In this document: positions 1 to 64,000 of the stretch, piece by piece
Layout: the number at the start of each line of letters is the position of its first letter
How positions within the stretch are numbered: position 1 is the first letter of the stretch
Assembly (NCBI RefSeq): GCF_002585305.1
Contig: NZ_NUNF01000013.1
Span: forward strand, 1 to 64,000
DNA from: Bacillus sp. AFS037270
GTDB lineage: Bacteria; Bacillota; Bacilli; Bacillales_B; DSM-18226
Direction of reading: 5' to 3'
DNA: 64,000 bases
Notes under the pieces: model-generated
What the model was told of the DNA's origin: nothing
Databases searched by the model: none
What the model saw: the letters and a program-made list of their open reading frames with translations, nothing else
Made by a program: the position numbers and the translations under genes

Positions 1-84
1 ATATAAATTTTAGTATTTTTATATGTTTATTCTTTGGTTACCTACTATATTGTCTAGAATTTCGTTTTATTTTAGATATTTTTA

Positions 85-139
85 ACTAAATAAAAACTAA
101 ATAAAAACTAAACAATAACTAAATATAAACTAAACCAAC
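85..139. repeat. five 11-bp phased direct repeats
   Basis: The unit ACTAAATAAAA and close variants starts at 85, 96, 107, 118 and 129, exactly 11 bp apart, so every copy lies on nearly the same face of the helix. The array ends just before the -10 box of the LacI-family gene and covers its -35 region. It could be an array of operator half-sites or a phased A-tract bend. No function is known to me. Confidence 0.8.
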
Positions 140-150
140 TTGTTTTATGC

Positions 151-156
151 TATAAT
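151..156 (+). promoter_or_regulatory. -10 box of the LacI-family gene
   Basis: TATAAT is a perfect -10 hexamer 67 bp before the start codon at 223. No good -35 is seen 17 bp upstream, because that stretch is occupied by the 11-bp repeats. The promoter may therefore depend on an activator or on the repeats. Confidence 0.55.
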
Positions 157-222
157 AAAATAAACAAAAAGGTTTAACTAACGAAATGAATTTTTATCAC
201 GTAGGCAGGTGTTTATAACTTT

Positions 223-1281
223 ATGAAAATAGATGATATTGCTAAATTAGCTAATGTTTCAAAATCCGCTGTTTCTCTGGCGTTAAATGGAAAAAATGGT
301 GTCAGCCAAAAAACACGTGAGAAGGTCTTGCGAATTGCTCAGGAACATGGATATATTCCACGCCCAATTATTAAAGCTGATCAATTTGTTCAGCTAAACA
401 CAAAACTGTTGAGATTTGTAGCAGTCACAAATGCAGGCATTGTAACAGAGCAATATGAATCACTCCCTTTTTTCACGGATTTAATACATAATCTTGACAA
501 ACAAATCGGAACCAGTGGTTATTCACTTATGGTTTCTTCAATTAACATAGATAACCTCCAAGATGAAATAACCAGACTCGAGCAAGAACAAAAGTCCGCC
601 GGTATATTATTGTTAGGTACCAACTTAACACCGGAGCAAATTAACCTAGTTGCAAGTGTTCAGCCAAATATTGTTGTTTTGGATACTTGTTTCGAAACAA
701 TGGATGTCAGCTTTGTCGTCATGAACAACGTATATGGTGCATACCAGGCAGGACAATACTTAATGGAGTTAGGACACCAGCAAATTGGTTATGTAGGGTC
801 AAATACGAGAATGTATAATTTTGATATGAGGAAAAAGGGTTTTTTACAAGCACTTAGTGAAAATGGGTTAATGATTGCCGAAACCAATTACTTTTCAGTA
901 TCCCCGACAGTGATTTCATCCCAGGATGTGTTTAAAGAGAAAATCAAAAACCGGTTAAACCAATTACCTTCAGCCTTATTTTGCGAAGCTGATTATATGG
1001 CCATTAGCGTTATAAAGTCGCTTACTGAATTAGGCGTCAGAGTTCCGGATGACGTATCTGTGATTGGTTTTGATAACATATTTGAATCCCAAGTGATAAC
1101 GCCTGAATTAACGACAATCCATGTGAAAAAGGACCGGATTGCTTTACTTGCTGTTGAAAAACTTATTAAGCAGATTGAAAATAATGACACGGATAAAATT
1201 AAATTGTTTGTGGATACAGAACTCATTGAGAGGAAATCATGTGTAGTTTCCACACTAACGGAAAGAGAAATAAAAGCCTAA
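223..1281 (+). CDS. LacI/GalR-family transcriptional regulator
   Basis: This is a DNA-binding repressor-type protein of 352 residues, the usual length for the family. Residues 2-48 form the LacI helix-turn-helix plus hinge (IDDIAKLANVSKSAVSLALNG), and the rest is a periplasmic-binding-protein-like effector domain with the late motif VPDDVSVIGFD. The start ATG is the first codon of the canonical MKIDDIAKLA opening; the Shine-Dalgarno sequence (GCAGGTG) is about 12 bases away, so it is weakly spaced. The gene stands alone, facing the biotin operon convergently, and is followed by a strong hairpin. The effector and targets cannot be told from the sequence. A role in the sugar genes beyond 9.5 kb is possible but unsupported, since the cre-like boxes there fit CcpA at least as well. 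Confidence 0.9.
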   Translation: MKIDDIAKLANVSKSAVSLALNGKNGVSQKTREKVLRIAQEHGYIPRPIIKADQFVQLNTKLLRFVAVTNAGIVTEQYESLPFFTDLIHNLDKQIGTSGYSLMVSSINIDNLQDEITRLEQEQKSAGILLLGTNLTPEQINLVASVQPNIVVLDTCFETMDVSFVVMNNVYGAYQAGQYLMELGHQQIGYVGSNTRMYNFDMRKKGFLQALSENGLMIAETNYFSVSPTVISSQDVFKEKIKNRLNQLPSALFCEADYMAISVIKSLTELGVRVPDDVSVIGFDNIFESQVITPELTTIHVKKDRIALLAVEKLIKQIENNDTDKIKLFVDTELIERKSCVVSTLTEREIKA

Positions 1282-1310
1282 AAAAACCTTAGTTTGGTAA
1301 CATGAACTAT

Positions 1311-1356
1311 AACCCGAATAATGGACTCTTAAAAAAAATCCCTTATTCGGGTTTTT
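1311..1356 (+). terminator. rho-independent terminator after the LacI-family gene
   Basis: A perfect 11-bp stem, AACCCGAATAA (1311-1321) with TTATTCGGGTT (1343-1353), ends in a T run. It lies 30 bp after the stop codon. Confidence 0.85.
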
Positions 1357-1371
1357 TGTGTCCCTTAGATT

Positions 1372-1423
1372 AAAAAAGACGACTTAAAATCCCCATTTTG
1401 GAATTTTAGAGTCGTCTTTTTTT
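1372..1423. terminator. bidirectional terminator-like hairpin
   Basis: Arms AAAAAAGACGAC and GTCGTCTTTTTT flank further pairing (AAAAT/ATTTT), with A and T runs on both sides, so it could stop transcription from either strand between the convergent LacI gene and bio operon. A second small hairpin sits at 1444-1462. The rest of 1282-1634 shows nothing else I recognise apart from the hairpin at 1560-1602. Confidence 0.65.
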
Positions 1424-1559
1424 GTGGTGATAAAAAGATTTTTGAAAAACCGAAGGTTTTTCAGTACCCTCCTTTAGCTGCTAGGGCCTTTTATAGGATC
1501 TTACTAAGGATATCAATGAATTTTTCATAATCATTACATTATGGCGGTAGGAACATATG

Positions 1560-1602
1560 AAAAAGCGGATGCATAGTTTGTGTCCTTTTTCTTTTACCGC
1601 TT
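1560..1602 (-). terminator. possible terminator of the bio operon
   Basis: Read on the minus strand, AAGCGG pairs with CCGCTT across a long loop and runs into TTTTTC, 32 bp after the bioI stop. The stem is short (6 bp). Confidence 0.45.
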
Positions 1603-1634
1603 GGATTCACCATTCCAAATATAAAATCTCTAAC

Positions 1635-2843
1635 TCAGTCAAATATAATTTGCAGTTCGTTTAGCGATCTAAATCCAATCAGTTTTCTCCATTGCAAGTC
1701 AGAAGCCGCTAATTGAAGGTTGTCTTTCCAAACTAGGAATGATTTAATCGCAATTTGTGTTTCTAAACGTGCCAACGGGGCACCTAAACAAAAATGCGTG
1801 CCATATCCAAATGCAAGATGGGGATTCGGATTCCTCGTTATGTCGAATAAATGAGAATCATGGAATTTATTCTGATCTCGATTGGCAGCTCCCAATAAGA
1901 TATATATTTGTTCCCCTTTTTTAATAGTTGTATGATGGATCTCAATATCCTCCGTAGCAATCCGAGCGGTCATCTGTGTTGGACTCTCATAGCGTAAACA
2001 CTCCTCAATCGCTCCTTCAATCAGTAATGGTTTTTCCTTTAGCTCCATCAGTTGATTAGGATGTTTCAATAAGGTAAGGATCGAATTGCTAATAAGATTG
2101 ACTGTTGTCTCATGACCGGCAATAACAAGTAAAATGCAGGTTGCCAATAATTCCTCATCTGTTAACCTGTCCCCTTGCTGTTCCTCTTTTATTAACAAAC
2201 TGATAAGATCCTCTTCAGGGCTGTGTTTCCGTTTTTTAATTAGTTCATTAAAATAATCCCTTAAGATTATAGTAATTGCATTTCCATTATCTAACGCCTT
2301 TCTCGAACGGGTAAAATCAATGGTTTGAATTAAGCTTGCCGCCCATTCTCTAAATTGATATCGCTCTTCTTGAGGTACTCCTAATATTTTCGCGATAACG
2401 AGACTTGCTAAAGGAAACGCAAAATCGGAAACCACATCCATTGTTTTCTTATTTTGAAACTGTTGCAGTAAATCGTTTACCGTTTCTTGGATAAAAGGAC
2501 GAAGATGTTCCACCATTCTAGGAGTAAATAGGTTACTAACCAGGAAACGCAACCGCTTATGGTCTGGTTGATTTTTAAAAAGCATCATGTCATTTTGGAT
2601 GTTTTTGAGCTGCTCATATTTTTTCGATGTCTGGGGCAGCGGGGTGCGATTTTTAAATCGAGTATCTTTAAGAATGGTTATTGCTTCTTCATATCCTGTC
2701 ACATACCATCCCGGATACTTTAACAGGTTTCCCCAATAGATTGGATGCATGGATCGAAGCTTTTCATAAAATGGATAAGGATTTTGAAAAAACTCAGTAG
2801 TAGTAAATGAAAGTGGTAATGTTTGATTTAAATCTGTTTTCAT
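1635..2843 (-). CDS. bioI: biotin biosynthesis cytochrome P450 (pimeloyl-ACP-forming)
   Basis: BioI is a soluble P450 that cleaves the carbon chain of acyl-ACP to give pimeloyl-ACP, a precursor for biotin. The 402-residue protein carries the oxygen-activating AGHETT motif and the haem-ligand loop FGYGTHFCLG with its cysteine. The sequence is close to what I recall of Bacillus subtilis BioI throughout (for example NQPDHKRLR and SLIQTIDFTRSRKAL). I chose the ATG at 2843 because an AAAGGGGG ribosome site precedes it; an extension to 2891 would add 16 residues unlike the family. It is the last gene of the bio operon, 77 bp after bioB. With bioW also present, the operon has two routes to the pimeloyl moiety, as in B. 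subtilis. Confidence 0.94.
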   Translation of the reverse strand: MKTDLNQTLPLSFTTTEFFQNPYPFYEKLRSMHPIYWGNLLKYPGWYVTGYEEAITILKDTRFKNRTPLPQTSKKYEQLKNIQNDMMLFKNQPDHKRLRFLVSNLFTPRMVEHLRPFIQETVNDLLQQFQNKKTMDVVSDFAFPLASLVIAKILGVPQEERYQFREWAASLIQTIDFTRSRKALDNGNAITIILRDYFNELIKKRKHSPEEDLISLLIKEEQQGDRLTDEELLATCILLVIAGHETTVNLISNSILTLLKHPNQLMELKEKPLLIEGAIEECLRYESPTQMTARIATEDIEIHHTTIKKGEQIYILLGAANRDQNKFHDSHLFDITRNPNPHLAFGYGTHFCLGAPLARLETQIAIKSFLVWKDNLQLAASDLQWRKLIGFRSLNELQIIFD

Positions 2844-2920
2844 GTCAGCCCCCTTTAATATAATCACAATCATCTTACAGCGATCCATCACTCATATCTC
2901 TGTAAAACTTTTAAACTCTT

Positions 2921-5784
<2,864 letters not shown>

Positions 5785-5798
<14 letters not shown>

Positions 5799-7143
5799 TT
5801 GTCACCTCATTTGTCACATCGATGATCGCTTCTTTCATAATCTCAACCATTTCTTTTAGTTCTTCCTTTGTGCTCACATGCGGCGGCATAAAGACGATGG
5901 TATCCCCCAATGGCCTTGTTAGCATACCTAGCTCTCTCATTTTCAGTGTAGCCTGATAGCCGATCCGTTTTTCTTTCGGTAAAGGCTCCTTCGTTTCCTT
6001 TGAAAAAACAAGCTCGATACCACACATAAACCCAAGCTGACGGATGTCGCCAACGTAAGGAAGCGATTTCAGCTCCTCAAGTAATTTATGGAGATACTTA
6101 GCCTTTTCGGCTACCTCTTCTACAAGGTTTTCTTTTTCAAATAAAAGTAAATTTTCAAGGGCCACTGCACACCCCAGCTGGTTTCCCGTATAGGAATGAC
6201 CATGGAATAAGGTTTTTAGTTTATCGTAGTCATCATAAAAAGCTTGGTATATTTCCTCTGTTGTTAAGGTTGCCGCAATTGGTAAGTAGCCACCTGTAAT
6301 TCCTTTCCCAACTGCCATTAAATCAGGCTGAACCCCTTCGTGTTCACAGGCAAACATCTTTCCTGTACGGCCAAATCCGGTTGCGACTTCATCGACAATC
6401 ATTAAGACATCATATTTTGTACAAAGCTCACGGACACCTGCTAAAAATCCATCAGGCATCACAATCATTCCTCCAGCCCCCTGGACCATCGATTCTATTG
6501 AAAGCGCAGCGATTTCTTGTTGTTTTTCGATTAGCAGCTGTTCAAGTATATGTAAACATTCGTCCCGGCATATCGTTGGATCACCGCTCTTAGAATGATA
6601 GACAAATGGAATGGGAGCTTTATAGCTTTCAAACATGAGCGGTCCGTACACTTGATGGTAAAGATCAATCGAACCAACACTAACGGCGCCAATTGTATCG
6701 CCATGATAGCCATTATGCATTGCAATAAATTTTTGCTTCTCCGGTCTTCCAATATTCATCCAATATTGAAACGCCATCTTGAGCGCAATTTCCATCGCTT
6801 CCGCACCACTATCTGAATAAAAAACACGAGTCAGTTTTTCTGGACTAATTTCGATTAGTTTTTCTGCCAGCTCTGTTGCCGGGATATTAGTCATTCCTAA
6901 AAGAGTAGAGTGGGCTATTTTATCAAGCTGTTTCTTAATCGCTTCGTCCAATTCTTTTTTTCGGTGACCATGGACATTCAACCACAATGCAGAAAAACCA
7001 TCGTAATATTCTTTGCCATCTGTGTCTTTCATTTTTATCCCTTGGCCGCTTTCTATGATGATCGGATTTTCATCGTAATCTTTCATTTGCGTGAACGGTA
7101 ACCAAAGGTACTTTTTACTTTTTTCAATTAATTCGTGTGACAT
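5785..7143 (-). CDS. bioA: adenosylmethionine/lysine-8-amino-7-oxononanoate aminotransferase
   Basis: This class III PLP aminotransferase makes 7,8-diaminopelargonate. Residues 248-254 ([14 protein letters not shown] region) and the PLP lysine Lys280 in [12 protein letters not shown] are visible. I place the start at the ATG at 7143, giving [10 protein letters not shown] and 452 residues, because GGGAGG sits six bases upstream; a TTG six codons earlier would put the ribosome site inside the gene. The start overlaps the end of bioW by 20 bp. Whether the amino donor is SAM or lysine (the B. subtilis type uses lysine) cannot be decided by eye. Confidence 0.95.
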
Positions 7144-7909
7144 TTTCTTCCTCCCATTCAACGAATATTGGCTGTTTTTCTAAGTATTCTATGTATGCAT
7201 GCAGATCGCTTAAGCCATCCACAAAGAAGATGCGGCAGCCACGTTCATCACCAAATTCTTTTAATCTCGTAATCCGCTGATAGCCAATTTTTTTACCGGC
7301 AACATATCCAGTAATATATTCAGGATCATCGGACCAGCATAATTCTGCGACTGTAGCTGGATGCTGACTTACCTTTGTTGCAAGAACAAGTGCCTCTTTC
7401 ACCCTTAGACTTGGAGTTATTTTGTGGTGGTCCGACCATTTGTCAAAATTCGTGGTCAACCAGTCCATTCTCGAAACCCGTACTCCTTTTTCGTTTCGAT
7501 TATCCATTCGTACACTAGATCGAATATCAAACAAAATGGCCCCTCTAAGCCCAGAATTTTCAGTAATTTGCTCAAATGCTTTTTCAATACATTTTCGGGG
7601 AACCCCTGCTATCTCTAATAGGTTCTGTGCGATTGAATGTCCTTCTTTTACAGATTCCACTTCATTTGTACCAATCGGTAATGGCTTTAATTTTGTTACA
7701 GGTTTATCTATTAATTCAAACTGAATCTGCAAAAAATCAGGGGTCCCTCTTGAATGCGTTAATGCCTTTTCGAGCAGGACATTAACAGCATTTTTCAAAT
7801 TGTCGTAGGTAGAAATGAGTTCCCCACCGGAAATATGCTTGCCCCCCTGTTCATGGGCTCCATCCTCAGAAGCTCTCATTCTAACACTATAGAAGTCTTC
7901 CTTGCTCAA
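7124..7909 (-). CDS. bioW: 6-carboxyhexanoate-CoA ligase (pimeloyl-CoA synthetase)
   Basis: BioW activates free pimelate to pimeloyl-CoA using ATP. The 261-residue protein keeps the family blocks [27 protein letters not shown] and [19 protein letters not shown], and its length matches the roughly 260-residue family. Translation appears to start at TTG (7909), about ten bases after AGGAGGG. It is the first gene of the operon, with a leader of about 195 bases after the predicted transcription start beside the BirA operator. Confidence 0.95.
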
Positions 7910-8076
7910 ACACTCTCACCCTCCTAACCTTGGTATTTGTTTTAGCATCCTTATTAATTTGATTAGTGGATATCTTTTTAAAATCACATCTTTTGTCAGC
8001 TATCATTATGAACAAACTTTCTATCTAGTAGATCTTCCATAAAACAAAAGCCCCTCTTTTTCAACCATACCCTTCT

Positions 8077-8110
8077 AAATGTTAACCAAAATTAAAATTG
8101 GTTAACATTT
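8077..8110 (-). promoter_or_regulatory. BirA operator of the bio operon
   Basis: Inverted half-sites AAATGTTAACC (8077-8087) and GGTTAACATTT (8100-8110) form a perfect 11-bp dyad with a 12-bp spacer. This matches the known BirA (biotin repressor) operator of Bacillus, with TGTTAAC and GTTAACA arms. It overlaps the expected +1 region of the bio promoter, so BirA bound to biotinyl-AMP should repress it. Confidence 0.93.
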
Positions 8111-8113
8111 TAA

Positions 8114-8142
8114 ATGTTAAAATCCTCTACCCATTTTGTCAA
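8114..8142 (-). promoter_or_regulatory. sigma-A promoter of the bio operon
   Basis: On the minus strand a perfect TTGACA (8137-8142) is followed after 17 bp by TAACAT (8114-8119). The BirA operator begins just downstream. The rest of 7910-8463 holds the leader and AT-rich sequence including a small GTTCG/CGAAC hairpin at 8316-8330; I see no gene there. Confidence 0.75.
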
Positions 8143-8463
8143 TAATTTTAATTTTAAACAATTTCCGACAAATCCCATCCTCCTTGATTGCTTTAACCGC
8201 TAACGAGTTACTTCTATGATATTTGTTCGTAAAAGTATAATAAAAGTTTTGAACGTTCATAAATTTTTTTTGTTTAACGAACGTTAATAATGACCTTTTT
8301 CGATCAAAAAATACCGTTCGAAAAACGAACAGGTAGCAGCGGTAGCCCTGCACATCAACTTGCTAAATACTCTCAAACATTTCTTTTCTAATTATGACAA
8401 CATCCTTTAGGCCCAAAAAGAAAACAAAATCATTTTAGTTAAAGGTGGATAAGTTCGAATTGT

Positions 8464-8847
8464 ATGTATAAATTAAAGGAATGCATAATCAGGTGTACAG
8501 AATACCTGCGATCGCAAAGAAGCTAGATATATCAAGAAATACAGTGTATAAGTACGTAAAGAAGACACTAGATGAAATGGTAGAGTGGACTGCGTCCACC
8601 ATGACAAGAAGAAAGAAGTTCAACGAACATAAAGAATTAATTCTTCATTGGTTAAGATAATTTCCAGATATAACTGCTTCACAGGTACAGGATTGTTTAA
8701 AAGAGAAATTTCCACATACAAAGGTTAGAGAAAGTACAGTCAGGATTATTAAGAACCCTCCATGAAGAATATGGGATTCTAAAGAAATTCATAAGGGATT
8801 ATGATTCTATTCCTGATCCACCAATGGGTTACAAATTCAAGTGGTAA
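8464..8847 (+). pseudogene. decayed IS21-family transposase (IstA) N-terminal remnant
   Basis: Reading across frames gives MYKLKECII, then IPAIAKKLDISRNTVYKYVK (a helix-turn-helix typical of IstA), then FPDITASQVQDCLKEKFPH, STVR, and LHEEYGILKKFIRDYDSIPDPPMG. The last block is the conserved IstA segment just before the DDE domain. The reading is broken by a frameshift near 8491, a stop at the end of HWLR, another frameshift near 8750, and loss of everything after PPMG. The DDE core and istB are absent, so it cannot transpose. Confidence 0.75.
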
Positions 8848-8863
8848 AAGTGTACTTTTTTAA

Positions 8864-8908
8864 CAAGAAAAAGGCTCTAAGGAATGATCCCTAGAACCTT
8901 TTCTGTAT
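8864..8908 (-). terminator. terminator of the HU gene
   Basis: Imperfect 14-bp arms (AAAAGGCTCTAAGG with CCCTAGAACCTTTT) run into TTTTTCTTGTT on the minus strand, 20 bp after the HU stop codon. Confidence 0.75.
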
Positions 8909-8928
8909 TTAATAAAAGATATTCGAAC

Positions 8929-9201
8929 TTATTTAACGGCTTCCTTTAATTCCTTGCCTGGTTTAAAAGCTGGAATTTTAGAAGCGGGAATTTGAATTTC
9001 TTCCCCTGTTTGTGGGTTACGCCCCGTTCGAGCTGCACGTTCGCGAACTTCAAATGTTCCGAAACCGATTAACTGGATTTTTTCTTCCTTAGCAAGAGCA
9101 TTAGAGATGGTTTCGAGCAACACATCCACAGCTTTTGTGGCATCTTTCTTTGCTAGTTCTGCTTGTGTTGCGACAGCATTTACTAATTCTGTCTTATTCA
9201 T
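8929..9201 (-). CDS. HU family DNA-binding protein
   Basis: This histone-like protein binds and bends DNA non-specifically as a dimer and helps compact the nucleoid. At 90 residues it has the standard length. Signatures are [11 protein letters not shown] at the start, [28 protein letters not shown] (the DNA-embracing arm) and [11 protein letters not shown] at the end. AGAGGTGC precedes the ATG. It is monocistronic with its own terminator, next to the IS21 remnant. Whether this is the main HU gene (hbs) or a second copy cannot be decided from this window. Confidence 0.95.
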
Positions 9202-9329
9202 TATTCAAGCACCTCTTCTTTTTATTTTTTGATATTATGTAGAGATGACAGCATATCATATTTTCAATATATCTGTCACTTGATTATATTAGCTTAAAGA
9301 TGGAGAAACTCCTGTTTTTTTCAATGATT

Positions 9330-9360
9330 GATTACTTTAGATAGGGCTTCTAAAGTAATC
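9330..9360. repeat. perfect 11-bp inverted repeat between HU and GH30
   Basis: GATTACTTTAG (9330-9340) and CTAAAGTAATC (9350-9360) are separated by 9 bases. No T run follows on either strand, so it is not a clear terminator; it may be an operator or an RNA hairpin. The remaining part of 9202-9568 shows nothing I recognise. Confidence 0.6.
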
Positions 9361-9568
9361 AGATGTGGGTTTTAATATAACTAACAGCCATTTGAAAATC
9401 CAGCTAAATATCCCCGTTTTTAAATACGATTTTTCGTATAGTTATTTTCAGTTCAGACAGTGTTTCCACACAATCACTGACAAGTTTATAAAAGTATTCT
9501 TTTCTAATACTACCTCCTGCATTGCATTTACAGCTGACATCTCTCGCATGAATACCGGAGTCAATGGG

Positions 9569-10897
9569 TTATTTTAGAACAATTGTATTAAAGGATTCAG
9601 GTTTTAAATCAAATTGATAGGCTTGGCCTTGGATTTCAAATACTAATTCCCGCTCTTTTTTAAGTGGATTGTTCACAATTAATGCAATGGAATTATCCGG
9701 ATTTTGGAATGCAAGTGCATGAGCTGTTATATGACCTTTTGTTTCTAGTCTGACCGCTCCATTTTTCACAAAATGAGAATAATGCTTAACCACATAAAAT
9801 TCGGGATTGTATTGGAAGCTTTTCGTTTCTGGATCCACAGTGATCATCGAATTTTGTTCCCAGCCCCAAGTGCTGCGGCCTTTTGGCTCTAGAACGGCAT
9901 TCCAGTATACATATCCATTAGCCCCATTAACAAAATAATGACGGAAAAGGTTGCTGACGTATTGCGCATATTCCCATGTATTTTTGCCGTTTCCACATTC
10001 ATTTTCTGTTTGTAAGTAACGTAATTCAGGGTAACTCTCAGCAGTCCTTTGGATAGCATGTTTTCCTGCCCATTGATAGCCGACACCCGAGATATACTTA
10101 TAGGCTTCAGAGTCACTGAGAACAAGATCAGCATACACATCAAAATCAGATGTAGTATCCGTCATTAACTCCTGCCAAGGTTCTGGTGCATTGATCGTCC
10201 CCAGCCAAATTTCTGTATCTAGGTTGTGTTTTTCAAAAGCTGGTCCTAAATAATCACGGATAAATTCCTGTAATTGTTCCCCTGTCCACTTACAAGAAGG
10301 AAATTTTTGATCAGCCATTACTTCATTTTGAACATGAATTTGGTTGATTTTAATTCCTTCTTTTTCATAGGCTTGTACAAATCTCACGAAATAAAGTGCA
10401 TAAGCCTCTAGCACTTTTTTCTCCCAGCGCAGTGTTCCATAGTTATAAGCCTTCGGAAATTTTAGCCATGTCGGCGGGCTCCATGGTGAAGCAAAAAATT
10501 TCATATCCGGGTTTCTTTTTTGTGCCTCACGAATGTATGGAATGAGGTATTTTTGATCCCGTTCAATCGAAAAATGCTCCATCTCATAGTCGTCATTGGT
10601 TTCATTATGACTATACCATTCCAAAGCATAATCACTTGCACCAATTGGCAGGCGGCAAAGGGTAAACTGACAGTCTCCATCGGTAGCAAATAAAGAATCG
10701 AGTACTTTTGTACGCTCTTCTTCAGACAAGTGATTAAGCGCATACATGCCAAGTTCATTAAAGCAGCTGCCAAAGCCCTCAACAACACGTCCTTTATTTG
10801 CTGTTATGATCAAATTGCTTTGTTTATCAGAGGTTTCGATAGGTTCCTTTGTTTGCCAATAAGAATCTCTTGTTGATTCAATCCAATTTATAGTCAT
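9569..10897 (-). CDS. GH30-family beta-glycosidase
   Basis: This is a glycoside hydrolase of clan A, family 30, with a TIM barrel followed by a C-terminal beta domain. Landmarks are the VEGFGSCFNELG opening (residues 39-50), the acid/base Glu192 in HVQNEV and the probable nucleophile Glu298 in LQTENECGNG; the end (NPLKKERELVFEIQGQ) fits the side beta-sandwich. Its 442 residues match the family. No signal peptide is present, so it acts inside the cell on imported oligosaccharides. Specificity (beta-glucosyl, beta-1,6-glucan or beta-xylosyl) cannot be read from sequence alone. It lies downstream of a GH3 gene, separated by 220 bp with a hairpin, so it may have its own promoter with the cre-like box at 10932. 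Confidence 0.88.
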   Translation of the reverse strand: MTINWIESTRDSYWQTKEPIETSDKQSNLIITANKGRVVEGFGSCFNELGMYALNHLSEEERTKVLDSLFATDGDCQFTLCRLPIGASDYALEWYSHNETNDDYEMEHFSIERDQKYLIPYIREAQKRNPDMKFFASPWSPPTWLKFPKAYNYGTLRWEKKVLEAYALYFVRFVQAYEKEGIKINQIHVQNEVMADQKFPSCKWTGEQLQEFIRDYLGPAFEKHNLDTEIWLGTINAPEPWQELMTDTTSDFDVYADLVLSDSEAYKYISGVGYQWAGKHAIQRTAESYPELRYLQTENECGNGKNTWEYAQYVSNLFRHYFVNGANGYVYWNAVLEPKGRSTWGWEQNSMITVDPETKSFQYNPEFYVVKHYSHFVKNGAVRLETKGHITAHALAFQNPDNSIALIVNNPLKKERELVFEIQGQAYQFDLKPESFNTIVLK

Positions 10898-10931
10898 TTA
10901 TATTCATTCCTTTCAAATGCATTTTTTCATA

Positions 10932-10945
10932 TGTAAACGTTTTAT
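10932..10945 (-). promoter_or_regulatory. cre-like box before the GH30 gene
   Basis: TGTAAACGTTTTAT matches 10 of 12 defined positions of TGWAANCGNTNWCA and has an AAACGTTT core. It lies 35 bp before the GH30 start. CcpA or another LacI-family protein could bind it. Confidence 0.4.
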
Positions 10946-11054
10946 TACTTGTCAGTTTATATCGTATTATTTAAGATTTATGGTATTATCTACGGAAAAA
11001 TAGTATTTATTTAAAGAGAATTGTTAAATTTATTAGTTTTTCACCTTAAAACAT

Positions 11055-11092
11055 ATAACAAGCCAAACTCCCGAATCCGTTTGGCTTGTTAT
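11055..11092 (-). terminator. terminator after the GH3 gene
   Basis: A perfect 14-bp stem (ATAACAAGCCAAAC with GTTTGGCTTGTTAT) and 10-base loop lie 26 bp past the GH3 stop; a loose T-rich tail follows on the minus strand. Confidence 0.75.
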
Positions 11093-11117
11093 AATCCCCT
11101 ATTGATTTATAAGATGT

Positions 11118-13427
11118 TTAGTTTTCAATTGTTTGAGCCTGAGGCGCATTGTTTAATGTCTCATTCAGCTGATGGATAAGACTAGTAAGCATATCTTCCG
11201 TTAATTTTTCTGGATTAAATGCAGCCATGGCACGTAACGGCATAAATCTCATCATTGCCTGGAACATTTCAAAAGCATCTGAGTCTTCCGCCATATTAGC
11301 AAATGGGCTTCCTTCATTTGCTTTAGCAAGGGTTTCTTGAACAATTGGAGCAAGAACTGGATTGGCCATCAGGTCCCCTATTGTCGTGTTCCGATGGACT
11401 AGTTTATTAACCGTAACACTCGAGTTGACTTGTAATGTACCTTTTAAAATCATTTCTGCTGAAGACTTGCCGACAAGAACCTCGAACAACCCACTCTCAA
11501 CATGCCAATCTTGAAGATCCACATTGTAATAAGCAAAAGCTCTTTTATCCAAGGTGAAACTTACTTTTTTCTCTTCGCCTGGTTGTAAATCAACCTTTAC
11601 AAAGCCCTTTAATTCCTTTTCAGGTCGAATAACAGTACTTTCGACATCACGAACATAAAGCTGAACAATTTCCTTTCCAGCCCTCCCACCTGTATTTTTA
11701 ACTGTAGCTGTCACTTCAACTGTTTCATTATCTAAAATGGATTCCTTGTTAATTAATAGATTGGAATATTCAAAGCTTGTATAACTCAGACCATAACCGA
11801 ATGGAAATAACGGTTCAATCGCTTTGGCATCGTAATAGCGGTACCCTACAAAAAGCCCTTCCTTATATTCTACCTTGTCCCCTTCCCCTGGGAAGTTAAG
11901 ATAGGAAGGATTATGACGCAGCTCTTTTGGGAATGTTTCAGCCAATTTTCCACTTGGATTCTCATCACCAAATAATAAATCGGCTATCGCACCTCCTAGC
12001 GCCTGACCTCCCAAGTATCCTTCAAGGAGGCCCTTTACTTTACCAAGCCAAGGCATTTCAACTGGTGCACCATTGCTTAAGACGACCACTATATTAGGCT
12101 GTACCTCTGCTACCGCTTCAATAAGAATGCGATGATTGTCAGGAATTCTTAAATGCTCTCTGTCATAACCTTCCGATTCATAACGATCTGGAAGACCAAC
12201 AAATAAAACAGCAGCATCCGCATGGACCGCTTTTTCCTTTGCTTCTGAAATTAATTGATCATCCGTAAGATCATTTTTTAAATGATATCCTTTTGCATAA
12301 ACTACGTTGGCATTTCCTGCAGTTTTTTCTATTTCCTCACAGATATTATCCAGCTTGGTCGGCTTGATATGGGAACTTCCGCCGCCCTGATACCTTGGGT
12401 TAACAGCAAACTCACCGATAACGGCAATGGTTCCGTCCTTTTTTAACGGAAGAATACGATCTTCATTTTTCAGTAAAACCATACTTTCCCTCGCAACTTC
12501 TCTAGCAAGCTGGTGATGTTCCTCTTTATCATAAACAGCGTTTTCTTTTTTGTTACCCACTGCCTTAAAGATAATTTTTAATAATCGTTCAACGGTTTTG
12601 TCCAGGGTTTGTTCCGAAAGTTTACCGCTCTTTACTGCTTCAACAATTTTTCTATCTCCTAATCCATTACTTGAAGGCATTTCTAAATCTAATCCGGCTT
12701 CTAATCCCTTTGCCCGTTCATTGACTGCACCCCAATCTGAAACGACAAACCCATCAAAGCCCCATTCATCCTTTAAAATATCGGTTAATAAGGTTTTATT
12801 TTCTGAAGCATATTCCCCATTTACTTTGTTATAGGAACACATAACAGTCCATGGTTCAGCTTTCTTAACGGCATTCTCAAAACTAGCAAGATATATTTCT
12901 CTTAACGTCCGTTCATCAACGATTGCATCCACCGACATTCGTCGATGTTCCTGATTGTTGGCAGCAAAATGTTTAAGTGATGTACCTACACCCTGGCTTT
13001 GAACACCTTTAATGTGGTTTGCCGCTAATTCCGAAGATAGATAGGGATCCTCGGAAAAATATTCAAAATTCCTGCCACATAATGGTGAACGCTTGATATT
13101 CGCACCAGGTCCAAGAAGAACAGCGACGTCCTCAGCCTGACACTCTTCACCTAAGGCAGCACCAACCTTATTAATTAGAGAACGATTCCATGTACTTGCA
13201 AGTCCAACAGCAGAGGGGAAACAGGTTGCTGGCACACTATCATAAATCCCCAGGTGATCAGCACTTTGCTGCTGTTTGCGCAGGCCATGCGGGCCATCTG
13301 TAACCATAATGGATGGTATGCCTAATCTTTCAATTCCTTTAAGCTGCCAGAAGTTTAGCCCGGAGCAAAGACTTGCCTTTTCTTCAATTGTCATTTGTTC
13401 AATTAATTTTTTAATATTTCTTTTCAT
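11118..13427 (-). CDS. GH3 beta-glucosidase-type enzyme with extra C-terminal helical module
   Basis: This retaining exo-beta-glycosidase has 769 residues. In order: GH3 N-terminal barrel (about 10-300) with [10 protein letters not shown], substrate-binding KHFAANNQE (152-160) and nucleophile Asp231 in FVVSDWG; GH3 C-terminal alpha/beta domain (about 315-550); fibronectin III-like domain (about 585-665, [21 protein letters not shown]). Residues 680-769 add a helical tail ([19 protein letters not shown]) that resembles the ends of two other enzymes in this window. There is no signal peptide, so the enzyme is cytoplasmic. GAGGAGG lies eight bases before the ATG. The exact sugar (glucose, xylose or arabinopyranose) is not decided by the sequence. 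Confidence 0.92.
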
Positions 13428-13648
13428 TCAACAGTCCTCCTCATTACTATTTCATAGTCTATTGACGTACAAGAACTAGTTTTTTATTTAACTGCTCTAG
13501 TTTTTGTGAAGATGCTAATGGTGTGAACTTTTCAAAAATCTGTAGGAACATCCAGATTATTCCCTTCTTGCCCCCACAGAGCGGATTTTCCACATGAATG
13601 TTCTTAAATTACTAAATTTGTTTTAATAGCTTCACTTTACTGATAGGA

Positions 13649-14938
13649 TCAACAATTCTGGACTGTTATTTGTTTTGACTGCAACGCCAACCATTGGAGT
13701 AGAGTTACCTCTGTTCCGTTTTCTTTTACCGGAGAACCATCGTAGTCCAGTACGCAATCGTCTTTTAGCATGTAGATCCAGGTGCCATGGCCGAAAAATT
13801 CAAAGGGGTTTCCTTCATCATCCTTAAAAATACCTGAGGTATCTACGACCTTATCAAAATATGATAAATGAACATTAGGAGCACCAGCTTTGAATAGACG
13901 CTCATATGTTGGAATCACAGTGATTTCAGGTTTTACTATTACATCATTTTTTGCATGTGTGAACCAGATAGGAGTATTCTTGATATCTTGAATATTTTGT
14001 TCCGTAATGACCTCGTCATAGAGAGCTTCGCATACAGGATATGCTGCTGCGAAGAAATCGGGGTAATCGATTATCATTCGCATGGTCATAAACCCCCCGT
14101 TAGAACAGCCACCGATATAGATACGATTCGTATCTATGTTTGAATGTAAATTAATAAACTCATCAATGAGCGCTTTTAGTGCCTTCACGTACATTGAATT
14201 TCCGCTCTTAGTGTACTCACCGCTGCCGTCATCCATCCACATGGTGGGTACTTGGGGAGCAAGGACATAAGCGCCCCCGAATATTCTTTGTACTTTTTCA
14301 CTTGACAGGTTTACTACATTATTTCCGGTATAAGCGACCGTCGTGTCATATCCTCCTTCGCCTGCACCATGCAGCCAGATGATTAAGGGATGTTTATCTC
14401 TGCTTATATTTGGTGAAAAACAGCCAAAACTGAGGGGCATCTCAGCATATGATGACTCACTGTTTACCCAGCCTTTGACCTGCTCCATGTTACCGCCGCC
14501 GAAATGATCATAGACAAGTCCTGAAATGGAATCAGTATTGGTTTGTATTTCTTTCACCTGTGTTATGCGAAAATCGCAGAAAACATAGACATTATGTTCC
14601 TGCATAAACGCAATTTCCGAGTTCAAACGGTAGATCGCCTCACATTCAAGTTCCAGCGTGGCGTGACTGCCTATTTCGGTTTTGTTCCCTTCACTGTCTG
14701 ATGTATACGCATTTGTCACACGACAATAGCCTTTTGACGGATAAAGTTCTACCGAATTCCAATCTTTTCTGAGTTGTATCACTTCGCCCGTTTTTTTACT
14801 TCGTCTCTCGACATAAACGTTGAATGTATCTTCAGATAGTGCCTCTGATTTAATAGATTGGGAAAGTGGAAGAATGATTTTGGTTATATAAGGGCCATAG
14901 TCAGTAACCTCTGTCACAGTCATGTAAGAACGATTCAT
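13649..14938 (-). CDS. alpha/beta-hydrolase esterase with N-terminal Ig-like domain
   Basis: The C-terminal half is an alpha/beta hydrolase: oxyanion motif WLHGAGEGG (188-196), nucleophile Ser279 in GGCSNGG, an aspartate in THAKNDVIVKPE and a late histidine in FEFFGHGTW. The first 130 or so residues look like a beta-sandwich, as known for Thermotoga EstA-type esterases. Such enzymes remove acyl groups such as acetyl or feruloyl from carbohydrates. No signal peptide is seen. The gene lies 17 bp after the DUF5060-type hydrolase with a good AGGAG site, so the two are cotranscribed and probably work on one esterified oligosaccharide. The 221 bp between it and the GH3 gene hold no recognised element. 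Confidence 0.8.
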   Translation of the reverse strand: MNRSYMTVTEVTDYGPYITKIILPLSQSIKSEALSEDTFNVYVERRSKKTGEVIQLRKDWNSVELYPSKGYCRVTNAYTSDSEGNKTEIGSHATLELECEAIYRLNSEIAFMQEHNVYVFCDFRITQVKEIQTNTDSISGLVYDHFGGGNMEQVKGWVNSESSYAEMPLSFGCFSPNISRDKHPLIIWLHGAGEGGYDTTVAYTGNNVVNLSSEKVQRIFGGAYVLAPQVPTMWMDDGSGEYTKSGNSMYVKALKALIDEFINLHSNIDTNRIYIGGCSNGGFMTMRMIIDYPDFFAAAYPVCEALYDEVITEQNIQDIKNTPIWFTHAKNDVIVKPEITVIPTYERLFKAGAPNVHLSYFDKVVDTSGIFKDDEGNPFEFFGHGTWIYMLKDDCVLDYDGSPVKENGTEVTLLQWLALQSKQITVQNC

Positions 14939-14955
14939 TTTTACCTCTCCTTTTG

Positions 14956-16704
14956 TTATATTTTAGTCATCCTGACAGCCATATACTGTTTACCAGGAAG
15001 TTCTATTCTAAATTTCCCTTCATAAACATCTTCGAGTTCATTAATCGTCATATCCCAGGTATCAATTACGTCCACTTTATACTGAATGCCAGGTTTCATC
15101 CGGTACTCTCTGAAACTAGGTCGATTAAAGCCATAATAATATAAATAAAATTTGTCAGGAATTCCCGCAGAAGGTGCATCCCAAGCGGTCTCTAATGGAT
15201 TCAATCCCTCTTGCGGCCCCTCTTCCATTATCCGCCTCAAGAAACCAATTCGCTTTGGACTGTCTCCATGTAACTGTCCACCTTTGGACCACCATAAAAT
15301 ATCTTCTGGATGGAGATACGTTTCGCCATGTCCAACATAACCACCTCTGACTGCACCTTCCCAAAACCTGCGTACCATTTCTTCCCCAGTGATATTTCCC
15401 CATCCTTGGTCAATATCTCCCTCATAGGCACATTCGTCGATCACGATTGGTTTATTCCACTGTTTTCTCCAGTCGTCCGTATTTTCCGATGTTTTATATA
15501 CATCAATTCGTTGAACACTACAGTGTGTAATCCAAGGCCGTGAATAATCATAGAATCCCCAACAGTTATGAATAGAAATAAGGTGATGGTGAGGGTCATT
15601 TTCCGTTATAATCTGAGCGAATCGCTCCCAATCCTCTATTTCTTTAGCCCACATTAAGTCATATTCATTTGCTAATGACCACCAAAGATTGCGATAAGCT
15701 GAAAGACGAGCGGAGAGGTATCTCAAATAGCGATCATCTTCCGCCTTTTTCATTTCTGCAAATCCCCACCTGTCATAGGCGTGGTACAGGATCAGATCGG
15801 CTTCAATTCCTAGATTGCCAAGATCTGCGATCCTTTGTTCTAAGTGCTGAAAAAACTTTGGATTAAAACGTGTAAAGTCCCATCCTTCCTCAAGAGAACC
15901 TTCAAAAGGATAGAATAAAGGCTCATTAGAGTTAAATTGATAGGATTTAGGAAACACACACATTCGTATTTTATTAAATGGTGAAGCCTGTAATGTATTC
16001 AATGTTTGTTGAATTAATTTTTCCTCTTGGTGAACCCATGCATAACAAGTGGTTCCTACTGGAACGTATGGTGTTCCATCCTCATACGAAAAATGAAATG
16101 TATTTTTTACCCGGACAGGACCATGGTTTTCCTTAGAGGGACTTTCACAAGTAAACTCACCTTCAATACCGGTCAGTGACCGTGCATTGCTCGTTGTTTT
16201 AAATGTCCAGCTTCCTTCAATACCCGGCATAAATCTGATCCGATAGATACCCTCCCCGTCATAGAATCCAAGAGTCTTATAGCGTTTCTCTCCATTACAG
16301 ATAAATTCTGCTTCCAAAGTGACGTCTGTAAAAGGGTTGCCGTGAGCTGGGCCATGAAGTTCCACCTCAAATACGGACCATTTCTCTACTTCTTTAGGTA
16401 TAGACACTTTGGCCGATCCCAAAATTGCTGACTCAGATTCATAATTAGACGCCGGTGCAAAGTAACCAGTCTCTTCTTCTAACTCTTCTATAGCAGCCAA
16501 CTCTGAATACAGTTTTTCTTCAATATCCTTTTGACGTAAAGACTCAGGCAGCCGCGAAATTAGTTGTTCCAACGTATTTAATTTAACAAACATAATCGGG
16601 AATTCAGTAGGTTCCAATAATTGTGGCACATATTTTAGCAAAACTGCTTTGGCATTTTTATTTGCCAGGATCTTACCCATTTTCATTTTTGGTGAATAAC
16701 TCAT
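14956..16704 (-). CDS. DUF5060/DUF4038-type clan A glycoside hydrolase with N-terminal helical module
   Basis: Residues about 105-195 are a DUF5060 beta-sandwich (VFEVELHGPAHGNPFTDV), 200-470 an apiosidase-like (DUF4038) TIM barrel, and the end a DUF5605-like beta domain. Candidate catalytic residues are Glu347 in WWSLANEYD (acid/base) and Glu424 in IVIDECAYEGD (nucleophile). The first 75 residues form a separate helical module (MGKILANKNAKAVLLKYVP) like the C-terminal tails of the GH3 at 11118 and the GH78 at 38203. Substrate is unknown; relatives act on branched pectin or apiose side chains. There is no signal peptide. It starts the operon with the esterase that follows. Confidence 0.82.
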   Translation of the reverse strand: MSYSPKMKMGKILANKNAKAVLLKYVPQLLEPTEFPIMFVKLNTLEQLISRLPESLRQKDIEEKLYSELAAIEELEEETGYFAPASNYESESAILGSAKVSIPKEVEKWSVFEVELHGPAHGNPFTDVTLEAEFICNGEKRYKTLGFYDGEGIYRIRFMPGIEGSWTFKTTSNARSLTGIEGEFTCESPSKENHGPVRVKNTFHFSYEDGTPYVPVGTTCYAWVHQEEKLIQQTLNTLQASPFNKIRMCVFPKSYQFNSNEPLFYPFEGSLEEGWDFTRFNPKFFQHLEQRIADLGNLGIEADLILYHAYDRWGFAEMKKAEDDRYLRYLSARLSAYRNLWWSLANEYDLMWAKEIEDWERFAQIITENDPHHHLISIHNCWGFYDYSRPWITHCSVQRIDVYKTSENTDDWRKQWNKPIVIDECAYEGDIDQGWGNITGEEMVRRFWEGAVRGGYVGHGETYLHPEDILWWSKGGQLHGDSPKRIGFLRRIMEEGPQEGLNPLETAWDAPSAGIPDKFYLYYYGFNRPSFREYRMKPGIQYKVDVIDTWDMTINELEDVYEGKFRIELPGKQYMAVRMTKI

Positions 16705-16779
16705 TTCAAGTGTTATCCCCTTTCTCTAAGAGATTTTTAGACTTTATTAGGAAAAGATATGTAAAATATGCTTATTAAT

Positions 16780-16812
16780 ATAAAAGAGAACTATCTCTTC
16801 AGCTCTCTTTTA
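16780..16812 (-). terminator. terminator after the yesL-like gene
   Basis: ATAAAAGAGA pairs with TCTCTTTTAT around a short loop, 15 bp past the yesL-like stop; it should end the ABC permease operon. Confidence 0.7.
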
Positions 16813-16827
16813 TTGTCTCTCATGGAA

Positions 16828-17475
16828 TTAATACGCTTCTGTTCTGGTCTTTTTTTCCGAGAAGTCCGCGGCTTTATTCATTTTTACAAAAACATAATTA
16901 CTTAGCCACATAAGTAAAAATGCTATAATACTACCGCTAAAAAACGGGAGGACTCCGGGTATTTTAATAAAGATGAAACAGAGGAACCCAGTCAAAGTAG
17001 CCATACTAAAGGTTGGGATTGGATTTATGGTCATTAAAACAAATGAATTTTTAATTCCCTCTTTCAAGCGAACATCAAAATGAACCAACACCGGAAAAAT
17101 ATATAATAGAGTAAGTAAAAATAAGATTATGATAATAACATTGGGGACATAAAGTAATTTGAATGTCGGTACCGTGGTTGCCTCGACTATTCTTATGTTT
17201 GAGTACATGAAAAAACAAGATAGGCCGATTATGAGTCCTAATAGGTTCCCTTTAACAAATTCTTTTTTATAAGTGAACCAAAACGTTTTAAATACTGGAA
17301 TATCAGTCTGCTTCAATACCCATTTACGTACCACCGTGAACATAGCCAGTGTGGCCGGAAAAAAACCAAAAACAACAAAACCAAGCAAGGTAAATGAAAT
17401 CCAAAGAACATTCACATAAGCAAACCTTAGGATCCACTCCGAAATACTATAAAATCCCCGCATAAAACCTATCAT
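16828..17475 (-). CDS. YesL/DUF624 family membrane protein
   Basis: This 215-residue protein has about five hydrophobic segments and matches the DUF624 (YesL) family, commonly found beside CUT1 ABC sugar importers and YesM/YesN systems in Bacillaceae and Paenibacillaceae. Typical features are the start with FYSISEWILRFAYVNVLWISFTLLG and FFPATLAMFTVVRKW. The biochemical role of the family is not known. It is the last gene of the permease operon, 116 bp after the second permease, and is followed by a terminator. GGGGG precedes the ATG by ten bases. Confidence 0.85.
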   Translation of the reverse strand: MIGFMRGFYSISEWILRFAYVNVLWISFTLLGFVVFGFFPATLAMFTVVRKWVLKQTDIPVFKTFWFTYKKEFVKGNLLGLIIGLSCFFMYSNIRIVEATTVPTFKLLYVPNVIIIILFLLTLLYIFPVLVHFDVRLKEGIKNSFVLMTINPIPTFSMATLTGFLCFIFIKIPGVLPFFSGSIIAFLLMWLSNYVFVKMNKAADFSEKKTRTEAY

Positions 17476-17591
17476 TTAACATTTCCCCCTTGCCTGTTTC
17501 TCCTGTTTTTGATTCCTTATCTCGATACCGTGATAATACTGGAGGACTATCGATATTCAACCAGCCCTCCATTTTTTATAGAGTGATATAC

Positions 17592-18479
17592 TTATCCTTT
17601 AACTGAGCCTAAAGCAATTCCTTTTACCAAGTACTTTTGGAAAAATGGATAAGCGATGAGTATCGGCAGGATACCGATTACCGCAATCGCCATCCTTACA
17701 GCTGTAGTAGGAACTTGTGCAGCCGCCGTACTTGTGTTAGAACCTAAATTGCTTGTCGCTAAGAATTGAATATCCGACAACATCCTGTTCAAGATGTTTT
17801 GAATACTAAATAATGAAGGTTCTGTAATATAGACAAGTCCGTTGAACCAGTCATTCCAATAAATAATGGTTTGTAGTAGGCCAATTGTAGCCAGGATTGG
17901 GAGGGAAAGCGGCAGAATGATCGAAAAGAATGTTCTAAATTCACCTGCACCATCCATCCGTGCTGATTCGATTACTGGCTCCGGTATCGAAGTCATAAAG
18001 AATGTTCTCATTAATAAAACGTTAAATCCGTTCATGAGTAACCCTGGAACGATTAATGCCCAGATTGTATTTTTGATATCGAACACCTGCGTATAGACAA
18101 GATACGTTGGAACAAGTCCGCCGTTAAACAATAGGGTAAAGAAAACGATGAAAGCAAACACATTTTTGAAAGGTAAATCACGTCGTGAAAGACCGTAAGC
18201 CAAAAACGATGTCATTACCAAACTTACAAAAGTTCCAAATACCGTTACAAATACCGTAATACCATAAGCCCGTAAAATACTTGAAGAATTAGCGAATAGA
18301 TAATCATAGGCCGCAAAACTTACTTCCTTCGGGATAAAGGAATACCCTTCCTTCAGAATGGATGCTTCATCACTCAGGGAAGAAGACAAAAGAATGATAA
18401 AAGGTATGATGCTGCCTGCCGCAAGTATAATTAAAACGATATGTGATACCCATTGTGTAATTCGATCAGATTTATACAT
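17592..18479 (-). CDS. CUT1 ABC transporter permease (LplC/YtcP-like)
   Basis: This inner-membrane permease subunit of a carbohydrate importer has 295 residues and six membrane segments. The cytoplasmic EAA loop (ESARMDGAGEFRTFFSIILPLSLP) that docks the ATPase is intact. The end, KYLVKGIALGSVKG, is the classic C-terminus of this subfamily. It pairs with the permease at 18498, 18 bp upstream. No ATPase gene is present in the window, as is usual for CUT1 importers that borrow an MsmX-type shared ATPase. The GGAGG site is eight bases before the ATG. Confidence 0.94.
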   Translation of the reverse strand: MYKSDRITQWVSHIVLIILAAGSIIPFIILLSSSLSDEASILKEGYSFIPKEVSFAAYDYLFANSSSILRAYGITVFVTVFGTFVSLVMTSFLAYGLSRRDLPFKNVFAFIVFFTLLFNGGLVPTYLVYTQVFDIKNTIWALIVPGLLMNGFNVLLMRTFFMTSIPEPVIESARMDGAGEFRTFFSIILPLSLPILATIGLLQTIIYWNDWFNGLVYITEPSLFSIQNILNRMLSDIQFLATSNLGSNTSTAAAQVPTTAVRMAIAVIGILPILIAYPFFQKYLVKGIALGSVKG

Positions 18480-18497
18480 CCTTTTCCACCTCCAATT

Positions 18498-19475
18498 TTA
18501 AAATAATGCATTGTCTTTACTTTTTCTACGAACGAGATAATTCGATAATAATACAAGTACAAATCCGACAATGGACTGATACAAACCGGCTGCGGCCGAC
18601 ATACCGATATCCCCAAGCTGCATTAAACCCCGATACACATACGTATCAATAACATTGGTGGTATCATAGATAGCACCTGAATTCATTGGTACTTGATAGA
18701 ACAGTCCGAAATCGGAGTAGAAAATGCGGCCGATTGCCAATAAAGTCATCATAATAATAACTGGCATAATGGAAGGAATCGTAATGTGAATAATTTGATG
18801 CCATTTATTCGCTCCATCTAAAGTGGCTGCTTCATAATATTCTTGGTCAATCCCGATAATAGCGGCTAGGTAAATAACACATAAGAACCCTACGCCCTTC
18901 CACATATGGATAAAGGTTAAAATATATGGCCAGTATTTGGCTTCGTTATACCAAGAGATACCATCCAGACCCAGCATTGGTAAAATGGTTTTATTCAAAT
19001 AACCAACATCTTCACTAAGGAAGGCAAAACCCAAATAGCTGACGATAACCATTGAGATTAGGAATGGCAAAAGAATGACACTCTGATAAAAGCTTTTTGC
19101 CAACTTATTTTTTATTTCATTTAGCATAATCGCCACAGCTATCGCAATTGCGGTATTTATGATAATAAAGCCGCCATTATAAAGAATGGTATTGCGAGTA
19201 ATGACAAACGCATCTCGTGTGCTAAACAAGTATTCAAAGTTTTTAAAACCAATCCAATCACTGGCAAAGATCCCTTTAGCATAGTTAATATCTTTAAAAG
19301 CAATGATAAGACCAAACATTGGCAAATAATTATTGATCAATAAGTAAACCAATCCAGGTACCATCATGATAAAAAGTGGTAAAGCCCTTTTTAATCTTAT
19401 CCGCCTGGCATTTACCTTTTTCGCAGGAACCGCTTGGACCCCTGCTTCTAATTCCCTTACTGTCACTTCTGACAT
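18498..19475 (-). CDS. CUT1 ABC transporter permease (LplB/YteP-like)
   Basis: This is the first permease of the importer: 325 residues with an N-terminal cytoplasmic tail and six membrane segments. The EAA loop reads YEAATLDGANKWHQIIHITIPS. LplB-like features are FGLIIAFKDIN and the DWIGFKNFEYLF segment. It is preceded by a cre site and a copy of the 22-bp-spaced operator, and by the terminator of the binding-protein gene, so it has its own promoter while serving the same importer. GGGGG lies before the ATG at 19475. Confidence 0.94.
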   Translation of the reverse strand: MSEVTVRELEAGVQAVPAKKVNARRIRLKRALPLFIMMVPGLVYLLINNYLPMFGLIIAFKDINYAKGIFASDWIGFKNFEYLFSTRDAFVITRNTILYNGGFIIINTAIAIAVAIMLNEIKNKLAKSFYQSVILLPFLISMVIVSYLGFAFLSEDVGYLNKTILPMLGLDGISWYNEAKYWPYILTFIHMWKGVGFLCVIYLAAIIGIDQEYYEAATLDGANKWHQIIHITIPSIMPVIIMMTLLAIGRIFYSDFGLFYQVPMNSGAIYDTTNVIDTYVYRGLMQLGDIGMSAAAGLYQSIVGFVLVLLSNYLVRRKSKDNALF

Positions 19476-19502
19476 CCCTATTCCCCCTTCGTTACGTGAA
19501 AA

Positions 19503-19516
19503 TGTTTGCGCTTACA
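19503..19516 (-). promoter_or_regulatory. cre box before the permease operon
   Basis: On the minus strand TGTAAGCGCAAACA fits TGWAANCGNTNWCA at 11 of 12 defined positions, 28 bp before the permease start. CcpA should repress here during growth on preferred sugars. Confidence 0.7.
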
Positions 19517-19574
19517 AAGAACTATCATTCCAACTTATAATTTTATTTTATAAGACTAGAAACTCTGAAACTAT

Positions 19575-19614
19575 CCAAAATACGACTTCTTATTTTTGTT
19601 TATCCGACTTTTCA
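19575..19614 (-). promoter_or_regulatory. putative YesN-type operator (site C)
   Basis: On the plus strand ATACGACTT and TCCGACTTTT carry CGAC cores 22 bp apart (19583 and 19605), separated by a T-rich linker. Three similar pairs occur before other genes on the same strand. It lies about 100 bp before the permease gene. Confidence 0.6.
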
Positions 19615-19687
19615 GAATATATTTTCAATACTTGGTTCTGGAATAGGTGGAAGCAGAAGAACCGTCCCCATGCTTCTATGCTTCTAT

Positions 19688-19722
19688 AAAAAAAGAGAAC
19701 TAGATCCACTAGCTCTCTTTCT
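19688..19722 (-). terminator. terminator after the binding-protein gene
   Basis: AAAGAGAACTAG (19692-19703) pairs with CTAGCTCTCTTT (19709-19720) with one mismatch, followed by a T run on the minus strand, 8 bp past the stop. Confidence 0.8.
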
Positions 19723-19729
19723 CTGTTCC

Positions 19730-21214
19730 TTATTGCTTTTTCTTCCAAGCTTCGAATTGCTTTTTCTTTTCAGAAATTATTTTATCTAGACCTGCTGCTT
19801 TAAGCTTTTTATTAAACTCTGGTAAGCTCTTCTCTGGGTCCAAAGTGCCCGATTCAATCCCTAATTTATACTGATTAATTACGTTTGTTGAAGCGGCCAT
19901 TTCTGTTTTCACTGGATCTGGGTTAAATGTAAAACCAAACGCAGGAGAGAAAATTGCAGAATTATTATGTTTTTCCATAACTTCCCAGTAATTTGCAGAA
20001 TTTCCTTCCCAAGGGTAGGTTAGGAAATTATTCCCAATCTGCCATTGACCAAACACATATTTGGATTCCTTGACATTATCAGGCAATTTAATAGTACCAT
20101 CAGATTTGACTTGATAATGCTTCCCTTCGATACCATTATCTAATAAATTCATAATATCTTTATCGGTATAGAGTAAATTAATTAATTCCATTGCCTTCTC
20201 CGGATTTTGGCTGTTTCGAGCAATGGACATATTAAAGCCTGTTGCTGCATCCGTATATGAATACACATCCGTCAATTTAACAGATACCATATCATATCCT
20301 GTGATTCCTTTTTCCTGAACATCAAAACCTGGTTTCATGTGATTAAAATATCCAAACCCTTTGCCTGCCTTAACAATATTAGCAGCGACGTCTTGTGAGG
20401 TAGCTGAATTCTTAATAATATAGCCAGCCTGGAACCACTTTCTTGCTAACTTGACAGCATCAACATATTCTGGTTCTTCAAACATATTGACGATTTTTTT
20501 ATCTTTAAAGGATACTACTCCAAGGTTGTCCCCTAGAATATCAAACTTACCACCTGCAATAATAGAAGCAACCGATATGCGTCCTGTGTTTACAACCGGA
20601 GTTAAAGTTGGTTCTTTTTCTTTAACGATTTTAAAAACATTCTCCAAATCAGCAAATGTTTTGACTTGAGAAAGATCGATTTTATATTTATCGACAATAT
20701 CCTTTCTCATGATAAATCCATAATAGGAACCCCAATCACGCATGCTTGGAATACCATACATTTTACCATTCACCTTGTTACCTTCTAAAAGACGTTTAGG
20801 TACGACTTCCAAAATTCCCTTGCCATGTGTTTTAACCAAATCATCTAATGCAAGAAGCTGGCCTTTTGTGGCCTGTGTGCTATAGCCTAAATTGGCTCCG
20901 GTCACGACCAAATCTAGTTTGTCATTCCCTGTAAGCATTAAGTTCGTTTGCTGTTGGTAATTCGCCACATTAATTGGTACTAATTTTACAGTGGCATTAA
21001 TCTTCTTTTTAACGATTTTATTTATTTCATCCTGTACTAATGGCAGATCTTCCATCTCTGTAAAGGTTAAGTATGCCATATTAATTTGATAAGGCTGGCC
21101 CTTTGAGCCTGATCCTTCACTAGTACTACTTTCCTTCGAGCTGCAGCCAGCTAAAACTAAAGCAGCAGACATGACGAACAGTAAAAAACGTGTGAATCTC
21201 TTAAACTGCTTCAT
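19730..21214 (-). CDS. CUT1 extracellular sugar-binding lipoprotein
   Basis: This is the surface binding protein of the importer, 494 residues. The signal peptide ends in the lipobox LVLAGC with lipidated Cys24, followed by a Ser-rich linker. The rest is an LplA/YtcQ-type family 1 binding protein (AYLTFTEMEDLPLVQDEINKI, GIPSMRDWGSYYGFIMRKD). A close paralogue lies at 26434. A perfect cre box and the operator pair lie between it and the response regulator gene upstream. Ligand unknown; the neighbourhood points to plant oligosaccharides. Confidence 0.93.
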   Translation of the reverse strand: MKQFKRFTRFLLFVMSAALVLAGCSSKESSTSEGSGSKGQPYQINMAYLTFTEMEDLPLVQDEINKIVKKKINATVKLVPINVANYQQQTNLMLTGNDKLDLVVTGANLGYSTQATKGQLLALDDLVKTHGKGILEVVPKRLLEGNKVNGKMYGIPSMRDWGSYYGFIMRKDIVDKYKIDLSQVKTFADLENVFKIVKEKEPTLTPVVNTGRISVASIIAGGKFDILGDNLGVVSFKDKKIVNMFEEPEYVDAVKLARKWFQAGYIIKNSATSQDVAANIVKAGKGFGYFNHMKPGFDVQEKGITGYDMVSVKLTDVYSYTDAATGFNMSIARNSQNPEKAMELINLLYTDKDIMNLLDNGIEGKHYQVKSDGTIKLPDNVKESKYVFGQWQIGNNFLTYPWEGNSANYWEVMEKHNNSAIFSPAFGFTFNPDPVKTEMAASTNVINQYKLGIESGTLDPEKSLPEFNKKLKAAGLDKIISEKKKQFEAWKKKQ

Positions 21215-21260
21215 CCTTTTTTCCCCCTTATTATCTAGGTGATTTCATGTTAACCTTATT

Positions 21261-21274
21261 TGAAACCGTTATCA
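21261..21274 (-). promoter_or_regulatory. perfect cre box
   Basis: TGAAACCGTTATCA fits every defined position of TGWAANCGNTNWCA. It lies 47 bp before the binding-protein start codon, in the promoter region, so CcpA control is likely. Confidence 0.85.
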
Positions 21275-21315
21275 TGAATCTATTTTTAGTATAGAGGATG
21301 GGATAAAAAAACACT

Positions 21316-21356
21316 TACTAAAAATACGACTTTTCATTTTTGTTATAACGACTTTT
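21316..21356 (-). promoter_or_regulatory. putative YesN-type operator (site A)
   Basis: Plus-strand AATACGACTT and TAACGACTTTT have their CGAC cores at 21327 and 21349, again 22 bp apart. The second half-site lies inside the last codons of the response regulator gene. A third AAAAGTCG-like element at 21366-21374 lies further inside that gene. Confidence 0.65.
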
Positions 21357-22962
21357 CTGAAAATATCGACTTTTTCCGATATTCCATCGGATTTAATTTT
21401 GTTGACCTCTTGAAAATAGTAGAAAAATAGGAGAAATTTGAATATCCCGCAGATAATGCTACTTCACTTACAGGCAAATTTGTTTCTATTAATAGTTTTT
21501 TAGCGTATTCAATCCGCTGCAGCTGTAGGTAGTCAGATATGGACAACCCTGTTTGTTTTTTAAATAATCTTGTTAAATAGTCCGGATTCAGATAAACAAA
21601 ATTGGCAATATCTTCACGAGTTAACCTTTGTTCACCAAGATGATCATGAATATATTTTTTCACTATATCCACCACTGATCCTTTTTCTTGAGGCAAATGA
21701 AGCTGGTCCATGGCTACATCTGCTATATAAATGACCCAATTATGGAGTGAGTTTAAAGATTTCAATACTCTTTTTGGCTTTTCAGTTAGCAGATTTTGAG
21801 AATAAACTTTATTGGCTTGAATTCCTTTTACCTGAAGAACATAAAAGACTAATTGCAAAAAATCTTGATAAAATAAATGCAATGATTGGGCGATTATATT
21901 TTCATCTGACTTTTTCCAATTGGTAAAATAATGATTAATAGCATCTAAAAATTTTTCTTTTGGGCCACTCTTCATTAAACTTGTCCAATCAGCAGTAGGA
22001 AGCAATGGTGAAGACCCCAAACCTTTTTTATTTTTGTAACAGACCATTGTTTTATTACTTTCGGTAACATTATTTCGATCAAATTCCTGCAGGATTTGGA
22101 CCATTCCGACTAATTCCTCAATAGGAACCTGATTACCTATGTAGCCGCAAAGATCACATAAAAAAAACTGAGCAAATTCCAAAATAAACTGGTTACAATT
22201 TTCCTTAAACTCTTTTAAATTGATGGGGGTTTCCAAAGCAATAATCATTAAGACATAACCAACTTCTAAATTAAGGACATACCCATCCATATTATTTTTT
22301 TCGATAATCTCAGCAAGAGCTTTATTCAAAGCATATTCGCTCACCTTTTCTTCATGTACCGACAGAATCTCTTTCCATTCTTGAACATGAAATAAAATAG
22401 GCAGAAAAGTATTCAGATCTGTATAAGATAAATGATAACACTTCATTTGTTTTTCAATTGTTTCTTTTGCTGCGGGGAAAGCTTGATGAATAAGATCTAA
22501 CCAGAACCGTTCTTGCATAACGGAATGGTGAGACTTTTTTAATCGAAGATAAGATTCCTCTACCATTTTTGCTTCTCGATCTTTTTTGATCTTTTCCAAT
22601 GCATCATGAATCACATCTTCCAGTTCTTGATAGTCCACTGGTTTAAGTAAATAGTTAAAACTTTTCAATTGCAAGGCTTGTTTCGCATAGAAAAAGTCTG
22701 AATGGCAGGTTAAAAAAATAGCTTCCGTTTCAGAGTAGTGTTCACGAACCCACTTTAATAACTCCAGGCCGGAGCCTTTAGGCATTTCAATATCACATAA
22801 TAACAAATCAACCTTTTGATTTAAAAACACTTCTTGGGCTTGTCTTAAGTTATTAGCGGTATAAACTGATGTGATATGATGCTTTTCCCAATTAACACCC
22901 GCTTGTACACCTCGAATGGAATGAATTTCATCATCAACGATAAGTACATGAAATTGACTCAT
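21343..22962 (-). CDS. YesN-type response regulator with AraC DNA-binding domain
   Basis: Residues 1-120 are a receiver domain with the acidic pair Asp10-Asp11 and phospho-acceptor Asp57 (LLLCDIEMP). A long linker follows, and the last 100 residues are an AraC-type double helix-turn-helix (TREDIANFVYLNPDYLTRLFKKQTG, then VALSAGYSNFSYFSTIFKR). I chose the ATG at 22962 because AAGGTGG is seven bases away, not one as for the ATG at 22968. It pairs with the kinase 20 bp upstream. Likely targets are the binding protein just downstream and the other genes with the 22-bp-spaced sites. Confidence 0.94.
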   Translation of the reverse strand: MSQFHVLIVDDEIHSIRGVQAGVNWEKHHITSVYTANNLRQAQEVFLNQKVDLLLCDIEMPKGSGLELLKWVREHYSETEAIFLTCHSDFFYAKQALQLKSFNYLLKPVDYQELEDVIHDALEKIKKDREAKMVEESYLRLKKSHHSVMQERFWLDLIHQAFPAAKETIEKQMKCYHLSYTDLNTFLPILFHVQEWKEILSVHEEKVSEYALNKALAEIIEKNNMDGYVLNLEVGYVLMIIALETPINLKEFKENCNQFILEFAQFFLCDLCGYIGNQVPIEELVGMVQILQEFDRNNVTESNKTMVCYKNKKGLGSSPLLPTADWTSLMKSGPKEKFLDAINHYFTNWKKSDENIIAQSLHLFYQDFLQLVFYVLQVKGIQANKVYSQNLLTEKPKRVLKSLNSLHNWVIYIADVAMDQLHLPQEKGSVVDIVKKYIHDHLGEQRLTREDIANFVYLNPDYLTRLFKKQTGLSISDYLQLQRIEYAKKLLIETNLPVSEVALSAGYSNFSYFSTIFKRSTKLNPMEYRKKSIFSEKSL

Positions 22963-22982
22963 AACCATGCCACCTTTTTATC

Positions 22983-24707
22983 TTAGATTAATTCGTTAGG
23001 AATTCGTATCTGGACTGTTGCTCCCCTGCCCAGTTCATTGAAAAATAATATGGTTGCCTTTTCTTGATATAACAAGCTCAATCTTTGTTTAATATTCCAA
23101 ATACCCATTCGCTCCCCTTCCTCATTTGTCAATGATTTTTCTTCTCTTAAACTGCATAAAACATCCTCTGGGAAACCTTCTCCTGTATCCTGAATTTTAA
23201 TGTTCAAATACTCAGGGTCATCGTCTTTCATTACCACTATTAAAATATCAAGAGGATCATCAAGATTAAAGGCATGTTTAATTGAATTTTCGACAATTGT
23301 TTGTATGACAAGTGGAGGAATCTTGCATTTTAAAAATTCTGACGGTGATACAATATCATATTTAAAGGATTCAGGAAAACGAAGCTGTTGAATTTTCAAA
23401 TAATTATCCGTATGCTTTAGTTCATCTTCTAATTTAACAAAATAGGAATTACTGCGACACATAAACCGAAAGTAATTAGCCAGACATTTAGCCATCTCTT
23501 GAATGACTGCAAAATCCTTTACTGTCGCCAAATTATAAATAATATTTAATGAATTAAGGAAAAAGTGCGGGTTGATCTGCAGCTGCAAATGCTTTAATTC
23601 TGCTTTTTGCAAATTTAATTTTTCTTCATACACATTTATTTTTAGATCCTTAATCTCAGAGACCATATGGTTGAAGGTTCCATTCATCACCCGAAACTCA
23701 GTCGAATTCCGATTGGCAGGAAGACGAATATCCAAATCTCCTTTTCTCAGCTTCTTCATGGCGGAGACAATTCGATTGATAGGTTGTAGAAAAACTTTTC
23801 TCATAATAAAGATAAAAAATAGTAGAAACAATACTGCTAATATAGTTATTAACGACGAAATTCTTTGTAAAAATGGAAGTTTCTCTAGGATTTCTTTCTC
23901 AGGAATCAATGCTGCGAGATAAAAATTAGCTTGTGATGATTTTTTCTTCATTAATACAAACCGATCATTTTCCCCAGTTATGATATACTTTTTCTGTTTA
24001 ATCGTTAAATCTATTTTTTCCTTCTTAATAAAGGTCTTATTAGTAATGGGTTCAAAGCTGGAAGTTGCCAGCAAGGCTCTTCCTGTATCTCCAAAATCAA
24101 TATATTTAAACGGTGTAATAAGTTTGTCCATATTCACCCAGGCGCCAACATATACTCCATCAACGTTATAATATTGAATCAAGTAATAATCTTTTGCCCC
24201 TTTCCAGATATTCCATCTGCCTTCTCTAAGCTCCTCTGGATGTTTCTCGAGTAACTGATAAATTTCATCTCTTGCTTTATATCGAGCAAAATAATTATCT
24301 GAAGAATTTTGTGTAAATAATAGATCCTTATAAGCCTCCGAATAGATAAAAATTGAATCGATTGAAGTGTATAAGTAAGACTGATTGGTAATCGAATTAA
24401 ATAAACGTATTTTTGCTTCCTCATAATCATTGGGATCTAGGGTGTCATTATATTGAAGGAAATATAAATCGGTATTATTCTGCGTGATTTGAAAAATATA
24501 TTTTCCGACACCTTCCAACCCTTTGTCGATTTGGTCCATATAAATATTCAGCATATTTTTGTTCGACTGGGCTACCTGACTCCTTATCACTTCTACCGCA
24601 TAATAGTTATTTACAATGTGAACAACGATTAGTGGTCCAATAATTAAAAACACACTTAAAAAGAGTTTAAACAGTAACGAGTTAATAATAGGCTTTATCG
24701 TCCGCAT
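22983..24707 (-). CDS. YesM-type sensor histidine kinase
   Basis: This membrane sensor has 574 residues: a first membrane helix at about 10-32, an extracellular sensing domain to about 280, a second helix (LITILAVLFLLFFIFIM), a HAMP segment (INRIVSAMKKLRKGDLDIRLP), a His_kinase core (LQINPHFFLNSLNIIYNLA with the phospho-histidine) and an ATPase domain (VENSIKHAF, DTGEGFPED). It belongs to the LytS/YesM class that senses extracellular sugars, often together with a binding protein. Transcribed first, ahead of the response regulator; GGAGG lies seven bases before the ATG. Confidence 0.94.
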   Translation of the reverse strand: MRTIKPIINSLLFKLFLSVFLIIGPLIVVHIVNNYYAVEVIRSQVAQSNKNMLNIYMDQIDKGLEGVGKYIFQITQNNTDLYFLQYNDTLDPNDYEEAKIRLFNSITNQSYLYTSIDSIFIYSEAYKDLLFTQNSSDNYFARYKARDEIYQLLEKHPEELREGRWNIWKGAKDYYLIQYYNVDGVYVGAWVNMDKLITPFKYIDFGDTGRALLATSSFEPITNKTFIKKEKIDLTIKQKKYIITGENDRFVLMKKKSSQANFYLAALIPEKEILEKLPFLQRISSLITILAVLFLLFFIFIMRKVFLQPINRIVSAMKKLRKGDLDIRLPANRNSTEFRVMNGTFNHMVSEIKDLKINVYEEKLNLQKAELKHLQLQINPHFFLNSLNIIYNLATVKDFAVIQEMAKCLANYFRFMCRSNSYFVKLEDELKHTDNYLKIQQLRFPESFKYDIVSPSEFLKCKIPPLVIQTIVENSIKHAFNLDDPLDILIVVMKDDDPEYLNIKIQDTGEGFPEDVLCSLREEKSLTNEEGERMGIWNIKQRLSLLYQEKATILFFNELGRGATVQIRIPNELI

Positions 24708-24837
24708 AGGTAGCCCTCCTGATGTAATCCCTTACAAACTACTAAATCATATTATACATGATTTATTTTTGAAATTATGAAAAAACTTTAAATAAATTGT
24801 CATCAAATTCATTCAAAAGTCCTATATTAATTACCCC

Positions 24838-25083
24838 CTAGGCGCTTTTTTCTCATGCTCGGTCGTCAATAACGCCCATTGACTACCTTCGGCGCTCTTT
24901 TTTCTCTTGCTCGGTCGTCAATAGCGTCCATTAACTACCCTCAGCTCTCTTTTTTCTTTTGCTCGGTCGTCAATAGCGTCCATTAACTACCCTCAGCTCT
25001 CTTTTTTCTTTTGCTCGGTCGTTAATAGCGTCCATGGACTACCCTCAGCTCTCTTTTTTCTTTTGCTCGGTCGTCAATAGCGT
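24838..25083. repeat. tandem array of a 52-bp repeat (five copies)
   Basis: CGGTCGTCAA or a one-base variant recurs at 24860, 24912, 24964, 25016 and 25068, exactly 52 bp apart. Each unit runs through a T-rich stretch, GCTCGGTCG, TCAATAGCGTCCAT and CTACCCTC. The array fills the gap between the kinase and the next gene. Similar 52-bp arrays lie at 31581 and 46541. The copies have no unique spacers, so this is not a CRISPR. Confidence 0.92.
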
Positions 25084-25162
25084 CGTATACTTAAAACCTA
25101 CTAGTAAAGCAAAAAGCCTTGAGCATTCACTCAAGACTTGTGTAAAGTATTATTTTATTGAC

Positions 25163-26323
25163 TTATAATGATCCATAAATAACAGACCGTAATCTTGGCT
25201 GTTGATAATCCTCAAGGTTTGGCAACATCTGCTGCATATAAACTGCTGAAAGTTTTTCTTTAGGACAAATAGTTACCCATGTTCCTGACATCCCGTTCCA
25301 GCCAAATTCACCAACAGGACTGTTGCTTCCAGACGTTGGTGGATCTATCATAACCTGCACTCCAAGACCATAGCCATAACCTGCTAAACGATCCCAATTG
25401 AAATCCGAAGAGTTCTGTGAGTTTAAATGATTAGTTGACATTAGTTGGATTGTATTCCTTCCTATAATTCGATTACCATTCAATTCCCCTCCACTGGCTA
25501 ACATATGGGCAAATTGACTATAATCACCTAGAGTAGAGAATAGTCCTCCTCCTCCACTTTCAAAACGTGTATCAACTTTCGGAAACATATCTAAGCTTTT
25601 AATTAGCTTACCTTCTTCATTTCGAATATAAAAGCTGGCTAGATAATCTTTTTTCTCTTCGGGCAGATTAAAAAATGTATTCTTCATTGATAGAGGCTGA
25701 AAGATTTCTTCTTTTAGAAATTGACCAAGAGTCTTTCCGGATATGACCTCAATTAAAGCGCCTAAAACATCGTGACTATATCCATACTTCCAGGCAGTCC
25801 CGGGATCAAATGCAATCGGAATAGTACTTAGTGCTTTAGAAAGGGCTCGAATATAGGTTTCTTTCGTGAAATCCCCTTGGCTATTTAATTGTTCTTCTAC
25901 TTCCTTTACCCGGCTTTCCTGTTCCGTCGTTCCCCAGCTATAACTCAGCCCTGATGTCATTGTGAACAGATCCTTGACCCTAATTTGCCTCGACGCAGGC
26001 AAAATTTCCTGTTCTCCTTCTTTACTGATCCGAAAGACCTGAGGACTTTTAAATTCGGGCAAATATTCCTCAAGTGGATCATTCAGTAAAAACTTTCCTC
26101 GTTCGTATAAAGTTAAAGCTGCAGTACATGTAACGATTTTTGACATAGAGTGGATTCGAAAAATCGTATCAGATCTAATTGGTTTTTGCGTTTCCAAATC
26201 CGCATAGCCGATGTACTCTTCAAATACCTTTTCACCATCGTGGATTACAGCACAAGAACAGCCTACAGGACCCTTCTCTACAAAACTTTTCAATAATGGT
26301 TGTAAGTTTTGAAATGACAACAT
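25163..26323 (-). CDS. serine hydrolase, beta-lactamase/esterase (class C) fold
   Basis: This 386-residue protein has the penicillin-binding-protein-like fold used by class C beta-lactamases and EstB-type esterases. The SxxK motif is Ser59-Met-Ser-Lys62 (RIHSMSKIVT); the second motif is YGYSHD, where Tyr-Ser-His stands in place of Tyr-x-Asn. A late glycine-rich GWNGMSGTW fills the KTG position. No signal peptide is seen, so it is probably a cytoplasmic esterase, perhaps deacylating imported sugars, and not a resistance enzyme. It stands between the repeat array and the second binding-protein gene. Confidence 0.8.
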   Translation of the reverse strand: MLSFQNLQPLLKSFVEKGPVGCSCAVIHDGEKVFEEYIGYADLETQKPIRSDTIFRIHSMSKIVTCTAALTLYERGKFLLNDPLEEYLPEFKSPQVFRISKEGEQEILPASRQIRVKDLFTMTSGLSYSWGTTEQESRVKEVEEQLNSQGDFTKETYIRALSKALSTIPIAFDPGTAWKYGYSHDVLGALIEVISGKTLGQFLKEEIFQPLSMKNTFFNLPEEKKDYLASFYIRNEEGKLIKSLDMFPKVDTRFESGGGGLFSTLGDYSQFAHMLASGGELNGNRIIGRNTIQLMSTNHLNSQNSSDFNWDRLAGYGYGLGVQVMIDPPTSGSNSPVGEFGWNGMSGTWVTICPKEKLSAVYMQQMLPNLEDYQQPRLRSVIYGSL

Positions 26324-26385
26324 CTATCTTTCCAACTCCTCTATTAACTTTTATATTATGATGAATCGTATTAGTAGACTTATAA

Positions 26386-26418
26386 AAAAAAGAGAACTGG
26401 AGAAAAATCCAGCTCCCT
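26386..26418 (-). terminator. terminator after the second binding-protein gene
   Basis: GAACTGGA pairs with TCCAGCTC (one mismatch), followed on the minus strand by CTCTTTTTTTT. It lies 16 bp past the stop codon. Confidence 0.8.
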
Positions 26419-26433
26419 ATCCATCTTAATTAC

Positions 26434-27918
26434 TTATTTTTTCCACTTATCATATTGCTTTTGTTTCTCAGCAATGATTTTCTCCAAACCTGCCTGTTTC
26501 AGCTTTTTATTGAATTCTGGTAAGCTCTTATTCGGATCTAATGTACCTGATTCAATCCCTACTTTATATTGATTGAGTACGTTTGTTGCTGCGGCGATTT
26601 CTGTTTTTACTGGATCTGGATTAAACGTAAAACCAAAAGCTGGAGAGAAGATAGCAGAGTCGTTATGCTTCTTAAAGATTTCCCAATAATTTGGCGGGTT
26701 TCCTTCCCAAGGATAAGTTAGAAAATTATTACCAATTTCCCACTGACCGAAAACATATTTAGATTCTTTAACACCATCCGGTAATTTAATAGTTCCATCT
26801 GATTTAACGACGTAATGCTTCCCTTCAATTCCATTCGCTATTAAATTCATGATATCTTTATCAGTGTAAAATAAGTTCATAAGCTCCATTGCTTTTTCCG
26901 GATTTTGGCTGTTTCTCGCAATGGACATCCCAAAGGATGTGGCAGAATCAGTATATGCGTAAACATCTGTAAATCTAACAGCTACCATTTCATGCCCTGT
27001 GATTCCTTGTTCCTGTATTTCAAACCCTGGCTTCATATGTGAAAAATAACCAAACCCTTTTCCTGCTTTTACGATATTAGCTGCTGCTTCTTGTGATGTT
27101 GCTGCATCCTTCATGACATACCCAGCTTTGAACCATTTTCTTGTTAGTGCTACTGAATCCATATAATCTGGATCTTCAAACATATTGATAAATTTTTTGT
27201 CTTTAAAAGACATGACGCCCAAGCCATCACCAAGAACATCATACTTTCCGCCATTTAAGACGCTCGCCGGTGTTATGGCACCTGTATTAACAATTGGGGA
27301 TAAAGTTGGTTCTTTTTCTTTGACAACTTTGAACACTTTTTCTAAATCCGCAAATGATTTTACCTGAGAAAGGTCAATGTTATATTTATCCACAATATCC
27401 TTTCTCATAACAAAACCATAATCAACGCCCCAATCTCTTGCACTTGGTACCGCATAGAGTTTTCCGTTCACTCTGTCTCCTTCTAGAAGCGTCTTAGGCA
27501 CGGCTTCCAAAATACCTTTCCCATATTTTTCAAGAAGATCATCCAAGGGTTGATATTGCCCCTTGACTGCAGATGTGTTATAGCCAAAGAATGATGAGGA
27601 TACGATTAAATCTAGTTTTTCATTTCCTGTAAGCAGCAGGTTAGATTGCTGCGACCAAGCTGAGCCGTTAATTGGCATTAGTTTTACCGTTGCATTTATC
27701 TTTTTCTTGGTAATTTTATTGATTTCTTCTTGAACCAATGGCAAATCGTCAATTTTAGTAAAGGCCAGGTATGCCATTGTCAGTTGATATGGTTCGCCTT
27801 TTCCATTAGAATCCCCTTTACTAGCAGTGCTGCTTTGCTTCGAGGAACATCCTGTCAGAATTAAAAAAATTGACAGGATGACCACTATAAATCTGACAAA
27901 AAATTTACCCTTACCCAT
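26434..27918 (-). CDS. second CUT1 sugar-binding lipoprotein (orphan)
   Basis: This 494-residue lipoprotein has the lipobox LILTGC (Cys24) and is nearly collinear with the binding protein at 19730, with the same length and long identical blocks such as ATSQ, AAANIVKAGKGFGYF and HMKPGFE. No permease is adjacent; a terminator follows and its own cre box and operator precede it. I infer that it feeds the permease pair at 17592-19475, giving the importer two interchangeable receptors. Differences cluster in the first third (for example SSSFFGYNTSAVKGQ), compatible with a different ligand. Confidence 0.92.
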   Translation of the reverse strand: MGKGKFFVRFIVVILSIFLILTGCSSKQSSTASKGDSNGKGEPYQLTMAYLAFTKIDDLPLVQEEINKITKKKINATVKLMPINGSAWSQQSNLLLTGNEKLDLIVSSSFFGYNTSAVKGQYQPLDDLLEKYGKGILEAVPKTLLEGDRVNGKLYAVPSARDWGVDYGFVMRKDIVDKYNIDLSQVKSFADLEKVFKVVKEKEPTLSPIVNTGAITPASVLNGGKYDVLGDGLGVMSFKDKKFINMFEDPDYMDSVALTRKWFKAGYVMKDAATSQEAAANIVKAGKGFGYFSHMKPGFEIQEQGITGHEMVAVRFTDVYAYTDSATSFGMSIARNSQNPEKAMELMNLFYTDKDIMNLIANGIEGKHYVVKSDGTIKLPDGVKESKYVFGQWEIGNNFLTYPWEGNPPNYWEIFKKHNDSAIFSPAFGFTFNPDPVKTEIAAATNVLNQYKVGIESGTLDPNKSLPEFNKKLKQAGLEKIIAEKQKQYDKWKK

Positions 27919-27955
27919 CGTTTTCCCCCTTATTTTTGTTTGATAGCACCTCTAT

Positions 27956-27969
27956 TGAAAACGCTATCA
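27956..27969 (-). promoter_or_regulatory. perfect cre box
   Basis: TGAAAACGCTATCA fits every defined position of TGWAANCGNTNWCA and lies 38 bp before the orphan binding-protein gene, in the same position as the box before its paralogue. Confidence 0.85.
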
Positions 27970-28040
27970 AAAATTTAATTTAAGAATTTGATATTATCTC
28001 CTTCTTAAATTCATTCTAAAAGAGAATCTAAAGGCACACT

Positions 28041-28081
28041 TACTAAAAATACGACCAATAATTTTAAATTTTCCGACTTTT
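28041..28081 (-). promoter_or_regulatory. putative YesN-type operator (site B)
   Basis: Plus-strand AATACGACC and TTCCGACTTTT have CGAC cores at 28052 and 28074, 22 bp apart. The flank ACTTACTAAAAATACGAC is identical to that of site A. Confidence 0.65.
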
Positions 28082-28118
28082 ATATCAATCTATTATCTTT
28101 ATTGATTATTATCGAACA

Positions 28119-28922
28119 TTAAACTGTCTTTCTTTTTAAAGGGAACCAAGCTAGGGTTTTTTGAATACACATATCCCAATACGACCAAGTGTGTCCTCCT
28201 TGCCCCTCTTCATAGTGAAGTTCCAATCCTAAATTCCTTACATGGTTTCTAAAGTTGCTGTTCAAATCATAGGTAAAATCTTCGGTGCCGCAGCATTGAT
28301 ATAATAATGGCAGATTTGTTTGTGCTTCCTTTGCACGTGTGGCTAAAAACAATAAATCTTCCTCTCCATTTGCCAAATTAGCGTAATCTCCAAATATCTC
28401 ATTAAAAGCTTTTTCCCTGATTGGCTGCATGGCAGGATGCAGTTTACTTAGCAAATTGGGCATATCAAGTGTGCCGGAGAAACTGGCAGCTGCCATAAAC
28501 ATTTCAGGCTTTTTCAACGCCCATTTAAAGCTTCCATACCCCCCCATAGACAAACCAGCAACAAAATTATCTTCTCTTGTATCGGATAATGGAAAATATC
28601 TTTGTGCAATGAGTGGAACTTCTTCTGTAATAAAGGTCCAATAATTTTTTCCGTGAACCATATCTGTGTAATAGCTTAAATCCACATTAGGCATAACCAC
28701 AGCAACCATATGTTCCTGTGCATACCGTTCGATAGCTGTTTGCCTTGTCCAAGCTGTATGATCATCCGTTCCTCCATGCAGTAAATAAAGCGTTTGAAAA
28801 TTAAAAGGTTTGCTGTAATCTATCGTTTGATGAAAATTTGACTCTGGCAGTATGATGTTCATTGCTGTAGACATTCCCAATACTTGAGAAAAAAATTTCA
28901 TTTCAATTAAGGCCATATTCAT
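28119..28922 (-). CDS. CE1-type esterase (esterase D/feruloyl or acetyl esterase family)
   Basis: This alpha/beta hydrolase of the putative-esterase family has nucleophile Ser125 in AGLSMGGYG, the LYLLHGGTDDHTAW oxyanion region and a catalytic histidine in GGHTWSYWD. Residues from MALIEMKFFSQVLGMS are typical of tributyrin- or acetyl-esterases related to S-formylglutathione hydrolase. The start at 28922 (ATG, with GGAG just upstream) or 28916 is more likely than the TTG at 28931. It ends the chbG-AtuA operon and is cytoplasmic. The natural ester is unknown; acetyl or feruloyl groups of xylan-derived sugars are plausible. Confidence 0.85.
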   Translation of the reverse strand: MNMALIEMKFFSQVLGMSTAMNIILPESNFHQTIDYSKPFNFQTLYLLHGGTDDHTAWTRQTAIERYAQEHMVAVVMPNVDLSYYTDMVHGKNYWTFITEEVPLIAQRYFPLSDTREDNFVAGLSMGGYGSFKWALKKPEMFMAAASFSGTLDMPNLLSKLHPAMQPIREKAFNEIFGDYANLANGEEDLLFLATRAKEAQTNLPLLYQCCGTEDFTYDLNSNFRNHVRNLGLELHYEEGQGGHTWSYWDMCIQKTLAWFPLKRKTV

Positions 28923-28961
28923 TGTCTCCAATTCTATTTTTTTGTAAATATTCTAAAAAAT

Positions 28962-29267
28962 CTAATCTGCTATCTCCATTTCTAACAGCGCTGAACTTAA
29001 ACTTTTTCCGTGCATATCGATTGCTATTGACTTGGTAACTCCCCCGCCCAAAGCCTTTTCCATAACGAAATTCAATGCTCCTAAACTTGGTATCTCATAT
29101 CTTGTCACTTTGCCTTGAACAATTTCCTTAAACCAGTCTTTTATTCTTTGAGCAGTTACCTGTTCTTTTATTTTTTCATAGTTTTCCATATCATAGGCAA
29201 TGACGGATATCACAGAAATATCTCCCTTATCTCCGGTTCTTGAATGGGCGATTTCCCTTAATTTCAT
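28962..29267 (-). CDS. AtuA-like ferredoxin-fold protein
   Basis: This 101-residue protein (KLREIAHSRTGDKGDISVISVIAYD) matches the small domain usually found at the C-terminus of, or next to, AtuA/DUF1446 proteins. The conserved RTGDKGD motif is present, and GALNFVMEKALGGG follows. It overlaps the AtuA gene by four bases, so both are made together and probably form one complex. The biochemical function of the pair outside acyclic terpene catabolism is not established. Confidence 0.85.
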   Translation of the reverse strand: MKLREIAHSRTGDKGDISVISVIAYDMENYEKIKEQVTAQRIKDWFKEIVQGKVTRYEIPSLGALNFVMEKALGGGVTKSIAIDMHGKSLSSALLEMEIAD

Positions 29268-30624
29268 AGTTTCACCTCTTCATAAACTACTTCAAGGTTT
29301 ATATCAGTTTCTGGAATTAAAATGGATCCTATCGCAATTATTTCTCTGGTAAACTTTCTGGCTCCTCCGCCCCCTGCAGGCCCGTTCGTATAGAGTGCTT
29401 CTACTTCGTTTCCAATTTGATCTGCAGCCTCCTTTGTTTGCGTCCTAGCTGCAACTCTTAATCGTACTTCTTTAAAATCTTGTTTGCCATCATACAAAAT
29501 CTCGCCTAAAGTGTCTTGATAAAGTGAATTGACCCCAATAAAATAGATCCTTAATTCATCAATTGGCAGGCCGCAATTCTCCACCCGTCTTTTAACAATC
29601 TCTCCGGCCAACCTAGCCCTTTCCAAGGCACCAGTACCGCCATAACTTATTTCTCCTTCACCAATGTAACCTTCTTTATATCCAATACTGGTTTTTAGAA
29701 GACCTGTCTTTTCTTTACCACTGGCAAATTGGATTAATACTCTATTTTTCTCAAGTTGCTGTACAACCACCCTTGAAAAATCTGCTATTACATCAGGTGT
29801 ATAATAGTTTTCAGGATCTTGGATTTCATATAGAATTTGTTCTTTACAGGTTTCAGGAGTAACCATCCCCCCTGCCTCTTCCAGCTTGGTAATTAATATA
29901 TCGCCCTTTTCATCAATTTCTCCGATTGGAAAGCCAATGTTCCATAAATCAGGTACTTCTTTATAACCAGGATCTGCAAAATATCCTCCCATCACCTGTG
30001 AGCCACATTCCAATAAATGACCGGCAAGTGTCCCTTTTCCCAATAAATCGTAATCATGAACATCCCAGCCAAATTCATATAGTAAAGGTCCAACAACCAG
30101 AGATGGGTCCGCACCCCTGCCTGTAATGACGATATCTGCCCCATCTTTTAGAGCTTGTACGATGCCTTCTGCTCCAATATAGGCATTGGCCGATACCATT
30201 TGAGATTGAATATAGCGAAGCTTTTCACCTGTCTCCATTACCTTATAATCCAAGTATTTTTCAATATTGTGATAAACATCATCCCCAAGAACTGCTGCTA
30301 TCTTGAGCTGCTTGATTTCCAATTGTTCTGCAAGCCTTTGGGTTGCTTTTACGGCTGCCAAAGGGTTGGCTGCCCCCATATTGGTGATAATCTTTACATT
30401 CTTTTCAATACATAAAGGGAGTATCTTTTCCATACGATATTCTAGTAGTTCATTATAACCCTTTGTTGGATCGAGAAGTTTTTGCTGTTGTGCAAGTGCG
30501 ATGGTCCTTTCAGCCAGGCATTCGAAAATAATATAGTCCAAGTTTCCCTTTTTAATAATGTCTATCGCTGGTTCAATTCGTCTCCTGCATATCCGGCTCC
30601 GGAACCTATTCTTATCTTTTTCAA
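29264..30624 (-). pseudogene. AtuA/DUF1446-family protein, broken by a 1-base deletion near its start
   Basis: From 30580 down to 29264 the frame encodes a normal AtuA-type protein (RIEPAIDIIKKGNLDYIIFECLAER, DIVITGRGADPSLVVGPLLYEFGW, NGPAGGGGARKF). The expected N-terminus, KKIRIGSGAGYAGD, is encoded just upstream in another frame, starting at TTG 30624 with GGAGG nine bases away. One base is missing in the codon after Gly-Asp (GGAGACGAATTG where GGAGACCGAATTG would restore the frame). The alternative in-frame N-terminus back to 30706 would start inside a terminator hairpin and does not look like the family. Either a true frameshift or a sequence error. Confidence 0.75.
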
Positions 30625-30653
30625 GTTCAAAAACCTCCAATAAAATAAAATAA

Positions 30654-30693
30654 CCCGAAAAATTGGACTCATTCCATGCGTCCAATTTTCGGG
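30654..30693 (-). terminator. terminator-like hairpin after chbG
   Basis: CCCGAAAAATTGGAC (30654-30668) pairs with GTCCAATTTTCGGG (30680-30693) and is followed by TTATTTTATTTTA on the minus strand. It may attenuate read-through from the deacetylase gene into AtuA. Confidence 0.75.
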
Positions 30694-30702
30694 CTTCTTT
30701 CA

Positions 30703-31545
30703 TCACATTTGTCTTTGTCGATTACGCAAATCACGCCATTTTATTAGTTGGATTTCTTCTGATCGCAGTAATTCTTGGATTTCTTTGTCCCGAAATACAT
30801 CAAATTCAAACCGCCTCATAGGCCAAGTTTCCGTGATGCCTTTTAATTCGCTGGTATCCAAGGAAGGATGAAAAACTAATTCGGTTATACCTGGTTTTAA
30901 TGAACGTATACAATTAATGGCCGCCTCTTTGGTGATTTGATAGGCTGGTTCTTTTCCCGCGGGCACAAAAAAGGGTAACATTTCTATATAGTCAGGCAAT
31001 TGAATCCCCTTTTTTTCTGCAAGCGCGATAATTTCTTCATGATTTCCCTGCTTTCTGAACGAGTGACCTTGTTTGGCATATCTTAATGGCAATTGATACT
31101 TTTCACAAAGGTCTAACAGAATGTCCATGACATGATGCATACTTCCCATGTGATTATCAATGTTGGTGGGCTCTAACCCTAACTTAAGCGCAAACTCCAT
31201 CTGAGCAATCGCTTCTTCGCGAAGCTGTTCTGGATCCGCATGTGTTATAACCGTTTGTGTATCTGCAGGAAAATACCCCTTTTCATCAACTAGGGTAGAC
31301 ATATTTGTTTTTAGCGGCCCCCATTTGTAAACGTCCCACTCGGATGTGTGGGTAAAATGAATCCCAACGTCCATTGATGGATTTTGTTTAATGAGGCGGA
31401 CGGCTTCCAATGTCCAAGGACATGTCATCATGAGACTTGCAGAAGTAATGGAGCCTTCTGTAAGGAGTGTATTGATTGCCTCATTTGTTGAATGACACAT
31501 TCCAAAATCATCCGCATTTAGTATTAAATAACGTTCGTTGGACAC
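30703..31545 (-). CDS. ChbG/YdjC-family carbohydrate deacetylase
   Basis: Members of this metal-dependent family remove acetyl groups from sugars such as chitobiose; substrates of most are unknown. The protein of 280 residues shows LILNADDFGMC (Asp12-Asp13), a metal-binding histidine in VGIHFTH and another in DNHMGSMHH. I chose the GTG at 31545 because GGGGAG lies four bases upstream; a GTG at 31557 would place that site inside the gene. It heads a set with the AtuA pair and the CE1-type esterase, and lies just downstream of the repeat array at 31581. Confidence 0.85.
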   Translation of the reverse strand: MSNERYLILNADDFGMCHSTNEAINTLLTEGSITSASLMMTCPWTLEAVRLIKQNPSMDVGIHFTHTSEWDVYKWGPLKTNMSTLVDEKGYFPADTQTVITHADPEQLREEAIAQMEFALKLGLEPTNIDNHMGSMHHVMDILLDLCEKYQLPLRYAKQGHSFRKQGNHEEIIALAEKKGIQLPDYIEMLPFFVPAGKEPAYQITKEAAINCIRSLKPGITELVFHPSLDTSELKGITETWPMRRFEFDVFRDKEIQELLRSEEIQLIKWRDLRNRQRQM

Positions 31546-31580
31546 TATTCTCCCCACCTATAAATAATTGTTTTACTCAA

Positions 31581-31790
31581 CGAGCTCCTTTTTATCCCAT
31601 CTCGGGCAATGAACCAACCTTTCATTTACCCAGCGAGCTCCTTTTATCTCATCTCGGGCAATGAACCGGCCTTTCATTTACCCAGCGAGCTCCTTTTATC
31701 TCATCTCGGGCAATGAACCGGCCTTTCATTTACCCAAGGACCTATATTTATTCAAGTTGGGGTAATGGAGCTCTGCTATATTTACCAAGG
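31581..31790. repeat. tandem array of a 52-bp repeat (three good copies, one degenerate)
   Basis: AGCTCCTTTT starts at 31583, 31636 and 31688; each unit continues through ATCTCGGGCAATGAACC and CATTTACCCA. A fourth, diverged unit covers about 31740-31790. The order AGCTC, CTCGG, CAAT, CATT, ACCC is shared with the array at 24838, so both belong to one repeat family with the same period. Confidence 0.88.
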
Positions 31791-31798
31791 CCTACTAT

Positions 31799-34075
31799 TT
31801 ATTTGATATTTTGATATTTTTCGGTTCTTTCATCCTGAATCTTGCCAGACCAATTTAGACCAAAGGCAAAGTCATATACATTTCCCTCAGTGTCAACGTG
31901 ACATTCCATGTCGTGAGCAACATCTTCCAATTGTTCTTCGACTGTTTTCATATTAGCCGGCATTTGCATTGGCAGAAGACCTGATGGCTCCACCCCGCCC
32001 GTTAAAATGTCAAAAATCGCTTGATCCTGTACGCCGAAATTCGCAATAATCCCCTCTACTTTGCCTTCAAATTCTTCTACAACAGTCGGATTTGATAGTA
32101 GGAGCGAAACAACAACCGGTTTTCCTTTCATGACTTCAACTGTTTCTATTACCATATCCAGATCCGTTGTATTACTTGGTGTCACCGTTTTTCCTTTGTA
32201 TGATCGGTTTAAAACGTCACCCGGACGTGCATCTCCAGCAAGACTTTTTTCGCGGGCGTAGGTCGCTGTATAAGGTTTGTACTGAAGGCTGATTGGTACA
32301 TACCCATTACCCCCTTCCTTCACATCATCATGACTATAGCCTGTTCCAGACTTTGGAGTACTTATAAAGACGAGACCAAAATCTGCTTCCTTAGGGTTAT
32401 CTGTCAAATTGAAATATTTCCTAACCACATCGATATTTACTGGGTATTCAAATTTTTCAGGTGTTGGATTACCAAACCAATCTTTACCGGCAGGTGTATA
32501 TTTTTTAGGGATATAGACAACCTTGTCCTTACTTAATGGCAAGATGTTTTTCTTGTTTTTCAACATCACGATTGATTTAAGCTGCACATCATATCCTTCC
32601 TGCATATACTCTGGTTTCCCGACTTCTTGAGAAGTTTCCTCTACTTTCAAATATGGATTTTCAAATAATCCAAGACGGAAGATATTTTTTAATAGACGTA
32701 CGGCCGATTCCTCAAAGCGCTTGCGCATAAATTCCTCACCGTGTTCAGCAACGCCCATTTGGTAAGCTTCCAAAATGGGACCAGCTTCATTATTTCCTCC
32801 GAATTGATCGACACCTGCCATGATTAATTTATAATGCCGCTCGGCTACGGTTAGATTTTCGACACCCCATGGCTTCCCGCCCACGAAGGTATCAATGTTC
32901 TCAGGTTCATCGGCAGTGATGATCCAATCCGTACAGACCACACCGTCATAACCATATCTTTTTCGAAGTAAATCATTAATTAAATACGAATTGTATGAAT
33001 TACCGACATTTTCTTTATTCAAAGGATCCTGATCGACTGAGATTGTGTAATATGGCATAACTGCTGAAGCCATTTTTGTTTTCCCAGGTAAGTTAAAAGC
33101 ACCTTCTGTAAAAGGAATTAAATGTTCCTCAAAGTTACCATCTGGATAAACAGCATACTTACCATATCCATAGTGGGCATCCCTGCCGCTCTCGCCAGAA
33201 CCGCCTCCCGGCCAATGTTTTACCATGGCATTAACGCTTTCATAACCCCAGCCTTCGGAAATCTCTTTATCACCCGCAGAATTCTGAAAACCGTTCACAT
33301 AAGCACGAGCCATATCTGCAGATAGCTGTGAATCTTCCCCAAAGGTGCCATTAAAACGGAACCAGCGCGGGTCGGTTGCGATATCAATTTGCGGTGATAG
33401 TGCGGTTGTAATACCTAGTGTCCGGTATTCCTTTGAGGCTATTTCTCCAAATTTTTCTGTTACCTCTGGATTAAATGTAGCTGCAAGACCAAGCGGTTCA
33501 GGCCACATGGAAATTTTACCGCCGGCTCCTGCATTAAATTCAGTACTCGAATCTGATGCATGGCGTGGGTCCGAGCTGTTGTTCGCTGGGATGCCAAAGC
33601 CTGTCCCTTCTGCAAAAGCCTGAATATTGTTATTCCAGCGTGCAGCCGTTTCAGGACTTTTTAAGGTGGTTACAAGGATATGTCTAAGATTATCTTTAGA
33701 TAGGAACTCGATTTGTTCATCGGTTAAATCCCATGGATTGGCACCACTTTCTTCGTAGGCCTTTCCGCCATAGGTACCAGCAAACCAGCCTTTACTTACT
33801 GCAGGAATCGCTTGATGCCTGCTGTATAACATGAGTCCGGCAATTTGCTCAATTGTCATCTTCGAAGCAAGGTCCTCTGCCCTTTCCTCTGGAGTCAATC
33901 TCCAATCTTCATACTTATCTATTTTTCCATCTTTGTTTAAATCCTTAAAAAAGTATCCATCTTTTTGGATGATGGTAACCCCAGAGGTTTCGGAATAAGC
34001 TAACGTTGGTCCATCATTATTTTCTATATATTTAATCTGATCTTCAGTTTTGAATATCGTTTTATGATCCTTCAT
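31799..34075 (-). CDS. GH3 beta-glucosidase-type enzyme with EF-hand-like loop
   Basis: This 758-residue retaining glycosidase has a GH3 barrel with KHWPGGGSGESGRDAH (286-301) and nucleophile Asp383 in VVCTDWI, then the GH3 C-terminal domain (IVMLKNKKNILPLS). Near the N-terminus Asp45-Asn47-Asp49-Gly50-Ile52-Glu56 (DLNKDGKIDKYE) forms a complete EF-hand calcium loop. It belongs to a GH3 branch different from the enzyme at 11118 and lacks the FnIII and helical modules. No signal peptide is seen. It starts downstream of the Gfo/Idh gene; the end is 8 bp from the 52-bp repeat array. Confidence 0.9.
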   Translation of the reverse strand: MKDHKTIFKTEDQIKYIENNDGPTLAYSETSGVTIIQKDGYFFKDLNKDGKIDKYEDWRLTPEERAEDLASKMTIEQIAGLMLYSRHQAIPAVSKGWFAGTYGGKAYEESGANPWDLTDEQIEFLSKDNLRHILVTTLKSPETAARWNNNIQAFAEGTGFGIPANNSSDPRHASDSSTEFNAGAGGKISMWPEPLGLAATFNPEVTEKFGEIASKEYRTLGITTALSPQIDIATDPRWFRFNGTFGEDSQLSADMARAYVNGFQNSAGDKEISEGWGYESVNAMVKHWPGGGSGESGRDAHYGYGKYAVYPDGNFEEHLIPFTEGAFNLPGKTKMASAVMPYYTISVDQDPLNKENVGNSYNSYLINDLLRKRYGYDGVVCTDWIITADEPENIDTFVGGKPWGVENLTVAERHYKLIMAGVDQFGGNNEAGPILEAYQMGVAEHGEEFMRKRFEESAVRLLKNIFRLGLFENPYLKVEETSQEVGKPEYMQEGYDVQLKSIVMLKNKKNILPLSKDKVVYIPKKYTPAGKDWFGNPTPEKFEYPVNIDVVRKYFNLTDNPKEADFGLVFISTPKSGTGYSHDDVKEGGNGYVPISLQYKPYTATYAREKSLAGDARPGDVLNRSYKGKTVTPSNTTDLDMVIETVEVMKGKPVVVSLLLSNPTVVEEFEGKVEGIIANFGVQDQAIFDILTGGVEPSGLLPMQMPANMKTVEEQLEDVAHDMECHVDTEGNVYDFAFGLNWSGKIQDERTEKYQNIK

Positions 34076-34190
34076 TCAAAATCCTCCCAACTATATTGAT
34101 ATTGCAACTAAGAATAACTTTCATAATCAAGCTAGGCGCTATTGCTAGACAATTCTCAAAGTCGAATACTTTTCTTATCTAGCAAGAAAA

Positions 34191-34210
34191 GGAGGATTTC
34201 AAAATCCCCC
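34191..34210 (-). terminator. short terminator after the Gfo/Idh gene
   Basis: On the minus strand GGGGGATTT pairs with AATCCTCC around TGA, followed by TTTTC. It lies 27 bp past the stop codon. Confidence 0.6.
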
Positions 34211-34236
34211 ATTTCCTGTTTTTGTTTACTTTTCGG

Positions 34237-35333
34237 TTAGAATTCGATTGTTTTCCCTGTCTTTGCGGAGGTATAGATTGCCTCTAAAATTTGTGTGACA
34301 ACTAATGCTTGTTCTGGTTTAACTAATGGTTCTGTATCATGAATGATACACTCGAGCCACTGTCTCGCCTCTTTTACACCAGGGTCTTCCGCTCCAGCAT
34401 CAAAATAGGCAATCCCGCCTCCGGTTGCAGGTTTGGTCTCCACCAGCTTTCCAAATTTCGTGCTATTGAAAACTAACTCACTGGTCGGCGATTTTGGTAA
34501 TGCTTTCATTTCAGCGCCGCCTTCAGTACCACATAACGTTGTCATCGCCTCACGAACATCCGTGGTATTTAGTGCCCATGCACATTCTAGAATGATTGTG
34601 GCACCGTTTTGCATCTTAATAAAGCCAAAAGCCGAATCTTCTACTTTAAATGTTTCCGGGTCCCATGGACCAAATAAATTTCCTTCATGCTTATCTGCAA
34701 GCTTATAGAAAACAGAACCTGTTACAGATTGCGGTTTGTAATTGTCCATACACCAAAGAGTCAAATCCAATGCATGTGTACCAATGTCAATTAAGGGGCC
34801 TCCCCCTTGTTGTTCTACATCTAAGAACACTCCCCATGTAGGAACAGCTCTTCTTCGTATGGCATGCGCCTTTGCGAAATAAATATCACCGAATTCACCT
34901 TCTCTTGAAGCCTTATACAACACTTCTGAATCATCACGAAAACGGTTTTGGTACCCTATTGTCAGCTTTTTGCCTGTTCGATTAGCTGCTTCAATCATTT
35001 CCTGGGCTTCTTTCGAATTGATGGCCATTGGCTTTTCGCACATTACATGCTTTCCCGCTTCTAGAGCATCAATAGTGATAAAGGAGTGTTGCAAATTTGG
35101 AGTAAGCACATGCACAACATCAATCGAATCATCCTGTAATAACTCTTTATAATTGCTATAAACATTTGCCTTTTCGGCGCCAAATTGCTGTGCTGCTTTA
35201 ACCGCTCTTTCTTCGACCACGTCGCAAAAGGCGATCATTTCTCCTAAATGACTTAACTTTGCCAATGAGGGCATATGCTTTTGATTAGCAATACACCACA
35301 GCCAATAATACCGATTTTCAACTTCTTAGACAT
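34237..35333 (-). pseudogene. Gfo/Idh/MocA-family sugar dehydrogenase, broken by a 1-base deletion in the NAD-binding motif
   Basis: The long frame (from MPSLAKLSHLGEMIAFCD, ATG 35274) encodes most of a Gfo/Idh/MocA oxidoreductase with the MCEKPMA motif and the C-terminal domain, but lacks the first beta-alpha unit. That unit is upstream in another frame: ATG 35333, MSKKLKIGIIGCG, with GAGGAG before it. Restoring one G (GGTGTATT to GGTGGTATT, near 35294-35297) yields GIIGCGGIANQKHMPSL, a perfect family start. Without it the dinucleotide-binding loop is lost. Such enzymes oxidise or epimerise sugars. It sits next to a TIM-barrel isomerase, a common pairing. Confidence 0.8.
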
Positions 35334-35353
35334 ATGAAAAACACTCCTCTTGA

Positions 35354-36226
35354 TTATTTTTTGATAACTCCTTGTACATAGTTCTCCATCACTTTTAAAT
35401 CGTCCGCAATGCTGGTAATTTTATTTCCAAGCTGTCCTTCGTTTTCCACAATTGTATAACGGATAGAACCTAATTCATTTAGCTTTTGATAGGTTTCTTG
35501 AAAATGAACAATACCAGTGCCGAGATTAACGAAATCATTTGGCTTCACAAACTCCGTATATAATTTCATTGTATCTGGGCTATCCTCTTGGCTTAAAGCG
35601 CTAAATATATTAACCGGATTGACATGTTTGCCTAAATCCTTTTGATGGATCATGTCGCAGCGGCTGCCCAATTTTTCAAGCAATGAAATGGGATCATATC
35701 CACCTCTCATCACCCAAACAAGGTCAAGCTCAAATTTCACGTTCTCTGAATCTGTATTTTCAACTAGAAGTTCAAATAAGGAGGTTTCTCCAATTCTCTT
35801 AAACTCATGTGCGTGATTATGATAATAAAAGCTTAAGCCCGCTTCCTTGCATTTCTTTCCTAATTGATTAAGCTGTTCTGCTGTTCTAAGAGTGTCCTCA
35901 CGTCCTGATATGAATGCCATTGGGAAAACAATGGACTGACATCCAAGTGATGCATTTTCTTCAATAATCTTATCCCAATCTGCATCAAGGATTGCTTTCC
36001 CTGGAGCAACACCTTCATGCGCTGCAAATGCTTTTAATCCCAAGTCGTCAAACTTCTGTTTTATTACCGGAAGTGTAAAGGTATCAGTAAATCGTTCACC
36101 CGTAGCAAAATTGGCAGAAATCAACTCTACATTTTTGTAACCTATTTCGGCTACCTTTTCTAAGGTTCCGAAATAATCCTCGTTTAACTCTCTAAATACT
36201 GAAAATAGATTTAATCCGATTTCCAT
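35354..36226 (-). CDS. sugar phosphate isomerase/epimerase (AP endonuclease-2 TIM barrel)
   Basis: This 290-residue TIM-barrel protein of the IolE/xylose-isomerase-like family uses a divalent metal. Visible metal-site strands are VELISANF, YYHNHAHEF (with His-Asn-His) and FELDLVWVMRGG, plus MIHQKDLG and IVENEGQLG near the end. It lies 20 bp upstream of the Gfo/Idh gene, with which such proteins often act on the same oxidised sugar. The start is ATG 36226 or the adjacent GTG 36229; both share the GGGG site. Confidence 0.85.
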   Translation of the reverse strand: MEIGLNLFSVFRELNEDYFGTLEKVAEIGYKNVELISANFATGERFTDTFTLPVIKQKFDDLGLKAFAAHEGVAPGKAILDADWDKIIEENASLGCQSIVFPMAFISGREDTLRTAEQLNQLGKKCKEAGLSFYYHNHAHEFKRIGETSLFELLVENTDSENVKFELDLVWVMRGGYDPISLLEKLGSRCDMIHQKDLGKHVNPVNIFSALSQEDSPDTMKLYTEFVKPNDFVNLGTGIVHFQETYQKLNELGSIRYTIVENEGQLGNKITSIADDLKVMENYVQGVIKK

Positions 36227-36349
36227 CACGTAACTACCCCATTTCTTATATTTTTTGCGAACTGAGATTATTGAAGTTTCTTAGCTCACTATAATCCCAC
36301 TGTTAAAGCCCTTTGTTATTTTATAGATTTCTAACCACTAACAAACTAT

Positions 36350-36363
36350 TAAAAACGTTTATA
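36350..36363 (-). promoter_or_regulatory. cre-like box before the isomerase gene
   Basis: TAAAAACGTTTATA fits 10 of 12 defined cre positions. It lies 124 bp before the isomerase start. Nothing else is seen in 36230-36407. Confidence 0.35.
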
Positions 36364-36407
36364 AAACTGAATTCTCTGCATTTCCACCTGTCAAAGCGGC
36401 TAATAAA

Positions 36408-37961
36408 TCATGTTTTAAATCCTTTATCTGGTCTATAGCTAAAATAGTCGAAATGAGCTGGAACAGTGGATTCTTTTCCATTTCCAGTCGCATACATTCC
36501 GAAAAAAAGGCCCGTAAAACCGCCGGCAACTTCAGTGGAAAGCATGGAACTTTCGCCTTTACCTAAAATGACTTTTTCACCATTTGAGGATATAAAGGAA
36601 AAAGTAAAACTAAAATCATCAGCTTTTATTCCAAGGATCACCCTTGGCGAATCGTACTCCACTTCTGCCTCCACCTTCCACATGCTCCCAATTCTGCGGC
36701 GGAATTGAATAAGAGATTTTCCCTTTTTAAGAGTCTTAGCTATTTCATAATGAAAATTTTCGTTCATAAATACAGTCAGGCCTGCTTCTTCTCCCTCCAC
36801 AATAGGGCTAAATTCCATTAAGGTAGAAATCTCACAATTAAGATGCTGCTGCCTTCGCCCCACAAATGCAGGGGAGTCTGTATCATTCAAAGTACATGAT
36901 TGACCACGAATGGTTAGCCAGCCAGATCGCTCCGTTAAGGACCATGAGGTTGGAGTCGGATTACGATAAAAATTCCATTCTAACGGAAGGGAGGTGGTAT
37001 CAAAATCTTCTTTCTCCTGCCATGGCTTAGATAGGCCTAATGGAAGAGATTTTGCATCATTCTCTACATCTGCCTGCCCATCTTCTCCCATAATAGGCCA
37101 CCCTCCTTCGGTCCAATAGACTGAAACTAGATTGGTTTCGCGCCCTAAGTGATGACGTTTTGGATAACCGACAGGCCTGATTCCAAGAAACACAGACCAC
37201 CAGCTGCCATCGACTGCTTGGACTAAATCAGCATGCCCTATCGCTTGAATTGGTTTATCCGTACTTCGATTCGACAGGATTGGGTTATTCGGATTGCCCT
37301 CAAAAGGCCCGTAAGGACTTCTGCTTCTTGCGATGGTGACCATATGGCCATATTCTGTACCGCCCTCGGCAATTAGTAAGTAATACCATCTATTCATTTT
37401 ATATAAATGTGGTCCTTCCGGGGAGCTTCCACCTGTTCCTTTCCAAATTAACCGACGCTCAGTTAGGAGTTTCCCTGATTCAATATCTAGTTCTGCCTGA
37501 TAAATACCTATTGGTTCACCGACGCGAAAATCGCTTGTCCCAGTTATGAAAACCCTTCCATCTTCATCAAAAAATAAGGATGGATCAATTCCGCCCCACC
37601 CCTCAATAAATATAGGCTCGGACCATGGACCCTCAGGATGTTCTGCAAAAACATAAAAGTTCTTCGATGTTGATATATTGGTTGTTATTACATAAAAGCG
37701 TCCGTCTTGATAACGGATGGTTGGAGCAAATATTCCTTGTGAAGGTCCCATTTTATGTATGCGTGTAAGCGGTAATTGACTTTCGCGTGTCAATACATGG
37801 CCAATCTGTTCCCAATTTACTAAATTCGTACTATGGAAAATTGGTATGCCTGGAAAATATTCAAACGAACTGGTTACCAAATAATAATCTTTGCCCACCC
37901 TGCAAATACTTGGATCAGGGTGAAAACCACTAATAACTGGATTCAAATATTTCATATTCAT
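36408..37961 (-). CDS. GH43 beta-xylosidase/alpha-arabinofuranosidase
   Basis: An inverting five-bladed propeller enzyme for terminal xylose or arabinose. Counting from ATG 37961, the catalytic base is Asp16 (GFHPDPSI), the pKa modulator Asp126 (GGIDPSLF) and the acid Glu182 (SSPEGPHLY). The last 200 residues are the beta-sandwich typical of the XynB-like subfamily (EEAGLTVFMNENFHYEIA, AGGFTGLFFGMYATGNG). The ORF opens at 37973 but the start is likely 37961 or 37955, with GGAAG upstream. No signal peptide. A copy of the 22-bp-spaced operator lies before it. A paralogue is at 51691. Confidence 0.93.
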   Translation of the reverse strand: MNMKYLNPVISGFHPDPSICRVGKDYYLVTSSFEYFPGIPIFHSTNLVNWEQIGHVLTRESQLPLTRIHKMGPSQGIFAPTIRYQDGRFYVITTNISTSKNFYVFAEHPEGPWSEPIFIEGWGGIDPSLFFDEDGRVFITGTSDFRVGEPIGIYQAELDIESGKLLTERRLIWKGTGGSSPEGPHLYKMNRWYYLLIAEGGTEYGHMVTIARSRSPYGPFEGNPNNPILSNRSTDKPIQAIGHADLVQAVDGSWWSVFLGIRPVGYPKRHHLGRETNLVSVYWTEGGWPIMGEDGQADVENDAKSLPLGLSKPWQEKEDFDTTSLPLEWNFYRNPTPTSWSLTERSGWLTIRGQSCTLNDTDSPAFVGRRQQHLNCEISTLMEFSPIVEGEEAGLTVFMNENFHYEIAKTLKKGKSLIQFRRRIGSMWKVEAEVEYDSPRVILGIKADDFSFTFSFISSNGEKVILGKGESSMLSTEVAGGFTGLFFGMYATGNGKESTVPAHFDYFSYRPDKGFKT

Positions 37962-38072
37962 AACACTTCCCATCTTATTTTCAAAGTGGTACTCAATTTA
38001 ACTATTTTAAATTGCTAAAAATTCAAAATAGTCTAATCTATCTTTAAAGATAACCTAGTTGAAAGCCATTTC

Positions 38073-38114
38073 CTACTGTAAATACGACTTATTCCTTTTA
38101 AAATTCCGACTTTT
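38073..38114 (-). promoter_or_regulatory. putative YesN-type operator (site D)
   Basis: Plus-strand AATACGACTT and TTCCGACTTTT have CGAC cores at 38085 and 38107, 22 bp apart, with a CTACTGT flank resembling the other sites. It precedes the GH43 gene by about 110 bp. Confidence 0.65.
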
Positions 38115-38154
38115 TTACCTTATATGGGATTTCTTCTATATCGATAATTAAAAC

Positions 38155-38183
38155 TAGCCAAACACGTTTTGGGTGTTTGGCTA
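38155..38183 (-). terminator. terminator after the GH78 gene
   Basis: A perfect 10-bp stem, TAGCCAAACA with TGTTTGGCTA, lies 20 bp past the GH78 stop and runs into TTTTAATTAT on the minus strand. Confidence 0.75.
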
Positions 38184-38202
38184 TTCAAAATCTCTTTATT
38201 TG

Positions 38203-41046
38203 TTAGTGAACAGTCACTTTAATTTTCTTTAGCTTAACATCTAACTCATCAAGAATTTCGGTCGAAATAGGTAAGAATGGCATATGTGACAATTCCCTTA
38301 AGGACTGGTGTCCAACCTTATCCACCATTTCCTGAGGGAAAGCTCCAACATGTGGGACTGTCTCTGCCAGTACATTCTTAGCTTCTTCATTTTCAAGCAC
38401 TTCACCTAAAGGCATGTGTGTACCGAAGTATTTAATATAGTCAACTTCTGGCGTATAAAAGATTTCCCAGGTTCCGCTGCTTATCTCAACAAGGACCAGC
38501 TCCCCTGATTGACTTGCGTTGTTTTCAGTGTTCCTTAAAGGTCTGCCATTGATTGATACGTTCTCGAGTTTCGCATCCGGCAACTCAACAGTAGCTGTAG
38601 CATTAAACGGAATCACGAATTTAAATTTCAAATTTCCTTCTTCCGTTAGTTCCCACTGACTTTCGTATAAACCTGCAGCAGAATCCAATGTCGCTTTAGC
38701 AAATTTCAATCGATAATCGGGCTGAGGCGCCAACCTGACATGTCTAAAACCTGGCCTATCCTCCACAGGGTTGATACCTGCTACATTTCGATACATCCAT
38801 TCCACAATCGAACCATAAGCATAGTGATTTAAAGAGTTCATATCGGTTCCGCTAATCTTGCCGTCCGGTAATACGGAATTCCATCGTTCCCAAATGGTTG
38901 TTGCCCCCATTGTGACGGCATATAACCAGCTTGGATAATCCTTATTTAAAAGTAACGTATAAGCTAAATCATTGTTTCCGTTCTCGGAAAGCACTCTGCA
39001 TAGATACGGTGTCCCAACAAATCCAGTCTTCAAGTGGTTCTTGTCCTTTTTTAATCTTTCACGTAAATCGTTAGCTATTCTGTTTCTATGCTCTTCTGGA
39101 ACAAGGTCCATAAATAAGGCAACAACTAATGCTGTCTGATTGTTTAAGGCAAGGCGTCCGGTGGAAGTAAAGTATTCTGCTCTTATCGCTGCTCTTACTT
39201 CGTTTGACAACTTTTCATATTCCTGTGCTATTTCCTTCTTGCCAAGTACATTTGCTGCTTTAGCCACTAACATAGAGGAATAGCAATAATAGGCTGAGGA
39301 GATAAAAACTGTTTCTGTTCCGCCCATTGGAGAATTTGGATCATCTCCATCCAATGCCAGCCAGTCACCAAAATGGAAGCCTGTTGTCCAAAGTCTTTTA
39401 GAACCAGAAGCTTCATCTGCCCTCTTTATAAAATCAACCCAGCCCTTCATACTCTCAAATTGCTGTTCTAGAATCGCTTTATCTCCATAATGAAGATAGA
39501 CATTCCATGGGATAACAGTTGCTGCCTCTCCCCATGCACTTGAACCGCCGCCTTTAACAGTTGCCATAGGAACTACCATTGGAACCATACCATCTAATCC
39601 TGATTGTTCTTGGGCTAGGTCATAACCGTATTTACTAAAGAAAGCGTAGGTATCCATATTGAAGGCAGCTGTTCCTGAAAACACTTGGGCATCTCCAGTC
39701 CAGCCCATTCGCTCATCGCGCTGAGGGCAATCTGTCGGTACATCTAGGAAGTTCCCTTTTTGCCCCCATAATGCATTCAGGAATAATTTATTAACCAATG
39801 GATTACTAGTTTCAATACTTCCCGTTTGATCCATATCTGAATACAAGACACATCCTGTAAAATCTTCTTTATTTAGTCCTCCGTTCCATCCGGTGACTTT
39901 TACATATCTAAAGCCGTAATAAGTAAAATGTGGTCTAACAGTATATTCTTCTCCATTAGAAATATATCTGAACTCTGCCTTGGCTGTACGTAGATTGTCT
40001 TGATAAAAATTTTCTTCTTGCAAGAGTTCAGCATACTGTAAAACAATTTCGGACCCCTTTGGAGCATTGGTTCTAAACTGAACCCAGCCAACCATGTTCT
40101 GACCCATATCCAGCACTGTTTCTCCGGCTGGAGTTTTGATCACTTCAATTGGCTTTAACTCTTCCTTCACTACTACCGGCAGGCTTAATCTTGCCTTTAG
40201 TCTGTCATAACCTGAGTCAAGCATCTTAACATTGTACGAAGTACCATCAATAAAGGTTGCATCGTAAATCTCACCATCATATAAACCACTAAATAAGATA
40301 TTGCTCTTTCTGGCTTTCCATGAGCCATCCGAATGAATGACGGTCGTTGTTCCATCTGCATGGTTTAAAACAATTTCACATAGAAGGGCAAATTGATCAC
40401 CATAAACTTCCGTTTCTCCACCTTCAAAACCAAAGCGACCCTTGTATAATCCATTTCCAAGACTAACCTCGACAGAGTTTTGTCCCGTTCTAACTAGATC
40501 GGTAATATCATAGGTCTGGTATTGCAGCCATTTGTCATATGCATTGAAATTTGGAGTAAGATACTCATCCCCGGCTTTCTCACCATTAATCTCGATTTCA
40601 TATAAACCTAAACCACAAACATAGGCGCGAGCAGAGACCACTTCTTTTAACAGGTCAAATTCTCTCACTAAGACTGGGTGTATCTCCTTATCAAAATCCG
40701 GTGTAATCCACTTTGCCTCCCAAGGTTCTGCCATTTTGGCCGTTTCAAACCAAGCTGTGTCACTAGCAGCCACATCCCCATTATCCGCCCAAACCGTCAC
40801 TCTCCAAAAATAGCGTGTACATGACTGTAATTTAATCGGAAGTTCAAAAGCAAGACTATCAATTTCCGCACTCTTTCCACTGTCAAATACAATGTTCGCA
40901 AAATTTTCATCAAGGGCAACCTCAATTTGCGCAGCTGTTTGTTTTTTGGCGGTTGTGTCATAAGTGACAAAAGATAAACGAGGCTTTCCTAAATCAAATC
41001 CCAGTGGGTTTGTTATACGGTTTGTTTTCAAATTTTTTATTTTCAT
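38203..41046 (-). CDS. GH78 alpha-L-rhamnosidase with extra C-terminal helical module
   Basis: This inverting rhamnosidase has 947 residues from ATG 41046 (GGGGAGG 11 bases upstream; the frame extends to a GTG at 41076). Order: N-terminal beta domains (TNPLGFDLGKPRLSF, ARAYVCGLGLYEIEINGEK), then the alpha/alpha barrel with DVPTDCPQRDERMGWTGD, where the acidic residues of RDER are the acid candidates, and a second glutamate in TIWERWNSV, then a beta-sandwich. Residues 873-947 carry the extra helical tail LGEVLENEEAKNVLAETVP shared with the GH3 at 11118 and the DUF5060 enzyme. No signal peptide. It would release rhamnose from imported pectin- or glycoside-derived pieces. Confidence 0.93.
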   Translation of the reverse strand: MKIKNLKTNRITNPLGFDLGKPRLSFVTYDTTAKKQTAAQIEVALDENFANIVFDSGKSAEIDSLAFELPIKLQSCTRYFWRVTVWADNGDVAASDTAWFETAKMAEPWEAKWITPDFDKEIHPVLVREFDLLKEVVSARAYVCGLGLYEIEINGEKAGDEYLTPNFNAYDKWLQYQTYDITDLVRTGQNSVEVSLGNGLYKGRFGFEGGETEVYGDQFALLCEIVLNHADGTTTVIHSDGSWKARKSNILFSGLYDGEIYDATFIDGTSYNVKMLDSGYDRLKARLSLPVVVKEELKPIEVIKTPAGETVLDMGQNMVGWVQFRTNAPKGSEIVLQYAELLQEENFYQDNLRTAKAEFRYISNGEEYTVRPHFTYYGFRYVKVTGWNGGLNKEDFTGCVLYSDMDQTGSIETSNPLVNKLFLNALWGQKGNFLDVPTDCPQRDERMGWTGDAQVFSGTAAFNMDTYAFFSKYGYDLAQEQSGLDGMVPMVVPMATVKGGGSSAWGEAATVIPWNVYLHYGDKAILEQQFESMKGWVDFIKRADEASGSKRLWTTGFHFGDWLALDGDDPNSPMGGTETVFISSAYYCYSSMLVAKAANVLGKKEIAQEYEKLSNEVRAAIRAEYFTSTGRLALNNQTALVVALFMDLVPEEHRNRIANDLRERLKKDKNHLKTGFVGTPYLCRVLSENGNNDLAYTLLLNKDYPSWLYAVTMGATTIWERWNSVLPDGKISGTDMNSLNHYAYGSIVEWMYRNVAGINPVEDRPGFRHVRLAPQPDYRLKFAKATLDSAAGLYESQWELTEEGNLKFKFVIPFNATATVELPDAKLENVSINGRPLRNTENNASQSGELVLVEISSGTWEIFYTPEVDYIKYFGTHMPLGEVLENEEAKNVLAETVPHVGAFPQEMVDKVGHQSLRELSHMPFLPISTEILDELDVKLKKIKVTVH

Positions 41047-41129
41047 GTTTTCATTTTCCTCCCCATAGGTATTCACAAAACATGTATCTTTTTTTAAGAT
41101 TTAAGTTGATATTTCCATAAATTTATTTT

Positions 41130-41143
41130 AGCAAACGCTTTTA
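41130..41143 (-). promoter_or_regulatory. weak cre-like box before GH78
   Basis: AGCAAACGCTTTTA keeps the AAACGCTTT core but only 9 of 12 cre positions. Confidence 0.3.
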
Positions 41144-41173
41144 TCTAATTTAATATTGAAAAACAAGATTAAC

Positions 41174-41186
41174 ATTGCTCGAATCA
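41174..41186 (-). promoter_or_regulatory. possible AraC-family site before GH78
   Basis: ATTGCTCGAATCA is identical over 13 bases to part of the dyad at 54614-54629 between the GH1 gene and its AraC regulator. It lies about 130 bp before the GH78 start. Confidence 0.45.
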
Positions 41187-41228
41187 AAGATTAGTTAACA
41201 GGATTTAGTCATCCGATTAAAAGGAGCA

Positions 41229-41253
41229 GCACTCCATCTTGAAAATGGAGTGC
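41229..41253 (-). terminator. terminator after the GH3-pgmB operon
   Basis: GCACTCCAT pairs perfectly with ATGGAGTGC around a 7-base loop, 11 bp past the GH3 stop; a CTTTTAA tail follows. Confidence 0.75.
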
Positions 41254-41263
41254 TTACTCTTAA

Positions 41264-42988
41264 TTAAAATCTAGTATCCCATTTCCCGCAGAACGGATCT
41301 ATAGGACTCTTCCCTTTAAACTCAGATTTTCCTAAGATTTTGTCAACTATTGCCTCCACCACAAATTCATTAGATGAATAAGCATTAATATAGGTCTTCA
41401 CCATTGGAACGTCCTGAAGGTGGTACGGGTTCGCAACCGATATAAACAATGTAGGAATATCTTTGACAAACCACGGAGCATTTGCATTTAACGGCTGCTG
41501 CCAATTAATTCTAACCGTTGTTTGGTTACTTGCCGTTTCAAGGTTGGCAACGTAAATAATAAGATCATATTTCTCTTTAAAATCATTCACGCTCATAAAT
41601 AACTCTGGGAAATTAACTTGCTTGTCATTATAAAGTTCTACTTGGAGTCCAGCATTTTCAAGAGAGTCGATAAACGGCTGGGTGACAGAACCGCCTTCCT
41701 TTAGTCCTCCTTCTTGATCACCTAATACATATAGACGAACCCGTTTATACTTATCAGCACTAATCGGCAGCAGTTTTTGTGTATCCTTTACTAATGTAAC
41801 GGATTGGTCTGCACATTCTCTTGCCCAATCCTTATGTTCCTCACACTGTAATACCGACAAATCCGCTTCCCCAGCTACTAAGGTTCCCATTTCCTTTTGT
41901 ACATGCAGACCTAGTGATGCTTTAAGAGCAAGTACTCTAGTAACAGCTTCATCTACTCTTTCTAAGGTTAGAATACCTGTTTCAATCCCTTTCAACATAA
42001 ACTCATAATCTTCTTTTATATTTCGGTTGAAGAGGAACATATCACAGCCTGAAGCAATTGCCTTAGGTACAGCAATTTCTCTTCTTTCTGAAGTAGTGAA
42101 ACCAAGCATTGGCGTTGCATCTGTAACAATTAAACCATTAAAGCCTAATTTTCCCCTTAATAAACCATTGAGTAATTCCGGCGCTAGTGTAGCCGGCATA
42201 ATTTGTTCATCTTCAATTCCTGGCAATAGCTTTTTTGAATACTCTGGGAGCATAATATGTCCTGCCATAATCGATTTAGCCCCACTGTCGATCATCTCTT
42301 GATAAACCATCCCAAAGGTTTGATCCCATTCCTCCGTAGATAGGCTGTTTACGGATGATAAAAGATGCTGATCTCTGTCATCTACACCATCCCCTGGGAA
42401 GTGCTTGACAGCAGCTGCGAGTCCGCTTTCATGAATTCCCTTTATAAAAGCTTTAGACATTTGCGCCACTCTAATTGGGTCAGATCCAAATGTTCTTACA
42501 TTTGTGATTGGGTTTCGGTAATTCATATCTATATCTACGATCGGTGCAAAGGCCCAGTTACACCCAGCTGCACGTCCTTCACGGCCAGCTACTAATCCTA
42601 ATTTATAGGCCATATCTTCATTGTCTGTTGCAGCCACCTGCATCTGTTTCCCGAAATAGGTGCCATCTGTAGCAATGCCATTTCCACCGGCTTCTAAGTT
42701 AGCAGAAATCAATAAAGGAACTGGAGAAAGCTCTTGTAACAATCGGTGTGTTTCCTGTATTATTTCGCCTGTGTTCGGACGGTACATGATTCCGCCAGGA
42801 TGAAATTCCTTAATAAATGCTTCTAAATCTTGTTTATTATCTGAACTGCCAATTGGACAAAATAACTGCCCTACTTTTTCACGTAAGCTCATCGATTGAA
42901 GAGTCTCTTCTACCCACTGTATTTCTTGATCATTTAGAGAAAATGGTTTGTTTTTCAAGTTTGCTAGGCTGGCATTTAGTTTAAGCAT
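41264..42988 (-). CDS. GH3 enzyme of the NagZ type (Asp-His dyad), possible phosphorylase
   Basis: The 574-residue protein has the NagZ-type loop KHFPGDGVDDRDQH (195-208) with the Asp206-x-His208 dyad that serves as acid/base in this GH3 branch, and nucleophile Asp290 in LIVTDA. A second domain follows (about 385-560). Enzymes with this dyad include beta-N-acetylglucosaminidases and, as reported for Cellulomonas fimi Nag3, retaining beta-glycoside phosphorylases. It starts 4 bp after a beta-phosphoglucomutase gene, which favours phosphorolysis. No signal peptide. GGAG is eight bases before the ATG. Confidence 0.88.
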   Translation of the reverse strand: MLKLNASLANLKNKPFSLNDQEIQWVEETLQSMSLREKVGQLFCPIGSSDNKQDLEAFIKEFHPGGIMYRPNTGEIIQETHRLLQELSPVPLLISANLEAGGNGIATDGTYFGKQMQVAATDNEDMAYKLGLVAGREGRAAGCNWAFAPIVDIDMNYRNPITNVRTFGSDPIRVAQMSKAFIKGIHESGLAAAVKHFPGDGVDDRDQHLLSSVNSLSTEEWDQTFGMVYQEMIDSGAKSIMAGHIMLPEYSKKLLPGIEDEQIMPATLAPELLNGLLRGKLGFNGLIVTDATPMLGFTTSERREIAVPKAIASGCDMFLFNRNIKEDYEFMLKGIETGILTLERVDEAVTRVLALKASLGLHVQKEMGTLVAGEADLSVLQCEEHKDWARECADQSVTLVKDTQKLLPISADKYKRVRLYVLGDQEGGLKEGGSVTQPFIDSLENAGLQVELYNDKQVNFPELFMSVNDFKEKYDLIIYVANLETASNQTTVRINWQQPLNANAPWFVKDIPTLFISVANPYHLQDVPMVKTYINAYSSNEFVVEAIVDKILGKSEFKGKSPIDPFCGKWDTRF

Positions 42989-42992
42989 GATC

Positions 42993-43655
42993 TCAACTCC
43001 TAATCTTGGTAACTTCTAATAATTGATCAATTTCTATATTGGTTAGGTCGGTTAATTTCAGATCGGCATTTAAACACTTAGCAGCTGACCCAATACCTAC
43101 TGCCTTCATTCCAGCAGCTTTTGCCGCATCAATTCCAGCTTGTGCATCTTCAATAACAGCGCATTCTTCAGGCTCTACTCCTAGCATTTTAGCTGCTAAT
43201 AAAAACACCTCCGGATCGGGCTTACTATTTTTGATGCTATTTCCATCAGCGATCGCATCAAAATTCGTTGTTAACCCGATTTGGCTCAAAATAAATGGAG
43301 TGTTTTTACTCGAAGAACCAATGGCAATCCTTATATCCCTAGCTTTTAACCCCAATAAAAGATTAATTACCCCAGGTAAAATGTCGTTTGGTGACAAGTT
43401 GTTAAGCAGTTCACAATAGATGTCATTTTTTCGCTGTGCAAGAAGGTGCTTTTCAGTTTCACTGTATGTTTTATCAGAATGGCTCAGGATAATATCAAGA
43501 CTTTCCATTCTGCTTACACCACGAAGTCGTTCATTTATTTCTCTATCAAAATAGATTTGTTCCTGATCGCTAATTTGTTTCCAAGCTTCGTAATGATATT
43601 CATCGGTGGAGACAATCACACCATCTAAATCAAAAATGACTGCTGATATTTCCAT
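42993..43655 (-). CDS. pgmB: beta-phosphoglucomutase (HAD superfamily)
   Basis: It converts beta-D-glucose 1-phosphate to glucose 6-phosphate via an aspartyl phosphate. Catalytic residues Asp9 and Asp11 lie in FDLDGV; the cap helix region has YHYEAWKQ and RLRGVSRMESLD; IGSSSKN, KPDPEVFL and VIEDAQAGIDAAKAAGM complete the HAD motifs. I chose ATG 43655 with GAGG nine bases upstream; the frame extends to 43670. It lies directly upstream of the GH3 gene. The usual partner is an inverting or retaining phosphorylase; none of the GH65 type is present here. Confidence 0.92.
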   Translation of the reverse strand: MEISAVIFDLDGVIVSTDEYHYEAWKQISDQEQIYFDREINERLRGVSRMESLDIILSHSDKTYSETEKHLLAQRKNDIYCELLNNLSPNDILPGVINLLLGLKARDIRIAIGSSSKNTPFILSQIGLTTNFDAIADGNSIKNSKPDPEVFLLAAKMLGVEPEECAVIEDAQAGIDAAKAAGMKAVGIGSAAKCLNADLKLTDLTNIEIDQLLEVTKIRS

Positions 43656-43713
43656 AGGTATCATCCTCATTCATCATATAGTAAGCGACATTGCCATCCA
43701 TTACAGCAATATC

Positions 43714-43727
43714 TGAAAGCGTTTCCT
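43714..43727 (-). promoter_or_regulatory. cre-like box before pgmB
   Basis: TGAAAGCGTTTCCT fits 10 of 12 defined positions. It lies 59 bp before pgmB. Confidence 0.5.
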
Positions 43728-43770
43728 AGTTCTATCATTATGTTATAAGAATTTACCCTTAATCGCTTTC

Positions 43771-43808
43771 CCCTTTTTAACTGAAAACAGGTTGATATTT
43801 GTTCTATT
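43771..43808 (-). promoter_or_regulatory. conserved upstream element E1
   Basis: CCCTTTTTAACTGAAAACAG and the following TTTGTTCTAT resemble an element at 45223-45261 before the next operon, at about the same distance behind the cre-like box. It may be a regulator site. Confidence 0.35.
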
Positions 43809-43844
43809 TTAATTTTATGTATCCATCCTTAAAGGAAAGTACGT

Positions 43845-43876
43845 CAAAAAAAGAGCCTTGTTTAACCAAGACTCAA
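43845..43876 (-). terminator. terminator after the HSL-type hydrolase gene
   Basis: GAGCCTTG and CAAGACTC pair with one mismatch and are followed by TTTTTTTGACG on the minus strand. Confidence 0.7.
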
Positions 43877-43919
43877 GTTAACAAATATTTTAATATCCCC
43901 AATTACTACTTTTACCTAC

Positions 43920-45032
43920 CTATAACTCCCTCATAGCTTTGGCAATTTCCAAACACAAATCTTCTGCTTGTGCTACATGTCCTAATTTATCAATAAATGC
44001 ATGGGTCATCCCTTTATAACGGAAACAAGTGGTTTCTACTCCTGCATCCTGAAGCTGCTTGGCATAGAACTCTGTGTGAATACGCAAACCGTCAAATTCG
44101 GCGCCTGCTAAAATGGCTTTTGGAAGTCCAGCATGAGAATCTGCCAGCATTGGACTTACATATGGATTATAGATATCTTCCATATCTGAAATATAAGCTC
44201 CTAAAAACAGAGAATCCTCAACTTTTGTGGGTCTTCCAAGTGAAATAAGTCCATTAATGATATCCTTGTGCCCCTCAGACATTTCGAAAAAGTTCTCACT
44301 CCACTCATATCCGTCAACCATTGCATCCGCATGTGTAATTGCCGGATAAATCAGTACTTGCATCGCAATTTTTGGTGTACCTTCATCTCTTGCTTTCAAA
44401 CAGACTGCGGCTGTATAGTTTCCACCCGCACTATCTCCGCCAATACAGATTTTATCAGGGTCAATTCCATAGATTTCGGCATGGTCGTAAACATGCTTGA
44501 CCGCATAATAATTGTCATTTAAACCATTAGGAAACTTCTTCTCTGGAGCTAAAGAATAATCTACGTTAAATACTACAGCATCTGCTAATTCTGCTATCAA
44601 TTTGCAGAAGTTTTCAACCGTATAGACGCTTCCCCCTATCCAGCCGCCTCCATGAAAAAATACGAAAGCAGGACGTTTCGGATTTTTTTCAGATTTTCTT
44701 GGATAGTACCTCCACAAGCCTACTGTATTGCCACTATCTGTTATTTCTTCATATTTTGTATGTATTTCTACAGTGTTTAAATTATAGTTAGGGAAACCCA
44801 TATTTTCCCTCATGATAGGAATTAGCACTTCCATTGGCGGCATCGCTGCAGGTTCTTCCCCTTCTAATTTTCCTGCCCAATGATTCTCCATAAGACTTAA
44901 TTCCATAGGATCTAGATTTCCTGGTCTATCTTCACCAGGGCTTGGTTTTACGATGATGTTAACTCCATTATTTTCGATAATCGTAGTTTCCTTTTGTAAT
45001 TGGTCGATGGCACTCGTATCATATTTACGCAT
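43920..45032 (-). CDS. alpha/beta hydrolase, hormone-sensitive-lipase type esterase
   Basis: This 370-residue esterase has the oxyanion motif FFHGGGW (HGGG at 127-130) and nucleophile Ser201 in IGGDSAGGN, and a late TCFRYKGMTHAFI with the catalytic histidine. An N-terminal stretch of about 90 residues precedes the core. There is no signal peptide. It is monocistronic: its own upstream region holds a palindromic cre-like box and element E2, and a terminator follows. It may deacylate imported sugar esters. A more general esterase role cannot be excluded. Confidence 0.86.
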   Translation of the reverse strand: MRKYDTSAIDQLQKETTIIENNGVNIIVKPSPGEDRPGNLDPMELSLMENHWAGKLEGEEPAAMPPMEVLIPIMRENMGFPNYNLNTVEIHTKYEEITDSGNTVGLWRYYPRKSEKNPKRPAFVFFHGGGWIGGSVYTVENFCKLIAELADAVVFNVDYSLAPEKKFPNGLNDNYYAVKHVYDHAEIYGIDPDKICIGGDSAGGNYTAAVCLKARDEGTPKIAMQVLIYPAITHADAMVDGYEWSENFFEMSEGHKDIINGLISLGRPTKVEDSLFLGAYISDMEDIYNPYVSPMLADSHAGLPKAILAGAEFDGLRIHTEFYAKQLQDAGVETTCFRYKGMTHAFIDKLGHVAQAEDLCLEIAKAMREL

Positions 45033-45168
45033 GGTATATAACTCCTCTCTAAAGTTCGAAACCTATAATTTTTCAATTTAACCTATTAAAAGCTTCCCCT
45101 TATAGTTGGGTAGTAAGAAAATGATTGTTAAACTACATGACAAGGCGTTCTGGTACTATCCCACTCTC

Positions 45169-45182
45169 AGAAAACGCTTTCT
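45169..45182 (-). promoter_or_regulatory. palindromic cre-like box before the esterase gene
   Basis: AGAAAACGCTTTCT is nearly a perfect palindrome (AGAAA-GC type centre) and fits 10 of 12 cre positions. It lies 137 bp before the gene. Confidence 0.5.
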
Positions 45183-45222
45183 TATATGAGTTTTATAATA
45201 TACCTAATTCTTGTATAATACA

Positions 45223-45261
45223 TCCCTTTTTTTGACTGAAAATAGGCAACTTTTTGTCCTA
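45223..45261 (-). promoter_or_regulatory. conserved upstream element E2
   Basis: ATCCCTTTTTTTGACTGAAA and the following TTTTTGTCCTA align with element E1 before pgmB. The rest of 45033-45404 shows nothing else I recognise. Confidence 0.35.
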
Positions 45262-45404
45262 CACTGATAGAGCAACATACTAGAATGGTGACCTTACTTT
45301 AAAAGATACCCTCTTTCTTGTTTTTTGCCATTTATCTATGCAAAATTACTTTCTTCTTTTTCATGTACATGATAGACTTCTTTTTAAAAAAGGATTTTGG
45401 ATAG

Positions 45405-46413
45405 ATGAGAAAAAATTTATCATATATAGAAGAAATAGTGCCTTTGTACTTCCCAAATGAAAACTGGGAGATGCTCCCCGGACCAAGTGGAGAAAACAAT
45501 ACAACCGTATTTATTCTGGCAAACAGTGAGCAATACGTACTAAGAATTTACCGAACCCATCGAGATGAAGACAAAGTAAATTATGAACATGCTGTATTAT
45601 TAGCATTAAAAGAACGGTCTCTTTCCTTTTCCATTCCAGTACCAATGAGCACAAAAGATGGGCAAACCATTGTAAAAACTTTCCGGATTTCTTGCAGGAT
45701 TGTTTAAATTTATCGATGGGAAAAATCCTGCCCTAGAAGACTTAGATCAAATTAATTCATTTGGTATGGTGACTGGTCAACTTACTGCAGAACTTGCCGA
45801 GGTCAGTGTAAATCAACTGCCAGTATATAGACCGTATTATGATATAGAGAGTACACACCCAAGATGTTCTTTAGATCAGATTAAAGATTTTTCCCTAACT
45901 CCACCAGAGGACTTTGTGGAGTTAACTCAAGAATTATTAATTATCTACAAACAACTAGTTTTATTTCAAGACAGAGTCCCATTTTTAAAAAGGCTTCCCC
46001 ACCAGCTCGTCCATGGAGATTTAAATGCTTCCAACATTCTTACGGGTGGGGATGGAAAGATTTCCGCCATTCTTGATTTTGAATTTGTTACACATGATTT
46101 ACGAGTGATGGAAGTTGCTGTTTCGATTTCCGATTTTATAGATGATGAAGAGGATGAGACCATTATTTTTAAAAAGATTACTGCCTTCCTAATGGGATTT
46201 GGCAGTAGGATTACGCTGACAGAAGGAGAAATCCAGGTCCTTCCTCTTCTAATCCAGCTTCGCAGTTTAGATGTTTTTATCCATTTTCTCGGCCGTTATT
46301 GGGACGGGGTTGACTCTATTGATACGGTCAAGAAGTATATTCGCAAGGCGGCACAACGAGTTTCATGGATTTTAATACATCAAGACAAGTTCATCAAATT
46401 CTGTGAAAAATAG
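45405..46413 (+). pseudogene. aminoglycoside-phosphotransferase-family kinase, broken by a 1-base insertion
   Basis: Two frames together encode one protein of about 335 residues of the APH/homoserine-kinase-like fold. The first (45405-45707) gives the N-lobe (ENNTTVFILANSEQYVLRIYRTH); the second (to 46413) gives LAGLFKFIDG onward, with the catalytic HGDLNASN and the metal-binding ILDFE. They join if one T is removed from ACTTTCCGG near 45680, making TSGFLAGLFKF. This could be a real frameshift or a sequence error. The substrate is unknown. It is one of few plus-strand genes here and has its own terminator. Confidence 0.8.
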
Positions 46414-46498
46414 TTATGATATGTTAATCAAATTGATCCAATTTTCTAACCCACATAGAAAATCCTTGATCAACTTAGGTAATTTCTTAAATATAAAT

Positions 46499-46530
46499 AA
46501 AGCTGCCAATACACACGGCAGCTTTTTTCT
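46499..46530 (+). terminator. terminator after the kinase gene
   Basis: AGCTGCC (46501-46507) pairs with GGCAGCT (46517-46523), followed by TTTTTTCTT. Confidence 0.85.
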
Positions 46531-46540
46531 TATAAATGGT

Positions 46541-46694
46541 TATTGACTACTCTATTGATTAATTTTCTTGGATAAAGGTCGGCAATAAGGACTATTGGCT
46601 ACCTTGATTGCATCATTTTATTGGATCACGATCCTTAATTAGCTCTATTTGCTCCCCTGATGGTCCATTTTCTTGACTGAAGGTCGGAAATTAT
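46541..46694. repeat. degenerate third array of the 52-bp repeat family
   Basis: TTTTCTTG-type segments recur at 46563, about 46616 and 46668 (steps of 53 and 52). AAGGTCGGCAATAAGGACT and ATTGACTAC resemble the units of the array at 24838. Copies are clearly diverged. Confidence 0.6.
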
Positions 46695-46741
46695 TTTGCA
46701 CTAACGAAACCTCGTTACCATAAAAGTGCTGCATTAATTAA

Positions 46742-47240
46742 AAATTTATATAGAATACTCAAACCAATGAAAATAAGCAGGAGTCCCTTTTTTCTGTCCA
46801 TTTCCTGCTGCATAAAGTCCAAAGAATACCACCGTAAAGCCACCGGCAAATATAGCTGATAATAGTAAACCTTATCCTGAACGTAAAATAATAGATTCCC
46901 CGCCAGGCTGTTGATAGGAAAACGTATTATTTTTTGCATCTGCCTGAACAGTTGTAATAATGCCCTTCGTCATACTCATGCTTAGACTCAGTCTTCCAAA
47001 GGGACTCGATTCTACTTATAAAGACCTTCTTTAAACCATCCCATATACCCAAGTCTACTTCATAATGAACTTGCTCATACATTAGGACGGTTAGTCCTGC
47101 CTCTTCCCTCTCCTCAATTGGAGATAATACTAGCAATGTTGAAGTTGCACATTCAAAATGCTGTTGCCTGCGTCCCTAGAATGCTTGAGAATCTAAGTCA
47201 TTCAAACTTGTAGAAGTCTCATATGCCGTAAGGTAACAGG
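46742..47240 (-). pseudogene. decayed 3' fragment of a GH43 xylosidase gene
   Basis: This stretch aligns with the 3' third of the GH43 gene at 51691 (about 51691-52200) at the DNA level, for example TACTCAAACCAAT, TTTCCTGCTGCATAAAGTCC and CATTCAAACTTGT. Protein traces such as EEAGLTVLMYEQVHYE and KKVFISRIESLWK match the beta-sandwich of that enzyme. It is full of stops, indels and frameshifts and has no propeller domain. It lies just before the AraC-GH43-symporter group, while the intact gene lies just after it. Confidence 0.82.
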
Positions 47241-47297
47241 CCTGCCAAAACATAAATCAATTAGATGCGAGAAACATAAAAATATTTCCTTTATATT

Positions 47298-48197
47298 CTA
47301 AGCATTAGTTTTTTTACGAAATTCTGAAGGATTTAATCCAGTCCACCTTTTAAATTGTCTGCTAAAGTGAGAAAGGTTTTTATAACCTAAACGTTTTGAA
47401 ATCTCATTTAAAGATATTTCTGGTTGTTGTAGTAAAATTTTAGCTTCTTGCAATTTTAAATCGGATAAATATCTTCGAGGTGACATATGATAAATTTTTT
47501 GAAAGACTTCTAATCCATAATTGGGGCTTATCCCAAGAGAAGCAATAATAGGTTGTATGTGGATTGTGTAATCTACATTTTCGTTTTTCTCTAAACATTT
47601 ATTTTTAAAGGTCCACTTTATTGCTTCCGCAATTTCTTTTGCATATTTTGCTGTTGTCATTGATTGATTTATTCGTATGTCTGTGTTTTGCGGCTGTATA
47701 TCTACCAAAACTTCTAATAACTTAAAGAGGACAACTTGTGCTCTTAATTTTGCTTTAGAAACTGATATATCTGGGTCCTCTAAAATGTCCATCCATTTTT
47801 GAACGCAATTATTTAACCTACTATGGTATGAATTGGAAGGTTTATAGACCCAATCACAGTTTTTCATTATTTTCATTCGTAAAGAAGGTTCGTCTATATC
47901 AAAATGAGCACAAAAATAGGTCATAGATTCAGTAGAGATACATTTATTGGTATGCTCAAATCCAGGAGGAATAAGGAGAATATCACCATTTTTAATTATA
48001 TATTGCTCATTTTCGATAAATGTTTCTTGTGCACCATCTAATACAATTAATATCTCAAAAGCATGGTGGAATTCCTTAGTCATTGACCAATTTGAATAAA
48101 CCGTTTGTTTGTGAGCACCAAAAAAACGTATATTCCAATCAATACGTGGGAGAATTTGTGTTTTACTACCTACAAAGCTATTTTTATTATTTTCCAT
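47298..48197 (-). CDS. AraC-family regulator with cupin sensor domain
   Basis: This 299-residue regulator has an N-terminal cupin for sugar sensing (EILIVLDGAQETFIENEQYIIKNGDILLIPPGFEH) and a C-terminal double helix-turn-helix (ISLNEISKRLGYKNLSHFSRQFKRWTGLNPSEF). It faces the GH43-symporter pair divergently across 313 bp that hold two cre-like boxes, so it very probably controls that pair. The codon use looks AT-richer than in neighbouring genes (visual impression). Confidence 0.9.
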   Translation of the reverse strand: MENNKNSFVGSKTQILPRIDWNIRFFGAHKQTVYSNWSMTKEFHHAFEILIVLDGAQETFIENEQYIIKNGDILLIPPGFEHTNKCISTESMTYFCAHFDIDEPSLRMKIMKNCDWVYKPSNSYHSRLNNCVQKWMDILEDPDISVSKAKLRAQVVLFKLLEVLVDIQPQNTDIRINQSMTTAKYAKEIAEAIKWTFKNKCLEKNENVDYTIHIQPIIASLGISPNYGLEVFQKIYHMSPRRYLSDLKLQEAKILLQQPEISLNEISKRLGYKNLSHFSRQFKRWTGLNPSEFRKKTNA

Positions 48198-48288
48198 TTT
48201 AAAGAGCCACCTTTGTTTTGGGTAAATTTAACCTTAATTGTACAATGGCATTTTCAGATAAATTGTTATTATAATATAGTCAAGCATT

Positions 48289-48302
48289 AGGAAACGCTTT
48301 CG
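48289..48302. promoter_or_regulatory. cre-like palindrome in the AraC/GH43 divergent region
   Basis: AGGAAACGCTTTCG shares the GAAACGCTTTC core with the box at 45169; it fits 9 of 12 cre positions. Confidence 0.45.
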
Positions 48303-48443
48303 TTATCAGATGATTAAACTTATATTCTCTATAATTTAGCGAGAGGTATGCTTATTATAGACAAAATAGAAAACGGTATCAATCTGTTGTTTTGGGATTT
48401 TGACTGTTTAGTAAAAAAAGGGTAAATAACTAGGTCGTAAAAA

Positions 48444-48457
48444 GGAAAGCGCTTATA
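48444..48457 (+). promoter_or_regulatory. cre-like box before the GH43-symporter operon
   Basis: GGAAAGCGCTTATA fits 10 of 12 cre positions and lies 54 bp before the GH43 start, as expected for repression. Confidence 0.5.
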
Positions 48458-48510
48458 AAGAACCACCTACTAAACCAAAAAAAACATTAGGCGCGAAAGG
48501 AACTAGAGAA

Positions 48511-50169
48511 ATGACAATCATTAAAAATCCAATTATTCCTGGAATGGCACCAGATCCATCCATTATTCGAGTCGATGATGTATATTATATTGCTACATCC
48601 ACTTTTCATTGGAATCCAGGCATACAAATTTTTAAATCAAAGGATTTAGCAAATTGGGAGCTAATTAGCTTCGTATTAAAAAAGGGTGAAGTGAATTTAC
48701 GTGGTACGCATACTCCGGCTGGTATCTGGGCGCCACACTTATCCTATGATTCTTCCACGAACAAATACTGGCTAGCATTTTCTCACATGGCAAATATGGC
48801 AGGTCGTGAATTTAACGCAGACTCATATGCAATGTGGGCAAAAGATATAAATGGCCCTTGGTCAGAACCAATTTATATTACATCAATAGGTTTCGACCCA
48901 GCTATTTTTCATGATGAAGATGGAAAACATTATATCTCCATACTTGAATGGGAAATACGTCAAGGGTATCAAGCGCCTGGACATATAGTAATTGCCGAGT
49001 TTGATTTAGATAATGGGGAGATTATTGGTAAATGGAACCGAGTAACGCAAGGGTTTACCAGTCGTGGATGTGCTGAAGCACCACAAATATATAAATATAA
49101 TGGCTATTACTATCTTATTATAGCTGCTGGTGGAACAGGCTATGCACATGGTGTAGAGATTGGACGTTCGAAGAGTATTTTTGGGCCATATGAACCACAT
49201 CCATCAGGAGAACCGATTATAACATCTTCACCACGACATCTATTTTCACTTGGTGATCCAGATGCAGGACATTTTGAAATGTATAATCCAAATTCAATTA
49301 TGCAAAAAGCAGGTCATGGTTCATTAGTTCAAACACAAACGGGCGAATGGTATATTGCTCATCTAATGTCCCGACCAATTGAAGGAACTCTCTCAAATCC
49401 ATTAGGACGCGAAACGTCTATTCAAAAAATGAAGTGGACGGAGGACGGTTGGCTGGAAATGGAAGATGGATCAAATTTAGCAAAGATGGAAGTTGAAGGT
49501 ATGAAGGGAGTTAATTTATCCACTAGATTATCTCATGATGTATTCGATCATTTTAATAACGAAAAATATAATGTGCATTTTATGACTCCTTATCGAAATC
49601 AAGAAGTTGATTGGGTAAATACGAATGAACGTCCAGGTTATTTACGTATTCACGGCGAGAATTCTTTCTTTTCACAAGTAAATCCAGCTATTATGGCAAC
49701 ACGTGCGACATCATTTAATTATGAAATTCAAACAAAAGTCGAATTTCATCCTGATCATTACTCAGAAACTGCTGGTATGGGGCTTTACTATGATTCAAAT
49801 AATTGGATATATGTCCACTTAACTCATTCGGAATCATTTGGTGGAACAGTTTTAAGTTTACTACAGGCTAAATTAGGAGAGCGCATCGAATTTGTTAATA
49901 ATACTATTACAGTGCCTGAAGGAGTAGTTGAGTTGGCGATTGTCTACAATTCTGGTGTAGCTGATATCTTTTATCGTTTGAGTGATAATATGGATTGGCA
50001 ATTATTTGTAGATAAAATCGATGTTCTTTATTTGTCTGATGAAGGCGTTAACGGGGAACCAGGTGAAATTGGTGGATTTACAGGCTTGTTTAATTTTATA
50101 GGCTCGGTTGATTCTCATCAGCATGACTCATTTGCAGATTTTGATTATTATTCAGTAAAAAATTACTAG
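48511..50169 (+). CDS. GH43 beta-xylosidase/arabinosidase (second subfamily)
   Basis: This 552-residue GH43 enzyme differs from the two XynB-like paralogues. Catalytic triad: Asp15 (GMAPDPSI), Asp129 (GFDPAIF) and acid Glu189 (RGCAEAPQIY). The C-terminal beta-sandwich of the GH43 C2 type runs from about 340 on (FDHFNNEKYNVHFMTPYRNQEVDW to the end). No signal peptide. AAGGAA precedes the ATG. It is followed after 21 bp by the symporter gene, so imported xylo- or arabino-oligosaccharides are probably cut by this enzyme. Confidence 0.92.
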   Translation: MTIIKNPIIPGMAPDPSIIRVDDVYYIATSTFHWNPGIQIFKSKDLANWELISFVLKKGEVNLRGTHTPAGIWAPHLSYDSSTNKYWLAFSHMANMAGREFNADSYAMWAKDINGPWSEPIYITSIGFDPAIFHDEDGKHYISILEWEIRQGYQAPGHIVIAEFDLDNGEIIGKWNRVTQGFTSRGCAEAPQIYKYNGYYYLIIAAGGTGYAHGVEIGRSKSIFGPYEPHPSGEPIITSSPRHLFSLGDPDAGHFEMYNPNSIMQKAGHGSLVQTQTGEWYIAHLMSRPIEGTLSNPLGRETSIQKMKWTEDGWLEMEDGSNLAKMEVEGMKGVNLSTRLSHDVFDHFNNEKYNVHFMTPYRNQEVDWVNTNERPGYLRIHGENSFFSQVNPAIMATRATSFNYEIQTKVEFHPDHYSETAGMGLYYDSNNWIYVHLTHSESFGGTVLSLLQAKLGERIEFVNNTITVPEGVVELAIVYNSGVADIFYRLSDNMDWQLFVDKIDVLYLSDEGVNGEPGEIGGFTGLFNFIGSVDSHQHDSFADFDYYSVKNY

Positions 50170-50190
50170 TTTCCAGAGAGGAAGTTTTAC

Positions 50191-51483
50191 ATGGCTATTC
50201 CACTAAAACATATTACCGAAACAACTGAAACATCGGAGGCACAAGTGAACACTATACCACTAAAACGTTTAATACCAGGATTAATTATTGGACCAGCTTC
50301 CTGGTTGGGACCCTATATTGCATGTGTAAGTTTATTTTTACCTGCGTTGATTCAGCATCTGGATGCCGATAACAAAATTAAATTAGTAGCATTATTTTCA
50401 TCAGTAGCGATGATTACCGCAGCCACTTCTAATATGGTTGCTGGATATCTTTCTGACCGCACAAAGTCTCGTTTTGGAAAACGAACGCCTTGGCTAGTTT
50501 CCGGAGCATTCGTATTTATGTTGGCAATGATTTTTGCCTCAATAAGTACTACTATTCCTTTATTATTACTAAGTTGGATTCTAGGACAGGTTGCTTTAAA
50601 CTTCATTGTAGCACCAATGGTTGCTTGGTTAGATTTAGCACCTGAAAGTGGTAAAGGAATAGCATCATCTGCTTATGGCGGCTTAGGTATGGCGCTCGGC
50701 AATAATGGTTTTAATATTATAGGAGCTATTTTTTTAGGGCAATACCGTTTAGGTTTTATCATTTTTGGTCTTATTACATTTATTGGCACATTGATTACAG
50801 CATTTATTGTCCGTGAGCCATCAAACTTGAACGAGAAATTAGATATATCAACATCAACTAAAAAAGAAAAGTTTTCTATAAAAGAAGTATTAACAATTTT
50901 TCCAAAGTGGTCTGTTGGTCGTGATTACTATTTGGCATTAATCGGAAAACTCTTCCAAGGGATTGGAAACTTTGCTATTACAGGTTATCTATTATTTATA
51001 ATGACAGATTTTTTACACAAAAATACATCTGCTACACAACATTCTATACAATTAATTAATTTAATAATGTTGATATTTGGTATTGCTATGGGATTTATTG
51101 CTGGTCCTATTGCAGATAAGTTCAAATTATTAAAATTCCCTGTAGGCTTATCTACTATTTCATTAGGAATTGGTGCACTAAGCATTTTCTTTTTACAAAA
51201 TGAAATCGGTATAATTATTTATGCTTTTATGGCTGGTTTGGGAATGGGAATATGGAATTCCTTGGATAACCTTTTAAATTTGAAAGTTATTCCTGATAAA
51301 GATCGCGTTGGATTTTTCTTAGGAATTTACAATTTAGGAAATACTGTAACTCAAGCTATTGCCCCAGTTATTGCTGCATTTATGATTTCAGCAATAGGAT
51401 TTTCATCCATTTTTATAATGTCATTTATTTTCTCAATAATCGGAGGGATATCAATTCTATCAATTAAATCCGTATCTAGGTAA
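50191..51483 (+). CDS. major facilitator/GPH-type sugar symporter
   Basis: This 430-residue membrane protein has about 12 hydrophobic segments. The loop SDRTKSRFGKRTPWLVSGA after the second or third helix is the signature of sugar cation symporters (GPH and SLC45-like). It sits in one operon with the GH43 gene, so its likely cargo is a short pentose oligosaccharide such as xylobiose. A similar protein, cut by the window edge, lies at 63603. A hairpin follows. Confidence 0.9.
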   Translation: MAIPLKHITETTETSEAQVNTIPLKRLIPGLIIGPASWLGPYIACVSLFLPALIQHLDADNKIKLVALFSSVAMITAATSNMVAGYLSDRTKSRFGKRTPWLVSGAFVFMLAMIFASISTTIPLLLLSWILGQVALNFIVAPMVAWLDLAPESGKGIASSAYGGLGMALGNNGFNIIGAIFLGQYRLGFIIFGLITFIGTLITAFIVREPSNLNEKLDISTSTKKEKFSIKEVLTIFPKWSVGRDYYLALIGKLFQGIGNFAITGYLLFIMTDFLHKNTSATQHSIQLINLIMLIFGIAMGFIAGPIADKFKLLKFPVGLSTISLGIGALSIFFLQNEIGIIIYAFMAGLGMGIWNSLDNLLNLKVIPDKDRVGFFLGIYNLGNTVTQAIAPVIAAFMISAIGFSSIFIMSFIFSIIGGISILSIKSVSR

Positions 51484-51556
51484 TTTATTGTAAATTTAAG
51501 CTTAAAACTTCTCTTATCTTGTATCTGGTGCTTTAACTCAATAAGCATGTTCTAAA

Positions 51557-51606
51557 AAAGGCTTTATATGCAAGTTAATATTAATAACTTGTTTATAAAG
51601 CCTTAT
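51557..51606 (+). terminator. terminator after the symporter gene
   Basis: AAGGCTTTATA pairs with TATAAAGCCTT-type sequence, with an inner CAAGTTA/TAACTTG helix. It may serve both strands between the convergent symporter and GH43 genes. Confidence 0.65.
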
Positions 51607-51690
51607 TATCTATACAAAAAACATACTGCTATAAGGATATGTCCACCACCGAGGCCATCTCTGCTCCCCTTTTTTACTTTTATAGAGAAA

Positions 51691-53211
51691 TTATATAGAG
51701 TACTCAAACCAATCAAAATATGCAGGAGTACTCTTTTTCTGGCTATTTCCTGCTGCATAAAGTCCAAAATATACTCCAGTAAATCCACCAGCCACTTCAG
51801 TTGATAAGAGCAAACATTCTCCTGAACCTAATATAGTAGATTTCTCACCTGGCTGTTGATAGGAAAACGTATAATTTTTCGGATCGGCATTGACGGTTAG
51901 AATTATCACATCTTCTCCATATACATGCTCGGCCTCAACCTTCCAAAGTGATCCTATTCTTCTTCTTATAAAGACCTTCTTTACACCATCTCTCATTCCT
52001 AATGCGATTTCATAATGAAATCGCTCATTCATGAAGACAGTTAGCCCAGCCTCTTCCCCCTCCTCAGTTGGAGAGAATTCTAGTATTGTTGAAACTTTGC
52101 ATTCGAAATGCTGCTGCCTGCGGCCTACAAACGCTTGAGATTCTAAACCATCCAAACTTGTTGAAGATCCATATAACGTAAGGTATCCAGGCCTTTCCGT
52201 TAAAGACCAGCTTTCCTCACTAGGATTACGCAGGAAATTCCAAGAGAAATCTAAAGCAGTCTCATTAAAATCATCTTTACAACTCAACTGTTCTTTGTTC
52301 TCTATCTTGAGTGTTCTTCCGTCCATTTCTAATTCGACTTGGGCCTCAATTATTGGCCAGCCTTCGTCATTCCAATCCACTGGTGCCAAAAAAGTTTCCC
52401 TGCCAAGATGATGATGCTTTCCGCTAAATGGAACGGGAGCAGGACGGATTCCTAAAAATACCGTCCACCAGCTGCCATCAATATACTGTACTAAATCAGC
52501 ATGTCCAGTAGCTTGAATCGGGCTTGCACTGCTGCGATGGGTAAGAATCGGGTTATTAGGATGACTTTCAAATGGACCAAAAGGCTGGTTACTTCGGGCC
52601 ATAGTCACCATATGTCCGTATTCAGTTCCCCCTTCTGCAATCATCAAATAATAATTGGTATTTATCTTATAGAGGTGTGGTCCCTCAGGATGGGCCCCGC
52701 CTGTACCTTGCCATATTAAGCGGCGCTCACTAAGAATCTCTCCTGTATCAACATCAATTTCAGCCTGATAAATCCCCGAAGATTCTCCACAAAAGATATC
52801 CTGTGTGCCGGTTAAATAGACCTTCCCATCTTCATCAAATAAAAGAGAGGGATCTATTCCAGGCCAATCCAGCCAAATTGGTTCTGACCAAGAACCTTCA
52901 GGTTTTTCAGTCCATACGATAAAATTTTTTCCGATTGTTAGATTCGTAGTAATCATATAAAATCGGCCATTATTATATCGAATGGTTGGGGCAAAAATCC
53001 CCATGGAACTCTTTGATTTGTGTAAAGGTAATTGACTATCACGAGTTAAGCAATGACCTATCTGTTTCCAATTGACAAGATCCTTGGAGTGAAAAAACGG
53101 TACACCAGGGAAGTATTCAAAGGAACTTGTAACTAGATAAAAATCCTCTCCTACTCTACAAATGCTGGGGTCTGGGTGAAAGCCGCTAATGACAGGATTT
53201 TTATATATCAT
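51691..53211 (-). CDS. GH43 beta-xylosidase/alpha-arabinofuranosidase, paralogue
   Basis: This 506-residue paralogue of the enzyme at 36408 has Asp14 (GFHPDPSI), Asp120 (WPGIDPSLLF) and acid Glu176 (GAHPEGPHLY), then the XynB-type beta-sandwich (EEAGLTVFMNERFHYEIA, AGGFTGVYFGLYAAGN). Length is normal. Its ATG overlaps the stop of the GH1 gene by four bases, so the two form one operon. A decayed copy of its 3' end lies at 46742. Cytoplasmic; releases terminal xylose or arabinose. Confidence 0.94.
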   Translation of the reverse strand: MIYKNPVISGFHPDPSICRVGEDFYLVTSSFEYFPGVPFFHSKDLVNWKQIGHCLTRDSQLPLHKSKSSMGIFAPTIRYNNGRFYMITTNLTIGKNFIVWTEKPEGSWSEPIWLDWPGIDPSLLFDEDGKVYLTGTQDIFCGESSGIYQAEIDVDTGEILSERRLIWQGTGGAHPEGPHLYKINTNYYLMIAEGGTEYGHMVTMARSNQPFGPFESHPNNPILTHRSSASPIQATGHADLVQYIDGSWWTVFLGIRPAPVPFSGKHHHLGRETFLAPVDWNDEGWPIIEAQVELEMDGRTLKIENKEQLSCKDDFNETALDFSWNFLRNPSEESWSLTERPGYLTLYGSSTSLDGLESQAFVGRRQQHFECKVSTILEFSPTEEGEEAGLTVFMNERFHYEIALGMRDGVKKVFIRRRIGSLWKVEAEHVYGEDVIILTVNADPKNYTFSYQQPGEKSTILGSGECLLLSTEVAGGFTGVYFGLYAAGNSQKKSTPAYFDWFEYSI

Positions 53212-54524
53212 ATTTCGAATTCCCTTCTGTATAGATTTAATAGTTTTTCCGGTTCGTAATATACGGTGTTGTTCTTTGAGATCTCCCCTAACACACGTCC
53301 GCTTTCTTTTACCTTTCTCTCTTGTGTTTCACGATTTACTCCAATAATCCCAAAATGCGGATCATAGCCAAATGTCCATTCATAGTTATCAAATGTGGAC
53401 CAATATAGATAACCCAGGACTTGAATCCCATCCTCAAGGCACGAATGCATCCCTTTAAGGCCACGTTGGATAAATTCAACCCGACGGCTATCATCATTTG
53501 TTGCAATTCCGTGCTCCGTTACCAGCACAGGGATATTTAACTCTTTGGCTACATTTCGAATCGTTCCTGCAAGTGCTTCAGGATAAAACTCATACCCCAT
53601 CGCTGTCACTTCTGTTCCTTCTGCTAACGGAACTTGCCCTTCTGGACCATATACTTCACGTGTATAATTCTGTACGCCGATAAAGTCATCGCCTTCAATG
53701 ATAGATTTAAATTGTCCAAAATAATCATGCCATACTTTTGCGGCCTGTTTGTCTCCACCCTCAATAGCTTGGATTTCAGGCAGCGCCAAGGAAAGCCCAA
53801 CTTTGGTAGAAGGGTTAATTTTCTTCATTACTTCCCGTGCTTTGCGGTGCGCATCTTTCACTATTTCTAATGACTCCACATCGGAAGCCATATGGAAAGT
53901 AAAATATTGATCAATAGTTGTCCCGCATTTTGCGGCAGCCGATTCACGCCAGCCTGGTGCTGTCCAAGACTTGGCATCCATCCCAACAGGAGGCATAAAG
54001 TTCATATTAATAAATAATTCTTTTAACATGACTGGCAAATTGACTTCATTCATGGTCAATACATAAGGAATATCCTGACCAAACTCCTTGAATACGACCT
54101 CGCAATATTTTGCGAATAGGTCCGCAGTTTTAGGATTTTTCCAACCGCCAATCTGCATCAGCCATTGTGGTGAAGTAAAATGCATCATAGTTACCACTGG
54201 GGTAATATGGTTGTCGTAACATACTTTAATAACATCCCGATAATGGTCCAATTCTTTTTGAGAATATATGCCCTGTTCAGGCTCAATTCTTGCCCACTCG
54301 ATGGAAAAACGATAGCTGTTAAGACCAAGACTTGCCATGAGTTCGATATCCTGTTTGTAACGATTATAGTGATCGACTGCATCTCCGGAATAATCTCTGT
54401 AAGGTGACCCTTCAGAATATTCTTCAGCCCACATATCGGATTTATCATTGTTTCCCTCAACCTGGTAGGCTGACGTAGCAGTTCCCCAAAGGAAGGAATT
54501 AGGAAAAACATATTTCATTTTCAT
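53208..54524 (-). CDS. GH1 beta-glucosidase
   Basis: This 438-residue TIM-barrel enzyme has acid/base Glu160 in LTMNEVNLP and nucleophile Glu337 in LVTEHGIA (the more usual TENG is TEHG here). The N-terminal FLWGTATSAYQVEGN and the late YWSTFDNYEWTFGYDPHFG (aglycone/glycone site) are typical. There is no 6-phospho signature that I recognise, so it probably cuts unphosphorylated beta-glycosides. AGGAGG lies just before the ATG. It is divergent from an AraC regulator, with dyad sites between them. Confidence 0.93.
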   Translation of the reverse strand: MKMKYVFPNSFLWGTATSAYQVEGNNDKSDMWAEEYSEGSPYRDYSGDAVDHYNRYKQDIELMASLGLNSYRFSIEWARIEPEQGIYSQKELDHYRDVIKVCYDNHITPVVTMMHFTSPQWLMQIGGWKNPKTADLFAKYCEVVFKEFGQDIPYVLTMNEVNLPVMLKELFINMNFMPPVGMDAKSWTAPGWRESAAAKCGTTIDQYFTFHMASDVESLEIVKDAHRKAREVMKKINPSTKVGLSLALPEIQAIEGGDKQAAKVWHDYFGQFKSIIEGDDFIGVQNYTREVYGPEGQVPLAEGTEVTAMGYEFYPEALAGTIRNVAKELNIPVLVTEHGIATNDDSRRVEFIQRGLKGMHSCLEDGIQVLGYLYWSTFDNYEWTFGYDPHFGIIGVNRETQERKVKESGRVLGEISKNNTVYYEPEKLLNLYRREFEI

Positions 54525-54613
54525 TTACCTCCTGATCTCATAAAAAAATCAACCCTATTAAATTTAATAGTAGCAATCAATTACTGAAGATATAATGTTA
54601 AAAAACGAGTTAG

Positions 54614-54629
54614 TGATTGCTCGAATCAT
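54614..54629. promoter_or_regulatory. dyad site 1 in the GH1/AraC divergent region
   Basis: TGATTGCTCGAATCAT has TGATT/AATCA arms around GCTCG. The same 13-base core occurs before the GH78 gene at 41174. Confidence 0.5.
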
Positions 54630-54710
54630 AGTTATTAATATTAAAAGCAAAAACTAGTATTATTGACTTTTTGTACTTATCGTAAAAATTTTTTATAATA
54701 AAGTTAAGAA

Positions 54711-54727
54711 ATGATTACTCAAATCAT
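54711..54727. promoter_or_regulatory. dyad site 2 in the AraC gene leader
   Basis: ATGATTACTCAAATCAT has perfect ATGATT/AATCAT arms around a 5-base centre. It lies 19 bp before the AraC start codon, 97 bp from site 1. Autoregulation is plausible. Confidence 0.5.
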
Positions 54728-54745
54728 TATTCATAGGGAGCATAT

Positions 54746-55750
54746 ATGGAACGACAAGAACTTGAAGGCTACTTAGATACCTTTCATTTAGGGCCAATTG
54801 ATACCGAAAAAGTTTTAAAGGAGTATAATCCTCTAACGGTGGTGGTAAATGAAGAACCGGTATATCTATTTAATAAAGCATTTGATATAAACGATTCACC
54901 CATTGATGAGAACATTTCCATCTCTCAGCAACCATATGGCTCGGTTATTCCTCTTCATATGCATGATTACATTGAGTTGATGTTTGTCTACCGGGGAACA
55001 TGCACGATACTAATAAAAGGAAAAAAGGTTAATTTGAATAAAGGGGAACTAATTTTCATTAACAAAGAAGTACCTCATAGCGTAGCTGCAACCACCAAAG
55101 ATGATATTGTTATTAATATCATTCTGAAGCAAGACTATCTTTCACCGAGTTTTTTAAGAAGATTGTCACAGAAAAGCATTATCTCTCAATTCATGATCGA
55201 ATCGCTCGTCAGTCATCGGAAGCAGAATCAATTTTTGATTTTTACACCTGAAGGCATTAAGGTCACGGAAATTATGGATAATATTATGTGTGAATTCTTT
55301 GACCGTGACTTCGGTTCTGCAGAAATTATCGATTCTTATTTAGTAGTCCTATTTTCTACATTAATTCGAACCAATAATATTCAGACAAGATATGAAGCCG
55401 TGGACAATAAAAACACTGTTTCTTTACTCGTTTTTTTGAAGTATATTGAGGAAAATTACCGGGACTGTTCGCTGGTTAAAATGGGTCAGACCTTTGGCTT
55501 TAATCCGAGTTACCTCTCCACTTTGCTTAAAAAAGGGACAGGGAAATCATTCAAAGAACTCCTTCAAATTCAACGGCTGAACCAGGCTGCTTTGTATCTC
55601 GCTAATTCTGATTTACCTATTCCTGAAATTGCCCAGGAAGTAGGATATTCAAGTGTTACCTTTTTTTATAAAAAGTTTAAAGAACTATTTAAGGAGACCC
55701 CGCATTGTTATAAGGAATTGCATAAACAGCAAGGGCTTAAGCACGACTAA
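54746..55750 (+). CDS. AraC-family regulator with cupin sensor domain
   Basis: This 334-residue regulator has a cupin-like middle (PYGSVIPLHMHDYIELMFVYRGTCTILIKGKKVNLNKGELIFINKEVPHSV) and a C-terminal AraC double helix-turn-helix (LVKMGQTFGFNPSYLSTLLKKGTGKSF, then IPEIAQEVGYSSVTFFYKKFKELF). GGGAG precedes the ATG. It is divergent from the GH1-GH43 operon, its probable target. The GH78 gene shares one of its presumed sites. Confidence 0.92.
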   Translation: MERQELEGYLDTFHLGPIDTEKVLKEYNPLTVVVNEEPVYLFNKAFDINDSPIDENISISQQPYGSVIPLHMHDYIELMFVYRGTCTILIKGKKVNLNKGELIFINKEVPHSVAATTKDDIVINIILKQDYLSPSFLRRLSQKSIISQFMIESLVSHRKQNQFLIFTPEGIKVTEIMDNIMCEFFDRDFGSAEIIDSYLVVLFSTLIRTNNIQTRYEAVDNKNTVSLLVFLKYIEENYRDCSLVKMGQTFGFNPSYLSTLLKKGTGKSFKELLQIQRLNQAALYLANSDLPIPEIAQEVGYSSVTFFYKKFKELFKETPHCYKELHKQQGLKHD

Positions 55751-55755
55751 ACGTA

Positions 55756-55782
55756 AGAAAAGACCGCAGTACGATCTTTTCT
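55756..55782 (+). terminator. terminator after the AraC gene
   Basis: GAAAAGA pairs with TCTTTTC (7 bp), followed by a T-rich stretch, just after the stop codon. Confidence 0.55.
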
Positions 55783-55848
55783 TTAACTCTTACATCCGTT
55801 TAAGTTTATATTTTTACTGTTAAAAAACTTAAGTACAAACTATTGTTT

Positions 55849-57159
55849 TCATGTTGTTGATTCAAACAATTTCTTATTTAATCTAGGAGTATACATGATA
55901 AGAAATCCAGATCGTCCAATCGTATAAACGATGAAAGCCAGCCATAGGCCATGATTATGCCAGATAGATGTTACCGTAATTTGTAAAAGTATATAAACAA
56001 TCATTGCGTAAATCATAGAGTTTCGAACGGGAGCAATTTCAGTTGCTCCTGTAAAAACACCATAAATGACAAGGCCAAAACATGCGGCAAAAGGGTAAAG
56101 GATTAGCCATGTTCCGTATGTAATTGAAAGTTCAATAACACTTGATAGATTGGTAAAAAGTGCAATAATTTGTTTTTGAAATAATCCATAAATACAAGCT
56201 ATAACAAACGCGATAATGACCGACCATTTTTTTGATAAAGTAAGTGTCTTTTTATATAGTTCCTTGTCATTTGATCCTACCGCTTTACCGACAAGTATAC
56301 TCGTGGCGTTCGCAAACCCCTCAAAGAAATAAGCCATTATGTAATGAATTTGAAAAAGAACAGCATTGGCAGCTAACAAGTCTGTTCCAAACGAAGCTCC
56401 TTTTGCTGTAAACATATTAATAACGACTAATAAACTAATTGTTCGAATAAACAAATCCTTGTTAACGTTAAACATCTTTTTCATAGACTGTGTATCTATT
56501 AGTTCTTGAAAGGATGGGAATTGCCACACAAATGGGGATGCCTTTATTATAATAAGTAACCCTACTATAGAGGCTGTCACTTCAGCAATCAAAGCGGCCG
56601 CAGCGACCCCTTTTACAGCAAAAGAAAAGACGTGGACAAAAAGAATGGCCAAAATCATATTCAAAACATTCATTAAGACTTGTAAAAATAATGATTCTTT
56701 AATCTTAGCCATCCCCATTAGCCAGCCAAGGATAACATAGTTCATCAATGTAAAGGGTGCCCCCCATATTCTGATTCGAAAATATTCTGCGGAAAACTGA
56801 CTGACATCAGAATCAGCGGAAAACAATTTCAGAGCTAAATATTCAATTGGCCATTGAAGTAGAATAAAACAAGTTCCAACCGCAATAGCTAATAAAAAGG
56901 GACGAGATAAAGCAAGTATTCCTTGATCTGGGTCGCTTGCCCCGTTCGCTTGTGCAGTAAAAGCAGATGTACTAACCCGTAAAAATCCGAATACCCAATA
57001 TAATGTATTAAAAATTAGAGTCCCTACTGCAACTCCTCCAATATAAGCTGGATCGGGAAGCTGCCCTACAACGGCTGTATCTACAGCACCTAACAAGGGC
57101 GTTGTCATTGTCGAAATTGTTAAGGGGATCGCCAAAGATAGGTACGCCCGATTATTCAT
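55849..57159 (-). CDS. MATE-family efflux transporter (DinF type)
   Basis: This 436-residue protein has about 12 membrane helices in two related halves, starting LSLAIPLTISTMTTPLLGAVDTAVVGQL. MATE proteins export organic cations or other small molecules using sodium or protons. It lies just downstream of nikE but behind a hairpin (57196-57228), so it may have its own promoter. An export role for a metallophore taken up by the neighbouring importer is a guess from position only. Confidence 0.88.
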   Translation of the reverse strand: MNNRAYLSLAIPLTISTMTTPLLGAVDTAVVGQLPDPAYIGGVAVGTLIFNTLYWVFGFLRVSTSAFTAQANGASDPDQGILALSRPFLLAIAVGTCFILLQWPIEYLALKLFSADSDVSQFSAEYFRIRIWGAPFTLMNYVILGWLMGMAKIKESLFLQVLMNVLNMILAILFVHVFSFAVKGVAAAALIAEVTASIVGLLIIIKASPFVWQFPSFQELIDTQSMKKMFNVNKDLFIRTISLLVVINMFTAKGASFGTDLLAANAVLFQIHYIMAYFFEGFANATSILVGKAVGSNDKELYKKTLTLSKKWSVIIAFVIACIYGLFQKQIIALFTNLSSVIELSITYGTWLILYPFAACFGLVIYGVFTGATEIAPVRNSMIYAMIVYILLQITVTSIWHNHGLWLAFIVYTIGRSGFLIMYTPRLNKKLFESTT

Positions 57160-57195
57160 TTGAAATAGCCTCCTTTTATTACTTTAAATAAAAAC

Positions 57196-57228
57196 AATAG
57201 CCCCGATTTTGTAAAGGAAATCGAGGCA
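57196..57228 (-). terminator. terminator after the nik operon
   Basis: CCCCGATTT and AAATCGAGG pair with one mismatch, followed by CTATTGTTTTTATTT on the minus strand. Confidence 0.7.
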
Positions 57229-57253
57229 CTTGAAACTGCGGTTACTTTTTAAA

Positions 57254-58063
57254 TTAAGCACGTCTAACCGATCGAAAACGTGGGTACTCGGCAAGCATTG
57301 AATCCCTCATCTCTTTTACTACAGGATGTACTGAAGTAAAAAACTGATTTTTATCATCGTATAGCTCCACCAATTCTCCCTTTTCTAGTACACCTAATCT
57401 ATCACTAATGGTATAGGCAGCTTTAATATCATGTGTAATAAAAAGAAACGATAGTCCGAAGTCTGCTTTTAACTGCTTTAGTAATTCCAAAATCAGGGTT
57501 TGATTCACCATATCTAGACTACTGACAGCTTCGTCCAAGACAATCAGCTTTGGCTTAAGTGAGATGGCTCTTGCAATATTGATTCTTTGCAGTTGCCCGC
57601 CGCTAAATTGATTGGGATATTTTTTTAAGTCCTCTTCACTTAGCCCTACCCTTTCCAATAATTCAATAACGGTCCGTTTTTGTTCAGAGAGAGTAAGCTT
57701 TTCAAAGTTCTCTAACGGCTCTGAAATAATTTGTTCCGCGGTCATTCGAGGGTTGACCGATGAATAGGAGTCCTGAAAGACTGCCTGGAGATCACGACGA
57801 ATTTTTTGATAACTGTGCTTATCTGTGTTATAAATATCATGCCCTTGAAAAAGAACCTTTCCATATTGCGGCCGTTCCAAACCAAGAATCACTTTTCCTA
57901 AGGTACTTTTCCCAGCTCCACTCATACCAAGCAAACCTAAACAAGTTCCTTCCTCAAGAAAGAGAGAAATGTTGGAAAGTATTTTTTTAGAACGGTCTTT
58001 CCAGTTGATAAACTTTCGAGATCCGTAGCTATGAGTTAATTCATTTAATTGTAATAAACTCAT
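57254..58063 (-). CDS. nikE: nickel/peptide-type ABC transporter ATPase (NikE-like)
   Basis: This is one of the two ATPase subunits. Motifs: Walker A GMSGAGKS, Q-loop, signature FSGGQLQRINIARA, Walker B LIVLDEAVSSLD and a switch histidine in FITHD. I placed the start at ATG 58063 (MSLLQLNELTH, 269 residues) with GGGGGGAG upstream; the frame runs open to 58180 but the extra 39 residues overlap nikD and look unlike the family. It couples ATP hydrolysis to import by NikB and NikC. Confidence 0.9.
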   Translation of the reverse strand: MSLLQLNELTHSYGSRKFINWKDRSKKILSNISLFLEEGTCLGLLGMSGAGKSTLGKVILGLERPQYGKVLFQGHDIYNTDKHSYQKIRRDLQAVFQDSYSSVNPRMTAEQIISEPLENFEKLTLSEQKRTVIELLERVGLSEEDLKKYPNQFSGGQLQRINIARAISLKPKLIVLDEAVSSLDMVNQTLILELLKQLKADFGLSFLFITHDIKAAYTISDRLGVLEKGELVELYDDKNQFFTSVHPVVKEMRDSMLAEYPRFRSVRRA

Positions 58064-58091
58064 TTTCTCCCCCCTTACAAAATGCCTATTT

Positions 58092-58922
58092 TTAAGCCAA
58101 ATGGCTGACAGACTGATCGAATGGTAATACTGTTCGTGCACGTAAAAGTTTTTTCGTATATTCATGCTGTGGCTCATCAAATAGTTGGAACACGTCCGCT
58201 TTTTCTACGATTCGGCCATTCTGCATAACGGCAACTTCATCTGCCATTTCAGAAATGACCCCGAGGTCATGAGAAATTAATAATATAGCTGAGCCGAACT
58301 CAGAGCGAATTTTATCTAAATGGTACAGTACTTTCTTTTGATTATTTACATCAAGTGCGGTTGTCGGTTCATCAGCAATAATTACCGAAGGATGTAAGCA
58401 TGCTGCAATCGCAATCATCAGCCGTTGAAGCATACCACCACTCAATTGAAAAGGATAGTACTTTAATAGTTTAACAGGATCTGGTAAGTTGACATGATGC
58501 ATCGCCTCAATGGCCTGCTCTGTTGCTTGTTTTTTATTCCATTGTGTATGTGAACGAATCGTTTCAATAAATTGATGGCCAATTGTAAAAACAGGCGTAA
58601 AAGCATTCATTGGATTTTGCATAATAAAGGCTATATCCTTACCACGAATTCCACGCATTTCTTTCTCACCTAAACCGTTCAATTCATGTCCTTGTAATTT
58701 TATGCTCCCTGTAACTTTAGTGGTTTTCCGATCGAGCAGCTGAAGAATGGACATACTCGTAACGGTTTTACCGCATCCACTTTGCCCAACTAGACCAAGA
58801 ACCTCCCCACGCTTCAGTTCAAAATTTATATCTTGAACGAGAGTGGCAGCCCCATTCTTTGTTTTTACCTCTACATGTAAATCTCTAACTTGTAGCACAT
58901 TCGACTGTTCATTACCCAACAT
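58092..58922 (-). CDS. nikD: nickel/peptide-type ABC transporter ATPase (NikD-like)
   Basis: The first ATPase of the importer has Walker A GQSGCGKT, signature LSGGMLQRLMIA, Walker B VIIADEPTTALD and switch ISHD. Near the end is a PQHEYTKKLL element typical of the oligopeptide/nickel family. I chose ATG 58922 (AAGGA six bases upstream) over ATG 58928, which abuts the ribosome site and overlaps nikC. Gene order nikA-B-C-D-E is complete. Confidence 0.91.
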   Translation of the reverse strand: MLGNEQSNVLQVRDLHVEVKTKNGAATLVQDINFELKRGEVLGLVGQSGCGKTVTSMSILQLLDRKTTKVTGSIKLQGHELNGLGEKEMRGIRGKDIAFIMQNPMNAFTPVFTIGHQFIETIRSHTQWNKKQATEQAIEAMHHVNLPDPVKLLKYYPFQLSGGMLQRLMIAIAACLHPSVIIADEPTTALDVNNQKKVLYHLDKIRSEFGSAILLISHDLGVISEMADEVAVMQNGRIVEKADVFQLFDEPQHEYTKKLLRARTVLPFDQSVSHLA

Positions 58923-58924
58923 TC

Positions 58925-59767
58925 TCATTCCTTTTTAAAATCGCGTTTGACTCCGTAACGTTCTGATAACGCTTCTCCTAATAAATTGAAGGTAACAATA
59001 ACAAGCATAATCATTAACCCAGGATAAATCATCAAGGCAGGGTTTGTACGAATATACGACTTTCCTTCGTGAATCATTGCTCCCCATTCAGGTGTTGGCG
59101 GTTGTACTCCTAAGCCGAGAAACGACATAGCGGATATGTCCATAATGGCCCAACCCATTTCTAATGTACCCATTACGACTAATGGAGGGAGTACATTGGG
59201 AACAATATGATTTTTAATAATCTTCCATTGAGAGGAGCCGCTTATTTTCGCGGCTGCAATAAAGTTTTGTTCCTTCAAACTTAGAACCATTCCTCGGAAC
59301 ATTCTTGCGTAATAGACCCATTGGACAAGCATTAGCGCCAAGATGACCTGTGAAAGTCCAGGTCCGAAAATACCAACCAAACCAAGAATAAGGATAAGAC
59401 TAGGAAAAGCCATCACACCATCACAAAATCTCATCAAAACATGATCGACCCAGCCGCCTTTATACCCTGAAAAGGTACCAACGATTAAACCAATCACTAA
59501 GGATGAAATGAAAATGAGCATGGCAAAACCTAATGAAATTCGTGCCCCATATAAAAGGCGTGATAAGTTACATCTTCCTAAATGGTCGGTTCCTAATGGA
59601 AATTCCCAAGAAGGAGGCTGTAGTTTATAAACTAAATTGACCGCAGTCGGATCATTTGGTGCTAGCCAGGGGGCAACTATCGCCATAATAAAAAGTATAC
59701 CTAGAATCATCGAACATATAGGAATCACTTTTTGACTTATGAATTTTTTACGTATACTAGTTATCAT
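58925..59767 (-). CDS. nikC: nickel/peptide-type ABC transporter permease (NikC-like)
   Basis: This 280-residue inner-membrane permease has the DppC/NikC-type start (LAPNDPTAVNLVYKLQPPSWEFPLGTDHLGR) and the EAA-loop AAKISGSSQWKIIKNHIVPNVLPP. Six membrane segments are seen. The start overlaps the nikB stop by four bases. It pairs with NikB to form the channel. Confidence 0.92.
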   Translation of the reverse strand: MITSIRKKFISQKVIPICSMILGILFIMAIVAPWLAPNDPTAVNLVYKLQPPSWEFPLGTDHLGRCNLSRLLYGARISLGFAMLIFISSLVIGLIVGTFSGYKGGWVDHVLMRFCDGVMAFPSLILILGLVGIFGPGLSQVILALMLVQWVYYARMFRGMVLSLKEQNFIAAAKISGSSQWKIIKNHIVPNVLPPLVVMGTLEMGWAIMDISAMSFLGLGVQPPTPEWGAMIHEGKSYIRTNPALMIYPGLMIMLVIVTFNLLGEALSERYGVKRDFKKE

Positions 59768-60708
59768 AAGCGATTCCCTTCTTTCCTGGATATGCGCGGG
59801 TCAATATACATTTGAATAAGATCCACAATCAAATTACTAACAATAAATAAGCTAGCTGCAATAAACACATAACATTGAATGACAGGTATATCACGGTTAA
59901 AAATTGCTTCAATAAAATAACGACCAAACCCAGGCCAAGAAAATACGGTCTCCACGATAATCGTTCCCGTTAACAGTTTTCCAAGATTCATCCCTAGTCC
60001 CGTAATCATTGGTGAAATGGCGATCCTTAAGACATGCTTGGCCATTATCGTTTTTTCCTTAATTCCCCTTGTTCTTGCGAAAAGCACATAGGGCTCTTGT
60101 AAATTTTCTAGGATGCTCGTCCGCAACAATCTTGTATACATCGCAATTAAAGGAAGAGCTAGTGTTACGGAAGGAAGAACAAGATGCTGCCATGTCCCAA
60201 TCCCCTCAACTGGGAAAAGGTCCAGTTTTACTGAAAAGAAAAAAATCAAAAGATAACCTAACCAAAAAGATGGAATGGAGGCCCCCACAAATGAGAGTAT
60301 ACGACTAAAATGATCAATCGCACTGTTCTTCTTTACCCCTGCCAAAAAGCCAAGGGGGATACTGACGAGCACCGCTATGAATAAACTTCCTAAAGCTAGC
60401 TGGATGGTCGCAGGAATTCGGTAAATAACCTCGTCCCAAACGGGCTTATTCGTAAGATAAGATATGCCAAAATCAAGTTGGCATATCTTCATAATAGAGT
60501 TTACATACTGCATAAAAAATGGTTGATCTAAACCAAACTCATGTCTTTTTTGGGCCAAAATCTCATCGGTCGGTTCGATATGAGCTACTGTTAAATAGGC
60601 CTCGGCCGGATCCACCGGAGAAAAGTGGATCATCCCGGTCGTTAAAAGTGCGGCCAAAAGAAAAACCGGGATAATGGACATTATTCGTTTTATTATAAAA
60701 GTGCCCAT
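59764..60708 (-). CDS. nikB: nickel/peptide-type ABC transporter permease (NikB-like)
   Basis: This 314-residue permease starts with MGTFIIKRIMSIIPVFLLAALLTTGMIHFSPVDPAEAYL, typical of DppB/NikB, and has EAA-loop FARTRGIKEKTIMAKHVLRIAISPMI. About six membrane helices are seen. It follows nikA by 17 bp and overlaps nikC by four bases. Confidence 0.92.
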   Translation of the reverse strand: MGTFIIKRIMSIIPVFLLAALLTTGMIHFSPVDPAEAYLTVAHIEPTDEILAQKRHEFGLDQPFFMQYVNSIMKICQLDFGISYLTNKPVWDEVIYRIPATIQLALGSLFIAVLVSIPLGFLAGVKKNSAIDHFSRILSFVGASIPSFWLGYLLIFFFSVKLDLFPVEGIGTWQHLVLPSVTLALPLIAMYTRLLRTSILENLQEPYVLFARTRGIKEKTIMAKHVLRIAISPMITGLGMNLGKLLTGTIIVETVFSWPGFGRYFIEAIFNRDIPVIQCYVFIAASLFIVSNLIVDLIQMYIDPRISRKEGNRL

Positions 60709-60725
60709 AATAGCCTCCTACCTTC

Positions 60726-62351
60726 TTACTGCTTGATACTAATTCCTGTGAATGGATTTTCGTCACGATTCGCAGAGAAATGGAAGTTCGTGACATCTTT
60801 TTGATAAATCGCTGTTTTCTTAATATATGAAATAGGAACAATTGCTCCCTGGTCTTGCAGTGATGTTAAAACAGATGTGTAAAGCTGTTGACGTTCTGCT
60901 TCGTCAGTTGTCTGGGGAATACGTGCGATTTTCTTTAGTAATTCCGCTTTGTTCGGATAGGCTGAAATGGCTTCATTAAAACCAAATCCTTCTTTAGCCA
61001 CAATGTTTATAAATGTATGCGGATCATATGGAGCACCATAGTTACTAAAGAAATTAATATCAAAGTCATTATCTTTAAATCTTTGAACCTGATCCGCCAG
61101 CTCTACCCCCGTAATATTTAATTTAACACCAATGGCTGCCCATTCTGATTGTAGTGTTTCTGCCATTGCTTTTTGAATGGATTCTGCTGAATCGTACATC
61201 ATCTCAATTTCTAGCGGTTGTCCATCTTTTTCACGAACTGTTTTCCCTTTAGGAAGTTTCCAGCCTGCCTCATCCAATAACGCTTTTGCTTTTTTTACAT
61301 CATAATCAGTTGATTTAACATCAATATTGGAAGTGTAAGGCAAGTTTGTTGGTAAAATAAAATCGGCTGCTTCTTCTAGTCCCGAAGTAATTCCTTCTAC
61401 CATTGCTTCCTTATTAAAGCCATAATGTAGTGCTTGACGGACACGCTCATCGGAAAGCTGTTTTCTATTAGTATTCATAACAAGCTGTCTTGTCGCTACT
61501 GGCTCAGAAATACTAGCTTCGTAGTTACCAGTTGATTCCAATTGTTTGAAGGCGTCTAAACTAATAACCCCTTCTCCGTAAATTAAATCTATTTCACCTT
61601 TTTCAAAGGCTAGTACTCTCGTTTCTGCATCAGGAATCACTTTCACTTGAATTTTTTCTACTTTCGGAAGCTCACCCCAATAGTTTTCGTTGCGTTTGAA
61701 AATCGCATATTCATCCGCTTTATACTCTTCTAAAATCCATGGGCCTGTTCCAACTGGCTTCTTAATCCCTTTTGAAGTATCACCATCTTCAGGGAATCCA
61801 GCTTCACCTAAGAAACGAACTGGTCGAACAACAGCGAGCTCCTGAATCGTTGGATAATAGGCTTCAGTTAATGTCATTTTAAACGTATAATCGTCGACAA
61901 CTTCCGTACTTTGAATTTTTGAAAGAAAACCCAACCAGCTATGTAGATCCATATGATTCAAAATGGTATCAAAATTCTTTTTCACAATTTCAGCATTAAA
62001 ACTTGTTCCATCAGAAAATTTCACATCTTTACGCAGATGAAATGTATATACTTTTCCGTCTTGAGAGATGTCCCATGATTCTGCTAGATGAGGTTTTAAC
62101 TCGCCTCCTTCTCCGTAGCTTACTAATGGTTCATATACCATGGACTGAGCAAATAATTGTGATGGATTATAAACATGCGGATTCATTTCGCCCACATCTC
62201 TCGCCCAAGCGATTGTAAGCATGTTATCCTTTTTATTCTCCGAAGTTGCATCCTTATCACTAGCGTTGGTACAACCAAGTAATACTGTTGATAATAGTAA
62301 AATAAAAACAGAAGTTAATAAAAAATTCCGACTATTTATGATTTTAAACAT
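60726..62351 (-). CDS. nikA: nickel/metallophore-binding lipoprotein (NikA-like)
   Basis: This 541-residue lipoprotein is the receptor of the importer. Signal peptide with lipobox LSTVLLGC; then family 5 binding-protein features close to E. coli NikA (NPHVYNPSQLFAQSMVYEPLVSYG, GTGPWILEEYK, NENYWGE, WKLPKGKTVREKDGQPL, GAPYDPH). As I recall E. coli NikA, the metal-contacting His416 precedes the GAPYDPH block; here that position reads FFSNYGAPYDPH, with phenylalanine. The start at 62351 has AGGAGG seven bases upstream; the frame extends 47 codons further but this includes the promoter. Confidence 0.91.
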   Translation of the reverse strand: MFKIINSRNFLLTSVFILLLSTVLLGCTNASDKDATSENKKDNMLTIAWARDVGEMNPHVYNPSQLFAQSMVYEPLVSYGEGGELKPHLAESWDISQDGKVYTFHLRKDVKFSDGTSFNAEIVKKNFDTILNHMDLHSWLGFLSKIQSTEVVDDYTFKMTLTEAYYPTIQELAVVRPVRFLGEAGFPEDGDTSKGIKKPVGTGPWILEEYKADEYAIFKRNENYWGELPKVEKIQVKVIPDAETRVLAFEKGEIDLIYGEGVISLDAFKQLESTGNYEASISEPVATRQLVMNTNRKQLSDERVRQALHYGFNKEAMVEGITSGLEEAADFILPTNLPYTSNIDVKSTDYDVKKAKALLDEAGWKLPKGKTVREKDGQPLEIEMMYDSAESIQKAMAETLQSEWAAIGVKLNITGVELADQVQRFKDNDFDINFFSNYGAPYDPHTFINIVAKEGFGFNEAISAYPNKAELLKKIARIPQTTDEAERQQLYTSVLTSLQDQGAIVPISYIKKTAIYQKDVTNFHFSANRDENPFTGISIKQ

Positions 62352-62373
62352 ATAACTTCCTCCTAATTGATGT

Positions 62374-62388
62374 TGATAATCATTTTCA
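62374..62388 (-). promoter_or_regulatory. Fur-type box at the nik operon promoter
   Basis: TGATAATCATTTTCA matches the 7-1-7 Fur consensus (TGATAAT-N-ATTATCA) at all but one position. It lies immediately downstream of the -10 box, so iron-bound Fur should repress the operon. Confidence 0.82.
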
Positions 62389-62417
62389 ATTGTAAGAGCA
62401 TCACAGAGTCTTGTCAA
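62389..62417 (-). promoter_or_regulatory. sigma-A promoter of the nik operon
   Basis: On the minus strand TTGACA (62412-62417), a 17-bp spacer and TACAAT (62389-62394) form a strong promoter directly before the Fur box. Confidence 0.82.
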
Positions 62418-62471
62418 TGTAAAATTAGGAGCTTTATATTTTTTACCCACTTCATTAACAGTGCTAATAAA

Positions 62472-62530
62472 TAAAAAAGAGCCTGTATCCATAATTACTT
62501 GGTAATTAAAGATTCAGGCTTTTATTTTCA
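62472..62530 (-). terminator. terminator after the esterase gene
   Basis: AGCCTG (62480-62485) pairs with CAGGCT (62515-62520), with an inner TAATTA/TAATTA helix, and ends in CTCTTTTTT on the minus strand. Confidence 0.75.
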
Positions 62531-62588
62531 TTATCCATTAATGTTTATATATATTTAACGTAATGGATGGTTTTTTATATTTTATAAT

Positions 62589-63494
62589 CTATCTAAAATG
62601 CTTTTTCAACCAACTATGAGCTAAATCAAACCAAACCTTGCATTCTGGGTTTATATGACTTGCATCCCCTGCAGTGGTCTTATCACAAAGTGACAATCCA
62701 TGTACACCGCTTTCAAAAACATGCAGCTCATACGGAACTTTATGTTTTGCCAACATAGTTGCAAATCGTAAAGAATTCTCTGCATAAACCAGATCATCGT
62801 CAGCAGTGTGCCAGATAAATGTTGGCGGTGTTTGCGATGATACATAGTTTACTGGACTAACTTTTGAAAGTTGTTCATCACTAGGATTAGAAGTACCAAA
62901 TACAGCTTTACCTGAAACCTCCCAGAATCCTTTAATAAACTCATTAGCATCTGTTTCAACCTTCTCCTTCATTAACTGATAATCTACTAGAGGATATCCA
63001 AGAATAACTGCATTAGGCTTGAACACTTCATTATCAACATTAAACTTCTCATTTAATAAGCTGTTATTCCAATGGACACCAAGGCTGGCTGACAAATGAG
63101 CGCCGGCTGAAAAACCACAAACAGTAATTTTATTTGTATCCACTAACCACTTTGATGCATTTTCGCGGATGATGAGCATAGCCTTTGCTAGATCAAACAA
63201 TGGCTGCGGATAAGCTGATTTCTCATTAGGAGCAGGGAGATTATTGAAATCTTGAATCTTCTCCTTAAAATAGGTCGTATAGCGAAGAACAAACGTATGA
63301 TATCCGAGAGAAGCGAACCGCATAGCCACCGGTTCAGCCTCACGATCCGAGGTCCCTAGATATCCACCGCCTGGGCAAATCACGACCGCAGGGCGCAGCT
63401 GGTCCTTTTGAAATTCCATCGAGTTATTAAGAATATAAGTATGTAAGGTGACTGTTTCACTATCATCCCAAACTTGGATTTTTTCAATTAGCAT
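62589..63494 (-). CDS. alpha/beta hydrolase, acetyl-xylan-esterase-like
   Basis: This 301-residue esterase has oxyanion motif VVICPGGGYLGTSDREAEP (38-56), nucleophile Ser129 in VCGFSAGAHLSASLG, an aspartate in WHTADDDLV and a catalytic histidine in ESGVHGLSL. This is the pattern of BD-FAE/axe-type esterases, which remove acetyl or feruloyl groups from xylan-derived sugars. There is no signal peptide. A sugar symporter gene lies upstream, so imported acetylated oligosaccharides are a likely substrate. Confidence 0.86.
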   Translation of the reverse strand: MLIEKIQVWDDSETVTLHTYILNNSMEFQKDQLRPAVVICPGGGYLGTSDREAEPVAMRFASLGYHTFVLRYTTYFKEKIQDFNNLPAPNEKSAYPQPLFDLAKAMLIIRENASKWLVDTNKITVCGFSAGAHLSASLGVHWNNSLLNEKFNVDNEVFKPNAVILGYPLVDYQLMKEKVETDANEFIKGFWEVSGKAVFGTSNPSDEQLSKVSPVNYVSSQTPPTFIWHTADDDLVYAENSLRFATMLAKHKVPYELHVFESGVHGLSLCDKTTAGDASHINPECKVWFDLAHSWLKKHFR

Positions 63495-63551
63495 TTAATC
63501 TTCTCTCCCTTGATAAATTTCCTATATTTTCTATTATACTTTAACTTATAC

Positions 63552-63592
63552 AACAATAGAGGTGAATCTAAGTATAGTTCACCCCTATTGTT
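63552..63592 (-). terminator. hairpin after the partial symporter gene
   Basis: AACAATAGAGGTGAA pairs with TTCACCCCTATTGTT with one mismatch; no clean T run follows. Confidence 0.55.
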
Positions 63593-63602
63593 CAATATTT
63601 GA

Positions 63603-64000
63603 TTAAACTACTTTTTCATTAAGATCATTATTGACTTTCAACTTAGATTCCATTTCTGGAATTGGAAGAACAAACACAGCTGAAAGAATGGAGAAAGCGG
63701 CTAATACTAAGAAGAAGAACGTATATCCATCTCCGCCAAACAGGCTTACACCTAAAGCAATTAAAGCAGGTGCTGCAAAATTTACTAGTGTTGATGCTAA
63801 GTTTGTTGTTGTATTCATGATCGAGATGTCTTTTGCTGCATTCTCTTTGTTTGGGAGAATTCGGTTTACAAGAGCATTGTCTACCGCACCATATAATCCA
63901 AACCCAAAGTTAAAGATAAAGTTCCCTACGATAACCCAAGTGATATTGGATGAGAAAGCAAATGTGATTAGACAAACTCCTGTTAAAAGGGCTGCACCGA
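63603..64000 (-). CDS. sugar symporter (MFS/GPH type), partial: 5' end beyond the window
   Basis: The open frame enters from the window edge and encodes the C-terminal membrane helices of a symporter: GNFIFNFGFGLYGAVDNALVNRILPNKENAAKDISIMNTTTNLASTLVNFAAPALIALG, then a final helix and a charged tail. The motif GAVDNALVNRILP resembles the corresponding GIWNSLDNLLNLKVIP of the symporter at 50191. It probably imports an oligosaccharide for the esterase gene that follows. Confidence 0.85.
   Translation of the reverse strand, partial: GAALLTGVCLITFAFSSNITWVIVGNFIFNFGFGLYGAVDNALVNRILPNKENAAKDISIMNTTTNLASTLVNFAAPALIALGVSLFGGDGYTFFFLVLAAFSILSAVFVLPIPEMESKLKVNNDLNEKVV

Follow-up and report, generated by a model that had tools for sequence, protein, structure and literature searches.

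The C-terminal tails of a GH3 enzyme and of a GH78 alpha-L-rhamnosidase and the N-terminus of a DUF5060 enzyme, all encoded in a 64,000-nucleotide stretch of DNA from the Neobacillus-like bacterium Bacillus sp. AFS037270 (hereafter the window), are, as judged by profile comparison, copies of a single homologous domain some 70 residues long (Table 1). This unnamed domain occurs on enzymes of seven kinds as well as on its own, a wider distribution than the three glycosidases to which a sequence-only reading of the window had assigned it. The segments quoted in that reading were all recovered in frame and in position on the minus strand, the GH3 segment being residues 683-701 of the open reading frame (ORF) at 11118-13427. 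The last helix, described there as ending in L-x-x-L, actually ends in L-x-x-x-L (LYSEL, LDVKL and LIHQL).

Table 1. Modules and host ORFs in the window.
Feature	Position	Strand	Residues or composition	Basis
Module at C-terminus of GH3 enzyme	11163..11387	(-)	residues 681-755	
GH3 host ORF	11118..13427	(-)	769 aa: GH3 N, GH3 C, Fn3-like, module	Pfam
Module at N-terminus of DUF5060 enzyme	16486..16698	(-)	residues 3-73	hhalign, AlphaFold
DUF5060 host ORF	14956..16704	(-)	582 aa: module, DUF5060, Apiosidase-like, DUF5605	Pfam
Module at C-terminus of GH78 enzyme	38218..38427	(-)	residues 884-953	profile, hhalign, AlphaFold
GH78 alpha-L-rhamnosidase host	38203..41076	(-)	957 aa	PF25788, PF08531, PF05592, PF17389, PF17390

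One domain on three enzymes

The GH3 host scored best against the NCBIfam model for exo-alpha-(1->6)-L-arabinopyranosidase, at 903.9 bits, below the cut-off of 1300. The DUF5060 enzyme gave a single PDB match (4n0r), the alignment of which starts at residue 105, outside the module; the 80 residues of this protein that were searched are identical to a protein named from Bacillus sp. AFS076308. No obvious signal peptide was seen by eye at the start of the GH3, GH78 or DUF5060 proteins, and cysteine is absent from the three window modules. The insert between the two halves of the module is longer in the GH3 tail than in the GH78 and DUF5060 modules.

Family alignments gathered separately for the three segments matched each other beyond shuffled controls in two of the three pairs, bearing out the proposal that a single module is attached to these enzymes. 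In hhalign comparisons, the DUF5060 alignment matched the GH78 alignment at E 7.5e-7 over 28 columns and the GH3-tail alignment at E 1.5e-6 over 71 columns; none of 50 column shuffles was as good in either case. The comparison of GH78 with GH3 (E 0.0058, with 1/50 shuffles as good) was not significant alone, and against a three-row GH3 alignment GH78 gave E 0.04, with 2/60 shuffles as good.

A profile containing no GH3 row, A4, with the DUF5060 and GH78 window proteins in its seed, was run over all window ORFs of at least 50 aa. The window GH3 ranked third, with a whole-protein E of 0.0012 and a best single stretch (E 0.0087) covering residues 723-755 only. The two ORFs ranked above it are the seed members, the match to the window GH78 being circular because GH78 rows are in the seed, and the next ORF had an E of 1.7. 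The reported absence of the module from other glycosidases of the region is accordingly supported for the GH43, the GH30 and the other two GH3 proteins; a GH1 protein included in that claim had no separate identification among the window ORFs. A GH3-free profile also matched, over nearly its own full length, GH3 C-termini in ten genomes, which are mutually close relatives.

Predicted folds appear to point the same way. The isolated DUF5060 module was modelled by AlphaFold as five helices (pLDDT 87.6, pTM 0.74), and the isolated GH78 module was modelled with a pLDDT of 87.2 and a pTM of 0.70. These predictions cover the DUF5060 and GH78 segments, GH3 being represented by solved homologues. The best PDB matches of both models are the C-termini of solved GH3 beta-glucosidases (7ms2, 9lql), and GH3 tails made up the top five of ten fold matches among 350,542 chains; PDB searches with the early profiles A1 and A2 had given no match. 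The Clostridium thermocellum GH3 (7ms2) and PSTG1 (8j9f, 9lql) are direct homologues of the window GH3, tail included in the alignment, although these tails have been solved only as part of GH3. Chance resemblance among short amphipathic helices is highly improbable in the face of these fold matches, and was rejected on the shuffle controls in two of three pairs and on the matches of the GH3-free profile.

Relation to DUF1858 and to named families

Neither Pfam nor NCBIfam covers the window segments, and an existing family name for the module was rejected for that reason: no Pfam family, the CBM families included, was matched at E up to 10, and NCBIfam supplied no name. The free-standing forms L051, L042 and L021 had no Pfam match at a believable score. 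Dockerin-type modules are small helical modules appended to glycosidases; the present module differs from dockerins and cohesins in having no Pfam match to such families and in that some of its hosts are not glycosidases.

By profile match the module is alike to DUF1858 (PF08984). Four short DUF1858-like proteins (L052-L055) from the phylum of a Planctomonas genome (G005) were matched by A4 at E 2.9e-4 to 6.1e-4. Of the two that were scanned against PF08984, L052 gave E 2.3e-7 and 31.3 bits, just below the cut-off of 32.2, and L054 gave E 0.0032. An alignment of the four proteins matched profile A5 at E 4.2e-8, and the DUF5060, GH3 and GH78 alignments at E 4.3e-6, 5.4e-4 and 4.7e-3, respectively, with 0/40 shuffles as good in each comparison. 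The predicted helical arrangement of the module is also similar to that of 2k53 and of the N-terminal part of YtfE, which we take to be ScdA_N. However, the window segments have no Pfam score above the gathering threshold, and modules mostly lack cysteine, which is present in only 12 of 138, whereas CxxC is found in all four DUF1858-like proteins. On these comparisons we treat the module as a putative divergent sister of DUF1858 and not as a member. The scarcity of cysteine also argues against a ligand-sensing or redox/metal domain that was kept from DUF1858-like ancestors and regulates its host, an explanation that we consider improbable.

In the literature searched, we came across no published description of the GH3 tail as a domain common to other families. 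As far as these searches reach, the shared domain is new to the literature.

Hosts, distribution and gene neighbourhoods

The module was found on GH2, GH3, GH78 and DUF5060 enzymes, carboxylesterases, one alpha/beta-hydrolase and short-chain dehydrogenases (SDR), as well as free-standing; it is N-terminal in DUF5060 and SDR proteins and C-terminal in the other enzymes. The attachment of one domain to unrelated enzymes, N-terminally in some and C-terminally in others, is supported by profile comparison, by the predicted folds and by a large number of relatives, and the SDR, carboxylesterase and free-standing forms rule out a role confined to glycosidases. A combined profile gave 312 matches over the collected sequences. 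Hosts were assigned to the 233 distinct modules of at least 50 residues by BLAST to one reference each: 44 are on GH78, 27 on GH3, 14 on DUF5060, 10 on GH2, 6 on SDR, 2 on carboxylesterases and 4 on other frames, while the remaining 126 short frames may include fragments and DUF1858-like proteins, because all unmatched frames below 220 aa were counted as free-standing. The alpha/beta-hydrolase, in which the C-terminal match is weaker than the others, is additional to this tally. In three of the four other cases, the frame of a short protein extends further upstream. The fourth, L108, is the same frame as L141:1645-2661, which is 339 aa long: a hydrophobic stretch at the N-terminus is followed by a repetitive central part, and the module lies at the C-terminus. 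Inspection by eye revealed no catalytic domain of a known kind in it.

Several free modules (P0046, P0053, P0055 and others) carry the name para-nitrobenzyl esterase in one source and apparently that of DUF1858 in another. The esterase name is probably an annotation error that spread from esterases with a C-terminal module (L128, L130).

A protein search with free-standing forms, limited to lengths near that of the query, scored 7990 candidates and returned 1719 of them at E up to 0.01; none of the 120 of these short relatives that were listed carries a precomputed Pfam domain. Among genomes, A4 found a match in 2/249 from the phylum of Neobacillus drentensis (G001) and in 6/198 from the phylum of G005, four of the latter being the DUF1858-like proteins. 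With A5, matches were present in 18/250 genomes of the class and 12/199 of the order of G001, and in 12/99 of the family of G393. A6, built from free-standing forms alone and used at E up to 1e-4, matched 21/119 genomes in the family of a Sphingomonas genome (G648). These draws overlap and include the centre genomes. All six genomes reached via DUF5060 loci with the extension, and chosen for it, had a match, as compared with one of six others. The counts indicate that the module is widespread but uncommon.

A detected module is carried by 14 of the 30 GH78 loci examined (30 of 47 matches), and several GH78 proteins without it end shortly past the point where it would start. As GH78 proteins without a detected module occur in the same genomes, the module is dispensable for rhamnosidase chemistry. 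Across a 138-module tree there are 10 host changes, whereas 200 label shuffles gave 81 on average and never fewer than 72, indicating that fusions have been few and old. The description of the module as a mobile domain is therefore valid over a long time scale and not otherwise.

Among the module genes of N. drentensis G001, 6 of the 10 intervals separating neighbours are below 30 kb, as compared with 0.51 expected under uniform placement; the count uses eight module positions and three GH3 genes, of which only the L142 tail was read. GH78 genes missed by the module profile share these regions, so the clustering is weak evidence. In five Bacilli genomes (G957, G997, G1007, G1061 and G1077), module-bearing GH78 and SDR genes lie less than 20 kb from a GH3 gene of the module-bearing kind, the frame of which has one in-frame stop in three of the five (L161 and the matches in G957 and G1077). 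Between SDR and GH78, L132 (G997) and L136 (G1061) each have a P450 and an MFS_2 transporter; the SDR with its N-terminal module and these neighbours span L132:4109-6432 and L136:4373-9418 and adjoin the module-bearing GH78.

On two Sphingobium plasmids, the surroundings of the free module include a regulator gene, an efflux-pump gene and either a GH3 gene or one called 'glycosyl hydrolase'. Across 14 other neighbourhoods, inspected by eye on rough gene calls, no recurrent neighbour of free modules was recognized for the set as a whole, and the idea that free modules are partners encoded beside GH genes was rejected on this ground. A lactate-dehydrogenase-like gene does recur beside free modules in L085, L086 and L088.

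The window itself holds a row of genes at 1635-7161 (-) with Pfam matches to P450, a biotin-synthase-like radical SAM/BATS protein, AAA_26, and class I/II and class III aminotransferases, an order that we take to be a biotin operon including a P450 of the BioI type. A part for this P450 in glycoside catabolism was rejected, as it stands among apparent biotin-synthesis genes. The glycosidase region also encodes an AtuA (acyclic terpene utilisation) family protein at 29264-30706 (-). Two 494-aa proteins ending in DUF3502 (19730-21214 and 26434-27918, both (-)), one of which also matches SBP_bac_1, look like duplicated solute-binding proteins.

These neighbourhoods bear on the main rival of the role proposed below, namely that the module is a docking or oligomerisation tag: modules would pair with one another or with a partner, joining the enzymes of a pathway, and a free module would serve as an adaptor. 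The clustering in G001, the close spacing of module-bearing genes in the five Bacilli genomes and the existence of free-standing modules are all in its favour, as is the reported tetrameric state of PSTG (PMC3622683), presumably the GH3 of 8j9f and 9lql. However, catabolic genes cluster anyway, the clusters also hold GH78 genes that the module profile missed, and no recurrent partner was recognized by eye beside free modules. The sphingomonad free-standing forms have apparent signal peptides (by eye), and a tag for cytoplasmic glycosidases, as the sequence-only reading had it, is hard to reconcile with dehydrogenases and esterases that carry the domain too. In addition, the gut beta-glucuronidase (GUS) Rh3 is described as a dimer in its crystal, in which its mobile C-terminal domain is unresolved (PMC8748916). 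We regard a docking tag as unlikely.

A possible lid on the aglycone side

A search of the PDB with A5 matched residues 653-731 of 7kgz (Rh3 GUS) at E 8.6e-6; the match is not fully independent, since A5 holds two Neobacillus GH2 rows, which are GUS relatives. A6 also placed 7kgz first, but at E 0.015. For the module-bearing Neobacillus GH2, the six closest solved relatives include 7kgz, 6mvh, 6mvg and 6mvf, and 6mvf, which we take to be an FMN-binding GUS, aligns with Neobacillus GH2 L048 to the last residue, module included. The module match in 6mvg has an E of 6.7e-4. The match of the GH2-module profile A9 to 6mvh (Rh2GUS) is weak (E 0.027, residues 681-778) and is outranked by the unrelated Puf protein 3v71 (E 0.002), so that only its C-terminal position speaks for it. 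The C-terminal domain of the FMN-binding gut GUS enzymes (Rh3GUS, 7kgz; Rh2GUS, 6mvh) is thus alike in containing relatives of the module, but at about 130-150 residues it exceeds the module, and its host is a GH2 enzyme as opposed to the GH3, GH78 and DUF5060 enzymes of the window. FMN is presumably bound by the GUS core and not by the module.

Two studies describe the C-terminal region of FMN-binding GUS as mobile and crystallographically unresolved, and place it beside the active site in models (PMC9377255, PMC8748916). They report an eightfold drop in the specific activity of Rh2GUS towards mycophenolate glucuronide when a stop follows residue 644, and a requirement for the C-terminal domain of Rh3 GUS in the case of triclosan glucuronide. 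Such a loss of activity argues against a structural appendage that only stabilises or solubilises its host, as does the finding in PMC8748916 of no structural change in Rh3 GUS mutants. That the module recurs across seven host families and also stands alone likewise disfavours an appendage, whereas the presence or absence of the module among GH78 relatives within the same genomes and its poor conservation (33% mean column identity in A5) are what an appendage would predict. We judge it less likely still than a docking tag.

The GUS C-terminal data, the small-molecule hosts and the methionine-rich GH2 and GH3 modules (9.6% and 8.7% methionine, respectively, as compared with 2.2-2.4% in the window hosts) together lead us to favour another role, to which we give a probability of a little under one half: the module may be a flexible aglycone-side lid of enzymes acting on small conjugated molecules. 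A linker would tether it beside the active-site mouth, where it would contact the bulky aglycone, the non-sugar moiety, and help to recruit and position it. We infer by analogy that the GH3, GH78 and DUF5060 enzymes of the window may use their modules as GUS does, with the aglycone as the probable contact. Several findings count against such a lid. Methionine is low in DUF5060, GH78 and SDR modules (3.6, 3.4 and 1.7%), the published Rh2GUS truncation takes off about 130 residues and extends beyond the module, the module match in 6mvh is weak, and GH78 proteins without a detected module occur in genomes that also encode module-bearing ones.

A lid acting in cis is not the whole story, because no consistent GH neighbour of free modules was recognized by eye. 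A broader possibility, which we hold to be doubtful, is a general aglycone-handling module, by which successive enzymes of a pathway and free carriers would bind one amphipathic aglycone. Glucosidase, rhamnosidase, esterase and dehydrogenase would each have an aglycone-binding copy at the active-site mouth, and the free sphingomonad and actinobacterial copies would be carriers or buffers for hydrophobic compounds, handing them between enzymes or to efflux pumps.

The recognition of one domain unites the mobile C-terminal domain of the drug-reactivating gut GUS enzymes with the hitherto unexplained GH3 and GH78 tails, and results obtained on one host of the module become testable on the others. 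If the module does act as an aglycone-side lid, module swaps and deletions would offer a simple handle on the glycosides that a bacterium can use.
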